NCBI GenBank assembly: GCA_964019415.1
Contig: OZ025868.1
Location: forward strand, 6,737,659 to 6,801,658
DNA from: Ianthella basta
Taxonomy: Eukaryota > Porifera > Demospongiae > Verongiida > Ianthellidae
Direction of reading: 5' to 3'
Length of the DNA stretch: 64,000 nucleotides
The translations under genes were made by a program, and so were the position numbers. The notes under the pieces are model-generated. The model saw nothing but the letters and a program-made list of their open reading frames with translations, did not search any database and had not been told where the DNA came from. Numbering within the stretch: position 1 is the stretch's first letter; each line of letters opens with the position of its first letter. Positions 1 to 64,000 of this stretch are shown here, piece by piece.

Positions 1-1300
1 GGACATTTCCCGTCCTTTAGAACCCACAACTTGCACCTATATGTTAGTGTTGGAACTGCCACTGCTTTGAACACTGCTACATTGGCTTCTCTGCCAAACA
101 TTGCCCACTGAACACAAACCGATTTACTTTGACTTACAGAATTGCTTGTGTGAGTCTGTGTGTATTATGGGCTGCTGGAAAAGTTGCCTTCTGGCTAAAA
201 GAATTCCCCACATGCACGTTAATAACATTTCTGATTCCAATTCCAATTTCAATTTGATTACTCAAAGGGCTCATGTGGTCCTGACCCTCTGTTACTTGTG
301 TTGGTGGTCATTCATTTTCTGCCACCAACTAGTGCATTTACTCTAGTGGCACATGTGGTTCTGACCCTCTGTTACTTGCACTGCAAATGCCTACAAATTA
401 GAAGAAGACCAGAGCATCTGGTCGAAATGTCGGCAAGGTATTCAACCCTGTTGTGAAGCTGGTATTGGAGAACCAACCCTTTCTAATTTGTAGGCATTTG
501 CTGCTATGCTGGAGCAGAGCAGCACCCACATGTACACTTGCTCACAACTATCCAGTCACTAGGTCCAGCTACTATACTACACATAGATAGATACAACTGC
601 CGCCACCACAACCATCGTGCAAGTTGCAGTGTGCACACCAGTATATTATGTGCTAGAGTAGCCTCATTTCCAGGCTATTTAAGTAAGCACGGGGGTGGAG
701 AGGATGGCCTGGGAACCACTGTTAGCACATGAGCATAGATTTTCCAGCAAACAACTAGCTCATAGGAACTTCAGCTCTAGTTAATTGCCAGCCCTGCCTT
801 AAAGAAGACATACGGCAAGGCTGTCGCGAAGAGAGCGGCTTCTGGAAGTTTCCTCGCTGTGGATATCCCTTAGCACTCGTATACGTAGCAGCTAGCAGGC
901 TAGGGCAGAATGGCTCAGCTTACATACAACAGCAGAGAAATGCTATTTTGGAATGTGACTGAGAGTCAGACAGCCTCACATGTATGCAATAGTCGGCACA
1001 CAGCTTTACTGTAACCATATTAGATCCAGACGACGTTAGTGAGACCGCTTTCCTCCCGCCAGTCCTATGCCCAGTGTTTGAAAACCACTGGCACCGAATA
1101 TCGAAGCATCTCAGTAAACTGACTAACGGCAATAATATTCTACCCAAACCGGACTGGTTCCAACTGTTCTCAGCATTTCCCTGCTCGTTAATTTCACGGT
1201 TTACCTATACTCTTCTACACGTAGATTATGGAAACATATACAAGGTTTACCAGGAACAGTGGTGCCCAGGCCGTCTTTTCCTCCCACGCAACAATTAAAG
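1..1300. other. Non-coding 5' flank with short repeats
   Basis: No convincing exon is seen. Bases 240-380 hold a roughly 90-base direct repeat whose units end in a GTTACTTG motif that also recurs at 1390-1800 and 8880-9480. An inverted repeat with 20-22 base arms lies at about 386-406 and 482-503, with a loop of about 75 bases, and looks like a small hairpin element. The remaining short open frames have no splice or family support. Confidence 0.5.
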
Positions 1301-1309
1301 TGGACAGCC

Positions 1310-1810
1310 TGGGAACAAGGCTAGTGCTAGAGCTGCAAGAAAACAGACCACCACATCAGGCGCTGCTACCACATACTACCACCACCACCACACAGTGCAA
1401 GCTACAATGCAGTGAATGCATGCATTCAGTATATGCACCATTGCTCTAGAAAACAGACCACCACCACCACGTACCACCACACAGTACAAGTTACACTGCA
1501 TGCATTCAGTATATGCTCTAGAAAAAACACCACCACCACCACGCAGTGCAAGTTACAATATCGCAGTCACCACCACCTGTGTAGAGTATCTGCACCAGTT
1601 GGTCATAGAAAAAGACCACCAGTGCAAGTTACAGTGGCCCCGGGCCAGCACACGCACCATTCATATCACCACATGTGCCAGAAAGTGAATGCGCTCAATG
1701 GCTGAACAATAGACCATGCACCAGAGCAAGTTACAGCCGGTCAGAGCCTGCACCGCCGGCATTGGAGTGCACACTGCAGCAGGCAAATGTAACTTGCCTA
1801 AAGGCATGCC
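1310..1810. repeat. CAC-rich minisatellite with CAGTGCAAGTTAC core
   Basis: Irregular units of about 60-70 bases combine a CAC-triplet run, the core CAGTGCAAGTTAC and a GCATTCAGTATATGC segment. The core recurs near 1387, 1482, 1543, 1620 and 1720, and in inverted orientation near 1785. A related block lies inside intron 8 of gene A (8840-9480), mostly in the opposite orientation. Open frames here are by-products of the triplet repeat. Confidence 0.7.
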
Positions 1811-1869
1811 ATTGAATTCTTCTTGCCCCTCTGACAGGCACACTGCTTGGGGACGGGTGTGGTACTACA

Positions 1870-2044
1870 ATGGAACCTGTCTGATGTTGATCACTGTGTT
1901 AGGCAGCCACCTCTCTAAAACAGCCAGCCTCCTTTGCCCCTAATAGCACTAAAGCATGGAAATCTACCTCTGTAGAGCAGCTACCTCTATATAAAGGTCA
2001 ATTAGAACTGGCTCAGAGGTTACTGGCTTAGACAGGTTCCACTT
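1870..2044. repeat. Hairpin (MITE-like) element with GGAACCTGTCT ends
   Basis: The left end reads TGGAACCTGTCT and the right end AGACAGGTTCCA, its reverse complement, so the element folds back on itself. Related copies lie at 3280-3454 (in the duplicate of this block), 35319-35475 (right arm decayed) and 55270-55452. It is non-coding and of the size expected for a non-autonomous DNA transposon. Confidence 0.65.
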
Positions 2045-2153
2045 TACATTTAATGGTTAGGTAGTCTGTGAGTATGGCTATCCGTATCACTGTCTTTGAG
2101 ATTCCAAGGTTCACCTGTTTGTTATACTGCCTTTTCTGTCGTGTTTGCTACAG

Positions 2154-2600
2154 CAACCATTACCTTGACACGGGAGGATGATGGATCCCCATGCTCCTCT
2201 TCCATAGTGCTGACGTGTTCATATCAAAATACGCAGTTAGTGCGTATCGAAGAGTGCGCCGCAAACACCATGCACTTCACTTTGGTGACGAGGACTATTA
2301 TATTGGGTAACCCTGACTTTGAAGAAGTGATAAGTGCTGAATTGGGATCAACTGACTTTAACGGACACTATATTATGGCATAATGACGCCACCGGAAGCG
2401 GACCTAACTTTACAGATGGCCCGAAGCTAAGTTGTTATAGCGTGCGCCCAAGGCTAAGTTGTTATAGCGTGCGCCCAAGGCTAAGTTGATCCGTCAGTTG
2501 ACCCCTGAATTGTACATGCTAAGGATTGGTCGAGTTGAAAGGTACAATGGTACACGTTACCGCTGCCAAGGCTTTAATGCTGAAACAGCGGAGGATACCG
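2154..2600 (+). pseudogene. Broken duplicate of the gene A Ig exon
   Basis: From a CAG acceptor at 2151-2153 this matches the intact Ig exon of gene A at 3574-3882, including the first Ig cysteine (LTCSY) and the YRCQGF second-cysteine motif. It is interrupted at 2344-2505 by a 162-base transposon that brings in-frame stops, and similarity ends near 2598, before the last strand and donor site of the Ig exon. It also lies upstream of the only signal-peptide exon (3006), so it cannot join a normal transcript of gene A. The duplicated block covers about 1812-2598 and 3226-3848. I call it a dead exon copy. Confidence 0.75.
2344..2505. mobile_element. 162-bp MITE with 13-bp TIRs and 6-bp target duplication
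   Basis: Comparing the two Ig exon copies shows a clean insertion. The ends are GGGATCAACTGAC (2344-2356) and GTCAGTTGACCCC (2493-2505), inverted repeats with one mismatch. TGAATT is present on both sides (2338-2343 and 2506-2511) but only once in the uninterrupted copy at 3574-3882. Inside are about two and a half units of a 26-27 base tandem repeat (2424-2487). There is no coding capacity. The superfamily is not assigned. Confidence 0.85.
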
Positions 2601-2861
2601 GCTCACATTCTGCGCGTTGTTGCCGTGCTTCCCAATACACACACATAGCAAACGTGCACACAGCCACCTACCTTCCCTAAAAGATTCTGTGGTGATCTGC
2701 TTGGGGCACGTAGCGGATACTGTGACAAGTCCAAGCAGACAGAATACCACCAGTTCACGTATCCTCATGACGTCTTTCTTGCAAGGCTATACGGTCCAAA
2801 GGTGAAAGGCGAAAACCCAACTCGTCGAAGTCAACTAGCTCGCCTCCCGAAATAATAGCGG

Positions 2862-2960
2862 AAGCATATAAATTATATCTATGGCGGAAGCGAAGGAAAC
2901 GGAAGTTATTATGACGTCATATCCGTGACCTTGTTGCAACCGCTCTATAGCCTCTCTCCG
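2862..2960 (+). promoter_or_regulatory. Probable gene A core promoter region with CRE-like site
   Basis: A CATATAAATTATAT stretch near 2865-2880 could act as a TATA-like element, and a palindromic ATGACGTCAT (2911-2920) matches the CRE/AP-1 class consensus. Both lie within 150 bases of the gene A start codon at 3006. The start site itself cannot be seen, so this is inference from position and motif. Confidence 0.35.
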
Positions 2961-3005
2961 CGTGTCTATGTTGCGAGGCAATGGCCTGAGCTGAGAGCGA
3001 GAAAT

Positions 3006-6000
3006 ATGGACACGAAGGTAGACAGTCACAGTGTCGCTGTCATCGCGGTATTCATTCTTTATTTTTTGGCGTGCTTCTGTATAACAGCAAGTCTAGGTAA
3101 GTGGAGGGGAGGGGGGAACGCTTGTCATTACTTAATAAATAACATACAAAACATGCTTCGGACACGGGGTAAAATTGTCAAGTGTAGGAACATGTGAAGG
3201 TAGCTATAACCTCGCAAGGCATATGATTCTTCTTGCCCCTCTGACAGGCACACTGCTTGGGGACGGGTGTGGTACTACAATGGAACCTGTCTAATGTTGG
3301 TCACTGTGCTAGGCATCCACCTCCCTAAAACAGCCAGCCTCCTTTGCCCCTAATAGCACTAAAGCATGGAAATCTACCTCTGTAGAGCAGCTACCTCTAT
3401 ATAAAGGTCAATTAGAACTGGCTCAGAGGTTACTGGCTTAGACAGGTTCCACTTTACATTTAATGGTTAGGTAGTCTGTGGATATGGCTATCCGTTTGAT
3501 TACCAGTCACTGTCTTTGAGACTCCAAGGTTCACCTGTTTGTTATACTGCCTTTTCTGTCGTGTTTGCTACAGCAACCATTACCTTGACACGGGAGGATG
3601 ATGGATCCCCATGCTCCTCTTCCATAGTGCTGACGTGTTCATATCAAAATACGCAATTTGTGCGTATCGAAGAGTGCGCCGCAAACACCATGCACTTCAC
3701 TTTGGTGACGAGGACTACTATATTGAGTAACCCTGACTTTGAAGAAGTGATAAGTGCTGAATTGTACATGCTAAGGATTAGTCGAGTTGAAAGGTACAAT
3801 GGTACACGTTACCGCTGCCAAGGCTTTAATGCTGAAACAGAGGAGGAAGTGGTCAGTAACGAGTGGACACTGATAGTGCCAAGTGAGTTTGTAACAGCTG
3901 TGCAGAATTCATGCTGTAAACTTGTTTTGCAATTGTAGAATTTTGCCTACTTCTTGCACAAGCGCAAGCCATAAAGTAGTCTTTCTTAGCCAGAGTGCCA
4001 TTTTTAGGATCTGCAGTACCTACCAGGTAAGGCCTGTATTGGTATCTTTCCTGCATGTTCTGATCTACCAAGAGCACACACGAGTGTGCTATGGGTGATG
4101 CTGTGACCGTGGCTAGCTCAGGAATACCATTTCCTAAAGTGTAATATTATTATTATTGTAACAGTCAGGCTGCTCTGCCCACAAGGGGAAGGTTCATCAA
4201 CTCCCACTACATTCTCAGAAAGTGGGTGGGCTCAACACCTGCAGTTATGCTAATTATTGGTGTGAGGTATTTCTATTGTCACCAGAGCCAGTGAGGGTGA
4301 TGGACAGGCAAAGCAGTAGTGTCTGATGCTATTCATGAAGCGTAAACTGTTGTATTTTGTGTCAGGCATCATTCTGGCCGAAATGTCTTTGTAGTTTCAC
4401 CTACTTGCTTTGGGAAAGGTCTGTGCTTTGTGTCTCTTCCTTGTTCAGATTGTGCCTCTTCTGTGACCATGTTACTTTGTTTCAATTGAGGCACCCCACT
4501 GCAGGATGGTCTGAAGTATACATAGCTATGTAGCTATGAACGGAGCTGTACAACACTTAAGGTTGATTTAAAACTTGTTTGAATGACCAAGCGGGCACAT
4601 TCCTTAGCTTTGATGTTTGGCCACAGAAAGGGCCATATATCTGTATTGTCCAGGCTATCTGGTCATCGTAAAAGTAGTACCTACGTACTTCGCTACAGAC
4701 ATGCACTGTAACCGTGAATCTCTTCAGCAATCAAATAACCACCGTGTTACAAACGTAGAGACTGACTATTACAGAGAAGGTATGCTGTATGAACACGTGT
4801 CTGTAACAATCATGAATGCACACAAAAGAACAAGGACCTCATGGCCCAAGGGTCCTAGTGGAATGTATCATGCAAGAGAGCACGTTTAGCTAAACACAAG
4901 AAGCATGAACTCCACATATCACTGTTTTCTTCCTGTGCATTGTTGTTATATTTAGTAGTTGAGCGAAAGGCGTGAATTGTACTGAAATGGCTGTATTATT
5001 ATACGTATGTAATTATACGTAATAATGCGTAATTATACGAGACACCAATACTGGTGTAGTTGGTAGGTTAGGCGTAATACCCAGTGATTACTCTTTTCAA
5101 TTTAATTATACGTAGTTTGATCTCCATTTTCCCTTACAGCTTTCTAACTTTGTATGTGTACGTTGGAGGTTATTGTTTGTACTGTATGTTAATTTCATGA
5201 TCATGAAATAAATTGGTTAGTCGTCCAAAAGTGACATTATTTGCATACCATAATTATTATACTATCCTACATGTACATATATTTCTTGACAATGTTTAAT
5301 TTGGACAGCTTAGTAGCCTACAGTTTCCTTCAACTGTGATTAGCTACAGTAATGTCAATGCATGGTGAATGTATCAGTGCAGCACTATCTCTAACGTATG
5401 TAGGTGTGGTACATCTGATTGTTATAGTTATCTCAAACCTTTCTCATTGTACTTGTACAGACATATGCCCTAACATGGATACAAATGGCACAGACGTAGT
5501 GGACACCAGTGTTACAAGTACTATAAGCAATGCAACACTGGACAATGGCAACAACACTACAACAATAGGTAGCACATGTAAACACTGAATAAGCTGCCGC
5601 TCTGCATTTGGTAATCGTGCATCCTGTTTCTTATATATGCATGGTGTGTAGCAGTTGAAAGTAACATTGTGTATGCTCACAGATACGTACGTGTCTATGG
5701 TACATTTGCCTAGAATCAGCATGGTACCTGTGATAGCCAGGATCTTAGATAGTAGCAGTGAAAGTCATGCACTTCACTTTAGACCTGTGATTATTTTGAG
5801 ATGTTGCAATATGTATGTGCTAACCCATTTGCGTTTCTGTTTCTCCCTTTATGGTGACTCTAACTGTTTGCGACACATTCTCTGAATTGGACCAGCACAA
5901 CCATGGACTTCAGCACAGCTCAGCCTAGAAATACCTGTATCCATTGCAGCTGTTGTTGTTGTTGCTGCTGTTACTGCTCTTGTTACAATATCATGTATAA

Positions 6001-9000
6001 TAACAGTGGTTCTGCAAAGAAGGAAGAGACAAGGTATGTATGTATAGTGGATTGCGATTTACTAAGCCCATACTCATATTTTGATGTATACATGACATTG
6101 TACTGTATGTTATGCACAAACCACGGATCTGGACCTATGCAAATCATGCTTCAATACTGCATGTGCAACAAGTTGTTGATATTCAGATTGCAGAACATGT
6201 ATTGTGAGACAATCTGTGGATTGTTAGCTAGTGCATTCCTCGGATTGTTCCCTATGAATTGTGCTGTGCGCAGAGCAAGTGATAGGATGGCCTATGTATG
6301 TGAATCATTTCAGAGCGGGGGGGGGGAGAGGGTGGGGGATGCGAGGGATGGCCTGATATGGTGCTTACCCCCTAATTGAAGGTGAATGTTTTGCATTACC
6401 TGACAAGGAGGGGAAAGCGCTACCCCTCCTGTAAGTTCTTGACCTGATGTGAGCTCACCCAGAAATGGAAGGTGTTTGTTTGCATTACCTACTTGACCTT
6501 AACTTCTCCTAAGTAGTATGTATGTCTGCAATAGGTGACCTGTCCCATTATCTCAGGTATCTGATTAGCGATTAGATTAGCATGACAACCATGATTCGAT
6601 GAATTGTTTCAGTTGGTGTGACTCCTGACAAAATCATGCCCATCCGCCAGCAGTTGTTGATTGCACTGTAGGCAGTAATGGCCATGGGGGTGAGCACTTG
6701 GTTCATTCTTAGCATAGAAATGTATGTAACCTATTGTTGTTTACGATGTAATGTAATTGCTGAGCGGCGAGCGTAAGCAAGCGAAGCGAGGCCAATGCTC
6801 ACAGTCTATTCGAACTTCGGCGATGTTTATATATCCGATATTTGTATCGCACGACATGTGACTGCGCATGTGACTCCGTCACATGACGGCTTGTCTTTTC
6901 AAGGGGTGCTTCTGCTTCTGTTCGGCCGCTCATCTTTGCTGGCATGCTCCCGCGGATCAAGGGCACAGAAGGAGAGCAGATGGGAATGGCAATGACGCGG
7001 CTGCGTCCAGCACGCCGAGGGGGCCACGCTGCAAGATGGTGCGTGCGACTTGATACGGAGACAGCGGGGCAAAGAGAGGCCAGACTAGAAGTGAATGCGG
7101 CAGAATGGCACAAGGCTACTGGCCTCGGCGACGGACGAGCAGCGTCAGTCCAGGCTTGAGGAGCTTTGGCAGTAACAAACAAGGCACTTGGCTACTAAGA
7201 CAGCTCCAGTCTGTAACATCACATTACACTTGTGTATTGGCCATGTACTATTCATGCTGCGAGGCAATTCTTATGCGCTTAGCGTATGCCTAGTATACCA
7301 GTGATACATAATTATTACTCAGATGGTACCATTAATATTTTGGTTGCAACCTCGAGACCACATTATGTACCTACTGTAAGTCCAACGTCAAATTTGTGGT
7401 AGAGTTCATGTTTGCGAAACAGAGTTGAACTATGATGTTACCTTTTGATGCTTTATATGCAGGTTCATCAAGTGACCAGTCTGTGAACAGTCCGCCACAA
7501 CAGGAAACGAGCCCAGGGCACACGGCTGAATCATTAGTGGCAGGTATACATACAGAAGGTTTGAGTGATGAACCTTGGCAGTCTCCCCAAGCGGCAGGTG
7601 ATGATACAGCAGGAGTTTTGCCTAGTGCAGGGAACATCATGCACTATAAAAATGTCAGACATCACTATATGCACAGCTACTTGCGAAGTGATGAGCAGCT
7701 CACTGCTGTAAGTGAACTGGGATTATTGTACAGGCACTGTGTACGTCATGAAATGTTACATGCCTCCATGGGTACATACGTGCATATATGTATTCATTTA
7801 AAAGTGCTGTATGCATGTATGCATGCATGAGACTGCTGCAATGCTTGGTGTATGCCATGTTCATTTGTTTCTCCGACTCCATCTCAATCCATCACTTCCT
7901 CAGGCACCGCACATTGAGTCATGTACTGCCCGCCACAGCAGAGGTGATCATGACAGTAAGTATGCATAGTGTTGCAAATTTTAGATTTTTGATTGTCATA
8001 AGATATACAATGCAAATTATTAGAAGGAATAGAAATGGGCTTTTCCTCTAGGGAAATGGTTGGTTGTGTACATATACTCATGAGTGGCATGCTCTTAAAA
8101 TTAAGAAATTAGTGTTCCTTCTGCACGAGCAAGTGCATGTCACACATCCTAGTGTGTACGTAGCATCTATCTATCCTTCTTTGCTCTCCTGTCCACTTGT
8201 GTAACAGATGCTGTGGCCGGCAGCACTGTGCCAATGTCATGCAACCCAGCATATGTTGCTCTTGAGCATTCCTACCAACACCAGCTGCAGTCAGAATCAA
8301 CAGACAAGCCATTTGACCAAACTTCCCAGGGCCCATCTTGTAAGTACGTCAATAGTTTTTGGGCATTCCATTTACTAGCTGAATACTCACAGTTTGAGTG
8401 GGTTCCTAGCCTGTAGTTGGCAGTTTTAGTGTTTAATTTATCAAACTGGCCTGTTTTTCGAAATCCTGAGTTTTTAAAGGTGAGAATTGAAAGGTTCACG
8501 AATTTTTGGAAGATTTACAGCATTCCTTATCTTTAATTTTTGACCACTGAGAGTGTCAGAAAATAACAAACATTGTTTGCCAATTGCATTATGTATGCTG
8601 CCACTCACACTTAGTAAATATGCGAACAATGAGAAGCTACCTACTGTATTTGCATTATACTGTACATATTCAATTTAATTCACCCTTGGACTTCCTGTTG
8701 TGAAGTGACATCTCCCTTTTCCCCATTTACGTACCTTGCAGCTAAGGATATTTCTATGCAGGTCAACCCTGCTTATGAAACCACTACGTTGCAGATGCAT
8801 CCACTACCCTTCTCTACTGGGGCAGAGTTGTGTAAGTAACTGCCAGTACTAGCCAGTACCCACCAGTGCCAGAAGAGTATTTGGGCTTGTTGGCCACAGC
8901 AACCAACCACACCGCAAGTTACAATGACTGTTACAAGACTGTTTGCACCATTTGAGCCTTGAAAATAATCACCAGCGCAAATTGCAGAGGGTCAGGACCA

Positions 9001-9744
9001 GCACGGGCACCATTGGAGAGCATCATGCAGCAAGCAAATGTAACTTACAGTATACTCATTTCCTTGCCGCATGATGCTCAGATGGTGCAAACAGTCTGCG
9101 TATGTGGGCCTTTAATCCTTCACCTCTGTAACTTGCAGTGTGGTTGGTTGCTGCGGCCAATAAGCCCAAATACTCTACTGGCACTTATGGTGGGTACCAT
9201 CAGCAACATGTGCTGGTGGTGGTGGCCTTCCAGCAATGTTTCAAACTACTGTACATGCACTGGTGGTGGTTACCCTGTGTAACTTGCTCTGGTGTTTTTC
9301 CCGATATGTTCTGCCACATATACTGGCTACAGCGATTGTAACTTGGACTGTGTGGTGGTGTGTGGTGGTGGTGGCGGTGCTGCATGGTGGTGGCGGTGAT
9401 GGTGGTTGCACTTGTGGGTGTTGTCCTTGCAGCACTGGCACATATACTGTGTGGTGGTCGTGGTGGTGGTTAATATAAGTAAACAAGGTCAATAGGCAAT
9501 AGGTACGGCTAGTGCAAGACCTGCTACTAGCTATATAATAATATACACACGGTCAACCACCCTTAACCTCATTTCACTTTGCACAGTGGAAGATGTTCCA
9601 ATGCAAGGCAATCCTGCCTATGAAACACTTAATTCAACTGAACCAAGTGCACAGTTGCAAATACCAGCAAGAGTGCCTCGACTGCAGCCACTGCCTGCAA
9701 CAGAGCATGACAAAACTACAGATGACAGTGATCATTATATATAG
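3006..9744 (+). CDS. Gene A: single-Ig transmembrane receptor with three NPAY tail modules
   Basis: Nine exons join without a frame break: 3006-3096, 3574-3882, 5461-5568, 5914-6033, 7463-7707, 7904-7955, 8208-8339, 8742-8831, 9587-9744 (434 residues). Residues 1-30 are a signal peptide. Residues 31-134 form one Ig domain on a symmetric phase 1-1 exon (LTCSY, then YNGTRYRCQGF). Residues 134-170 are an S/T/N-rich stalk. Residues about 175-201 are a Val/Ala-rich membrane helix followed by QRRKRQ. The tail carries NPAYVAL (Y324), NPAYETT (Y364) and NPAYETL (Y394), each near a Met. NPxY motifs are known PTB-domain ligands and Y-x-x-L resembles ITIMs, so a phosphotyrosine-signalling or endocytic receptor is likely. 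Its ligand is unknown. Further ectodomain exons could be hidden in the 3883-5460 intron. It is a paralogue of D and F by tail. Confidence 0.8.
8840..9480. repeat. GTG-rich minisatellite in gene A intron 8
   Basis: This block is related to 1310-1810, mostly in inverted orientation: GTG/GGT runs with GTAACTTG-type cores near 9038, 9125, 9280 and 9338, plus a shared CAGCAAGCAAATGTAACTT segment. It fills most of the intron between the last two NPAY exons of gene A. The open frames on either strand are repeat artefacts. Confidence 0.65.
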
Positions 9745-11780
9745 CCATGGGATGCAGATGTCCATGTTGTGATTGTAATTCCCTCTTTGTCCACCTTTCA
9801 TCTGTTTAACGTACTTATATCTTCTACACAACATATTTTGTGATTAATTATCTTTATTGCATGGTTCATGTCTGTGATTTTAGTGCTGCTATTGGAAGTA
9901 CTCTCTACATAATAATTATCATTACATTTGTAGCTACGTATATTTTGTGTTTATTCAACTGTGACATGCCCGTCATCAATTCCATCTTACATTACTAAAG
10001 TGGAGGAAGTGCACAGGCCATGCAGTGCACCCCTGCTTACATGTCTTCAGTGCATGGTGATAATGCAACAGCACAGTACAAGGGCTGTGTTGTTCTACCG
10101 ATTTGCCATAAACTAATCATGTTGCTGTGGTGGGGGATTTCGTTATATATATATTGCAATTGATTATACAGCCAATTGCAAGGACTGATGTCATTACTGC
10201 ATTACATGTGTTCGGGAAGATGCACAGTTAGTCATATTTATATACATAGAATTTAAGGCATGTGGTGAGCACGTGATTGACTGCATGCATGCATGCAATA
10301 ATGACTTTAAGCAGATTGAAGACGACATTCATCTCTATTGCGTACCTGCATACAGCTGGCATATGCATAGGGGTGTGGGCACATTCACACTGAAGTGCAA
10401 TTGCACTGTTCAACATCAGACAATGAACTCATGCATGCAGAAGGAGGCTTGTATATAGTCATGCCATATCACGCCAAATTTACATCATATGAGCATGAAA
10501 ATGGAAGAGATAAAATTAAATATGGTGGTCGGACATGAAGAAAATCAGAAAGAATTAATGAATTGATGTTATGAATGATGATGAGAATTAATGCTTTTCA
10601 GGAGTCTATCTATAACCTTAATTGGGCGTTAGGTGGCATTGTGTTCCATATTTTCATGCACAAACCTATAAACTCAGACAGCACAGCAGTGCTGGATTCA
10701 TGGGTTGTGACATAATCATATAGAATGTTTGAAGAAAATGCAAAAAAATTAATGCCTTCGAACGAATGTTCGAAAGTAATCACATTTGTTTATGCGCACA
10801 ATACAGAATAACCAAACCTTATCCAAGAGTCCTTAAACATTGGCTGTACAGGGGTGATCGTTTCCTCATGCAGACAGCTATATTTGAATATAAGTATATG
10901 TAAATAGCAAAAATTCTCACATGCACACAAGCAAACCTGTACCGAGAAAAATTTAGTCACAACAATTTGACTCCCGCAAGTGAATGCAAAATTTATAAAA
11001 CATGTTATTGAACACTTACAACTTCAGGAGCAGGTGATAAGAGTTGCATCTCGCTTGGTACTGTACACAGAAAAGCATGCAAATATACTCTAACATTGCC
11101 TTAAACGTTGCAGTCTACCTTTGTAATGCAATTGCATCGCCAACACTAGCAAGCCAACAGGTAGCTATCTTGATATGTTCCATTGCATTAACATTGAATT
11201 TCTGCTAAACATATAAATGCACAGAGAAATTTACTAGGTCTTTGCTTGGCCAGTCTCTTCACATCTTCTTCAGAAAGACATGCCTATGAAACCAGAAGAA
11301 TGATATACTGTACAGCATGTAAAAGTAGATAGACTTTGGGGTGAAGTATCACTTACATGTTCAGAATGACCATGAAACCATGACAGAACATTTCAATAGT
11401 TCAAGCTTCCATGAGCAAAGTAAAAGATACAAAGCATACATACATCGACCTCACCAGCAATTTGGGCTGGTCCTTGTACATTGCCACACTTTCTATAAAC
11501 CAGATATGCAATCTACATGTACAATTCAGAAGAATTGTACATAAAGAGGCCACACTCGCTCAGCATAATAACACAATTATTCAAAGGTTTGCCATAACAG
11601 AGAAGTATGGTGGCCCTTTGGTCATCAAGTTCAAACATAGTTACAAGTAAGACCAAATTTCATAATTATGGTAAAGGAAATTACTTAATGTGTGTCAACC
11701 TGAGGGTCTACATGGTAGACTATTATTGTTTAAAAGACACCTTTAACATTGCATTGCTAGAGTTACTGTCTAGCGAAAAG
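9745..11780. other. Spacer downstream of gene A
   Basis: No gene is recognised apart from the decayed NPAY exon at 10001-10110. The sequence is AT-rich with scattered short frames lacking splice context. Confidence 0.4.
10001..10110 (+). pseudogene. Decayed copy of a terminal NPAY exon
   Basis: About 250 bases past the gene A stop, TGGAGGAAGTGCACAGG followed by an ATG-CAG...CCT-GCT-TAC stretch aligns with the start of the last gene A exon (TGGAAGATG...CCTGCCTAT). The Asn of N-P-A-Y has become Thr, small insertions shift the frame, and the acceptor reads AAAG. This looks like a remnant of a duplicated tail exon, so the number of tail modules has probably changed over time. Confidence 0.5.
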
Positions 11781-12767
11781 GTCCAGAGCTAGCTAGATTA
11801 CAATATCATCTTATATAGAACACACATGATCACTGCTTTGACCAAATTAATCTACTCAAGGGGCGCTCAGAAAGTGGATGATAGCTACACTGTAGTTGCA
11901 CCACACTGTTGTGGTGATCATGATGACAACAATTATGTTCACAGTTTAGAATAGGACCATGAGCATGTGGTCCCACAATCATTTGTGGTACAAGAAAATG
12001 GCAGATTTCATACTTCTGTAGCACTGCCCTCTTTTGCATTCTTGGTATCATGGCAACATCTGTGCGCGTAGGAATTGACATCAGAGCTGTAAAATCCTCC
12101 ACCCACAGCAGCCTGATTACAATATAAAATATGCCTCAACAACTGAAGATGACAGCAGCTGGTGTCAAATGTTTAATTACATCAGAATTCTGCCTAGTAA
12201 ATATCTGTAAGAATTCTCAACTGTTCGTACATACGTACCTACAACTGCATAATTTGCTGCTACTTTGATTACATGTAACTTTGACAGCTATGGTATTATG
12301 AAGTTAAGATGGTAGTGTGTGATGTGTATGTGTAAGTGATGCATTAATCTGTGGTACAAGGGGTTGCCATCTGTTCCCATGATTGCTGTGACCCTGGCAG
12401 TGCCTGGAATATACAGCAGGTATCATCTGCAGCTAGCTATCATGATTTGAGTATAGTTATTAGCAGTTGGCACAGGCGTTCAGGTTGAAACTTCGTGCAA
12501 ATTCCTTGATTGAAGCCAAGCCATTCTCCATTGATCTATATAATAGCTACTAGCTACTTGAATCCATAGCTATGTAGCTAGCTAGCTACATTGCAGAGAA
12601 CATGACTTCTGCAGCTACCCTATACATTCTGCACCAGGTGGTAGGGTGTATGTAAATACTGTTTGCCATTTACAGGACTCACACACTATTGAATTTCTCT
12701 GGCCATGGTACGCCGATGCCCCTCGGTGCTAGGAGCAGGGAGTTTCCCTTGTCGTGCAGCTTGTAAA

Positions 12768-13100
12768 ATGGCCGCTCGACCTACTCCAACAAGGTACTCA
12801 TCTATACTGATTCTTAGGAACCTGAACCTCCCCGAACACCGACCTCAGTGAGAGTTGATGATCATCTCTTCTTACCACTGTGTTCGTTTGGAGGCGATCG
12901 AACGAGGGTAAAGATACTTTATCAACGAGCGAACAGAGATCGCAAACAGTACACAACACTCCAGAGCTCACTGTTCCTTAGTCCCTGAACCTCCCGGAAA
13001 TCCGACTTCACAGAGTATAAATGACTAACTCTTCTTTACTTCGTCCTCATGTGAAGAAGAACTATCGAGGGTAAAAATGTCTTATTATCGAAAGTATCAC
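12768..13100 (+). repeat. ATGGCCGCTCGACC repeat, copy 1 (two half-units)
   Basis: This is one of six related blocks (others start at 16133, 47514, 54449, 60505 and 62094). Each begins with ATGGC, continues through a CCTGAACCTCC segment and usually a GTGAGT-like site, and ends in GAGGGTAAAGATGTTTTAT. All but one contain a second, diverged half-unit. The frame from the ATG encodes MAARPTPTR here but is not conserved at equal length in all copies. It could be a decayed exon plus flanking intron, or a dispersed repeat. Confidence 0.6.
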
Positions 13101-13122
13101 ACGTGTTAGCTACGTAGCTACC

Positions 13123-13160
13123 GCCATAGATAATATAAAGCGTACGATTTATATTATCTA
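13123..13160. repeat. Near-perfect palindrome, conserved in both duplicates
   Basis: ATAGATAATATAAA and its reverse complement flank a CG-rich centre. The matching sequence at about 60863-60898 has changes in the centre that leave it more nearly perfect. It is probably a small foldback. Confidence 0.6.
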
Positions 13161-13590
13161 TGCTACCACTAATAGTTAGCTACTAATATTATAGATCATC
13201 TATATAGCTATTTAAATAATGTATATATATATAATGTTATGCTACCAGTGGATTAATAGCTCCTCCACTTACATGTCTAACTCTCACAGAATAACTAATC
13301 CTGTTTTCTACGTATGTTACAGTACTCCGTGCTCTCTCTAACAGGTTAATTAATTATGTTTCTACATAGCTATCTAAATATTATGTAGCTAGGTAGCTAT
13401 AGAGTACATGGGCAGTAGGCCGATTAAGTTGCAGATCTAGAGCTGGTCAGCAGTGCTAGCTAAGTAAGGTAGATAGCTATAAGTTGTGCCCAATTATCAT
13501 TCAGGTATTGATGAATCTTATTGAACTATCACAGCCTTCATTGCACATTCAGTGTAAAATTCGAAGAGCAATTCTCCAGTTTCACACAAG

Positions 13591-13711
13591 GGGAGGTGGA
13601 AGCAGGATGTTACAGTTTAAGAGCTTTTGTCAACTGTTTACAGAGTCAGGCTCTGTAAGCAGTTGACAAAGGCTGTTGAGTCAAAACTGTTACGTTTCCA
13701 CCTCTCCTTCA
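13591..13711. repeat. Hairpin element with GGGAGGTGGAA ends
   Basis: The arms run from GGGGAGGTGGAAGC inward to CAGAGTCAGGCTCTG and back out to TTCCACCTCTCC, forming an almost continuous foldback of about 120 bases. It is non-coding and lies only in the left copy of the segmental duplication. Confidence 0.65.
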
Positions 13712-13894
13712 TATAAAGCTGTAGTACTAGTGTTGCATGCTCTTTGAGTTCATTTTCATGTTGAATCAACTAATGCCTGATTACATGTCATTGCATGCAG
13801 GCTTTTAGCTATAGCTGCAATGTATCTATAACTTCGAATTCAATGTGCATGTTTTGTAATTTAATGTGGTAATCATTTATTCACAGCTACAACA

Positions 13895-14010
13895 TTTACA
13901 GCCTTTCCTACATGTGTAGTCACAAAGAGGCTCTCAACGGCCACTGACTTCCTTCCAGTGACATTGTACCTGACGTCCATGTTCACCAGCACATTCCTGT
14001 TACCTCCAAT
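13895..14010 (-). pseudogene. Remnant of a gene E-type terminal tail exon
   Basis: On the minus strand this aligns with the last exon of gene E (48169-48422): the stretches encoding RNVLVNMDV and VTGRKS.AVESL are recognisable, but the YDYIQ end is disrupted by indels and the Pro-rich/NPVY half is missing. No partner exons are seen nearby. A second E-like gene therefore probably once lay in this region. Confidence 0.65.
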
Positions 14011-16132
14011 TGCAAACTATGCTTGTGTATGCACTTATGTATGTGTTGTACATATGCCACTGTTAGGCTGATCTCATATGCACTCTACGAAGTGTTCAGT
14101 GCAGGACAGTGTTCAGCAACACAGTGACCTTCCAAGGAACAGGTGTGCAGAGAACATAATTATGCACACTTGATTTATTACACGCATTATTTCTCTTACA
14201 GCCAATTCCTTGCCTAGCCAATTAACCATAATTATTATAAGGTACTTAGCAAGCTAGTCCCCCAATGTTTGCATTGCGTTCCTCCCCATAGCTACGTAAT
14301 ACATACAGCTACTGAAGGTAGTGCTGCTCTGCTATTATGTGCTAAAGATTTGTGGATTTTGTATCTGTCATTGCGAGTTTAGGATTCAGGGTGAAAAATA
14401 TTATCATGGTTTAATTTATTCATTATTCTTGCACCTCATGTCACTGACACAATGACTGTGTTCAAGTTCTTTATGTTTACGTCTATGTATTGTTGTTGAA
14501 GTAACTAGCTATAAATTGTTTGTCAATATAGGTGAATCACTGGGAACTCTTTACAGAAGTCACTAGCCAACTGCAAGATTTTGATTTAGCCAATTGCAAA
14601 TGCTCTGGCATGCAGCTAATCAGAACTGCTGCCCTTTTCAGGTTTGCATGTGTTTACAACTGTGCATATTGTACTCACACACACCAAAACATGTACGTTG
14701 TTTGTGGCATTAAACTTAGTCTTCTCTGGGAACTTTGAAAGCAAAATACTATGGTATGCATAGTATGCTTTGAACTTTAGTTGCCAGTAACATCTTTAAA
14801 AGGCCAGGAAGCCAGACTTTCTCCACTGCCTGTTACTCAAATGTCTGTGCACCTTCATAATAGGGAAGTCCTACATTGTTACACCATGCAAGCACATTGC
14901 TGATTAATCGCTGTAACACTATATATCGCTAACAACATGCAACATTGAAGCAGTTAGCTAGTGTCATGGAGAGGCCGGCCGTGAAGCCAGACTCACTTCA
15001 CTGCTTGTTACTCAAATGTCTGTGCACTTGTATGTCTGTACGTGTGTACATGTGTTGTCTGCACAGAGAGTGATGTGGTATTTGGACGTTTTTACCTTTA
15101 TCTCTTCATAAGATGTTATGGGCTTGTGGGTCATCTGGGAGTGTGCAGGAGAGTTTGAAGTTGTGACCTTGCAGGATACTTGTCTGGGTCTGAGTATGTA
15201 GACTTCACATTGATTAATATTATTGGTATCTGTCCTGATGGTGTAGCTAGCTCCCCATGCTGGTCTGGAGTAGTTATTGTATGTATACTAACTATAGTAA
15301 CTAACGAATGAATGAGGCAAAGTGCTATACACTATGAGGCATTTGATCATTGCATTTTCATAGGGAAGCTGAAATTAAAATGGAAAATTCAACAATATTA
15401 TGTAGCTACATTGTGAAATTACTCACTGAAGTTGTTACTACTCATGTGTTGAAACCAATTATAGAACAATAATCTGAATGACTGAATACTGCTGCAGCTG
15501 TACTTGGACACGTACTTGATTCGGCCAAGTATCACACTAGCTACATCCACGATCCACCTTTGACTTCAACCATAGTCTGTAGCTACCATGTCTTGAGAAC
15601 CAGACTGCAAGTTGTACATGCAACAGTCTGACTTGCAAAGTTAGTGGTAGCTAGCTACACTTGTGCAGACTGCAAATTGAAAGAGTATATACTGTACAAA
15701 TTATGCTCAATAATAATGCATGTCCAGACTAGCTACATAGTTAGCTACGTAGCTAGCTATATAGCTAACCAACAAATAGCTATAGAATGCGTAGCAGCTT
15801 GAGCTCGGCGTTGACCAGTATCTTCGCAAGATAAGCTGATGAGGTGAAGTGATGTAGTTTACTCTTTAGAAAGGTTGAATATGGAAGACCCCATTGCTCA
15901 TTCATTAGCCATGGGATTAAGATGCAGCTAGTTAGCTAAGGTGGACCATGCATGACTCAGATTGAGAGGTGTAGCTAGGTAGCTAGCCACTAATAATTTT
16001 ACACAGCACTATAGCATCATTGTAAGGGGCTATCACAGGGCATTGCTAGTAAGAGGTCCCTTAAATTAATCACGAGCTTTGATATGCTAATGATACTCAA
16101 GGTGATGAAGGGAGTCCCCGTGTCTGAAAAAC

Positions 16133-16450
16133 ATGGCTGCTCGACCTCTTTCAGCTAAGGCACTCAGTTATACTGTTTCTTGGGAATCTGAACCTCCCTG
16201 AACCTCAGTGAGTGTTGATAACTAACTCTTGTTACTGTTTTAGTTTGGAGGCGATTGAAGGAGGGTAAAGGTACTTTATCAGCAAACAAAACGGACCGCA
16301 AACAGTACTCAACACTCCAGAGCTCGCTGTTCCTGAACCTTCCTGAACCTTCCTGAATGTCGACCTCGGTGAGTGGTATTGACTGACCCTTCTTTGCTCT
16401 GTGCTGGTTTGTAGTGGAACCAATGAGGGTAAAGATGTTTTATTAGGGAA
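16133..16450 (+). repeat. ATGGCCGCTCGACC repeat, copy 2
   Basis: The start ATGGCTGCTCGACC is followed by two half-units, each with a CCTGAACC segment, a GTGAGT-like site and a GAGGGTAAAG end. It is nearly identical to the copy at 62094-62410 because both lie in the segmental duplication. Within the ATG frame a stop follows after 22 codons, unlike the longer frame at 47514. Confidence 0.6.
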
Positions 16451-16484
16451 CATTTGCAAATTACTAGTAACAGAACTGGTAGTA

Positions 16485-16510
16485 GTCAGGCATCACATGA
16501 TGCCTGACTA
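16485..16510. repeat. Perfect short palindrome AGTCAGGCATCA
   Basis: AGTCAGGCATCACATGATGCCTGACT reads the same on both strands. A second small stem at 16972-17006 (GATATAACTACCC and its complement) lies in the same block. Both are preserved in the right duplicate near 62450 and 62940. Confidence 0.6.
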
Positions 16511-17130
16511 AACTGGTAGGGGAAGTATAAAAGGAAGGTAAATTACAGATAAACTGAAGGCAGTGTAGCTAAATTCTTCCCCAAGGCTATCTGCAGTGCA
16601 TGACTTACTGGCCTTAAGTGTTGCATTATTCTGGGCTGCATGCATATGGCCATGCAAGGCACAATGTATCTATTTACGTAGCTGCATGTTAGGTTATTTA
16701 TGCAGGTTTTTGTCGATCCACACTGATAATTGCTTTGAAATATTTAGTGCCGTACATGTTTGATCAATATCATGAGCATGCATGTACCTGTACGTAGTGC
16801 ACGCTTGCTACTTGTATAATTTTTAAGATGTGAACACATACGTATGTTGGTCCAGCAGCAAGCTCCACAGATAAGTATATGTAGTATTCATGCATATCGT
16901 GTATCATCAAAATCATATTACCTCTGATCTGGTCAAGATCCATGCATGGCCACCACAAAATTTTAAGCAAAGATATAACTACCCCTGGATCAGGGTAGTT
17001 ATATCATAATTAAATGTAGCTACAGAAATCTTTGTGCACATGGAAGCTTAATTGCCACTTGAATGCTAGCTACAAGGTCCCAACCCACTTTAAGTCATCC
17101 ACTTTAAGTGTGTGCATATGTTAATGTGTG

Positions 17131-17153
17131 TGTGTGGGGGGGGGGGGGGGGGG
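17131..17153. repeat. (TG)n followed by poly-G
   Basis: A short TG run passes into a long uninterrupted G run. The right duplicate (63090-63119) has different TG and G counts, as expected for a mutable tract. Confidence 0.8.
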
Positions 17154-17588
17154 TGTATGGATATCTCAGAGTATAGAGTACAGCTAGCTGCAGACAGTAT
17201 GCAATAGTGAATGTACATGAAAGTCTGAATACTTCCAGTGTCTGATTAGTCTATTGAGCAAGAAATCTTTTACATTACAGGTAATTATAAATGGATGAAG
17301 AGAAAGGGAGAGGCCAATGTGAATTTCTCAGAGAAAACTCTTCTCCACTCCTTCAGAATTAGCTGCTTCAAGTGTGTTTAGTTGAATGTGGAGGCTAAAT
17401 ACTTCGTTAACTTGTGGGTGTCACTGAGGTGCTACTAGGCGCTAGTATATAACTGAAATGAACTTGGTCAGTAGCTAATGAATAAAGAAATGTCTGCTAG
17501 GCCCTTTCTTTCGCATCCCCTGTTATAATTTCCAGTTACATGAAAAGTTAAAGAGAGCTTGAAAATGAAAACTACTGTATGATATGTT

Positions 17589-18366
17589 TCAATCGTGTCT
17601 GAACACTATCGCAAAACAAGCACTCCATGTCTCTCTCTGTCTTAGTCCAAATGGTTCGTTTAGCTTGTTGATCCTGACTGAATTGATGTCCCACCTAGAA
17701 TCAGAAGTGCCAGTATTCGCACCCAGTTGACCTGTTGGACAATCACCACTTCCAGATCTTAGTTCCATGATAGCTAAATGAAGGCAGAAAGAAGACAACA
17801 CTATGCAAGTTACACATTTCCCAGAATATTACACTAGGAAGCAGCTCTTAATGCCCTCCTAAAGTCACAAATGGATTCATTTGCCCAAAGATAGACATAA
17901 TTTTATATGACACAGCAAAGCAGAGATGGTTCCAGAATCAGATTTTCATAATCAATCATCATACCTCTGTTGGAGTTGCGTACACACATTTCCTCAGGGC
18001 AAAGGACCAAGTTGCCATTGAAATCCCGACAGGTTGGTTCTTCCACTGGCTTTGTGTAGGCACTTGGACTGACGTCACCGTCTGCATCCCTGATCATGTT
18101 GGTGCTCGTCCACAAAAGGCAACCACTACCATTGCTATTTGAAGGCCGCACATTAGCTATTAGCAACAAAGGGAGGAAGAACGGTAGGTGATGGGACTAA
18201 ACGACTGATGATGGATACACAAATGATACATATATACTGGTCATGATTTGCAATCGTTGGATTGAGCCATGTACATATGTGCACAGAACTGAGGAGATTC
18301 TATTTGTGCATGCATGTGCATGTGTCATGGCGGCAAGAAGACCACGTGGTCGCTGAATGAGACCAC

Positions 18367-18458
<92 letters not shown>

Positions 18459-18463
18459 GCACC

Positions 18464-18512
<49 letters not shown>

Positions 18513-18518
18513 GCACCC

Positions 18519-18585
<67 letters not shown>

Positions 18586-21500
18586 GCAAGAACATGTCTT
18601 ACAATTCTCTCCAGTTAATCCAAGTTTCACATTAGTGGCATTCACACCCAGCAGTACAGGTTCACCTGAGGATAATAAACACAATAGTACATATACGTAC
18701 ATTAACATACATACACTGCTTCAGGGTCTCTATTAACTACAGGTGTATCGTCTACGTACGTATGGTGGGCTACACTATTAGCCTTGTGATGAAATAACAG
18801 GTTTACCAGCAGTGGGCACTTCGCCTCCAGTGCATCCTGCTCCACCAGGCTCATCATCATCCCCAGAGTCACTGTCACTGTCGTCTAGAAGTGCAAACAT
18901 GAATATTCGTATACACATGCACGCAGCACAGATCAAGGTTAATTAAACACCTATAAATTGTATTGACACCACACGTGTGCACCACATACCATCTATGTTT
19001 GGCCGTTCCATGTGCCGGGATTCTTTCGCTGTCACATCCAGACTAGGAGGTCCTGAAGGACCCTTGCCACCAGGTTTGTAAGGCAACAGATTTGTTTCAG
19101 TTTGAGCCGAAGCATCCAGGCTGCTAGCAGAATCCCTCCCAATTGGATGTCCAACCTCTCCTGCAACTGTATACGTACATAGCTAGTATATTACTGCCTA
19201 TGTAATATAACCACTGATGTATATAAAAATATATGACTGCACTAACTTGTCTTGCTTGCAGGGGATACCATCACTGAAGGTGGTGGCGTTGCTGCACTAG
19301 TGTATTCTGGAATCACGTCTTCAAACACTGGGATGGATGCAATATTTGGTAAACACAGGTGTGGACTCACAGCTGTGGCACATATAGAGTAACAGAACAC
19401 TTCTACATAATGTTCAAGTATCCTTCCTGAAATCTAAATGTCAATACGCTCATACTAGCTGTACATAAGTATAAAATATTATGCCAGATTTACACTCACC
19501 TGGGATAACTTTAGTAGTGTTCGCATCCATGAAAGGAGTGGCAGGCATCACTACCAGTTCTGCTTGCTTGCCATAGTCAGGGAGGCGGATCTCTGAAACC
19601 ACCAGCACTACTTTTTGACTGTAGAAAATCTGCTTGGCTGCAGCTGTCAACAGCAGGAAGGGGAAAATGTAACGTGGTGGTAGAAATGCTCTTGATAGTT
19701 TAATTGATATTACTTAGTCAGAGCAAAAGATCACCTATGTATATAACTTACTAGTAGTCACAAGCTCACTGCACTCCACCGCATGTGACACTTCCATTTC
19801 CTACAGCAATGAAGCCGTGATGTGGAAGTATGTCAAAGTTAATACAATGCCCATTGCATTACCTAAAAATTAGCACAAAGTGCCTAAACAACTTGGCTAC
19901 TTCATCTTCATATACGCAGCAGTAATGTTCAAGGGCTCATGGGTGGCCCCTGTTTTGATTGTACCAGGACATACATAAAATGCAAGCAGCACCGCTGTAC
20001 ATAAGAAACTAGAAATAATAAAAATTTTCTACAAAAATTGTAAGAATGTAGGGATGGCATAAAAAGGACAGAAACAAGTAAAGGCTGTTACACAGTGGAG
20101 CATTAACCATGGTCCCTACATGCAAGAATGTCGCACCGTATAGTCCTACACCCTTGAATGTAGGGACAATGTTTAATGCTCCACTGTGTAACAGCCTTTA
20201 CTTGTTTCTGTCATTTTTATGCCATCCCATCACAGGCGCTCTCTACATGTAGGCGCACCCTCGCTGTGAAGTAAGGTTAGCTATGTGCACTGTTCAGTCC
20301 CCGCTTCCTCATGGGAAGCTTCGTTTGCCAGTTTTCGGTCGTGTTCAGGAGTAGCGTGACTTTTCGTTTGTATTACAGCATACAAACAACCACTGCCATC
20401 CCTACATCGACAGCACTACTGTGCTGTCTGATAAAGTGCATTCATGCAAACTGAGCGCAAACAGTTAAGGATGCATTTTGGTGAATGTACACCTTTGCCA
20501 ATGCTGTCAACACAGATTGAGTATGCTATAAATACAGTATGTGACAATATAACGTTAACGTTTCGTTTTTACGGAACGCTTAAAGTACGGACCGTCTTTT
20601 ACTGTTGTACGGACCGTAGAACGGAAAGAGTACGTTCGGCCAGAAAAAACAATCGAAAAACGAAACGGTTCCTTTGGTTCAGCGGGCTCGATGTCGACGC
20701 GTAATTGGGCTAATCGTTCTGTAGCCCATGGAAACATTTCGTTCATATAGGCGCACGCATCTGTAGAACTGCACAAGCGTGCTTGTCTCTGACCGTAGAA
20801 CGGAAAGAATACGTTCGGCCAGAAAAAAAACGATCAAAAAACAAAACGGTTCCTTTGGTTCGGCGGGCTCGATGTCAACGCGGAATTGGGCTAATCGTTC
20901 CGTAGCCCGTGGAAACGTTTCGTTCATATAGGCGCACGCATCTGTAGAACTGCACAAGCGTGCTTGTCTCTGACCGTACTACGAAGCGTGCAATGGACGT
21001 GCTTGTCTCTGACCATTCTACGTAGTGTACAACGGACCGTAGAACGGTCGAATTTTACCGTTTAAACGGAACGGAAACGGAACGAAATGTTAACGTTATA
21101 TTGTCCCATACTGTAGATGTAGCTGTGGGTACATTGGTTTTGCATGTCCTCTTGGGGAGCATACGAAAGGGTCCAGGGCTTGCATTTGAATGAAACCAAC
21201 TAAACATTATTGTAAATCATCTAGGTCATTGGGGATTCAATGAAGCTATACATGATTGCAATGAAGAGCTCAATGCAGCATAAAACAAGTGCAATAGCAA
21301 TGGGTGTGTGCACTGGCTTTTGAGTGAGGTACTGCAACATAGTAGCTGGAAGGGTTGATCAGGACATTTCAGTTGTGGACGCCTTCATCAGCAGAATAAT
21401 ATCGAAAAGTGCTGTGTATATATATATTATGTGTTAAGCATAGGAGAAGTGGAAGATGGAGAAAAGATACATACGTAGCTCCTGGTATCCAAGGTGTCCA

Positions 21501-24500
21501 AGTATACATGCCTACATTCACATGGTTTCATTCCATGTAAGCCAAAGAAACTGCTTTGTGCAGTGCAGGAAAGTTTAGCAGACTAATTCAAGCAATACGG
21601 AGATGGTCTAAATACCATGGTTAAGCAATCAAAAACAATGTTAGGAACCACACATTGTGTGAATGAGAGGGGGAGGGGAAATTAGCAGTGAACCAAATCA
21701 AAGCCAGTGACCTCCAGATCTCTAGCAGACCCTTTGGCAGCTGAACCACTGGTCACTGCCAACAGCCATTGATCAATCCCCCCTTGTGGGCGTGCTCTAT
21801 CCAGAGCCTCCTTTGAAGCTCCCACACGGAGTACTGACTATCAGTGTATATCAGTGTAATATTGATATGCTGATGGAATGGATCAGTGGCTATTGGCAGT
21901 GACCAGTGGTTTAGCTGCCAAAGGGTCAGCTAAAGATCTGGAAGTCACTGGCTCTGGTCCAGTTCACTACCATTTTCTTTCTTCTCCTCTCTTTCTCACC
22001 ATGTGTAGTTCTCAGTGTTGTCTTTTAATTAAAGCATAATAATGTATGTGTCCCAACTCCTCCTACACCATCTCATTGAAAACATGAAATGTAGAAGATT
22101 GCAGAGGGGTATGTACCTAAAGAGTACTTGAGTAGCTAGTCTTTTCAAATAATTATTATGCACATACTGTACATACAGTAACTCACACTCTCAAAGCATT
22201 CCCTACAACACCTGTCTAGTGGAGAACAAGTGTCTCCCTGACAGACGTTCTCCTGCAATCAATGACAAGTAAAGTAAACGGACATAATTGAAAGCATCAG
22301 CAGGGCTGGCATGAGATAGAGACAATGTTGCTAGATGCAATACAGTGCATGGAGCATGCACAGATGTTATGGCTGTGAAGTGCAGTCAGTGACACTGCAT
22401 GTACGTATGTATGTACATTCGTATATACGCATGTACGAGTGTTAGTAACAACCACACTGGTGCCAGAACACACTTAGGTTGGATTTATTGGGTAACACTG
22501 CAGTTGCTACTTAAAGGCAAGTACACAAGGCATACATGTGTTCTATTACATACATCATCAATTACAGCATCACTATGACGTCACAGTTATGCAAATACCT
22601 AAGTCTAAGTAAGCATACATACCACTAAAGTATTGCAATTGCCTTGCAATTGACTTTAATTTATTACTAATGGGCATACCAAGCTGAGCTTTGTGAAGTT
22701 TGGCAAACTACATTCTTGGATTATAGATAGTAATAGTGCATACAGATGAGTAGCGTTCACTGTTGTAAGTCAAGCTCTCAAAAAAGGACACACGCATATT
22801 TTGTCTATACTGTTGAGTGCGAACCTCACTCATCTACACCCAATATGCTGAAGCAAATGATTACTATAATTATATGACTCACTGAAACATCATCTTCAAC
22901 TACACCAGTACCCAGTGTGTGAACTTCTTCACAATCAAAGAACTCCTCGGTCTGTTTCACTCCTTTCTCCTGAGTAATAGCTTGGGCTCCCTTGCCTTCT
23001 TTTAGAGTAGACTATGGCAGACGAAAGAACAAGCATTTCAAGTTGCAATGGTAGTCCCAGATATTTAAAACTAGAAATAGTTGTTAGTACACAGTGGGTT
23101 GAGTGTCTATGCAAATACGCATTAGTTAATACCACACACACGTATAATGTATAAATGATATCTACACAAGGCTGAACGCCTAGGGTGGATGTCACTGAGC
23201 ATCACATATGTGAGCGGATTTGAGAAAAGGGACCACTTCGCGCTATGTATAAAGTGTGAGTACGAGCGAAAATACGCAAACAAGTCATGTTTCCAGTAAA
23301 GTCGGATTACTGCATCATAAGCACCTGTGGTATAGTCCCAACATCCTGGCAAAGTTTGAAAACCCGTAGTCCTGTCCTGCGCTTCAAACCAGGAAGAATA
23401 GTTACGCCGTCGCCATGTTTACGAATACAATTACGGAAAGGTTACGAGTAGTTTTCTTGTAATTGCACCGAGCGTATTTTCGTACTTTAAGCGAGCATAT
23501 CTCGGGAACGGGAGCAGCTATTGAAGCGCAACAAAGTGCAACAGAGAGCCATCAACTGTGCTGTGACTTAGTACCACTAACTCAAAATCAAGCTTTAGCG
23601 CGAAGTGGTCTCCTTTCTCAGCTCCGCTCACATATAAGTGTAATAATAAAAAAAATATTTGTAGGAAATTGCCACGGCAGTATATAGTACATGGTTGTCT
23701 AAATCTACGTATGTATGTAAGATTGTAGCAAGGAGTTCGTACTATAATTGTACGAACATCGATCATGCATACGAACATGTGTAAATTCAGAATGAAGTAT
23801 GTAATTATGTTCCTGTGTGGTGTACTTATGTTCTCAAATGCATCCTGAGTGTGCCATACGCATGCAGCAGAGCTAGTATGTAGCTATAACCAACCATTGC
23901 ATACAGTGCTACATTAGTCAGAGGCATACTGATTTACAAATGGACCTGGTGAAGCACACTCTCACCTCAGAGCTATCTCTGAATAGAGACAAAAAACTCG
24001 ATAGACCGTTCTTATCCCTTGAAATACACAAATCCTACAGAACAACATACAAATGTATCATATGTGCATCAGTTCAAATACATGTACTGCAATAACTTAC
24101 TTCAGGAAAGAGTCTACCTGAGTCACTTTCTTGTGAAGCATTATGCCCTTGAAGGACACCATCCTGCAAACACACCAGTCGTACAATTAACATGCAAGCT
24201 TGGCAAATGTATAAATATTACACTGTAGCAGCCATGAGGCTGACATGAGAGAGAATACATTGCATTTACAATGCGCACAAGCAATTCAGTACATGAAGCG
24301 GGAATCAGCAGAACAGCCAGAAAAGCTACGCACGTATACAATATCACTACTCATATATGGCGCCCCATTTGGGTGCATGTTATTACACATGACCATGCTG
24401 GCTCATGAACAGCTCTATAGGAGAATAAGAAAATCCCTTTAACTCATTGTATGCGATACGTATATATGCATGCCAAAAGCTTGTATATAATACGTACTGT

Positions 24501-27500
24501 ACTGTGGTGTACTACATATACAATGGATGCAATCTGCATATTGACTCACTACTCTCAGCTCCTGTTCAGCATCGTAAAACTCCTCCACACCTCCCTCCTG
24601 GGCAGGCCCTGGTGCAGTTTCATTCTGAGGAGCCCCTTGTTCTGCTGCTTCCTTCAGAACAAACATAATAATTCTCTAGATTGGTAATTTACACATTACC
24701 TACACTGTCAACAATATGCTGAGACCTCACAAGAAAAAAGGCAGGTGCAAATTATAGGTCATATGTACATGATATTGTGTGTTCATTGACAGAGGAATTT
24801 GAAAGTAGAGAACAATGAAATTTGCTATCAATCTAGTATGTTGCTTGTCATATGCACTGTCCAGGCTGCCATTAATGTAAACCTCTTGCAAACGATGGGT
24901 GCATTTGAGTGAAAGTAACATCAATAATTGAAGTGCAGTACACTCCTGTCTAGCCAATGTACATCTCATTCAACAAATTTTCTCACCGGAGGTTGAATTG
25001 AATACACTAGCTGAATGCCCACCCTTTGGGCGGATTCCCAGCATATTGTTTGAAATTTGAGCGTTTTACCAATCAGAACCATCCATTTAATTGGGAATAT
25101 TCCGTAGACTCGTTCCGTAAAACTCCGTACGTACAGAATTTACTTATGTTAATCTATTTCGTTTAAAGGAATTCAGCTTCGAAGGCATTAACCACCTTAG
25201 GTCATCCCCCGTATTGCCGTGATGTACTCGTCCAAGTTTGGTGAAGATTGGTGAAAAATTGAGAGAGTAGTTCGTGCACAACGAAACGCGATCTTTTCCT
25301 TATCTCTCAGATATGGCAGTGACCGTAAAAGTGGCAAGAACTTGGACAGAAAGAGCTTAAACAAAATTTTGGCTCAGCGAGGTTACTCACAGTACACCTC
25401 TTCGTAATCCTACCACGTTTTGTGAAGTTCGGTCCAGAATTGAAGGAGATTATCCCAGACAACGAAAATGTGCGTTACGTTTATTATAATAAGATAAACC
25501 TGCTTGAGACCGTAGGTATGTTATGCACTTTCCCATTGGTGTGGGCTTTGGCAGACAACCATTGCTTGACTCATGCTTGATTATCAGAGTCCCCGAGGTT
25601 AAATTAGTTCATTGTGAGGACCTTTGTATCTATGACTAATGAATTACATACCTACACAACAAAACGCGATCTTTTCCTTATCTCTCAGATATGGCAGTGA
25701 CCATAAAAGTGGCAAGAACTTGGACAGAAAGAGCTTAAACAAAATTTTGGCTCAGCGAGGTTACTCACAGTACACCTCTTCGTAATCCTACCACGTTTCG
25801 TGAAGTTCGGTCCAGAATTGAAGGAGATTATCCCAGACAACGAAAATGTGCGTTACGTTTATTATAATAAGATAAACCTGCTTGAGACCGTAGGTATGTT
25901 ATGCACTTTCCCATTGGTGTGGGCTTTGGCAGACAACCATTGCTTGACTCATGCTTGATTATCAGAGTCCCCGAGGTTAAATTAGTTCATTGTGAGGACC
26001 TTTGTATCTATGACTAATGAATTACATACCTACACAAAAATTACAAGGAATACTAGAATGGCTGACCAAAAAGTGTACAGTATGATATTATAAGTGAAGT
26101 TCATTCCATTTCCTAAATCCTTTGAATTCCTAGGTCCTAAAGTGTATAATTATGCAAACACGTTCCTATAGCTAATGTGTCATTTTCCCCACAACTGCAA
26201 TCTACGTATTTGCAATCAACATCAACTGAAATGTCCCACTAAGTAACACCATAGCAAAATCAGCACAGTTGTAAAAAGCCTTACCAATTGCACAATAGAT
26301 AGTGGACTTGGATCATCTCCACCTTGATCTTTGTCTGGTTTCCGCTTACACTTCAGAAGAAAGACAGATGGTAAGACACTACATAAAATTGGTTGTACTA
26401 CATAAAATTATATTTTTATAGTACTGTGGAGGAGAGCAGATAGAGTAGTATCTACGTAATGAGTAGTGCTACTACTTGAGTCGAAAGCGGATTAATTAAA
26501 CCAGTTTCGACCCACTTTGTGATAGTGTAAACAGCTTGTACTGTGCAATGTGTTCAAGTGGCTGGAAGTAACAGGGATCACAAAATAATATACCTAACTG
26601 AAGCAAGAATTAAGCTTATGATTGATAGACGATCTCAGGTAAGTACACAATTGGCTGCTTACAGAAAATGCTTAGACAGTCAACTCACATGCAAATAGAT
26701 GATGGAAACAATGCATATGATTGCAATGAGAAAGAATAGAATAATCAGGAACCAAAGGTAACTCCAATTGTCATCCATCATTCCTGGTTGATCATCTGAA
26801 AGGAATAACAAACATAACTCCGAATGAACTCCTGTGCATACTCGCTTTCTAACCAATTAACATATTGTGCTGTGGAAAACATGAAATTTGAGGTACAGCA
26901 TGTTTTCTGCAGATTTCCCTTAACAGGTACTATACGGGTAGTGCCATAAGTAAAACACCAACAATACATGTTGAAGACTGTCAACAAAGATCAGCAACAG
27001 CATAAGTGCGATGCATCAACAGCATGAAATTTGCATTACAAGATCACGTTTGTACTACAACTTACTATCAGAACAAGGTTTTGATCCTTTTCCTGCATAA
27101 TGCAAAGGATGGTAATGGGTGATATAATGTGAATAACATACATGCATATCTAGGCCAACTACCAAGGAATGGGAAGTATGCACCTAAATTAATGCATTAA
27201 ATGGTAAGCAGTTGAAGGCTCACACAACACAATCCTACTGGCAGCATTATGCATGTGTGGTGCCAGGTACATGGCAATTGCACTTAGGCACCCTTGTGTA
27301 CTAAAATATAATTTATATTTTTCCAGAATATATGTAATAGTTATAGTCCTCTTAGTGTGCAATATTATGCATATGCATGCAGCACGAGGCCCAAGGGCAT
27401 GAAGCGGCCAAGGGCAAGTGCTGCATATGTATTATATTGCACACTAAGAGGACTATACCTGTTATATCCCCTGTTACTATGGCTTCCTTGACCTTTCCGG

Positions 27501-30500
27501 TGAACATGGGCTCCTTTAAGCACCTTCTCTTCTGGCAGGAGACCATAGCCAGCTGCTGCTAGGATGAGCTCCATCGAACCAGGTTGCTTTTGCCTGTGTC
27601 TTGGCAATTTTGTTGACTGTTCTCCAACATTGACAAGTCTTCTAAATGCCGTAGCGAATGCAGAAAGGAGGACCAGCCTCCAAAAGGCAAAAAGAAGCGG
27701 TTAACTCTCAGTGATGTTGGAAATTCCAGCCGCTTCCAGTTCGCTTTTAAGAAAGATGCGGAAGCGGCATAGCAAAAGTTTGTTCCACCGAATGCTGAGA
27801 AATCAACATAGTGCCGGAGCCATGAAGGTTTTTGCTGACTGGAAGCAAGCGCGACAGCTTGCGAGCGAGCATACTCTAGCCATCTGACCAAGTGGTTGAG
27901 TCTGCTCACTGGTGAAGCCAGTGGCGATTTTTATTAGCTAGCAGAAAGTCTTGGCTATGCTACGTATATACGAAAAGTCCTCCAGAAATAACAACACAGG
28001 CAGAGTTTGACCAAATTCTGGAGGATTTTCCATAGCATAGCTGAGACTTTCTACTAGTTCTAGTAACTGCTATAGCAAACTTTTACTAAAGCAATGTTTG
28101 TACTGTAGCCTTTTGCTACCGTAATCGTATAAATTTTTGTGGGGCAAAAATTTCGTGTGTTAAATTTTTGTGGGGCATAAATTTTGTGGCCTGGGCTACC
28201 CACAACATTTAAACCCCACAAAATGTAACTTTGTACATTGTTAAACACAGCAGAATACAGAGTACTAAACTTGAACATCTTCTATATCTTTCCTCATTCT
28301 TCAACATAGGCCTTCCTGACCGAACACGCTGTAGTCTCATTGACCCAATGATTCAGCTCCCTGGAAAAGAAGAAGCGTATTGCTGCCACCATGCTGCAAT
28401 GCAAGCGGAGTTCTTGTCTATTTTCAGTCCAAACCTAGGGCTAGTGGCGGCGCTGCAGTGCTGGTAACGTCGGCGCTTCCCCTTAAGTTCGCACTCTGTG
28501 CAGCGCGGACCTCCATGTTCGCGAAGGTAGTATAGCAGAAGCTAGTGAGCTGCATGAATCTGGAAATCCTCAACTTCTTTCCACTGTAGGCACCTCAGAT
28601 AAGCTATCCTTCACAGCTCCTACTAGTCCATCGAGCTAGACCTCTTTCACGTTTTCACATAACCGGAAGTAACCAGAAGTAATGGGCAGGGAAAGGCGAA
28701 AGAGGGTCTAGCAGAGGTCATTAATTTCATTCATAATAAGGTATTTCACAATTCGCAAGCAACACGTATACCGTAGTCTGGTTTGCTAGACCGTCCCACC
28801 CAGGGTAAACCATAGATAGAGGAAAGAAACGGGCTACGATTGCTCTGCAGTGTAGCGAGTCTGTGCAACCAGTCAGGTAGTGCAGTTAGGAGCTGAGAAT
28901 GGCCGAAACACTGAGCTCTGTATGCGCTGTTTGCAAATTGGTCATTCCCAAGAGCAAGCCCAAGTATCACTTGCAGTGCAAGTTGTCCCGAGGAGGCGGC
29001 CCGACTGAGTTGTACCATCAGCTGAGAGGAGTTGCTGGCGCTGAGTTGTCTGCAAGTCTGGGATCCCACTTCTTGTGCTTGTCGTGCCGGGGTAAGCTTC
29101 TAACGGTTGCGAATCAGAAGAAACGCTACAAAGAGTCAAGGAGTGAACTTCTTCGCAAGCTGCATGATGACTCTGCTCCCTCTCTGATTAGAATTAGCCC
29201 TCAGACATTGACTAGTTGGTCGCAGAAACAACCTCTGTTGTCTCCGGCTAAAACTGGATTCTCCCCTTTTGCCAAAAGACAAGCTACTGGTTCAGGGAGC
29301 ACCGAAGAGCCATCAGCAACGCCTGTTTTTCACCACGAGCTATTTCCGGGAGCTTCAAGAATACCTGTGCCTTCTACCATTTCACGAGCAGCTCAAAGAA
29401 GCATTGGGTCACTTGAGATAGCGTCCATCCACACAGTGAAGAGCACCGCCATTACTGCTCACGCTGCAACAAAACCGTTCGTGTTTAACTAACGTGGAGT
29501 TGTCAACGAGGTGCCACTACTAGTTGGATCCAGCTAGTTGACCTGATTGGTCAATCGGCTATGAATATTAATGACCTCTGCTAGGCCCACTTTCGCCTTT
29601 CCCTGCCAATTACGTCCGGTTGTGCGAAAATGCAAAGAGGTCTGGCTCAATAGACTAAGCTCCTACAAACATAAGTGCCGCGCGAGTTCAGATGCAGACC
29701 TTCGTATCGTCATAATATTAGACGTATTATATTAGTTACTACTGTATTCTTTGTACATAAATTTTCGTGGGCATAATTTTTGTGGATGGAGGCAACCATG
29801 AAAATTTCCACACAACAAAATTTTCAACGATTACAGTATTTTATATCTGATGGATTGTTGTGTTATGAAATTCATGACATTTTGATGACATTTTTGTGAT
29901 TTGACCTGTGCGGTATATGACCCTTGACCTGTGCTGACCCCTCATATACGCACATGACAAGTCATCAGCCCTGGGCTCTTAAGGTATAAGAAAAATATCA
30001 AGGGGTGGTTGCCATAGTAATGGGGGATATATAGTATGTACATATACACGCATATTTGACAGTCATCACATACATGCATTTTAAGGTAGTAGGTACGGCT
30101 AAAGTGACCAAATCAGTTGGCCTTCATTTCTAGTGATTGAGTTGTCTTCATCATCAGAAGTCTTAACTCAAAGTTCCAAGTCTGTACTTTCACACTGTCA
30201 CAAGTTATGAAAAAATGAAAATTCGGCGATTTGTATCAAACTCTAAGTGTTAATGGTCGTAATTGTAATTGCTACTGCTGGCGGTAGGAATGTTAAAACA
30301 TAGGTGCGGAAGGTGACAGGTGTGAAATGAGGTGTGAACCCTCTAAATCAACGGCGAGGGAAGTATTGCAGACTTAGGCCTCTTCTGGGCGATCGTTCCA
30401 CTTGCAAAGCTCGAAAGTTACTGAATTCTGCGTTACAAGGGTTGTTCCTACCGTTGGCTTAGGTAGCGAGTACGAAATGTTCCAATGGCACCTACTCTGG

Positions 30501-31489
30501 CATACCACTGTGCGTGCTAAAGGTGTTGCAGAGCTATCTAGTCTGAAGTGTTACAACTGATCCAAACGCGGTTTGCTTCATCATGTACAGCATTATGTTG
30601 GGCAGATTCCTATGGCAGCAATAACGGAAAATCGTTTCTGTGATTGAGTTATTGCAAATCTTGTATGTTAGAAAGGGATTGAGAATAACTCCACAACATG
30701 GAAACTGGTAAATCGCTGCCATAGGTTTGTGCACACCTGTCTATAGATTGTATATCCCTGGTTTGGTCCATCTCAGCCTTTGGGGGTAGAAGATCGAATT
30801 TCCCTGCAGTTGCTTGACTTCAATCAAGGTGATAATTTTGACTTTCACTTAAATCATCTCAATAAGGGAATCACTGATCAATTAATAAGTGACACCAAAT
30901 AATGGGACATTTACCTGTTTATTGCATTTGTAAGAATCATCATTGATGGACTTATGGTTTGAGAGTTACATAGGCAAGAGTAATGTACCCTAAAGAAAGC
31001 TTTTAGCTGTACTTACTACCTTAAGTAAAACACCACTTGAAGTGCACTAGCTAGGATTAGCACACTCACTGCTTCCAAGGACAATGCGTACAGGAGGGCC
31101 CTGCTCTCTTTCTAGATCCCCTCCACAAGATGCAGTACCCAAAATGAGGTCTGGTAATACCTCCCAGGTGAAGCACTCACAATCGGCACAGAGTGCCCTA
31201 TGTTCAGCCGTACAATTTTCTTGTTTGCCTAAGCCAAGACCAGTCAGCACAGAGCCATTCACTGCCAGCTTAGGTGCAATTGACAGTTCACCAATAAATG
31301 ATCTGTTCTGCTGGCAGACCACTTTGGTCAGTTGTCCACGTTTGAGGCATGGCTCAACCAGTACCTGTTGACCTAAATGAGGCAAATTACAGATTAAATT
31401 AACTCCAAGTTGGAAGTGTCAGCAGGAGTACACTTCTAAGAAAACTTACCATATACACTGGTCACAATAGCAGCTGCGTAAATCACCCC
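17589..31489 (-). CDS. Gene B: 17-exon transmembrane receptor with long acidic tail (N-terminus not found)
   Basis: Exons in coding order: 31489-31450, 31372-31070, 27092-27066, 26795-26689, 26350-26285, 24651-24550, 24163-24118, 22998-22883, 22252-22187, 19800-19752, 19643-19500, 19372-19247, 19166-18990, 18884-18807, 18665-18603, 18156-17965, 17773-17589. All phases agree and the frame stays open (628 residues). The first exon is hydrophobic and may be the end of a signal peptide; no start codon was found. The 303-base exon is a Cys-rich ectodomain of no family I recognise, followed by a 9-residue exon and the membrane helix (WFLIILFFLIAIICIVSIIY). The tail is acidic, with EEFYDAE and EEFFDCE repeats, a Cys-rich 22-residue exon, a DDSDSDSGDDDEPGG exon and a GPSGPPS stretch. 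It is probably a signalling or adhesion receptor; no catalytic domain is seen. Its last exons are duplicated in gene G and its tail resembles gene C. Confidence 0.72.
18370..18583. repeat. (CA)n microsatellite with AAGCACCCAA interruptions
   Basis: A CA run of about 200 bases, broken twice by AAGCACCCAA-type units, lies in the intron between exons 15 and 16 of gene B. The long His/Thr or Val/Cys frames here are artefacts. Confidence 0.95.
20048..20231. mobile_element. Hairpin MITE with about 75-base arms
   Basis: The left arm, starting GTAGGGATGGCAT and including AAAGGCTGTTACACAGTGGA, is matched by its reverse complement ending ATGCCATCCCA. The loop is short and there is no coding capacity. 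Another CCATCCCTACA near 20394 may be an outer end of a larger or nested copy. It lies in the gene B intron between exons 9 and 10. Confidence 0.75.
20533..21115. mobile_element. TIR element with internal 180-bp tandem repeats
   Basis: The ends are TACAGTATG.GACAATATAACGTTAAC and its reverse complement at 21085-21115. Inside lie two full units of about 180 bases (20612-20790 and 20791-20971), each beginning GACCGTAGAACGG, and a partial third. No transposase frame is present. It sits in a gene B intron. Confidence 0.75.
21635..22021. mobile_element. Foldback element with long inverted arms
   Basis: Arms of well over 100 bases (ACAATGTTAGGAACCACACA at the left, its diverged complement at the right) run inward through an AGTGACCTCCAGATCT segment and meet near TGATCA. 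It is non-coding and is probably a MITE or foldback transposon. It lies just downstream (minus strand) of gene B exon 9. Confidence 0.75.
25277..26032. repeat. 378-bp perfect-looking tandem duplication
   Basis: Bases 25277-25654 are repeated directly as 25655-26032 with only a few substitutions, for example GACCGTAAA against GACCATAAA. The unit boundary is a shared CACAAC. No reading frame spans the unit. It lies in the gene B intron between exons 5 and 6. Confidence 0.85.
27342..27464. mobile_element. Hairpin element with ATAGTCCTCTTAGTGTGCAA ends
   Basis: Twenty-two base arms at 27342-27363 and 27442-27464 are exact reverse complements. Further pairing continues inward around ATGCATATGCATGCAGCA. 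It lies in the large gene B intron between the ectodomain exon and the 27-base exon. Confidence 0.75.
27936..28062. mobile_element. Imperfect hairpin element
   Basis: CTAGCAGAAAGTCTTGGCTATGCTA is matched by the diverged complement TAGCATAGCTGAGACTTTCTACTAG, with inner pairing of AGTCCTCCAGAA and TTCTGGAGGATT. Next to it (28090-28260) are repeats of an AAATTTTTGTGGGGC motif that recurs near 29755-29830. Confidence 0.65.
28636..29645 (+). mobile_element. 1-kb DNA transposon with about 90-bp nested-hairpin TIRs
   Basis: The left end (28636-28725, CTAGACCTCTTTCACG...) and right end (29567-29645) are long inverted repeats of each other. Each end is itself a foldback: CTAGACCTCTTTC pairs with GAAAGAGGGTCTAG inside the left arm. 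The element carries one intact ORF (28899-29492). No transposase catalytic motif is visible, so it is probably non-autonomous or of an unfamiliar kind. No clear target-site duplication was seen. It is inserted in a gene B intron. Confidence 0.75.
28899..29492 (+). CDS. 197-aa zinc-finger-like protein inside the TIR element
   Basis: A single-exon frame from ATG to TAA. Residues 8-30 hold CAVCKLVIPKSK..YHLQC and residues 63-68 hold CLSCRGK, so a CxxC...C...CxxC zinc-binding fold near the N-terminus is plausible. Residues 90-197 are S/T/P-rich and low in order. Small proteins with N-terminal Cys pairs are common in transposons of early-branching animals, but I cannot place this one in a named family. 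Its placement between long inverted repeats says it belongs to the element, not to gene B, which runs on the other strand. It could bind the element's ends. Confidence 0.6.
   Translation: MAETLSSVCAVCKLVIPKSKPKYHLQCKLSRGGGPTELYHQLRGVAGAELSASLGSHFLCLSCRGKLLTVANQKKRYKESRSELLRKLHDDSAPSLIRISPQTLTSWSQKQPLLSPAKTGFSPFAKRQATGSGSTEEPSATPVFHHELFPGASRIPVPSTISRAAQRSIGSLEIASIHTVKSTAITAHAATKPFVFN
30081..31024. mobile_element. TTAA-flanked element, copy 1
   Basis: It starts TTAAGGTAGTAGGTACGGCT and ends AGCTGTACTTACTACCTTAA, giving about 23-base TIRs beginning GG inside a TTAA duplication. TTAA targets are known for piggyBac and Kolobok superfamilies. A second copy in the opposite orientation lies at 43891-44858. 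Neither has a credible transposase frame. It ends about 45 bases from gene B exon 2. Confidence 0.75.
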
Positions 31490-31500
31490 CTGCATATACA

Positions 31501-32357
31501 ACAAGTATTTCGAGTTAAAAAACTCGTGGGGCGCCAGGGCGCCCCTGAACCTCGAACTACTTGCTAGCAATTTTCCCATGTACGTTCAGTAAATCAGATA
31601 GTTGGGGGTACAGTATTGTTGTTGGCCTGAAATATACATCAAGACACACTAGACCGTTGGGTTTGCAAGAGTTTCAAGTCTCCAGAGCAGCCAGTCATAT
31701 CCAGTGAAAGCATCCCTACCAAACTGTCAAATGTTTTTTATCTATATGACATTCTGAATGAGCAATTGTTACTTTGTGCCTGGAGGAGGAGTGTGCTGGC
31801 TAAAAGGCTACCCTATGACGACTCGATGAGCGAATCATGGCTATAATTATGTGTCATGACTCGCTGGTCTCCCATTATTGGCCTACGGGTCACTAGACTT
31901 CTGTTGTATTTAGGGCTGTATCTCGCAGAAAAACAGTTAAGTAAGCTTCCTACCACAATACTATTACTTAAACATGTTCTAGAAACACTTTGCGTTTTTT
32001 GGATACACGGCGAAATCTAAAGAAAGATGGTTTGAGCCTAGCAAACAGAAAGCGTCGAACGCGCGGCCATTTTACAATGTCCGTCAGTGATAATTGGAGC
32101 TGTATCTCGCGGAAGAGACGTTCCTTAGGCTTTTTATTAGTATCACTCTATTAACACATGTTTATGACCACATTTCGTTCGATTCAAACACGGCGAAACG
32201 TCATTAGAGAGGATTTAAAGCTTTGTAAAGATTGACGTGAGGGCCGCCATTTGCAATGACAGAAATATATATATAATATTATATATACATATATACGAAC
32301 ATGAAGCCATACGAATACCTAAATCTGAAAACAATATAGGGGCGCCTTCGGCGCCCC
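31501..32357. mobile_element. GC-hairpin-ended element, copy 1
   Basis: Shared boundaries with 36769-37632 define the element. It begins ACAAGTATTTCGAGTT, followed by two foldbacks (CGAGTTAAAAAACTCG and GGGGCGCCAGGGCGCCCC), and ends in the hairpin GGGGCGCCTTCGGCGCCCC plus an A run. The interior includes a short TA microsatellite and no long ORF. It is not a classic TIR element. Its left end lies only a few bases upstream of the presumed 3' splice site of the first recognised gene B exon. Confidence 0.75.
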
Positions 32358-32538
32358 AAAAATAAACATTAGCATGATAAACAAAAGATGAAGGCAGTTG
32401 AGCAAAATCTTGTTGACAGCCACCCTACGGTCATCATCAATGGCACGTATCCATTTATCGAATTTCGTAATTAGAGCTTACGGTCTGTTGGGCATGTGCG
32501 ATAATTGGAGGTTTGTGTACGTAGCACGAGGGTGAAGG

Positions 32539-33108
32539 ATGGTTCATTTCTGTGCTGTTCCAGGTTGCAGCAACCGTTCTGGCCGTGATTCCCAAGTAAG
32601 CTACCATCGTTTACCTATAAGGAACAAGCCGTTGCTTAAACAGTGGATTCACAAGATCGACAGGGGGAATTTACAACTGAACGAGTCAACGCACGTCTGT
32701 AGTGACCACTTCGTAAACTCTAAAGGTAGAATGCTGCGTTTGGACGAAGTTCCCTCTTTGAAACTGCCAGTAATGCCGACGCAGGTTGTTCCATTGCAGT
32801 CACTTCGAAGTACCCTACCAGAACCCAGCGATAAGGAATTATCTATCTCCAACGTTAGCTACGGAGATGCAGCTACGAACACCGACCTGACTGGAGCAGA
32901 TCTAGAGCCACTTGAGGGACAAGTTTGCCAGTTGAAGGAAATAGTGGCACAGTTAAAGCACAAATGCGAGGGTTTGAAGGCGAAGCAGCCATTTAGGCTC
33001 AGAAACATCGACGCTGATGACATCAAAGTAAGGTTTTACACTGGCTTTTTGTCGATGGCAGCACTGATGGTGTGCTTCAACATTTTGGGGCCATCTGTCA
33101 ACACCTGA
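32539..33108 (+). CDS. THAP-domain transposase fragment (189 aa)
   Basis: Residues 1-80 match a THAP zinc finger: C5, C10, C54 and H57, with P26, W36 and F58 at conserved positions and VPSLKLP in the place of the usual terminal motif. Residues 125-150 look like a short coiled coil (VCQLKEIVAQLKHKC). The end, KVRFYTGFLSMAALMVCFNILGP, matches the start of the DDE-type transposase region found in THAP transposons of animals. A stop follows directly, so the catalytic part is missing. A SAP/SWIM/YqaJ protein converges on it from the other strand, a pairing known from ISL2EU-type elements. It is probably a truncated transposon gene; domestication is possible because the frame is intact. Confidence 0.75.
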   Translation: MVHFCAVPGCSNRSGRDSQVSYHRLPIRNKPLLKQWIHKIDRGNLQLNESTHVCSDHFVNSKGRMLRLDEVPSLKLPVMPTQVVPLQSLRSTLPEPSDKELSISNVSYGDAATNTDLTGADLEPLEGQVCQLKEIVAQLKHKCEGLKAKQPFRLRNIDADDIKVRFYTGFLSMAALMVCFNILGPSVNT

Positions 33109-33117
33109 ATTACTGGT

Positions 33118-34887
33118 CTAGCACCAGTGGTATTCATCCGCACCAAAGTATAGCTGCAGCTGAACTTGATGGAAATACATGTGTGTTGTTTTTAGACAAA
33201 TATCTGCGTCAACCAGTTCACAGCAAAAGAGAGAACCACCACACACTTCTTCTGGTGTCATTTCACGCTTAGAGTAGGGACATTTGATCTCAACTATCCC
33301 ATGTGGTAGCTCAGCAGATTCATCTGTAACACGCCCATCAGGCAAGGCACCCAGCCACCCTTGTGTGGGGTGGATGATAAAGCCACATTCCTCAACCATT
33401 AATTTATGTCCGGTATCGTTCATATGAGCTTTGTATTTTTGCAGCGCGACTGACTCGCAGTGACGTCCCCAAGCAATGGGTGGAGGGGGTGGATCCAATG
33501 GCTTGGGGTACAAGCACTGCATCAGAGGAGAAGTGCTTCTTTTCTTTTGACACAAAATTCTTCCATATTTTGAACCAGTAACTTGTTTGATCGTACTATG
33601 TGCCATTCATGCTGCGAACACTGCTTCCTCGTATCCCTCTCAATCCTTTCCCTTTCCACCACTGACACAACAGGGTTGACTGTATTTCAGCACAGACTGC
33701 TTTTAAGTTGTCACTTGTGGTGCAGTGTAGCACATCTGATTCACTTGGTTCAGCAAGATTGTCATTTCTACTTCTTCGGCTCCTGATAGCAGCGAATATG
33801 TGTGATTGTGTGTGATCTTGTCTAGTGATGGAACCAAAATGTCCAGGAAAGCACATGGCGGGTTAAGTGACAGCAGATCACAGCGCAGGGTTTCCACTGC
33901 TGTGGTGTCCAATGTATGCTGGTGAGGTTGCCTGGGATCGAACATACTGAGAGAGCTCCCTTCACCTTCTCTCAGCAGTATATCACTCCTTCTTGCTGCC
34001 AGGTCAGCTACTAGAATTATTGCCAGTTTCTTGAGTCGGGGCCTGTTCCACTCCTGCAGCTTTTCTGTGCATGTTAGAAACGCTGAAAGTTTCACTAAAC
34101 AACTAAACTTCTGCAGAGCACAGCATAAGGCGCCAATGTGCTTGCAGCTAGCACATGGTCCTTCCCCACAGGGCACCCACACTCAGCACTAACTATGTCA
34201 GAGGTATTCAGATCAAGGCAGAGAAGAAGTTTATACATGCGATCTTTCCGCATTTCAGGCATGCAGTCGGCTTGAATGAAAAGGTACTCTGCACTTAAGG
34301 TCTTGATATGCTGAATATGTCCACTCCGAAATAAATTAAGGGCCCTACTATTTATGGCTTTCATGTAATCAGCTGGCATGCCATCAACAGCAGTTCTCAC
34401 CACAAAGTAGCTGATTATGTTGGCCTTTGTAAAAGTGAATGTGTTATTGGGGGCCTTTCCAGCAAAGGCTTCCTTTAGCAGGCACCAATCGTTCTTTGCC
34501 ACATCAGGCATCTGCACAGCAGCTGAAGGCAAAGGCTACGCGCCTTTACACTTCGGTTGCTTGCCCTTACCATCGGGGTCAGAGACGTTAGTTGCCCAGC
34601 CATTCATTATGTAGGCATGTACTCTACAGCAGGAAAAGTACCATGGCTGGTAAAGAATGCTACAAAGCAGGCTTCACGCTAGCCACAAGCTTTATATATT
34701 ACTTCGCCAGACTCACCGTGCAACAAGGTCAGCCTTCTTTCCTTTCGCAACACTTCAACCAACGTTGAAACTGCAGAATCATTAAAGTGGCTGGATTGCG
34801 GTTGTTTAAGGCAGCGCTCGGTATGTCCTTTTCGTCCAGGGGCAACTCTGCGTCACAGACAGTTCCTTGTCCACCTTCGCTGTCCAT
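33118..34887 (-). pseudogene. Transposon SAP/SWIM/YqaJ-nuclease gene with frameshifts
   Basis: Read from 34887 down: a start and SAP-like segment (LQFQRWLKC, then KKADLVAR in a shifted frame), a middle region, a SWIM zinc finger (CGCPVGK and, one frame off, CASCKHIGALCCAL near 34150), then a YqaJ-type nuclease domain with GWLGALPDGRV, GIVEIKCPYS and HQVQLQLYF motifs (33130-33500). At least three frame changes (about 34740, 34150 and 33600) and a stop near 33700 separate pieces that belong to one protein, though an intron could explain the first. YqaJ proteins are lambda-exonuclease-like nucleases carried by ISL2EU-type transposons. I call it a decayed transposon gene converging on the THAP ORF. 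Confidence 0.75.
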
Positions 34888-35106
34888 GTCTTTGTTGATT
34901 TTGCTACACCGCCTTCGTATCTGCAGTAGCTAATGCAATGTCATCCTTTCCAAGAGTAACCTATGGATTCCAATTATCACGCATGCCCCCCCCCCAGATC
35001 GTAAGTTCTCATTACGCAATACGATAAATGAATACTTGCCATTGATCTGCATACGCACGTGTCAGTCTCCTATCAATATTTGTGATGCCCTAGCATTGCA
35101 GTACTA

Positions 35107-35316
35107 TTGACCATTTCGAGGATGCCAGCAAACTGTGATGACTGTGGAACTCCTTCAGCATTGAATCTGCCCTGGACTGCAAGAGAGAAAGCCCAGCTAG
35201 TAACCCAAAAACTCAACAATTTGCAGGATGTATTGGGAGACATTGCAGCATTGCGGCATTACACAGAGCTATCCAAGGCCAATAGTGCAAGTGACATTGA
35301 TGAGCAAGAAACTTAG
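35107..35316 (+). CDS. Small hypothetical ORF (69 aa)
   Basis: An open frame from ATG to TAG with a CDDC motif near the N-terminus, then an amphipathic stretch (KAQLVTQKLNNLQDVLGDIA) and an acidic end. The amino-acid composition is reasonable for a real protein and a second Met lies at codon 6. It sits between the YqaJ remnant and a hairpin element, so it may be a transposon accessory frame. No family is recognised and chance cannot be excluded. Confidence 0.3.
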   Translation: MTISRMPANCDDCGTPSALNLPWTAREKAQLVTQKLNNLQDVLGDIAALRHYTELSKANSASDIDEQET

Positions 35317-35318
35317 TA

Positions 35319-35475
35319 CAATGAAACCTGTCTAAGACAGCCACCTATGGACCAGCTGTAAATGACCTATATAGAGAGGTGGCTGCACAGAGGCAGATTA
35401 CAATGCTTTAGTGCTATTTGGCCCAGGGAGGCTGACTGTTTTAGAGGAAGTGGTGGCTGCCTAACACAGCGAAGG
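35319..35475. repeat. GGAACCTGTCT hairpin family, decayed copy
   Basis: The left arm ATGAAACCTGTCTAAGACAG and the central GAGAGGTGGCTGC segment match the family at 1870-2044 and 55270-55452. The right arm has decayed. Confidence 0.55.
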
Positions 35476-35949
35476 CAGTGTAACAACCACAAACTAAGGT
35501 ATTGTGTGATATTAATTTGTCATTGACACTGAAACCCAGTGGCATACCCAATGATCCATGCATGCCATATTGGCATCAGGGAGAAGAGCATAGGTGGAAG
35601 AAAGTACAATTAAGTGGCAATGGCATGTCACGTGTCATTTCCCCTTTGTGCTGTCAGTCGATGGATAGTTGGGAAGAGAAGAAGGGATTTTGCAAGAAGA
35701 ATAGCACAGGAACTGCCAAGCAATTGACAAAAGTCACACAGTGAGGTGATGGGTTCACTGCAGGCCCAGATGTCTTTGTCATCCTGAGGGTAACAAGCAG
35801 ATGTATCTGAGGCTCAAGACTGAAGTGGAGGAGTGGTCTAAGCTCGGAAGATGGGACTAGATGGGATTATAAGTTAGATTATTACATTGTACTGGCATGC
35901 AACCTTGCACTGAGTATATTGAATGACACTGCATGTACATGCTTAGAAA

Positions 35950-36665
35950 ATTATTGGGGGGAGCCTGAGTGAGTCCCTTCCCTTACAGGTAATATGGTGG
36001 CTCTGTCTGTTTGAGCCACGGGGAAATGTGCGTAGGTGTACATATATACACTGTTTAGTACCAATTTCAGTGCCATTTATAACAACCATTTTTGCATCTC
36101 ACAAGCATTGTGGTCGAGTTATCATGCATACTAGGCAGATGATAATCATCAGTGGGGCGAGCCTGAGCAAGTAATAAAGTAATAACATCGCACACACTCA
36201 GCAGACTGCAGACCAGGAAATGCCTCACAGCAAGTGATACATTGCACCACCTCCAGTTTAGATAGGTGTCTATGGTAGGCACCTATTTTGTGACGAACCA
36301 CAGGCTGTTCAAGCAGTGAAGGTTGTGGCTGCACGTGACGTTGTGCTCTATGCCTTTCTCTGTCACGGTCTAATTGCACTTCTGTCTCTGCAACAGTTTT
36401 AGCAGCACGTCGTTTGGTCTGGGCAGCACTTATCTGCAGCAGTCGGGCCTGTCTCTGGTCTGCACTTTCTGCAGAGCGTCGTGCCCTCTGGGCAGCACTG
36501 TGCCTGTGTCACATCAGTAGTTGCGTTGGCCACTCGGATAGTGCGCCTGTCCCTGTCCCGTTCTTCGCACTCTCAACCGTTCTTCTCTGCGTACGGTTAC
36601 AAACAGACGAAGTCACCATTGATCTCCTAACTGTGGGGCTCGCTCAGGCTCGCCCCAATCATTAT
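35950..36665 (-). mobile_element. Non-autonomous Helitron-like element with N-terminal gene fragment
   Basis: Palindromic GGGGCGAGCCTGAGCGAGCCCC-type blocks occur at 35952 (degenerate), 36155 and 36640. Between the last two the minus strand reads, with breaks, a charged Arg/Gln/Ala-rich segment (LDRDRERHRAQRHVQ), then QPSLLEQPVVRHKIGAYHRH and C-ITCCEAFPGLQSAECVRC. That order is typical of the N-terminal region of Helitron-encoded PIF1-type helicases. The frame stops at the terminal repeat and no helicase domain is present. A related fragment in the opposite orientation lies at 42640-43390. Confidence 0.65.
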
Positions 36666-36768
36666 ATACAATGGATAGAGGCAATACAATGTCTTATATA
36701 TAAAGGTGGGCAGTATTGACTTTTTTCAATACCGAAAAACTATTCCTACAAATACCTTGGTATTACTA

Positions 36769-37637
36769 ACAAGTATTTCGAGTTAAAAAACTCGTGGGGC
36801 GCCAGGGCGCCCCTGAACCTCGAACTACTTGCTAGCAATTTTCCCATGTACGTTCAGTAAATCAGATAGTTGGGGGTACAGTATTGTTGTTGGCCTGAAA
36901 TATACATCAAGACACACTAGACCGTTGGGTTTGCAAGAGTTTCAAGTCTCCAGAGCAGCCAGTCATATCCAGTGAAAGCACCCCTACCAAACTGTCAAAT
37001 GTTTGCCTACTGCTTTTTGATCTATATGACATTCTGAATGAGCAATTGTTACTTTGTGCCTGGAGGAGGAGTGTGCTGGCTGAAAGGCTACCCTATGATG
37101 ACTCTATGAGCGAATCATGGCTATAATAATGTGTCGTGATTCGCTGGTCTCCCATTATTGGCCTACGGGTCACTAGACTTCTGTTGTATTTAGGGCTGTA
37201 CCTCGCAGGAAAACAGTTAAGTAAGCTTCCTACTACAATACTATTACTTAAACATGTTCTAGAAACACTTTTCGTTCCTTGGGTACACGGCGAAATCTAA
37301 AGAAAGATGATTTTGAGCCTAGCAAACAGAAAGCGCCGAGCGCGCGGCCATTTTACAATGTCCTTCAGTGATAATTGGAGCTGTATCTCACAGAAGAGAC
37401 GTTCCTTAGGCTTTTTACTAGTATCACTCTATTAACACATGTTTATGACCACATTTCGTCCGATTCAAACACGGCGAAACGTCATTAGAGAGGATTTAAA
37501 GCTTAGTAAAGAACGACTTGAGCGCCACCATTTGCAATGACAGAAATATATATATATATATATATATATACGAACATGAAGCCATACGAATACCTAAAAG
37601 TGAAAACAATATAGGGGCGCCTTTGGCGCCCCAAAAA
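36769..37637. mobile_element. GC-hairpin-ended element, copy 2
   Basis: Matches 31501-32357 end to end with scattered substitutions and a longer TA run near 37550. The terminal hairpin is GGGGCGCCTTTGGCGCCCC followed by AAAAA. Flanks differ from copy 1, which confirms the boundaries. Confidence 0.75.
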
Positions 37638-37816
37638 CCGACTAAATAGGCCATTTAGCTTTCATTGACTTACTGCATCTGTGTTTGAAAGTGTTTCAAC
37701 TGTTCTCTTGCAGAAAGCATAGATGCAAACCAACATTGCAAAAATACTCGCGAAGTTAGGATACCTCCGAATACTGTATTGCAAAATCCGTATATTGTGA
37801 ATGAAAACATGGCCGA

Positions 37817-38023
37817 TTGCGAGCGACGCTCAGATTCAAAGCAGACTTCTTTACCGGGCCAACGAATGACAGCGGGTACTCGGAAACTTCACCATCATTA
37901 AGACGTTTCACTCCAGAGATGAAGGGTGGCGATTCAAGAAGAAGAACGAAAAAGCGACGAAGTGCGACAGAAGAGGACACGTTCTACATGATACTTAAAC
38001 ATCGAAACGGCCTCTTACTCTAG
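37817..38023 (+). other. Short basic open frame, possible exon
   Basis: After a possible acceptor (TTCAAAGCAG) the frame encodes a Ser/Arg-rich stretch with SRRRTKKRRSATEEDTFY, resembling a nuclear localisation signal, and ends at a TAG at 38021-38023. An overlapping ATG frame (ATGGCCGATTGCGAG) is also open for about 30 codons. No partner exon was found, so this may be a lone fragment or chance. Confidence 0.25.
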
Positions 38024-39380
38024 ACTTAATTCCTGCCTGTCCTGCCTGCTGCTGTGGACTACCACTCCTAGATATGGAAGTATAAGTTACAAATGTAGCT
38101 CATACCAAGTAAAACTGAAAAGAATCGATATCTCGGTATCCCTATTTAACCCACCGATAATATTCGGTATCCAGTAAACACTGAAGTTAACTAAATATAC
38201 CGAAATACCGCCCACCCCTACCTATATACAGTACGTACTGCCAATAGCATAGACACTCCACCCTACCTATAATGGTCATTAGACATGGCATGCTACAGCT
38301 ATGGATCGCACCATGGGCAATTCTACAAACCATAGACTGTCAGACTGGCAAGACGGTCAAGTTGACCTAAAATGTATAGTAGCGCGAATGCCCAGGAGAG
38401 AAAGCACAAGACAACAGAAGAGCATCATTCTGTTTAATGCTTAATCAGTGCATGAATCAGTGAAACAGCCACTGCATGGCGCTTCCTCAGGCTCGCCCCC
38501 ACAATGCTTTGCATTCACTAGTATCCTATGACATTCGGTTGACCATCCACAGAGTGGCAATGATCAGATAACATACGTATTAGCTAACATAATTATCGAA
38601 ATCGCAACATGAATACTCTGCAGATGTCCCAATGTACATCATGATATCATCTGACCTCTTGCAACCCAAAAAAAGTAATACACGTCATGTGGTATGAGAT
38701 CATGGCACCCACTCATGTCTGTGCGGCCATTTTACAGATGACCTGTCGCTCAAAGGGGCAGGGGCAGATGTAAAGGGGCAAGGGGGCCTGCATGAGCCCC
38801 CATTGCCTCATCCACCTGAATTCACATGCAAAAGTGTACTGTTATTGATGACATCTAGCTATAGATGCGTACTCTAACCACGCAAACTGGAATAAGGAGA
38901 GTATTAGAGGGGATCCGACCTTAATATTGTACCCTGAAACTTCTCCCCTCACTAACCTTAGTGTATACTGGCCAACAGCAAATAAATAGTACAGCACTTG
39001 CACATTATCACAGTACATGGTCTCGGTAAAACAAACGTAGCACAAGGCTCGCATAAGGCAGCACTTTGAGCACAATATCCACCACAAACGCACATTTACT
39101 TACCAACATCACCCTGAATGCCATCAAGACTACTCGCGCAAGCAGTTAATCAAAGGAAAATGTAGCTCCGTTCAAGACGTCAAAGAAGCGTCCCCACGCA
39201 TTCAGATTAGAGAGTGGACCACCAAGTATTTCTTACAATGTACAGCGTAATGTACTGTATAAATTACGAAACCGCAACACCGAATGTCGTTCCAGCGCAG
39301 GGGGGTGGGCTACTGTAAACGCTGGGCCCACCCCCTATGGCGACCCCTTGCCATGAATATAATTATCGCGCTATGAATAT
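38024..39380. other. Spacer without recognised gene
   Basis: AT-rich sequence with one degenerate CTCAGGCTCGCCCC block near 38485, belonging to the Helitron-type terminal family. No exon is supported. A 56-base hairpin (GCGTAGCCAGTCCCT and its complement) lies at about 39385-39448. Confidence 0.4.
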
Positions 39381-39624
39381 TTAACCTCGCGTAGCCAGTC
39401 CCTTTTAGGGAATATGATGTCCCTATTTTAGGGACTGGCTACGCATTACGTATCCGTCTATGGTTAAAGTTTTTCCGTAAAATGGACGTCTCGATCTTGG
39501 GAACCTTTGAGCTTATTAGAAATCCGCGCATACGGTCGGGTCTGCGTTATTGGTACGAGTGGAAGCTGCAGGTATGCCAACATAACTGTATACGCATGTT
39601 TCCAGCGTATTTTGCGTTATGGTG

Positions 39625-40390
39625 TTATCAAATGGGATTCACTATGTTCACCAATGTTGAAGTACGGAAGTAATTTTAGGATGCACGTGACAGGACTATA
39701 TTCTAAACTGTATAAATTCAGTTACTTACCCAGTCCCTAAGTAACTAGTATAAATACTGTTGCTCACAGAGGCGGGTTGGTTTTGGGGGTTCGTTCTGGT
39801 GGTTCGCTTGGTCGACTGCTTGCTGCCTTTCCTGGCTTGTTTAGCTAGTTGTCGCAATAGAGTAGGACGAGAGCAGTTGAGTTTGGTGGTACCATTACCG
39901 TTACCGTTCGCTGTCCTCGATGGTGGCTCGCTTGGAATCTACTCATCTGGCTTACCCCACTGGGGTTAGCTCACTCGGCCACTGAGGTTAGCTCGCTCGG
40001 CCACTGGGGTTAGCTCGCTCAGCCACTGGAGTTAGCTCGCTCAGCCACTTAGGTTAGCTCACTCGGCCACTGAGGTTAGCTCGCTCAGGCCTATGTGCTT
40101 AGCATACTTGGCCAATGTGCTTAGCATGCTTGGATTTTAGTGTTAGGGTTAGGGTTATGGCTGGTTTTATTTTTAGTCTTTTCTCTACATTTAGTCATCC
40201 TATATGGTAGGCCTGGTATACCTAGGCATTTGTTTGCCCTAGGACTGCTGTCCATGACGTCAGAGCAGCAGATCTCCGAGATTTTGCCCACCCCGTATAC
40301 GTAGAGTGCTTGCGCAACATCTAGTCACGTGCATCCTACTTCCGTACTTCAACATTGGTGAACATAATGACTCCCATTATCAAATGAATC
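39625..40390. mobile_element. TIR element carrying a minisatellite and telomere-like repeat
   Basis: Arms of about 65-70 bases at 39625-39692 and 40321-40388 are diverged reverse complements (GTTCACCAATGTTGAAGTACGG in the left arm). Inside are five to six copies of a 22-base unit (39952-40091, GGTTAGCTCGCTCGGCCACT) and then GTTAGGGTTAGGGTTA near 40143. There is no transposase frame. Confidence 0.65.
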
Positions 40391-40958
40391 TTCCCTACTC
40401 TGTGAAGTACGATAAAATAATTTAAATCTGACCAGCGTCGAAGTAGCTAGCTACGTATGTGTACTCTTGCTAGAATCTGATTGTAGCCAACACTCTAGAA
40501 TATGTTTACTCAGTTACAACCTTAACTTAGCCCGTTAGATCTGTGATTTAGGATAGATTGTCAAGATAAAACTCCGTGGCTAGCTAGCTGACCCCGCACC
40601 ACACTTTTTAATGGTCACAGGTGGTATGTTCTTATAATCTTAGTGCTATCACTGTCTGTGAATAATTGTACGGAAATTTTAAGACATTGTTCGAGTGAAT
40701 TTGTAGTATATAGCTAGTTTCACAGCTGTAGCTTCATGAAAGTAACATGTATGTTAGCTATGTGGTAGCTCAGCACTTTCATGCATTTTGAGGTTGAAAT
40801 CAGATAAGAGTTGTGATAGGGTTCCAGTGCTTTGATAGACAGTTGCTGATGTGGCATAAATAGGTACTGGTCATGGAATTGCGTAAAGCACAACAACTGC
40901 CATACGCAGCATGTACATCTTGCAGGAGTGTAAACTAAATGTTGCAACTGGTTTGTGC

Positions 40959-43900
40959 ATGCCTGATTATTCCTCAAACTTCATCCACTGTGTGCAGAAT
41001 CTCATACTGGCAGTTGCTTTGAGCCAACTTATTCAATTTGCAGATGGGTCTGACATTCAAATCAGTGAGAGTTATATGTGCATGCATGCATGGAAGTAGC
41101 TATTCATACCTTGAAATTGATTGGTTTTGGGTTTTACTGAAATTCTCATTCTCCCTTCTTTCAGGTTGCCTGTTTACTGGTAGCTCTAATACATTCCGGC
41201 AGGATTCTATAGCCCATCTTTGCTGCAATTATTCAATATTAGCGCGTTATTCTCCCAGTGTATTTATTGATGGCACCTTACAAGGAGTGTCCATTGTTGA
41301 CGAACCAGGGTGTAGAATAGTGTATGTGCTACAGTTATTCTCTAATCAGAATGGACTGGAGATTGCTGTTGCCTATGGTACAAATTCTGTAGGAAGATGG
41401 AATGCGACATTACATGTTGGTCAGTTCAAAATCATGCCAATGTGTGGTACATGCATGTACTGAACTGTCAGTATATCAACTTCTGGTTTATGTGGGATAT
41501 AATTTTATATTTTATAGAATCCATAAATCTGGAATATGTGACAAGTTCAGCAAGCTATAGCTACTGGGTATGTTAAATGTTGGAAGTAAGCACTTATATA
41601 TACCTATTCTATAACTGGTGTATGCATGCATGTACGTATAATAAAGACCCATCTTTTCTTAACAGACCCCACTTTGCAGCTCAACTGATAGCTATGCATT
41701 GGAAACAGTCTTTCCTCGTAGTCACGATGTCAATCATAGTCACAGCTCACCACCAGGTATAGCAGTAAAATTTGCAAAGTTTGCAATAAGCAAACTTTGG
41801 ATTGTATGTGTGTGTACGATATAATATGTACTTATCCCATTAATTTTTGCATGTACAGGGCAACCGGAGATTTGGCTTGCAATCACTGGTGTTGGGGTTG
41901 CAGCAATTGTCATAATCACATGCACTGCTGTGATTGCAGTGTTTGCAGTGGTTAAAAGGCGGTGCTTGAAACAACCTGTGGCAGGTAAAGTAAAAGCTTG
42001 TCTGTTGAATGTGTATTTTTGTATGGTGATGGGCACTGGTATACACATACCAATGCTGGCTAGTGTTCCCACCAATTGCAAATCTATATAATGTCAGGGA
42101 GATATGATCTAGGCACTTATGCATGTGGTTACTGCATGCAATGTGTCGATCTTGTTTGCCAAAATGCGATACAAGATGCTTGACATGAAAGGCAGTACCT
42201 GTAATAGGTGACCATATACAGCAAACATGTATGTTAGGTACATATGTGTGTAGTCAGCTGCCAGAGTGTGGTTTATCTGTTCAATGAAATGTGAAAATAT
42301 TTCCTTGAAAATTACAGTACCGGCCAATTTTCAGGAAATTACAAAATAATCTCCCATGACAATTTCCCGCTATAAGGTATGTAGTATCCAATGCTTACAT
42401 GCATGGCTTCTGATCCCGTGTCTGTCTGAGCATCACAGATGAACAGAACTGTGAAGTGAAGGCAGATGTAGTGTGGAGAGTATACGTACACATATGAAGC
42501 AAGTAGACCTGTCCTACAGCAAATTACCACTACTGTAGGTCAAACATTAATTCAGACTGAAGGTGAACATTATATGACAAGCCACTAATATATTTTCTGC
42601 ACACTTTCAATGTCATTTATCATCGAAGGTGTGTAGAATCTAATTGGGGCGAGCCTGAGCGAGCCCCACACTAGTCGGTTGGTTGTCGGCTCTGTATGTA
42701 TGTTTGTTTGTAACTAACATCGTTCCGGAAATTTCTATTTATGAGGTCCAAGAGAGGCGTGTAAGGTGTCCACACCGTATAGTCCTATTTCCGAACCTGA
42801 TTTATACCAACCATTTCACATGCCACAAACATTGTGGTTGTGCTATCATGCATATTATTAGGCTCGCATACTATTACTACAGGCGTCGCCAGATGTGACG
42901 TCACTACATTGCACCCGTACTTTAGCTATACTCGCTGCGGAAAGCTGCGCGAGGTAGACTATGCGAACGAATGTTGGCTGCTTACTGCTCGTACTCTAGC
43001 TCAACGTTATCTGAAGAGACATGGAGTAGGCCGACGATTTCTCTCCCTCCAGCTTCAGTAAAGTTCCCCTGCCACCCCTGGTTGATGCCCAACCCTGCTG
43101 AGTATTCATAACTTTAAGCATCAACATTGCATTAAATAAGATCAATTATCACTGCTTGAACAGCCTGTGGTTTGTCACAAAATGGGTGCCTTTCATAGAC
43201 ACCTATCTAAACTGGAGGTGGCGCAATGTATCACTTGCTGTGAGGCATTTCCTGGACTGCAGCTACAATCTCTGCAGTCGGCTGAGTGTGTGCGATGTTA
43301 TTGCTTTATTCCTTGCTCAGGCTCGCCCCACTGATGATTATCATCTGCCTAGTTCATTGGGGCGAGCCTGAGCGAGCCCCACACTGACGCAGTAGCTGGC
43401 AATTTGGTTGGGATATATATATATATATATGTGCTATGTTGTCCGCCGTCCCGTAGTGCTGATTGCGGCCCTAGGCTGTAGCGTTCACCGAACCGCAGTG
43501 TCTTGTGCACACTTGGCACCAGTGACCACAATCGGCTTTGTCACTCGTTTACAGAAAAGCAAGTTTATAGGTGCAGCGACTACCTTCTCTTTCGAGCGCG
43601 AGGTAGACTACGCGAATGAAACGCTGGCTGCTTACCGCAGGTACCCTAGCTCAATGTTATCTAGCACTCTATGCACCAGGCACGTTTTCATTATACATGG
43701 CTGCACAGCACCATTGCTCACCATACATTCAAGCTGTATGGTAAGCATTTCCTTACGATGACATGTTGTGCTTTGATGCATGATGTGCATGAATCACAAG
43801 TGAATCAAGTGTGCTCGTACGTGCATGTGTGCATACGTGCACAGAGGTCGAAATAACGGTCGGTCATCGGTCAATTTCCGAGCGTTTTAGTTAAGGTAGT

Positions 43901-46900
43901 AGGTACAGCTAAAAGCTTCCTTTAGGGTACATTACTTTTGCCTATGCAACTCTCAAACCATAAATCCACCATAGATTATTGTTACAAATGTGATAAACAG
44001 ATAAATTTGCCATAATTTGGTGTCACTTGTTAATTGATCAGTCATTCCCTTATTGAGATAATCTAAGTGAAAGTGAAAAATTATAACCTTGATTGAAGTC
44101 AAGCAACTCCAGGGAAATTTGATCTTCTTCTACCCACAAAGGCTGAGATGGACCAAACCTGGGATATACAATCTATAGACATGTGTGCACAATCCTATGG
44201 CAGCGATTTACTAGTTTCCATCTCGTTGTGGAGTTATTCTCTATCCCTTTTTAACTTACGAAATTTGTGATAACTCGATCACAGAAACGATTTTCCGTTA
44301 TCGCTGCCATAGGAATCTGCCCAACATGATGCACTACACGATGAGGCAAACCGCATTTGGATCGGTTGTAACACTTCAGACTAGATAGCTCTGCAACACC
44401 TTTAGCACGTACAGTGGTATGACAGAGTAAGTGCCATTGAAACATTTCGTACTCGCTACCTAAGCCAACGCTAAGAACAACCGTTATAACGCAGAATCCA
44501 GTAACTTTCGAGCTTCGCAAGTGGAACGATCGCCCACAAGAGGCCGAAGTCTGCCATACTTCCCTCGCCGTTGATTTGGAAGGCCAAATAGTTGTGGTTT
44601 CACACCTCATTTCACACCTGTTACCTTCCGTACCGTAGGTATAAACATCCCTGCTGCCAACAGTCAGCAATTACAATTCAGACCATTAACACTTAGAGTT
44701 TGACATAAATCGCCGAATTTTCATTCTTTCATAACTTGTGACAGCGTGAAAGTACAGACTTGGAAGTTTCAGTTAAGATGTCTGATAATGAAGATAACTC
44801 AACCACTAAAAATGAAGGCCAACTGATTTGGTCACTTTAGCCGTACCTACTACCTTAAATGACCGCGCATTGTTTCAAGTGGTCAGTAAATGTGACCGAT
44901 CAGATTTTTCTGCCTAAAACTGGACCAATATTCCCCAAATGACTCCCATGTTCTCTGGTTATTGGATGAAAGGTACTAATGACAATTGTATGAAGTACAG
45001 ACTAGTAAATTAGCACTTAATCAATAAGCGCTGTCTTCGCTACGTGGCAGCCATCTTATTATTGTGACGTTTACATACCGCTACATGCAGGGGTGTGACG
45101 TCACATCCTGTCCCGATTGTGCAGGCTGTAACCGCACTGCAGACCACCACAGCCAGCTCATATTATGTTGTTTACACAACAGCTTTCACTTGTAGGGCAG
45201 TGGCATGTTTGTGACCACAATTTTGGAACCAGTGCCTATAGTTGACTTGTTTTCTTGAATAGTGTTACTATTTCCAGTAGTGACACTACTGTGCACCCTA
45301 GGAGATTGGAACTGTTCCAGTTTGTAGCCCATTAGCCTTGCATCAACATTATATAACAAAGTTGTTAAGAAGGCAATGCTTCCTAGGAGACACAATTCTG
45401 ATCAATGGGACAAAACGTAAATGACTTTATCAAATGATGACCTCATACTTCAAAGGCACCGCTGATGCAGTAGCAGAATACTGCAGTGCAGTAAATTGTG
45501 TGAAAACCACTAACATCTTTTAGTGCCCCTTAACACCTATATTGTGGTCAACCAACACCTCCGTGAAGTAAACAAAGAGCGGAAAGGTCACAAGAATCAA
45601 TTTAGCCATGAAGTTTCATGTACCAGCTTCTGGAAAAGTGGGTAGCTCATGAAAGAGGAGCGCGCACATGTACACGCTTTCCCCAAGGATGCATTTACTC
45701 CTGGGAAATGAGTCGACACGCAAACGGCGCCAATACATCGCATCCATTGCTAACCGCTTTGCTTCTGTTGTGGGCTGAGCCAAGCTTTCCGAGCATGTGC
45801 AATCCAGCTGAGCCAAAGCAAAGCATCAAAGCCTTCGTGACGTCTCCGGGTATTCGTGCGTCACTCATTTCGTTGGGTACTGCGGCCACAGATCTGCGCG
45901 CGCACTGAATGTTCCTGGTCTGAGAGTGCGCAGGAACAGAAGTCGGCGACACCATTGCACAGCACTCGAAAGTACTACTGGGGCGGCGTGGAGAGGATAC
46001 GAAGCGACTTCAGCCTTGTCCTACGGCGTGATTACCACCAGTTCCAACGCAACTCCCCAGCCAGACACACTAGAATTCAAATTGCAGGCGCTTATTTTTG
46101 GTAAATCACTTACTACATGCCTTCGATGGTGTACGGCATATTTACTGCACTCGCCCTCGGGCGCTTCGCACCCTCGGGTCTCGTGCAGTAAATGCCGTAC
46201 GCCATCGAAGGCGTGTAGTAACTACTACGAACAAAAGGGGAGGGTGCGTGGACACATATACAAAGTGTGTGACTGAACAAAAATGTGAATGACCAAACAA
46301 AATCAGGGGTGCTCGGACATATGACTGCACAACCATAAAACCTTATTTTCACCTCTGCGTGCATGAACGTGCGTGTGTGTGTGGTGTGGCATTGTGTGCA
46401 TGGTGTGCATTCTGGGTTTGGTTAGTTCATGCTGCTTAGAAGTTTCATGTTATTCTATGGTCATACAGGTTTCAGTTCTGAAGAAAGTAAAACAGGACAG
46501 ACACTCAGTAAGCTAGTGTCTCCCTTTGCTGCTGTGAACCAAGCCAATCTGACACCCTGACTACTGGGCAAATGCTGAACAATGAATTAATCTTTCTTAA
46601 ACATGAAACTATTAGTAATGACTATTAATTTTCAGTTCCAAATTTCTATCATGAAGCTAAAGTGCACGTACATGGTAGACATTCTACCAGTATCATTGTA
46701 TGAAAACTTATGCTTTGGACTTGAAATTGTTACATGCTGTATCATGCAGATTGTACATTTGTTGGCTTTATGCAGATCGACACACTTTGTCTAGATCGAC
46801 CAGTTTTCATGAGTCTGATCATGCGCTTAGTATCCCTAACATCCCAAGAGAAGCTGAAGAACAATATGCCGTTTCAGAAGCAAGTTCTCACCATGAAATG

Positions 46901-47098
46901 AATGATGAGGATATTCAACTGCAGCACAATCCAGCATATGAACCAGTACAATTGTTCCCGGTCATGCTCTGCAGTGATCAACACAACAGGGTTGTTGCAC
47001 ACTACTCACCACAAGTGGCTGAAATGCAGCCCAACCCAGCTTATGTTCCTCTGCCTTTAACAGCTGCAATGGATAATTTGGAAGACAATTCACACTAA
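40959..47098 (+). CDS. Gene D: single-pass receptor with novel Cys ectodomain and two NPAY tail modules
   Basis: Seven exons agree in phase: 40959-41064, 41165-41419, 41518-41567, 41666-41756, 41859-41984, 46469-46507, 46776-47098 (329 residues). Exon 1 gives a hydrophobic signal-like segment (NLILAVALSQLIQFA). Exon 2 (phase 1-1, residues 36-121) is a compact domain with LCCNYS, VFIDGT, CRIVYV and VGRWNAT; the same domain occurs in gene C, and I cannot place it in a named family, though an Ig-like fold is possible. The membrane helix (residues about 171-202) ends VVKRRCLK. The tail has EEQYAVS (Y253), NPAYEPV (Y277) and NPAYVPL (Y312). Spacing, phases and tail motifs make it a paralogue of A and F. 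The long intron before exon 6 holds transposons. The start codon choice is reasonable but not proven. Confidence 0.75.
42640..43390 (+). mobile_element. Non-autonomous Helitron-like element, second copy
   Basis: Terminal GGGGCGAGCCTGAGCGAGCCCCACAC blocks occur at 42643 and 43359. Bases 43140-43330 carry, on the plus strand, the same LLEQPVV.HK, D-T-Y-L-x-x-L and C-ITCCEAFPG region as 36149-36300, broken by small indels. It lies in the long gene D intron. Confidence 0.6.
43891..44858. mobile_element. TTAA-flanked element, copy 2 (inverted)
   Basis: Begins TTAAGGTAGTAGGTACAGCT and ends GCCGTACCTACTACCTTAA. It is the reverse-orientation relative of 30081-31024. The minus-strand open frame of 139 codons is not matched in copy 1 and has no motif, so I treat it as non-coding. 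Confidence 0.75.
45600..46095 (+). other. GC-rich stretch with possible isolated exon
   Basis: This part of the gene D intron is richer in G, C and CpG than its surroundings. An open frame ends in ALIFG at a GTAAAT donor-like site near 46098. Other frames across 45618-45960 are also open on both strands. It may be a first exon, a promoter-like island, or a decayed transposon gene. No motif decides. Confidence 0.25.
46105..46225. mobile_element. Hairpin MITE with about 38-base arms
   Basis: TTACTACATGCCTTCGATGG...TTTACTGCAC pairs with GTGCAGTAAA...CCATCGAAGGCGTGTAGTAA across a GC-rich loop (TCGCCCTCGGGCGCTTCGC). It lies in the gene D intron. Confidence 0.75.
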
Positions 47099-47513
47099 CA
47101 AGCTTAAGTTAGCTAGCAGCTAGATCAGCAATTAGCACCTACTAAGTCCATACAAGCACAACATATATGCTTGCACAGGTTCCAGTAAATATATATTTAC
47201 ATTAATTTTGCATTAATGATATTCAATTTTGTGCGCAGCTTTCCCTAAAATGTAATGCAGAAATACATAACTAGCTAGCTATCGCTCGCTACTGACATTT
47301 TGCTAGCTAGCCGTTTAACTGCATGTATGTATAATATAGCTATGTGGGTGCATTTGTACAAAAAGACCATATAATATTCTAGTTATAGTTATAACCTGCA
47401 AAAACGGTAATTGAATGAAGTGGCCAGTTTCATTCGTATAGCTAGCTAGCTATGTGTGGTGAGTTCAGAATTAGCCGTGGATGCATTAAATTGCGCAACG
47501 CAAAGGTGGCAAT

Positions 47514-47680
47514 ATGGCGTCTCAATCTCCTGTTAACAGAAGTTCATTTGCTGCCCCTCGGTCCCTGAACCTCCCGGAAATCGGACCTCAGAGAGTGTTA
47601 ATGATTGCATCTTCTTTCGAATGTGTTCGTTTGGAGGCAAATTAATGAGGGTAAAGATGTTTTACTTGTGAAAGTATTAA
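47514..47680 (+). repeat. ATGGC-CCTGAACCTCC repeat, single-unit copy with longest frame
   Basis: Member of the six-copy family. Only one half-unit is present, and its ATG frame is open for 43 codons (MASQSPVNRSS, then RSLNLPEIGPQRVLM, then ECVRLEAN) before a stop. The stretch CVRLEA is also encoded in the same register in the copy at 60505. This copy is the best candidate for an ancestral coding exon. No downstream partner exon was found. Confidence 0.5.
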
Positions 47681-48168
47681 ATTATATTACTTGCCTCGCC
47701 TTTCGGCACGGCAATTATTTATAGCTAGTCGTGCAGACGGCTCTTATTGTTGCCGACGCGCGCACCTGCACTACATCACACTTAAGAATATACGTACGTA
47801 TGTACGTGTGTTGTGTGGTTGGTACTGGTCTTATTTAATATTTGTATTGACATGGTGTAGTCCCACTAATGCACAATGGCATTCGTACGTAAGCTATTCG
47901 TAGCTACATAGCTAGCTAGCTAGCTATCTTGGCAATATCGAATCTTATCTAGCATGTTAATTTATGGACTAAGTAGCCCTCTTCTTGATTACTGTTCAAA
48001 CTGCATTTAATAATTTGTTTTACCATTCTTACAGACGTGATAACTAAGACACTGTTAATGTTACAGCTATTGCAGAAATACTGGATTTTAACAGTACACT
48101 CATTAAATAACACTGTTACAGCACCAATGTGTTTTATATGGTTAGGTAGCAAGGTATTGATGCATCAT

Positions 48169-51100
48169 TCACAGCCTTCGCTGTATGTAGTCGTAGAGGC
48201 TCTCAACGGCCATTGACTTCCTTCCAGTGACATCATGATACATGACGTCCATGTTCACCAGCACATTCCTGTTCTCCCCAAAGTCGCTGTGCTCCACATA
48301 AGCTGGAGGAGCAGCAGCACCTCCATACACAGGGTTGTGGGTCATCTCAATGGGAGGTGCAGGAGGGGGAGGGGGAGGGGGATGGGTGGGGAAATGGTGA
48401 GCCTTGGACCTGTTCTTCTTTGCTGTTTGGAGAGGATGGAAGGCAGAGCAATAGTGCAGAAATCTCATGCAGTTAGCTAGTAACTATGTATATATTAGAT
48501 TGTTAAGTCTATTTCCCATTATTGGTGTATGGCATCGACACGTACTGCTGTGAATCAGGAACAATGTGATTGAGATGCATGCTGTGGTAACAGTATGAAC
48601 TTGAGTGTTTGTGAGCTATCACAGAGCAACTAGATAATTATGTAAAACATTTCAAACAAGAAAGCCTTTGTCAGTTACAACACTACTGTATAATTAATCA
48701 GGGAATGGCTGCTCTGACGGCACAGTGGCTCATGCAAGGTCTACTTCAACTGCAACTCAAATTGCAACTGGTTGCATCCTGGTCCACCCATTGACCTAGT
48801 ATCCCACCATGGATGGTACTATCCATGACCCACCTGCAGTTCTTGTTTTATCCCACCAGTTTCGAATTTCTTCTAGCTATAGATCTCACCCACATCTCTC
48901 CTTTGACCACACCCCTTTCTTCTTGACCCCATCCACAGCTCACCTTTGACCCCAAAATGAATGACAACCCCAATAAGTTTGATGGTCAGTAGGTACACCG
49001 CCACTCTTGTGATACTCCCAATCACAACATTGATGAAGCTAGGAGCATCAGGAGAATGATTCCACATGTCTGCACTGTCACCTGAGGGCCAGCTATAATG
49101 TGTAGCTGTGTGCATTGCAGACCTTGTCTGAAATGTTTAGTATACTTTTGCAACTAGTGCGGCTGACTGCTTTAGAGACAACAGCCTATTTATTTAGTAT
49201 AGGTACAACGGTCACTATAAAAGCAGGATTTACTGTATGACACTCACTCAGCGTTCAATCTGTTCTGTAATGTCAGAGTTTATATGTGTTGCTGAATGGC
49301 TCATCTTAAACTACAAATGTACCAAACAATGTCATGTCAAAGCCACAATTGTTTGTCACTCTGCCAACTACCAGGACTGTGCTGTGTCTTTGTTAGGTAT
49401 ACCTGTGTGTGGATCAGCCGATGGAGTTGTCATCTTGTCGCTAACTGGATTAGCAGCCTCTGTTGTTGGTGAGGGTTGTGTTATCTGTGTGGCACTTGCT
49501 CTGAAAGAGGTTGCCTGCATTGTAAAGAGGATAGGTGCACAATGACTACTGTAGACAGTATAATTTGAATCAATTGTTAATTATCATGCTTCAGTGAATA
49601 CATATTGCCAATGTTGTTTCTGATTATCTGTGTTCTTATATAGACGCTTTCAAACTCCATCAAGCTGCATGTGTACTTCATTCTTTATACAGCTGAATCT
49701 AACATCTGGAACATAACATTGGTTGAGGGTATTTTCTAATCAAGAACAGCTTGGAGTAGAATATCAGAACAAAGAATTTGTACATTTCTCATGAATGATC
49801 TGGCAGAAAATGAAAGTATCTATAGCCCAGGCCCTTATTGCTGTAGCCAGGGCCCTCAGAGCTGCTCAGTATGTGTAGTGGACTTTGAGTGGTACTCTGA
49901 AACTTATCCTATGCCCCTCCCACGAATGAAAGTGTTTGCTACTGTAAAGTTGTAAATCTACACAAAGTATTGACGTACTTTAATGCTTCGCTCTTTGTAT
50001 AGCATCTCTGTACTTGTACTGTAATAATCACACCAATAACATCAGTGACGACAGAAAACGACACTAGCTACCTTGCTTGAATGTAGTTCTGAGTTGGTGC
50101 TGGTTGGTGTAACGTACTGTGCCAGTACCAGTTGTCATTGCAACACTTGTTGTCATGGCAACATTTATTGTTATGGCAACACCAATTACTTTGCAATAAG
50201 AGAAGGAGCTGTGGTTGCCATGTGACATGAGTTGTGGTGGGACTCATCATATATAGCAGCACTGTAAACTGGTTGGATACTGCTGTCAAGTGTAAGGACC
50301 GTCTTGCTTGAATTTAGTTCTGAGTTGGCGCTGCTTGGTGTGAATGTTACAGTGCCAGTTGTCGTGGCAACAGATGTTGTCATGGCAACAGTTGTTGGCA
50401 TGGCAACATTTGTTGCTATGGCAACTCTGGATGTCAAACCAATTACTTTGCTGACATAAGAGAAGGAGCTGTGGTTGCCATGATGACATGAATTGTGGTG
50501 GGACTCATTGTAGCAGCACTGTAAACTGTTTGAGTACTGCTGTCAAGTGTAGGGACTGCCTTGCATGCTTGTGTGGGAGACACTGAACATTTGTGTTGTT
50601 GCCATGACAATGGATGTAGTAGCATGTGTATTACTCACCAGTGTAGCAGCTGTGGTAGAGCTGGTCTGAGATGGATCTGTTTGAATGAATGGCATGAAGT
50701 AGAGCATGTTAATACGTATAACTACGTATGTGATTTAGTGTATGTATGAATGTATGTGTGTGTGTGTGTGTGTACAACATGTTGAGGGGAATTCCTATAA
50801 CATAACAACACTCCAAGCTCAATGAACTGTTGCAATAGCTTACGTAATTTATGCATTTTTTTGATTTTAAAGTATACATTATTATGTTGAATCTGATTTG
50901 AGGGCAATCACGTACCATCATGTATATACATAGATGAACATCTATAACAAGTTCCTTCAACGATGAGGGTCTTTGTCAGTTCATATCTTGTTTTCGTACA
51001 CAGCTAGCAAAGTCCCTCGTTGTTGGAAATTCCTCCAATCACAGTTCATCTACACTGTGTGATTTACTTTCATATCAGCTTCAAATTGTCTCTATACAAT

Positions 51101-51637
51101 GTAGCAAAGGATCTGTATGGCATTTCCGTGGTACGCAGATGTTGCACACATACACCAGAATGAGTGTATGTGTTAGCTGGCATGCAACAAAGGTTATATT
51201 TTTAATTAATTGATCTACAACTAACTGTTGTCTTAGTCATCACCAGCTCCATCTGTAGTAGTCCCTCCAGTAGCAGGGTCTAACAATGGGAGTGACAAAG
51301 GCACAGCTGTAATTCTTTTTAGATTGTGCAAGTAAATTGATTCAATGATGTGTGTCTCTTTCTATCTTGTTGTCCCCTTACCTGTATGCACAGTGCTACA
51401 TGCATTGTTTTGGTAGCTGCTACGGAATGTGTTCATGCTGTCTGAAATGTGTTGCCCACCTCTGACAATCTACTGTATGTCCATAGTTGCTCAGTTCTGT
51501 CTCCAAATTCTGTGATTCGAAGCCATCCCCATTGATGGTAAAGTAGGGGTAGCTCAGTGCTGGTCCCCCAGTGTAGCTGCACTGGATCATGACTTTATCA
51601 CCAATATTCACCTCATTGCCTCCGATATTGCTAATAT
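48169..51637 (-). CDS. Gene E: Ig receptor with charged membrane helix and Pro-rich NPVY tail
   Basis: Recognised exons in coding order: Ig exon 51637-51382, stalk exon 50676-50639, Thr-rich sequence at 50570-50070 (exon limits unclear), membrane exon 49081-48944, tail exon 48422-48169 with stop. The Ig exon has GDKVMIQCSY and, in a shifted frame, YQNNACSTVH; at 256 bases it is one base off a phase 1-1 exon, so a frameshift or sequencing error is present. The membrane exon encodes FINVVIGSITRVAVYLLTIK and continues, with Arg and Lys inside the hydrophobic stretch. The tail has seven prolines, MTHNPVY, PAYVEHSDF, VMYHDV and SLYDYI. SH3/WW and SH2/PTB partners are plausible. No signal exon was found. 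It converges on gene D and overlaps gene F. Whether it is functional is uncertain. Confidence 0.55.
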
Positions 51638-53063
51638 CTGCAGTAGCAGGGCCAACAGCATCTCATCCACAGCAGAAATGAGCGTAAATACTACTTGTCA
51701 AGATAAAGACTGATAATACATGTCAGATTAAGCTGGGCATTCTTAGCTTTGAAAATGATAGTCTGTCTGCATAATACGTGTGAGAATTCCTCTTAAAGAA
51801 ATGGAAATGTCTTACTTCCCAGCCATATGTTTACCAGCTAGTATATATCTGCATATGTGCATGCATTTCTTTCTTCTTCAATTGTGTTGCAAGTGCTGTT
51901 GGCAGTAATGTTCCCATGTCTTACAACCCAGCTTATGTGCCTCTTGAGTCTGATCATGAAGGACCAGCAGCAGACAAGTCACTTCAAGAAGGAACCTCTC
52001 CTGAAACATTGTGTAAGTGGCTCTGTGTTACTGTAATAATACCTACAGTGCATGTATGTGCATAGTCATACAGGCCAATTCCATGGATGAAAGGTACACC
52101 TGAAATTGTCTGTTACATGCATGTAACATGCATGTAACAGGTGCATCATTTTGAGTAGGGTGTAGCAGGCGAAGATTTTCAGGCAAATCAAAGAGAAGAG
52201 AGCAGCTAGTGTTTACCAGGTCATAAATTCTGCAGTGCATTTAAAATATAATAGCTTTGCTAGGCCTTGTCTTACAATAATATCCCATTGATAGCATATG
52301 TACATTCACTTGGCTCACCTGTTAACGTTCCATTCAGCGGAAGAACTTGCAATGCAAAGCAACCCTGCCTATGAAACGCTTGGAGGCATTAGCACACATT
52401 CACCAGTGCAGGCATGTCCACTACAATTATCTGGGGTGGCTGAGCCATGTGGTAAGTATGCACACTTATAGTTCAAAACAGAGCCTTTATAATCTTACAC
52501 ACACCTGTGCATGTATAATTCATATTCACCTTCTCCCAATATCCATGCTTCATCTTGTTATTGCATGCTAGTATCATCTTGTCTAATCATTACGTGGTGT
52601 TTTCCTTGTTCAAACAGACCTGATTGTCTATGAAGTTCTGATATACTTAGTAGATTCGTACTATCACTATCAAACAAATACTATCACAGTTCATAACAGT
52701 TCCAGGCATTTTGACAGCTTCATCAGTGAGTCTAATGAAGGTATATTTGAAAACTGTAGAAAGGTGTGGAATTGTTCTGAACCCAACTATTGTGAACAAA
52801 TAAGCTCTGCAGCTTCATGCTGTTTCTGGGTTAAAGGCTTAGCTACATGCTCTTGCTGTAATACAGTGGTATACACACATCATGACCACCTTCCCATTCT
52901 TCTTGCAGAAGATGAGGTACTCATGCAAGTCAACCCTGCTTATGAAGCTATTAGGGATTTTACCAGACATGTAAAATATACATGGAATAGCACAGGTTGT
53001 TGTACATTTGTAGGAAATTTAATCATGCATGAAGACGTAGATGAACTAGCTCATATTATGTAG
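49397..53063 (+). CDS. Gene F: partial NPAY-tail receptor, probably decaying
   Basis: Tail exons: about 51894-52012 (PMSYNPAYVPLE, matching gene A exon 7), 52338-52451 (MQSNPAYETLG) and 52909-53063 (MQVNPAYEAI, then a stop after a long divergent end). Exons two and three keep phase 1 and good splice sites. The first has lost one base at the acceptor (GCAAG where A has ACAGA), which would break the frame. A possible membrane exon at 49397-49534 (phase 1-1, GIPV...VKRIG) lies far upstream, inside gene E on the other strand. No ectodomain or signal exon is seen. It is either a pseudogene or a source of alternative tail exons. The long last exon lacks the conserved ending of gene A. Confidence 0.4.
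50072..50565. repeat. Tandem duplication rich in GTTGYCATGGCAAC palindromes
   Basis: Units 50072-50303 and 50304-50565 are diverged direct repeats. Within them GTTG-N-CATGGCAAC-type 14-mers lie at 50131-50144, 50149-50162, 50167-50180, 50358-50371, 50376-50389, 50394-50407 and 50412-50425, and partial ones near 50214, 50473 and 50598. They resemble the RFX X-box palindrome GTTGCCATGGCAAC. On the minus strand the same repeats read as VAMTT-type Thr-rich coding sequence, which could be the stalk of gene E. Confidence 0.6.
50753..50774. repeat. (TG)n microsatellite
   Basis: A short TG run within the gene E/F overlap. It has no coding meaning. Confidence 0.8.
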
Positions 53064-54440
53064 CTACGTATTTTTGGGTTCCATCACTAAACTGCATCGA
53101 TCTTTTACCATAAGACTACGTAGCTAAGTACGTACAATTTTATTGCAGGCTATAGAATACGATCATGTATTGGTATAGATTGTAATAGATGTATACATTA
53201 TTAGCCCTAACTGTATAGGGCTAGCTTGGATAAGACTGCATGAGTATAAAATCAAACCTTGCATGTATTCTCATGGAGAAACTGAATTTGAAGTAGAAAG
53301 TCAATCAATGTAGCTGCATTGTAATATTACTCACAATAATACTATTGCATTGAAACAGATAGCTATAGCAATAATCTGCACTGTAAATACTGGTAGCTAC
53401 ACATACAACACTATACACATGCAGCTATTGGTGTATATTATGTGTTGCACTGTCAAATCAAAACTCAATTATTAGGTTGAATGGGAAGTAACAATTCTTG
53501 ATCCTATTATATACACACACAGACTTTGTATGTACACTAGCTAGTCTTACTATATAGCTAGTCTAATGAGCCAGATTATTGTACAACCGCCTGACTTTAT
53601 GAGACTATAGCTAGCTAGCTACTGTTTCACTTTTGTAGACTGCAAACTGAAAGAGTATAGCTACCACATGCATTATGCTCGTAGCTAGATCATACCATAT
53701 CATTATACACATGCAATTTGTCATCATGTCATCAATCATGTCCACCAAACAAAATCGTTACTTCAATAGCTTGTGCATGATGTTGACATGTAGCTAGCTA
53801 GCTAGCTTTATCACCATGCAGAGGAGATGATGAGATAAAGTGATGAAGCTAGTCTCACTATATAGTCTCGTGAGCCAGATTATTGTACAACTGCCTGACT
53901 TCTTGAAGGAGTATAGCTACCACTTGCATTATGCTCATAGCTAGATACGTACCATGCATATCATTATGCACAATTTGTCATCATGTCAACAATCATATCC
54001 ACTAAATAAAATAGTTACTTCAATAGCTTGAGCATGACGTTGGCATGTAGCTAGCTAGCTAGCTTTATCACCAGAGGAGACGGTGAGATGAATTGATGCA
54101 GTTTACTACTGGTAACACTTGAACCAGGAACTCACTACGGAAGATCCTATTACACTTGCATGGGACCAAGATGCTGCTATGGCTCGCTATTTTTTAGCTA
54201 GCTACATATCTACAGAAAGGTGACTCTGCATAATTGAAGAGGTGTAACTAGCTGGCTAGCTAGCCGTAAGAAGACACTAATTTTCCACGCAGCATTATAT
54301 GGCCATAGTAGCACTGCAAGTACACAGTTGGCACAGCACACTGCTAGTAAGAGGTACCCTTAATTAATATGCATCGGCGCCCAGAGAGCAGCTGATCGCC
54401 AATGCTTACGTGCAGGGGAAGCCCCGATGTTAGATGTAGT
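53064..54440. other. CTAG-rich spacer after gene F
   Basis: No gene is recognised. A block at about 53530-53830 is repeated at about 53840-54110 (shared TAGTCT...GAGCCAGATTATTGTACAAC segment and a TAGCTAGCTAGCTAGCTTTATCACCA end), an imperfect tandem duplication of roughly 300 bases. Confidence 0.5.
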
Positions 54441-54448
54441 GGGAAAAA

Positions 54449-54780
54449 ATGGCCGCTCGACCTCCATCTACAAAGGCACTCATTTATACTGATTCCTAAG
54501 AGCATGATCCTCCCTGGACGCCGACTTCAGTGAGTGTTGGTGACTAGCTCTTCTTGCCACTGTGTTTGTTTGAAAGGGATTGAAGGAAGGTAAAGCTAGC
54601 TTATCAGCCGACGAAGGAAGCGCGCAAACAGTATTCAGCACTCCAGAGCTCACTGTTCGTTAATCCCTGAACCTCCCTGAACGCCGACCTCTGTGAGAGG
54701 GAATGACTGATCCTTCTTTGCTCTGTGCTGATTTGGAGTGAAACCAACGAGGGTAAAGATGTTTCATTACCGAACACACG
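54449..54780 (+). repeat. ATGGCCGCTCGACC repeat, copy 4
   Basis: Two half-units with CCTGAACCTCC and GAGGGTAAAG motifs. The ATG frame is shifted by one base relative to the copy at 60505 (CCTCCATCTACAAAG against CCTACTCCAACAAG), so coding is not conserved here. GTGAGTG follows the first half-unit. Confidence 0.6.
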
Positions 54781-54897
54781 CAAGCAACCGAACTCGTAAA
54801 CGGAAAGCTTATCTGGAAGTGTAATAGCTACCGTTCCGTGGCCTCCTAACCTCCCTGAATCAGCTGCAGGTAGTATATATCTATTATTTTGCCTACA

Positions 54898-55197
54898 GCG
54901 AAATTCATTGCTTGTGTACTGTTGCGTGGTGAACCGTGTTGGCCTAATGTATGTTATAGTGATTTTCTAGTCAGCATGTTTCATTCCACAAGGTATATGC
55001 CATTTTTGTCTGTATTGAAGCCGGATTCGCATAGAGGCCAGGTCAAAAGCGTATGGAAAGAAATAGAAGCCCGGGCCTTTATTTGGGCGAATATGGTAGC
55101 TATTTTAGTAGCCTGTTTATGTGGAGGAGGGGCAGTTGCAGGTCATGCTATCTGCTCTGTATGCTACCTGTGGATATCTGTGCTGTTTGAGCAATAA
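54898..55197 (+). CDS. Hypothetical small protein with a hydrophobic C-terminal segment
   Basis: An open frame of about 100 codons after an acceptor-like TTGCCTACAG, ending TAA at 55195-55197. An internal ATG at about 54976 would give 74 residues. It has a polar middle (KPDSHRGQVKSVWKEIEARA) and a hydrophobic Gly/Ala/Cys-rich segment (VAILVACLCGGGAVAGHAI) that could span a membrane. A GT donor-like site (ACAAGGTATATG) near 54992 might instead split it. No family is recognised. Confidence 0.35.
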   Translation, partial: AKFIACVLLRGEPCWPNVCYSDFLVSMFHSTRYMPFLSVLKPDSHRGQVKSVWKEIEARAFIWANMVAILVACLCGGGAVAGHAICSVCYLWISVLFEQ

Positions 55198-55269
55198 TAC
55201 AGCAACATTATGAAATTTTCTGCGTGGCTTTGTTCTTGCATTATTAACACTGAGAGAAACTCAACTACA

Positions 55270-55452
55270 GTGAAACCTGTCTAAGACAACCACCTTTGGG
55301 CCAGTTCTAACTGACCCCTTTATGTATACAGTAGGTGGCTGCTCTACAGAGGTAGACTGCCATGCTTTAGAGCTGTTTGGAGCCAGGGAGTCTAGCTGTT
55401 TTAGAGAGGCGGCTGCCTAGCAAAGTGACCATCTTAGACAGATTCCACTGTA
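55270..55452. repeat. GGAACCTGTCT hairpin family, copy at 55.3 kb
   Basis: The left end GTGAAACCTGTCTAAGACA and right end TCTTAGACAGATTCCACTG are inverted repeats. The centre shares the GGTGGCTGC...CTACAGAGGTAGA block with the other copies. Confidence 0.65.
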
Positions 55453-56453
55453 TAGCCTAATTGTTGGACAGATGTCCTTGCTATGCTAAACGTGCTTGGG
55501 GAACATCAGTCAGTGGTAACAGGGTGTGATGAGCACTGGAGTGCAGCAGAAGTTGTCAACCATCATGCACTCCTAGTACATTCACTCAGAGATATTGATT
55601 GAGGTGTAACACATTTGCACTGACTGTTGGACAATACACTGAAGAAGATCGAGGGTTGTATTATCAAGGCCCCTGACTTACACACTGCCGCACTCTCTAA
55701 TTTCCTTGTACGTGTGTACATGTACTGTAGCTATTTAGATTAGCTAATATAATACGCATTTGGAAGGATATTATACAAGCCTAGCCTGCATGCAGGGTGA
55801 ACATGACAAAGCACATCAATGTGTGTGCTCGTTGTTCCTCTAATTATGTATGATATTTCTGCTGGCCATTCCTAATGACTTCAAATAATTATTAAAGGAG
55901 AAAATTTATTTATAACAGTTTTAAATTTCTATGGTAACAGCTGCAGGTCAGTATGTGGAGTGTGGTTTGCAATTGCAATTGGCCCCAGGCAGCTTCATTT
56001 CAGACTAGAGGTATATAACTTAGTGTTACATTATTCATGTAGCTGACTAGTATACACAGCTTCCTTCATCCCATCAACTTATAACTGATGTCATTGCACA
56101 TTGTATAAATGGGAGTATCAGTCCACACTATACGAGACTAGGTGTATAAAACTGCAACTATTAAAACAATGACATTTCCTTTGTTGGTTATACGTTAACT
56201 ACAGTTTAAATGATCTAAAGTCTCGGTCCACTGCACGCCAATTTGGTAACTTTGAGACCACCATCTGACAGGGGCTTGAGTCCTGTACAGAAATGATGGC
56301 ATTGTAGTCATGGTATGGTAACATAAATACCAAACTCAGATTACAAGCACTTCATTTTCCAGCAAATCATCACAAGTACCCATGTACGCATGTTCAACAG
56401 CAGATATGAAAATAGACCTATTTAAGAAGGCACAATGGGAATCTTAATCTGCA
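55453..56453. other. Spacer between hypothetical ORF and gene C
   Basis: AT-rich sequence in which I see no exon, hairpin or repeat of note. Confidence 0.35.
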
Positions 56454-58590
56454 TCAACTCACATCATCATCTGATTGAATGGGCAATTTGTTTGGATAAT
56501 AATCATGAATCTTTGGTTCAATGTTCCATTTAAGATTGCTGCTGGTCTCTGATACACATGGACCTGTTTGATCATCTGATAAATGAATTCGCTTCATAAC
56601 TGAACCAATTGAATGCAAGACAAAGAACAGTCAGTTATGTAAGTTGCAGAATGATAGTGCAGTATACAGTGCACAAGTGCTCTACTGTGTTGTGTTACAG
56701 TAAAAAGCAGCTCACCGGCTGTGCCCCCCGGTCCACCAGCTGGGTCACTATCACCAGAATCAGAATCGTCATCTATGCAAAATTAGACAATAGTGTGAGT
56801 CATTAGCTATAATCACACAAGCAGAACAACAACGCGAGGACAAGATAAACACTTGCAGAGATGCAAGAAAAGAGTACCAGTCCCTTTTCACGAACCCATT
56901 TGCAATACACGCCCTTCACTCCAGGCTAACCTTTGTGTCCACGCTTTCTGTCTGTTCTGTCTAGGTTGGATCATTTCAAAAGGCCATCAGTACCATTCGA
57001 AAATGGCATACTTTTATGACCAGGGTTGAAGGGTAACTGGCTGGGGCCTTCAGAGTGGCTGTCTAACTCATTTGCCCATGCAGCCTTGCACTCTGCACGA
57101 TGAGTAAGATCATTATACTTCATAACACATGTAGAAGAACTGATGGAATTTACATTGCCCAACAAGAGATTCAGGGGCTTACTCACTCAGGTCTTCTTCT
57201 GGAGCAGCAGCATTCATTGCAGAGGACAGCTCCTCTTTCAGACTAACAGAGGCGTCCTCGGGTTGAACAGGGAATGGAAGTCCACAGCCTAAGCAGAATA
57301 AGTAAAATTAAGTTGAATGAACAGAGGCATGTACATACGTACAGCTACAATAACACTAAACGTCCTGTCCTATAGTTAACTCATCAGGTTCCAATTAACA
57401 AAGGGTCCAGAGCTAGCCAGATTGCTATATCATCATAAAACACATAATGATCACTGCTTTGGCTTACGTACTATTGCACTAATTAAGTATGAGAACAACA
57501 ACTGCGAGAATGAAAAAACAGTGAACCCACAGCCATCAAATTCATTTGCTGCAATGGAGGGATAGGGATCAAGTATTCACATAATCAAAATATAAGCTCC
57601 GCTAGGAGATGTACCTAATGTACATAAAACAATCCTACAACCATTTGTCTCTATGTCTCTGCCTTCTGTAGAAAGCATCCCAAAGCAGTTTGTTCCCATT
57701 TGCGAATACATGCAGCTATGCCTTGCTAAAACAGTATCTACCTTCTGTGGAAAGTGTTCCACAAAGTTTCGTGGGCCTATGTAGTTCTGCAGTTTGTATA
57801 CACATGCTCCTGGCATGTTTTATGGACATTCAACAAGTACCGCTATATACGGCCAACTGTTGAGTTCAGCACACAAATTCACGTCACATGTGACATGCTG
57901 TACATAAAGTTGAACTCATTACACAAAACCTATAATCCATGCATTCTTAACTATTACACACCTGACGTGGGTCCATTGCTCATGAGTGCTTGTTGAGATG
58001 CCTGGGTCACTCGTAGCAGTACCTGACGGCAGAAAACATTGAAAATACGTTTGCAGTATAAGTAATTTTGATCATAACAGAATAAACAAAAACCCATTTC
58101 CGACTGTTATAAGCACATACCTGTGGGCTTCGAATTGTGTCATTTTGTGAGGCTAAAGTGAAGACTGATACAAATTTAGACCACTGACATACATGTAATA
58201 TAATACATTTGATCTGCAACTCACAAATGACAATTGTTGTAGCATTCCACCTCCCTTCAGCGTCATTACTTGCATAAATTATGAACTGAAATCTCCACTC
58301 CATTATTGTTGCTTTATTGGCATGTGGTATACAATGTTACAACCAGTGCCATTGGTAGTCTTCAAATTGCTTAGCAAAGTTCCATTGATGAAGAGTCTGG
58401 GCAGGAATGCGGCCAACGAGGAGTAATTGCAGCAAAGGCTGTTGTTCCCAAGGTACACAAACTCAGATGGCGTTAAGTGAAAAAAGTGATGAATGAATGT
58501 TGACAAATTAGCTGATGGAGAAGTACAGGTGAAGCTGCTATGTGAGCAAGATTTAACAGTTTGAATATCGATTGTGCTACACAGTATAGT
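56454..58590 (-). CDS. Gene C: chimeric receptor, D-type ectodomain with B-type acidic tail
   Basis: Exons in coding order: 58590-58333, 58285-58225, 58152-58121, 58022-57962, 57548-57480 (weak), 57288-57187, 57092-56994, 56772-56716, 56575-56454 (stop TGA). The ectodomain has LCCNYSSLA, RLFINGT, GTGCNIVYH and EGRWNATT, aligning with gene D exon 2. The next two exons keep the D phases (1-0, 0-1). The tail then matches gene B: QLPFNPGHKS against LLPYKPGGKG, and DDDSDSGDSDPAGGPGG against DDSDSDSGDDDEPGG. The ectodomain changes frame between CNIVYH and FIIYAS; a 47-base intron (58286-58332) with GT-AG ends restores it, otherwise it is a frameshift. The membrane helix (GFTVFSFSQLLFSYLI) is short and uncertain, and no signal exon was found. 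Confidence 0.55.
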
Positions 58591-59934
58591 CTGAGCAAAC
58601 CAGTAATTTAAACGGTACAGCCTATACACAGTAACAAACAGTTGCAATGACTTCCCATGGCAACCAGACCACTATGCCGATAAATAAAGCTGTGCAAGAG
58701 AACAGAGAAAATGTCAACACTCTCTCAGACATGAAACATTGAAAAACAGCCTCAAAGCAACTTGCTCAGCATGCTGTGAGTCTTGGCATAGGTTCAGCTG
58801 GTGTTGCAATTACCACAGCACTTAGCTGCCCAGGGGCACAATGGAATGGATCGACTGGTAGAAGTATGTAAAGTGTTGCAAAACGGCAGTTATGGTAACT
58901 TTGCATACGGGTTTGTGCAGACCTCCAGGAGCCTTGGATAGACTCTGATGGTATTAGAGTGGCAGTGAAGGAAGGAACAACTAGCACTCATAAAAGTTAA
59001 ACTCTGGAGCAGTTACAAACTAGGGGAGAATTCAGTACACCGTAAGTACACAATGCGTGACATGAAAACCATTCTCTACCGTTTGGGTGTTACCTGTTAC
59101 CATTACAATGGGATTCAAGGTTGTGTACACTAGTGAACACACGCATGCATCCAATGCTGTGTTTGCTTGCGTGAGTGGAAAGGTGAGCAATACACTGTAG
59201 TTGCATCACACCATTGTAGTGATCGTTATGCCGACAATTACGTTCACAGTTTGGAATAGGGCGTGGTCCCACAATCATTCGTAGTACTAGAAAATGGCAG
59301 ATTTCATACTTCTGTAGCACTGCCCACTTTTACAGTCTTGGTATTATAGCAACTTCTATACCTAAAGGAATTGACATTGGAGTTGTATAATCCTTCTCCA
59401 GCAGCAGTTTGATTACAATATTAAATATGCAACAACAATCTCCATCATCCCTGTCTTTGAGTCTCTTCTACATACCTGTATGGCTACACGCACTACTAGT
59501 AACAGGTTGGAGATAATGCATTTACAACATGCATGCATACCTCTTGTTTTCTTGAAAAGGTAATAATTATAGCTTTTGTACCTTTTACAGTGTACACAAT
59601 GCACATAATTATACGTACGTATACTATAAGCCATAACCACAGGGCATCAGTTAATGCTGGTATGGGACCATCATTACTTCGACTTGAATGACCTGGACAA
59701 TGAATATTATACAATGTACTGTTTTTATATTAAACTACAGTCATGTGGAAAATGACCCTGAAATTAAGAATATAAACATGTGATATCAAACATGAATGCT
59801 GACATACTAACACTTCTGTCCATAGCATGTGAAGGTGCATGATAGATCATAGCTGCAATGTGTACTTGGCCAACTAACTATCTTTTACTTCTTTCTCAAC
59901 AATTGGGAGCTTATGTGAAGTCATCACTATGCTG

Positions 59935-59970
<36 letters not shown>

Positions 59971-59972
59971 GT

Positions 59973-60009
<37 letters not shown>

Positions 60010-60020
60010 TGTGTGCATGT
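59935..60020. repeat. (GT)n microsatellite
   Basis: A GT/GTGGGT run of about 80 bases inside the right duplicate; the left copy has no run of this length at the matching place. Confidence 0.9.
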
Positions 60021-60504
60021 GTGAACATGCATGCAATGCTTGCTCATGTTTGTCCAACAGTGCTCAGCACTCACTAGTATATCACAGCAGTTGTATCATA
60101 ATTTGTTGCTACTTTGATTACATGGTATTGTAACTTTGACACAATAATCATAGTACACCTACAGTATTATGCAGTTAAGCTGGCAGTGTGTGATGTGCAT
60201 GTGTAAGTGATGCAGTAATTCGTGTTAGCTACAAGTGGTTGCCATCTGTTCCCATGATTGCCATTATCACTATGCTGGTGTGACCTACTGATACTACTTG
60301 AACTAGCTAGCTAGATAGCTACATTGGCAGAGAACGTGACTTCTACAGCTACTCTATACTTTCTGCACCAGGTGGTAGGGTGTATGTAAAGTATTGTTTG
60401 CCGTTTACAGGACTCACACACTATTGAATTTCTCTGCTACGCCGATGAGGTCCTGGCCAAGGCGCCAAGAGCACGGAGTTTCCCTTGACGTGCAGCTTGA
60501 AAAA

Positions 60505-60830
60505 ATGGCCGCTCGACCTACTCCAACAAGGCACTCATTTATACTGATTCCTAGGAACCCGAACCTCCCTGAACGCCGAACTCAGTGAGAGTTGATGACC
60601 AACTCTTCTTACCACTGTGTTCGTTTGGAGGCGATTGAACGAGGGTAAAGATGTTTTATCAGCGAACGAACGGAGCCCGCAAACAGTACTCGACACTCCA
60701 GAGCTCACTGTTCCTTAGTCACTGAACCTCCGGGAAATTCTACTTCACTGAGTGTGAATGACTGATACTTCTTTTCTATGTGTTCATATGAAGGAGAACT
60801 ATCGAGGGTAAAGATGTTTTATTATCGACA
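60505..60830 (+). repeat. ATGGCCGCTCGACC repeat, copy 5
   Basis: Two half-units. The ATG frame reads MAARPTPTRHS and then NPNLPERRTQ before a TGA that overlaps a GTGAGA donor-like site. It is the closest relative of copy 1 at 12768. Confidence 0.6.
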
Positions 60831-62093
60831 GCATCACACGTGTTACGTAGCTACCACCATAGATAATATAAAGCGCACGCTTTATATTATCTATGCTACC
60901 ACTAATAGTTAATGGCTCCTCCACTTACATGTTTATCTCTGTCCACAGAGTAGCTACCTAATTCTGTCTTCTATGCGACAATACTCTGTGCCCTCTCTAA
61001 CAGGTTAATTAATTATATATCTACATAGCTATCTGAATATTGTGTAGGTAGCTACAGTACCTAGAGTGCATGGGAAGAAGGCCAAGTTGCAGATCTAGAG
61101 CCAGTCAGCAGTGCTAGCTGAGTATGGTAGCTAGCTAGCTATATTGTGCACAATTACCATTTAAATATTGATGAATCTTATTGAACTATCGCAGCCTTCA
61201 TTGCACATCCAATAATGTATGCATGCATAGGTCCTGATCTGAATATAGTGAGCATCCCCATTGCTCAGTACATGCATGCATGGTATATACACACTTAGCT
61301 ATAGGTACATCGATCATCCTGCATATGATTTGATGTATACATAATTATATTGATTGAATGAGGCAAAGTGCTACATCATGAAGCCTTTGAATTGCATTTT
61401 CATGGAGAAGTTGAAATTATAGTGGAAAGTTCAACAACATTATGTAGCTTATGGAGCAATAATCTGAATGACTGAATTCTGCTGCGACTGTACTTGAACA
61501 CGTACTTGATTCGGCCAAGTATCACACTAGCTATATCCATGATCTACCTTTGACTTCTACCATAGTCTGTAGCTACCATATGTCTTGAGAATCAGACTGC
61601 ATGTTGCAGATGTAACAGTCTGGCTTGTGAAACTAGTGGTAGCTAGCTACACTTGTGCAGACTGCAAACTGAAAGAGTATACTGCAAGAATTATGCTCAA
61701 TAATAATGCATGTCCAGACTAGCTACATAGTTAGCTACGTAGCTAGCTATATAGCTAACCAACAAATAGCTATAGTATCCTCACAAGATAAGCTGATGAG
61801 GTGAAGTGATGTAGTTTACTCTTTAGAAAGGTTGAATATGGAAGACCCCATTGCTCATCCATTAGCCATGGGATTAAGATGCAGCTAGTTAGCTAAGGTG
61901 GACCATGCATGACTCAGATTGAGAGGTGTAGCTAGGTAGCTAGCTAGCCACTAATAATTTTACATAGCACTATAGCATCATTGTAAGGGGCTATCACAGG
62001 GCATTGCTAGTAAGAGGTCCCTTAAATTAATCACGAGCTTTGATATGCTAATGATACTCAAGGTGATGAAGGGAGTCCCCGTGTCTGAAAAAC

Positions 62094-62410
62094 ATGGCTG
62101 CTCGACCTCTTTCAGCTAAGGCACTCAGTTATATTGTTTCTTGGGAATCTGAACCTCCCTGAACCTCAGTGAGTGTTGATAACTAACTCTTGTTACTGTT
62201 TTAGTTTGGAGGCGATTGAAGGAGGGTAAAGGTACTTTATCAGCAAACAAAACGGACCGCAAACAGTACTCAACACTCCAGAGCTCGCTGTTCCTGAACC
62301 TTCCTGAACCTTCCTGAATGTCGACCTCGGTGAGTGGTATTGACTGACCCTTCTTTGCTCTGTGCTGGTTTGTAGTGGAACCAATGAGGGTAAAGATGTT
62401 TTATTAGGGA
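62094..62410 (+). repeat. ATGGCCGCTCGACC repeat, copy 6
   Basis: Almost identical to copy 2 at 16133-16450, being part of the recent-looking portion of the segmental duplication. Confidence 0.6.
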
Positions 62411-63571
62411 ACATTTGCAAATTACTAGTAACAGAACTGGTAGTAGTCAGGCATCACATGATGCCTGACTAAACTGGTAGGGGAAGTATAAAAGGAAGGT
62501 AAATTACAGATAAACTGAAGGCAGTGTAGCTAAATTCTTCCCCAAGGCTATCTGCAGTGCATGACTTACTGGCCTTAAGTGTTGCATTATTCTGGGCTGC
62601 ATGCATATGGCCATGCAAGGCACAATGTATCTATTTACGTAGCTGCATGTTAGGTTATTTATGCAGGTTTTTGTCGATCCACATTATACACTGATAATTG
62701 CTTTGAAATATTTAGTGCCGTACATGTTTGATCGATATCATGAGCATGCATGTACCTGTACGTAGTGCACGCTTGCTACTTGTATAATTTTTAAGATGTG
62801 AACACATACGTATGTTGGTCCAGCAGCAAGCTCCACAGATAAGTATATGTAGTATTCATGCATATCGTGTATCATCAAAATCATATTACCTCTGATCTGG
62901 TCAAGATCCATGCATGGCCCCACAAAATTTTAAGCAAAGATATAACTACCCCTGGATCAGGGTAGTTATATCATAATTAAATGTAGCTACAGAAATCTTT
63001 GTGCACATGGAAGCTTAATTGCCACTTGAATGCTAGCTACAAGGTCCCAACCCACTTTAAGTCATCCACTTTAAGTGTGTGCATATGTTAATGTGTGTGT
63101 GTGTGGGGGGGGGGGGGGGTGTATGGATATCTCAGAGTATAGAGTACAGCTAGCTGCAGACAGTATGCAATAGTGAATGTACATGAAAGTCTGAATACTT
63201 CCAGTGTCTGATTAGTCTATTGAGCAAGAAATCTTTTACATTACAGGTAATTATAAATGGATGAAGAGAAAGGGAGAGGCCAATGTGAATTTCTCAGAGA
63301 AAACTCTTCTCCACTCCTTCAGAATTAGCTGCTTCAAGTGTGTTTAGTTGAATGTGGAGGCTAAATACTTCGTTAACTTGTGGGTGTCACTGAGGTGCTA
63401 CTAGGCGCTAGTATATAACTGAAATGAACTTGGTCAGTAGCTAATGAATAAAGAAATGTCTGCTAGGCCCTTTCTTTCGCATCCCCTGTTATAATTTCCA
63501 GTTACATGAAAAGTTAAAGAGAGCTTGAAAATGAAAACTACTGTATGATATGTTTCAATCGTGTCTGAACA

Positions 63572-64000
63572 CTATCGCAAAACAAGCACTCCATGTCTCT
63601 GTCTTAGTCCAAATGGTTCGTTTAGCTTGTTGATCCTGACTGAATTGATGTCCCACCTAGAATCAGAAGTGCCAGTATTCGCATCCAGTTGACCTGCTGG
63701 ACAATCACCACTTCCGGATCTTAGTTCCATGATAGCTAAATGAAGGCAGAAAGAAGACAACACTATGCAAGTTACACATTTCCCAGAATATTACACTAGG
63801 AAGCAGCTCTTAATGCCCTCCTAAAGTCACAAATGGATTCATTTGCCCAAAGATAGACATAATTTTATATGACACAGCAAAGCAGAGATGGTTCTAGAAT
63901 CAGATTTTCATAATCAATCATCATACCTCTGTTGGAGTTGCGTACACACAATTCCTTAGGCCAAAGGACCAAGTTGCCATTGAAATCCCGACAGGTTAGT
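63572..64000 (-). CDS. Gene G: 3' end of a second gene B-like receptor (partial)
   Basis: Terminal exon 63735-63572 and the end of the preceding exon (63927 upward, cut by the window edge) correspond to gene B exons 17 and 16 with the same splice sites. A four-base CTCT deletion relative to gene B (near 63600 against 17630) shifts the frame, so the protein ends GLRQRHGVLVLR rather than GLRQRETWSACFAIVFRHD. In the preceding exon one Cys of gene B (VLCPEEMC) is Trp here (VLWPKELC). The rest of the gene would lie to the right. It could be a working paralogue with a different C-terminus or an early pseudogene. Confidence 0.6.

Follow-up and report, generated by a model that had tools for sequence, protein, structure and literature searches.

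What kind of genes fill a stretch of the Ianthella basta genome in which receptor-like exons lie beside broken copies of themselves, and could they form a recognition system? The stretch analysed (64,000 nucleotides of contig OZ025868.1, hereafter the window) belongs to a complex, roughly 0.8 Mb long (C1:6.355-7.164 Mb), in which type I membrane receptors have been duplicated in tandem. Within the window, apparently live genes are mixed with broken ones. An earlier note on this DNA had described a cluster within 60 kb; the cluster is real but far larger, and its tandem, pseudogene-rich, receptor-like character is supported by copies and dead copies on C1. The claim of receptors on both strands holds as several phase-consistent exon chains with AG/GT borders, found on both strands. 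The count of five or six genes needs correction: the chains of A and E stand, C is dead, the ectodomain of B is broken relative to an open relative, and for D none was found.

By exon reading, gene A is a complete type I receptor of 440 aa, running from ATG to stop in the order signal peptide, diverged Ig domain, stalk, membrane helix and five-exon tail. Its plus-strand chain begins with a signal-peptide exon recognized by eye (3006-3096, MDTKVDSHSVAVIAVFILYFLACFCITASL) that ends in phase 1, followed by the diverged Ig-domain exon (3574-3882), a Thr/Asn-rich stalk exon (5461-5568) and the membrane exon (5896-6033), all three of phase 1-1. The tail comprises exon 1 (7463-7707, phase 1-0), to which an exon in locus L050 is related (E 2e-10), exon 2 (7904-7955, phase 0-1), exons 3 and 4 (8208-8339 with VPMSCNPAYVAL and 8742-8831 with ISMQVNPAYETT, both phase 1-1) and a last exon with VPMQGNPAYETL and the stop (9587-9744). 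The motifs in the last three exons add to the evidence of the chain. The Ig-domain exon is further supported by Ig alignments and by relatives at 14 other places in C1:6.355-6.966 Mb, all on the plus strand and one of them with an internal stop. Pairwise dN/dS among the 11 Ig exon sequences compared, in three groups, ranges from 0.07 to 0.88 over all pairs; the Ig exon is therefore real coding sequence.

Decayed copies accompany the intact gene. A dead duplicate of its upstream part and Ig exon was found by sequence match at 1804-2344 on the plus strand, and a dead C-type tail fragment, likewise by sequence match, at 13876-14016 on the minus strand; the dead exon copies noticed earlier at 2154 and 13895 are thus real, while the one near 10001 is a decayed NPAY tail exon (MQCTPAY, 10000-10060, plus strand) read by eye. 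A truncated A-type tail with three NPAY sites spans 51636-53300 on the plus strand, where homology to C1:6.7107-6.7124 Mb includes the introns; homology and the exon chain place its exons at 51894-52012, 52338-52451, 52618-52725 and 52909-53063.

Gene E, on the plus strand, forms an open, phase-consistent chain, and a near copy with identical borders lies 59 kb further on. Chain and copy together support an ectodomain exon (LCCNYS..., 41165-41419, phase 1-1) with no Pfam Ig match, two stalk exons (41518-41567 and 41666-41756, phases 1-0 and 0-1), a membrane exon (41859-41984, phase 1-1) and tail exons with IQLQHNPAYEPV, AEMQPNPAYVPL and a stop (46469-46507 and 46776-47098), the tail exons being supported by the motif as well. 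A signal exon was not found for E. Between E and its copy, dN/dS in the four exons with dS above 0 is 0.29, 0.54, 0.48 and 1.32, the last value belonging to the last tail exon and resting on one synonymous change; two short exons show no synonymous change.

Gene C, on the minus strand, is a dead remnant rather than a working gene, because its signal exon is missing, its Ig domain is half deleted and its membrane segment contains R and K. Its relatives form a tandem array on one strand at 7.05-7.15 Mb, with 10 tails and 11 Ig exons (9 of the 11 open), and 12 tails of the family were counted in all. Searching the window by tblastn with the signal exon of the array copies gave no match (best E 0.52, elsewhere). 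Chain and array copies support a tail exon with polyproline, IEMTHNPVY, PPAY, VMYHDV and SLYDYI (48169-48422) and the charged membrane exon (48944-49092), upstream of which lie Thr/Ser-rich stalk exons (49403-49514 and 50639-50676) with a repeat tract between them (span 49403-50676). A further minus-strand feature is listed at 51460-51661 from the exon chain and from Ig comparison with the array copies; near the remnant, homology to the truncated plus-strand tail starts at about 51,636. The charged membrane segment was considered as a TCR-like adaptor site and rejected, since neither R nor K occurs in any of the 10 array copies; the charges reflect decay of the window copy.

The minus-strand chains between 27.1 and 18.6 kb join in phase and would fit one gene, D. 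The predicted chain has a membrane exon (26689-26795, phase 1-0) preceded by a small exon (27066-27092), five tail exons of phase 0-0 (26285-26350, 24553-24651, 24101-24163, 22883-23011 and 22187-22252) and, as a phase-compatible continuation, six further exons (19752-19800, 19500-19637, 19247-19372, 18990-19166, 18807-18884 and 18603-18665). The membrane exon and a long tail are present; an ectodomain for D was not found. By eye, one exon of the 19.8-18.6 kb chain resembles tail exon 3 of gene B. That gene, also on the minus strand, has five tail exons supported by chain and relatives (56199-57288), a weak hydrophobic exon that may be the membrane exon (57468-57548, exon chain) and ectodomain and stalk exons (57962-58511, chain and a relative). 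Compared with locus L045 the B ectodomain is disrupted: it requires a 47-nt intron or a frameshift, where a relative at C1:7.032 Mb is open without interruption. As had been proposed, many exons of these genes have symmetric 1-1 phases, but the D tail is 0-0 and 1-0/0-1 pairs occur in A, E and B. Likewise, the phosphorylatable tails proposed for the cluster are borne out by NPxY sites in A, E and C, but a search of the B and D chains for NPxY found none.

The ectodomains differ in how closely they can be tied to the immunoglobulin fold. The C-type domain matches the Pfam ig profile in 9 of 9 scanned members at E<=1 (best 1.2e-6; L072, the one tabled, passes the Pfam cut-off), and C26 and C94 are invariant in all nine. 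It aligns with the canonical Igs of this genome at an hhalign probability of 92.0%, and in a PDB profile search (best E 0.019) all of the 60 matches listed are named Ig-domain proteins. The profile match and the paired B- and F-strand cysteines place the C type, as judged from its sequence, in the immunoglobulin superfamily. The A-type domain aligns with the C type (hhalign 95.3%, E 2.3e-8) and with the canonical Igs at 34% (E 4e-4). In Pfam, 1 of 13 A-type sequences matches Ig_2 (E 0.025, not over the cut-off) and 5 of 13 instead weakly match SpaA_2 (best 0.016); the PDB profile search gave a best E of 0.12, with Ig proteins in 5 of 8 rows and a bacterial metal repressor in 3 of 8, and single-sequence structure prediction was uninformative (mean pLDDT 43). 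The E/B ectodomain, represented by only three sequences, could not be tied to Ig (hhalign 0.6% and 0.2%, no Pfam Ig match).

The feature shared across these ectodomains lies in the tails. Sites of the form (V/I)x(M/L)xxNPxY occur in A, E, C and the truncated plus-strand tail, with M or L at -6 in 9 of 9 window sites and V, I or L at -8 in 8 of 9; the second site of E lacks the -8 residue. The three sites of the A tail compare with a shuffle mean of 0.001, and none of 2000 shuffles reaches three. For the C tail, a lone NPxY arises in 90 of 2000 shuffles, within chance, and the longer form in 1 of 2000, beyond chance. Genome-wide, [VI]xMxxNPAY has 239 matches, MQxNPSY 206 and [VI]xLxxNPAY 45, these three sets being mutually exclusive; MQxNPAY has 39, overlapping the first set, and backward controls gave 0 for all four patterns. 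With M moved to -5 there are 10 matches, 7 of them on C6:2.48-2.52 Mb, and the sole such locus read (L036) has M at -6 too. These counts are of sites rather than independent events, are inflated by arrays and consist mostly of matches that were not read: of the 239, the first 100 listed include 87 that fall in three arrays. Arrays lie at C1:0.99-1.85, 3.66-4.55 and 13.8-14.0 Mb and on C6, C11, C10, C12, C13 and C18. In all six isolated matches fetched the motif sits within an open frame, and each has V or I at -8. Upstream of the motif on the same strand we found NIDO with fn3 and a VWD-like domain below its cut-off, and by eye, at other loci read, Ig and FN3-like ectodomains; at L085, L086 and L093 the order ectodomain, membrane, tail was seen on one strand, splice joins aside.

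IRS-type PTB ligands are NPxY sites with hydrophobic residues at -6 and -8, and the tail sites fit this spacing; the proposed PTB docking rests on this motif geometry. The ITAM pattern is YxxL/I-x(6-12)-YxxL/I and the ITIM pattern [SIVL]xYxx[IVL]. ITAM spacing is absent from A, E and all 12 C tails; ITIM-like sites are absent from A and E; every one of the 12 C tails, all closely related, carries two (a pair arises in 13 of 2000 shuffles of the C tail from the window). In A, E and C the tail runs to its stop with no kinase match, which speaks against receptor tyrosine kinases. The genome has 14 exon matches to an IRS-type PTB domain. Its DEG/ENaC matches, confined to one contig, would suit a sponge genome but are no proof of one. 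In the portion of PMC3507883 available, the IRS-1 PTB domain is solved with an NPApY peptide and its specificity lies N-terminal to the tyrosine.

The explanation that best accounts for these observations, and that we hold to be probable, is one of tandem receptors with Ig-type or other ectodomains, PTB-docking tails and a shared code. Such an ectodomain would bind ligand, upon which the tyrosine in (V/I)-x-(M/L)-x-x-N-P-A-Y sites of the tail would become the substrate of a Src-type kinase; an adaptor bearing a PTB domain of the IRS type would then dock on the phosphosite and relay the signal. Several unrelated ectodomain classes could feed one docking code, as vertebrate Ig and lectin receptors feed ITIM/ITAM, and ectodomain exons that duplicate, exchange and decay against a conserved tail would shift recognition while signalling stays fixed. 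The same sites could instead serve endocytic or scavenger receptors, whose Dab/ARH/Numb-like PTB adaptors would read unphosphorylated NPxY and drive uptake, not signalling. We regard this as unlikely: A/S at -1 together with hydrophobic residues at -8 and -6 suits IRS-type better than FxNPxY-type ligands, as these are generally known, and the paired ITIM-like sites are kept in every C tail, although Dab-like PTB domains do mostly bind NPxY regardless of phosphorylation (PMC3507883, same portion).

Selection on the exons bears on two further alternatives. Pooled dN/dS is 0.65 for C-type Ig exons, exceeding 1 in 1 of 21 pairs (L075/L078, dN 0.101, dS 0.084), and 0.52 for C-type tails. Similarity to two relatives is 91% and 94% in tail exon 1 of B, and 43% in the single clear match of its ectodomain. 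The proposal that the cluster is fast-changing thus survives solely as ectodomains diverging beyond tails, with no solid sign of positive selection. Purifying selection in the A-type Ig, together with recent block duplications and near-identical copies, would suit adhesion or developmental receptors that multiplied through neutral duplication in tandem and take no part in recognition; the number of arrays among the matches listed, the ectodomains diverging on a similar tail and the broken copies make this, too, an improbable account. Somewhat less probable still is a strict allorecognition complex, in which polymorphic self ligands govern fusion or rejection as in Hydractinia Alr. A cluster of IgSF-type genes, the broken copies among them and a stronger divergence of ectodomains than of tails would suit it, but Ig exon dN/dS is below 1 (C type pooled, A type in all pairs), and hundreds of sites spread over many arrays resemble a broad repertoire of receptors more closely. 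That the chains are artefacts of by-eye open-frame reading, as short exons and the partial failure of B, C and D might suggest, is very improbable given identical exons, borders and phases in relatives and Ig dN/dS below 1.

Returning to receptors with PTB-docking tails, we infer from the sequence that the cluster may recognize self or microbes (allorecognition or innate). More tentatively, (V/I)x(M/L)xxNP(A/S)Y might be the common plug of the whole repertoire, an independent counterpart of ITAM/ITIM on hundreds of tandem receptors. It is conceivable, with similar reserve, that this repertoire takes in Ig, Ig+FN3, NIDO+FN3 and VWD ectodomains and can be listed from the tail alone. Recognition ectodomains change too fast to trace between animals; the tail code, if real, would be an ectodomain-independent handle. 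The repertoire could then be listed from DNA and the adaptor found biochemically, and how an early animal discriminates self, partner and intruder would become directly testable.

Among known systems, docking of the IL-4 receptor and insulin receptor to IRS-type PTB domains involves single sites in few receptors, as generally known, unlike the hundreds here, largely in arrays among the matches listed. The likeness is NPAY with N-terminal hydrophobics (PMC3507883, in part). Tandem IgSF genes with pseudogenes, the Alr-type hallmark, are present here. The system of PMC11067881, as described in the portion available, is alike in its clustered single-pass Ig-type receptors, pseudogenes and low overall identity among members, and unlike in that the (V/I)x(M/L)xxNPxY tail code here also stands behind non-Ig ectodomains at the loci read. 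Sponge SRCR receptors and aggregation factors (PMC5450542, in part) are likewise large lineage-specific recognition families, but with different domains. Among the literature search results listed, no Ig/NPxY cluster of this kind appeared. The vertebrate leukocyte receptor and natural killer complexes are separate clusters with differing ectodomain folds and one tail code. One code over several folds, duplication and pseudogenes make them, as generally known, similar to the present complex; ITIM/ITAM are read there by SH2 domains, whereas the sites here are NPxY with PTB geometry, and the C tails have both.

The inner tails of several candidate receptors in the window carry a recurrent site, (V/I)x(M/L)xxNPxY, which we term the tail code. 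Gene A (+ strand) bears VPMSCNPAY, ISMQVNPAY, and VPMQGNPAY, gene E (+ strand) IQLQHNPAY and AEMQPNPAY, and the remnant C (- strand) IEMTHNPVY, while a truncated tail on the + strand bears VPMSYNPAY, LAMQSNPAY, and VLMQVNPAY.

Back-translated patterns were run on the whole genome (209 Mb, 96 contigs) together with backwards controls, which gave 0 matches for every pattern. The counts, which are of sites rather than genes and are multiplied by array copying, were 239 for [VI]xMxxNPAY, 206 for MQxNPSY, 39 for MQxNPAY, and 45 for [VI]xLxxNPAY, the last despite CTN offering four codons versus one for ATG. Shifting M to -5, counted back from the tyrosine, left only 10 matches genome-wide. All six isolated matches to the tail motif that were fetched have an open frame around it. 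Nineteen MQxNPAY sites lie in the ~0.8 Mb receptor complex around the window, 6 at C6:0.95-1.05 Mb, and 7 at C11:4.67-4.80 Mb (C numbers denote contigs; the window is C1:6737659-6801658). The [VI]xMxxNPAY matches listed (100 of 239) are all on C1, 45 of them within 0.99-1.85 Mb, a further 32 within 6.357-6.997 Mb, and another 10 within 13.8-14.0 Mb. Among the MQxNPSY matches listed (100 of 206), 96 fall at C1:3.66-4.55 Mb, and [VI]xLxxNPAY forms further groups on C10, C12, C13, and C18.

Exon models were read by eye and their borders then checked by script. Gene A has 9 exons encoding 440 aa in a single frame through to the stop, with a signal peptide called by eye. Gene E comprises an ectodomain exon, two stalk exons, a membrane exon, two tail exons, and a stop; a signal exon was looked for and none was found. 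The acceptor of its ectodomain exon is genuine, because in a copy 59 kb on, indels break the upstream frame and the exon is still open. Inserted repeats sit in the intron preceding the gene E tail; of two inverted copies of one element (30080-31031 and 43884-44859, 89-93% complementary), the second lies within this intron. Transposon-like genes with a THAP domain (+) and a YqaJ exonuclease domain (-) occupy 32536-33606. In gene D (- strand), a membrane exon is followed by a long phase 0-0 tail, continued in phase by six more exons at 19.8-18.6 kb; splice borders are the sole basis of this candidate model. An intron of the gene D tail holds a tandem duplicate (25277-25954; spacing 378 bases, 99% alike across the 300 bases reported). 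Another repeat occurs in two copies ~46 kb apart, 15459-17933 and 61449-63895 (listed pieces 92-100% alike), the former ending close to the final candidate exon in the chain at 19.8-18.6 kb.

Elsewhere on C1, A-type Ig exons occur at 14 more places (6.355-6.966 Mb), every one on the + strand and one with an internal stop; the best Ig match outside those places has E 4e-4 and two stops. C-type exons are on the - strand, and their 12 tails comprise that of the window, one copy, and 10 in a tandem array, which also holds 11 C-type Ig exons (7.053-7.147 Mb), nine open and two sharing one frameshift. Pieced together from several copies, a C-type gene encodes a signal peptide followed by an Ig domain, a Thr/Ser-rich stalk, a membrane helix, and a tail. 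Its stalk is made of a tandem repeat, with DNA near the palindrome GTTGCCATGGCAAC, known as the RFX X-box (window 50080-50640, minus strand; loci L069 and L070); in L069 and L070 the repeat is open and reads as a Thr-rich stalk. Relatives of E and B (- strand) lie at 6.838-6.852 and 7.023-7.032 Mb.

Judged by its sequence, the C-type ectodomain is an Ig domain. The A type did not pass the Pfam threshold, yet a profile alignment to the C type was obtained. The E/B type has 4 cysteines common to all three sequences aligned, and profile comparison of these three did not link it measurably to Ig. In B, tail exon 1 is 91% alike in locus L083 and 94% in L084. The clear match to the B ectodomain (43%) is L045, which lies past L084 by a few kb and is treated as the same gene; L083 gave only a weak match (30%, E 0.025) with a stop inside. 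For the C-type Ig, dN was 0.094 and dS 0.145 across 7 sequences, excluding the frameshifted L070 and L071, the distant L080-L082, the window copy and its duplicate, and L073 and L076, identical in DNA to sequences already included. The 10 array copies gave dN 0.040 and dS 0.077 for the tail and dN 0.031 and dS 0.106 for the membrane exon.

Within the window, C is a dead remnant that has kept its tail; its Ig exon halts midway, whereas array copies continue to the YNGTTYQC strand, and the signal exon of those copies has no match anywhere in the window. Where the upstream part of C should stand, homology to the truncated + strand tail starts. The latter, at 51.6-53.3 kb, matches C1:6.71 Mb over exons and introns alike, the match setting in close to where the first tail exon there ends. 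The C membrane segment carries R and K, a gain relative to the array copies, and a second copy of the C remnant lies ~55.4 kb away. The B ectodomain has a stop where the C1:7.032 Mb relative stays open; a 47-nt intron would skip it at the cost of about a dozen (~12) residues.

The domains identified in the genome include Ig, FN3, and NIDO as well as PTB of the IRS type; with the genome size, they suggest an animal, probably a sponge. DEG/ENaC channel matches number three, confined to C23, and two of them cover almost the full profile in one open frame. From same-strand reading rather than spliced models, the motif is preceded by NIDO and fn3 at locus L086, by a VWD-like domain under the cut-off at L085, and, by eye, by Ig and FN3-like domains at L093; L003 likewise pairs Ig with repeated MQANPSY/MQDNPSY. 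The MQxNPSY tails at C1:3.66-4.55 Mb form a very large array, neighbours often just 2-4 kb apart, with Pfam Ig matches at its start; in one unit, frames resembling Ig and FN3 occur together with a hydrophobic stretch and the motif.

The IRS-type class of PTB domains reads hydrophobic residues at -8 and -6, and this class gave 14 exon matches in the genome. ITAM spacing was absent from the A, E, and C tails scanned, and ITIM sites from A and E; each of the 12 C tails has two ITIM-like sites. NPxY is the usual ligand of PTB domains, and the structure of the one in IRS-1 was solved with an NPApY peptide, according to PMC3507883. The main rival reading is that the NPxY sites of the tails serve endocytosis. 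The fit of these sites to IRS-type PTB domains, the occurrence of such domains in the genome, and the ITAM/ITIM pattern favour phospho-dependent docking as their probable mode of action. In the open-licence papers searched, neither the tail code nor a comparable sponge cluster was found to be reported; the nearest known system is the Hydractinia allorecognition complex (PMC11067881).
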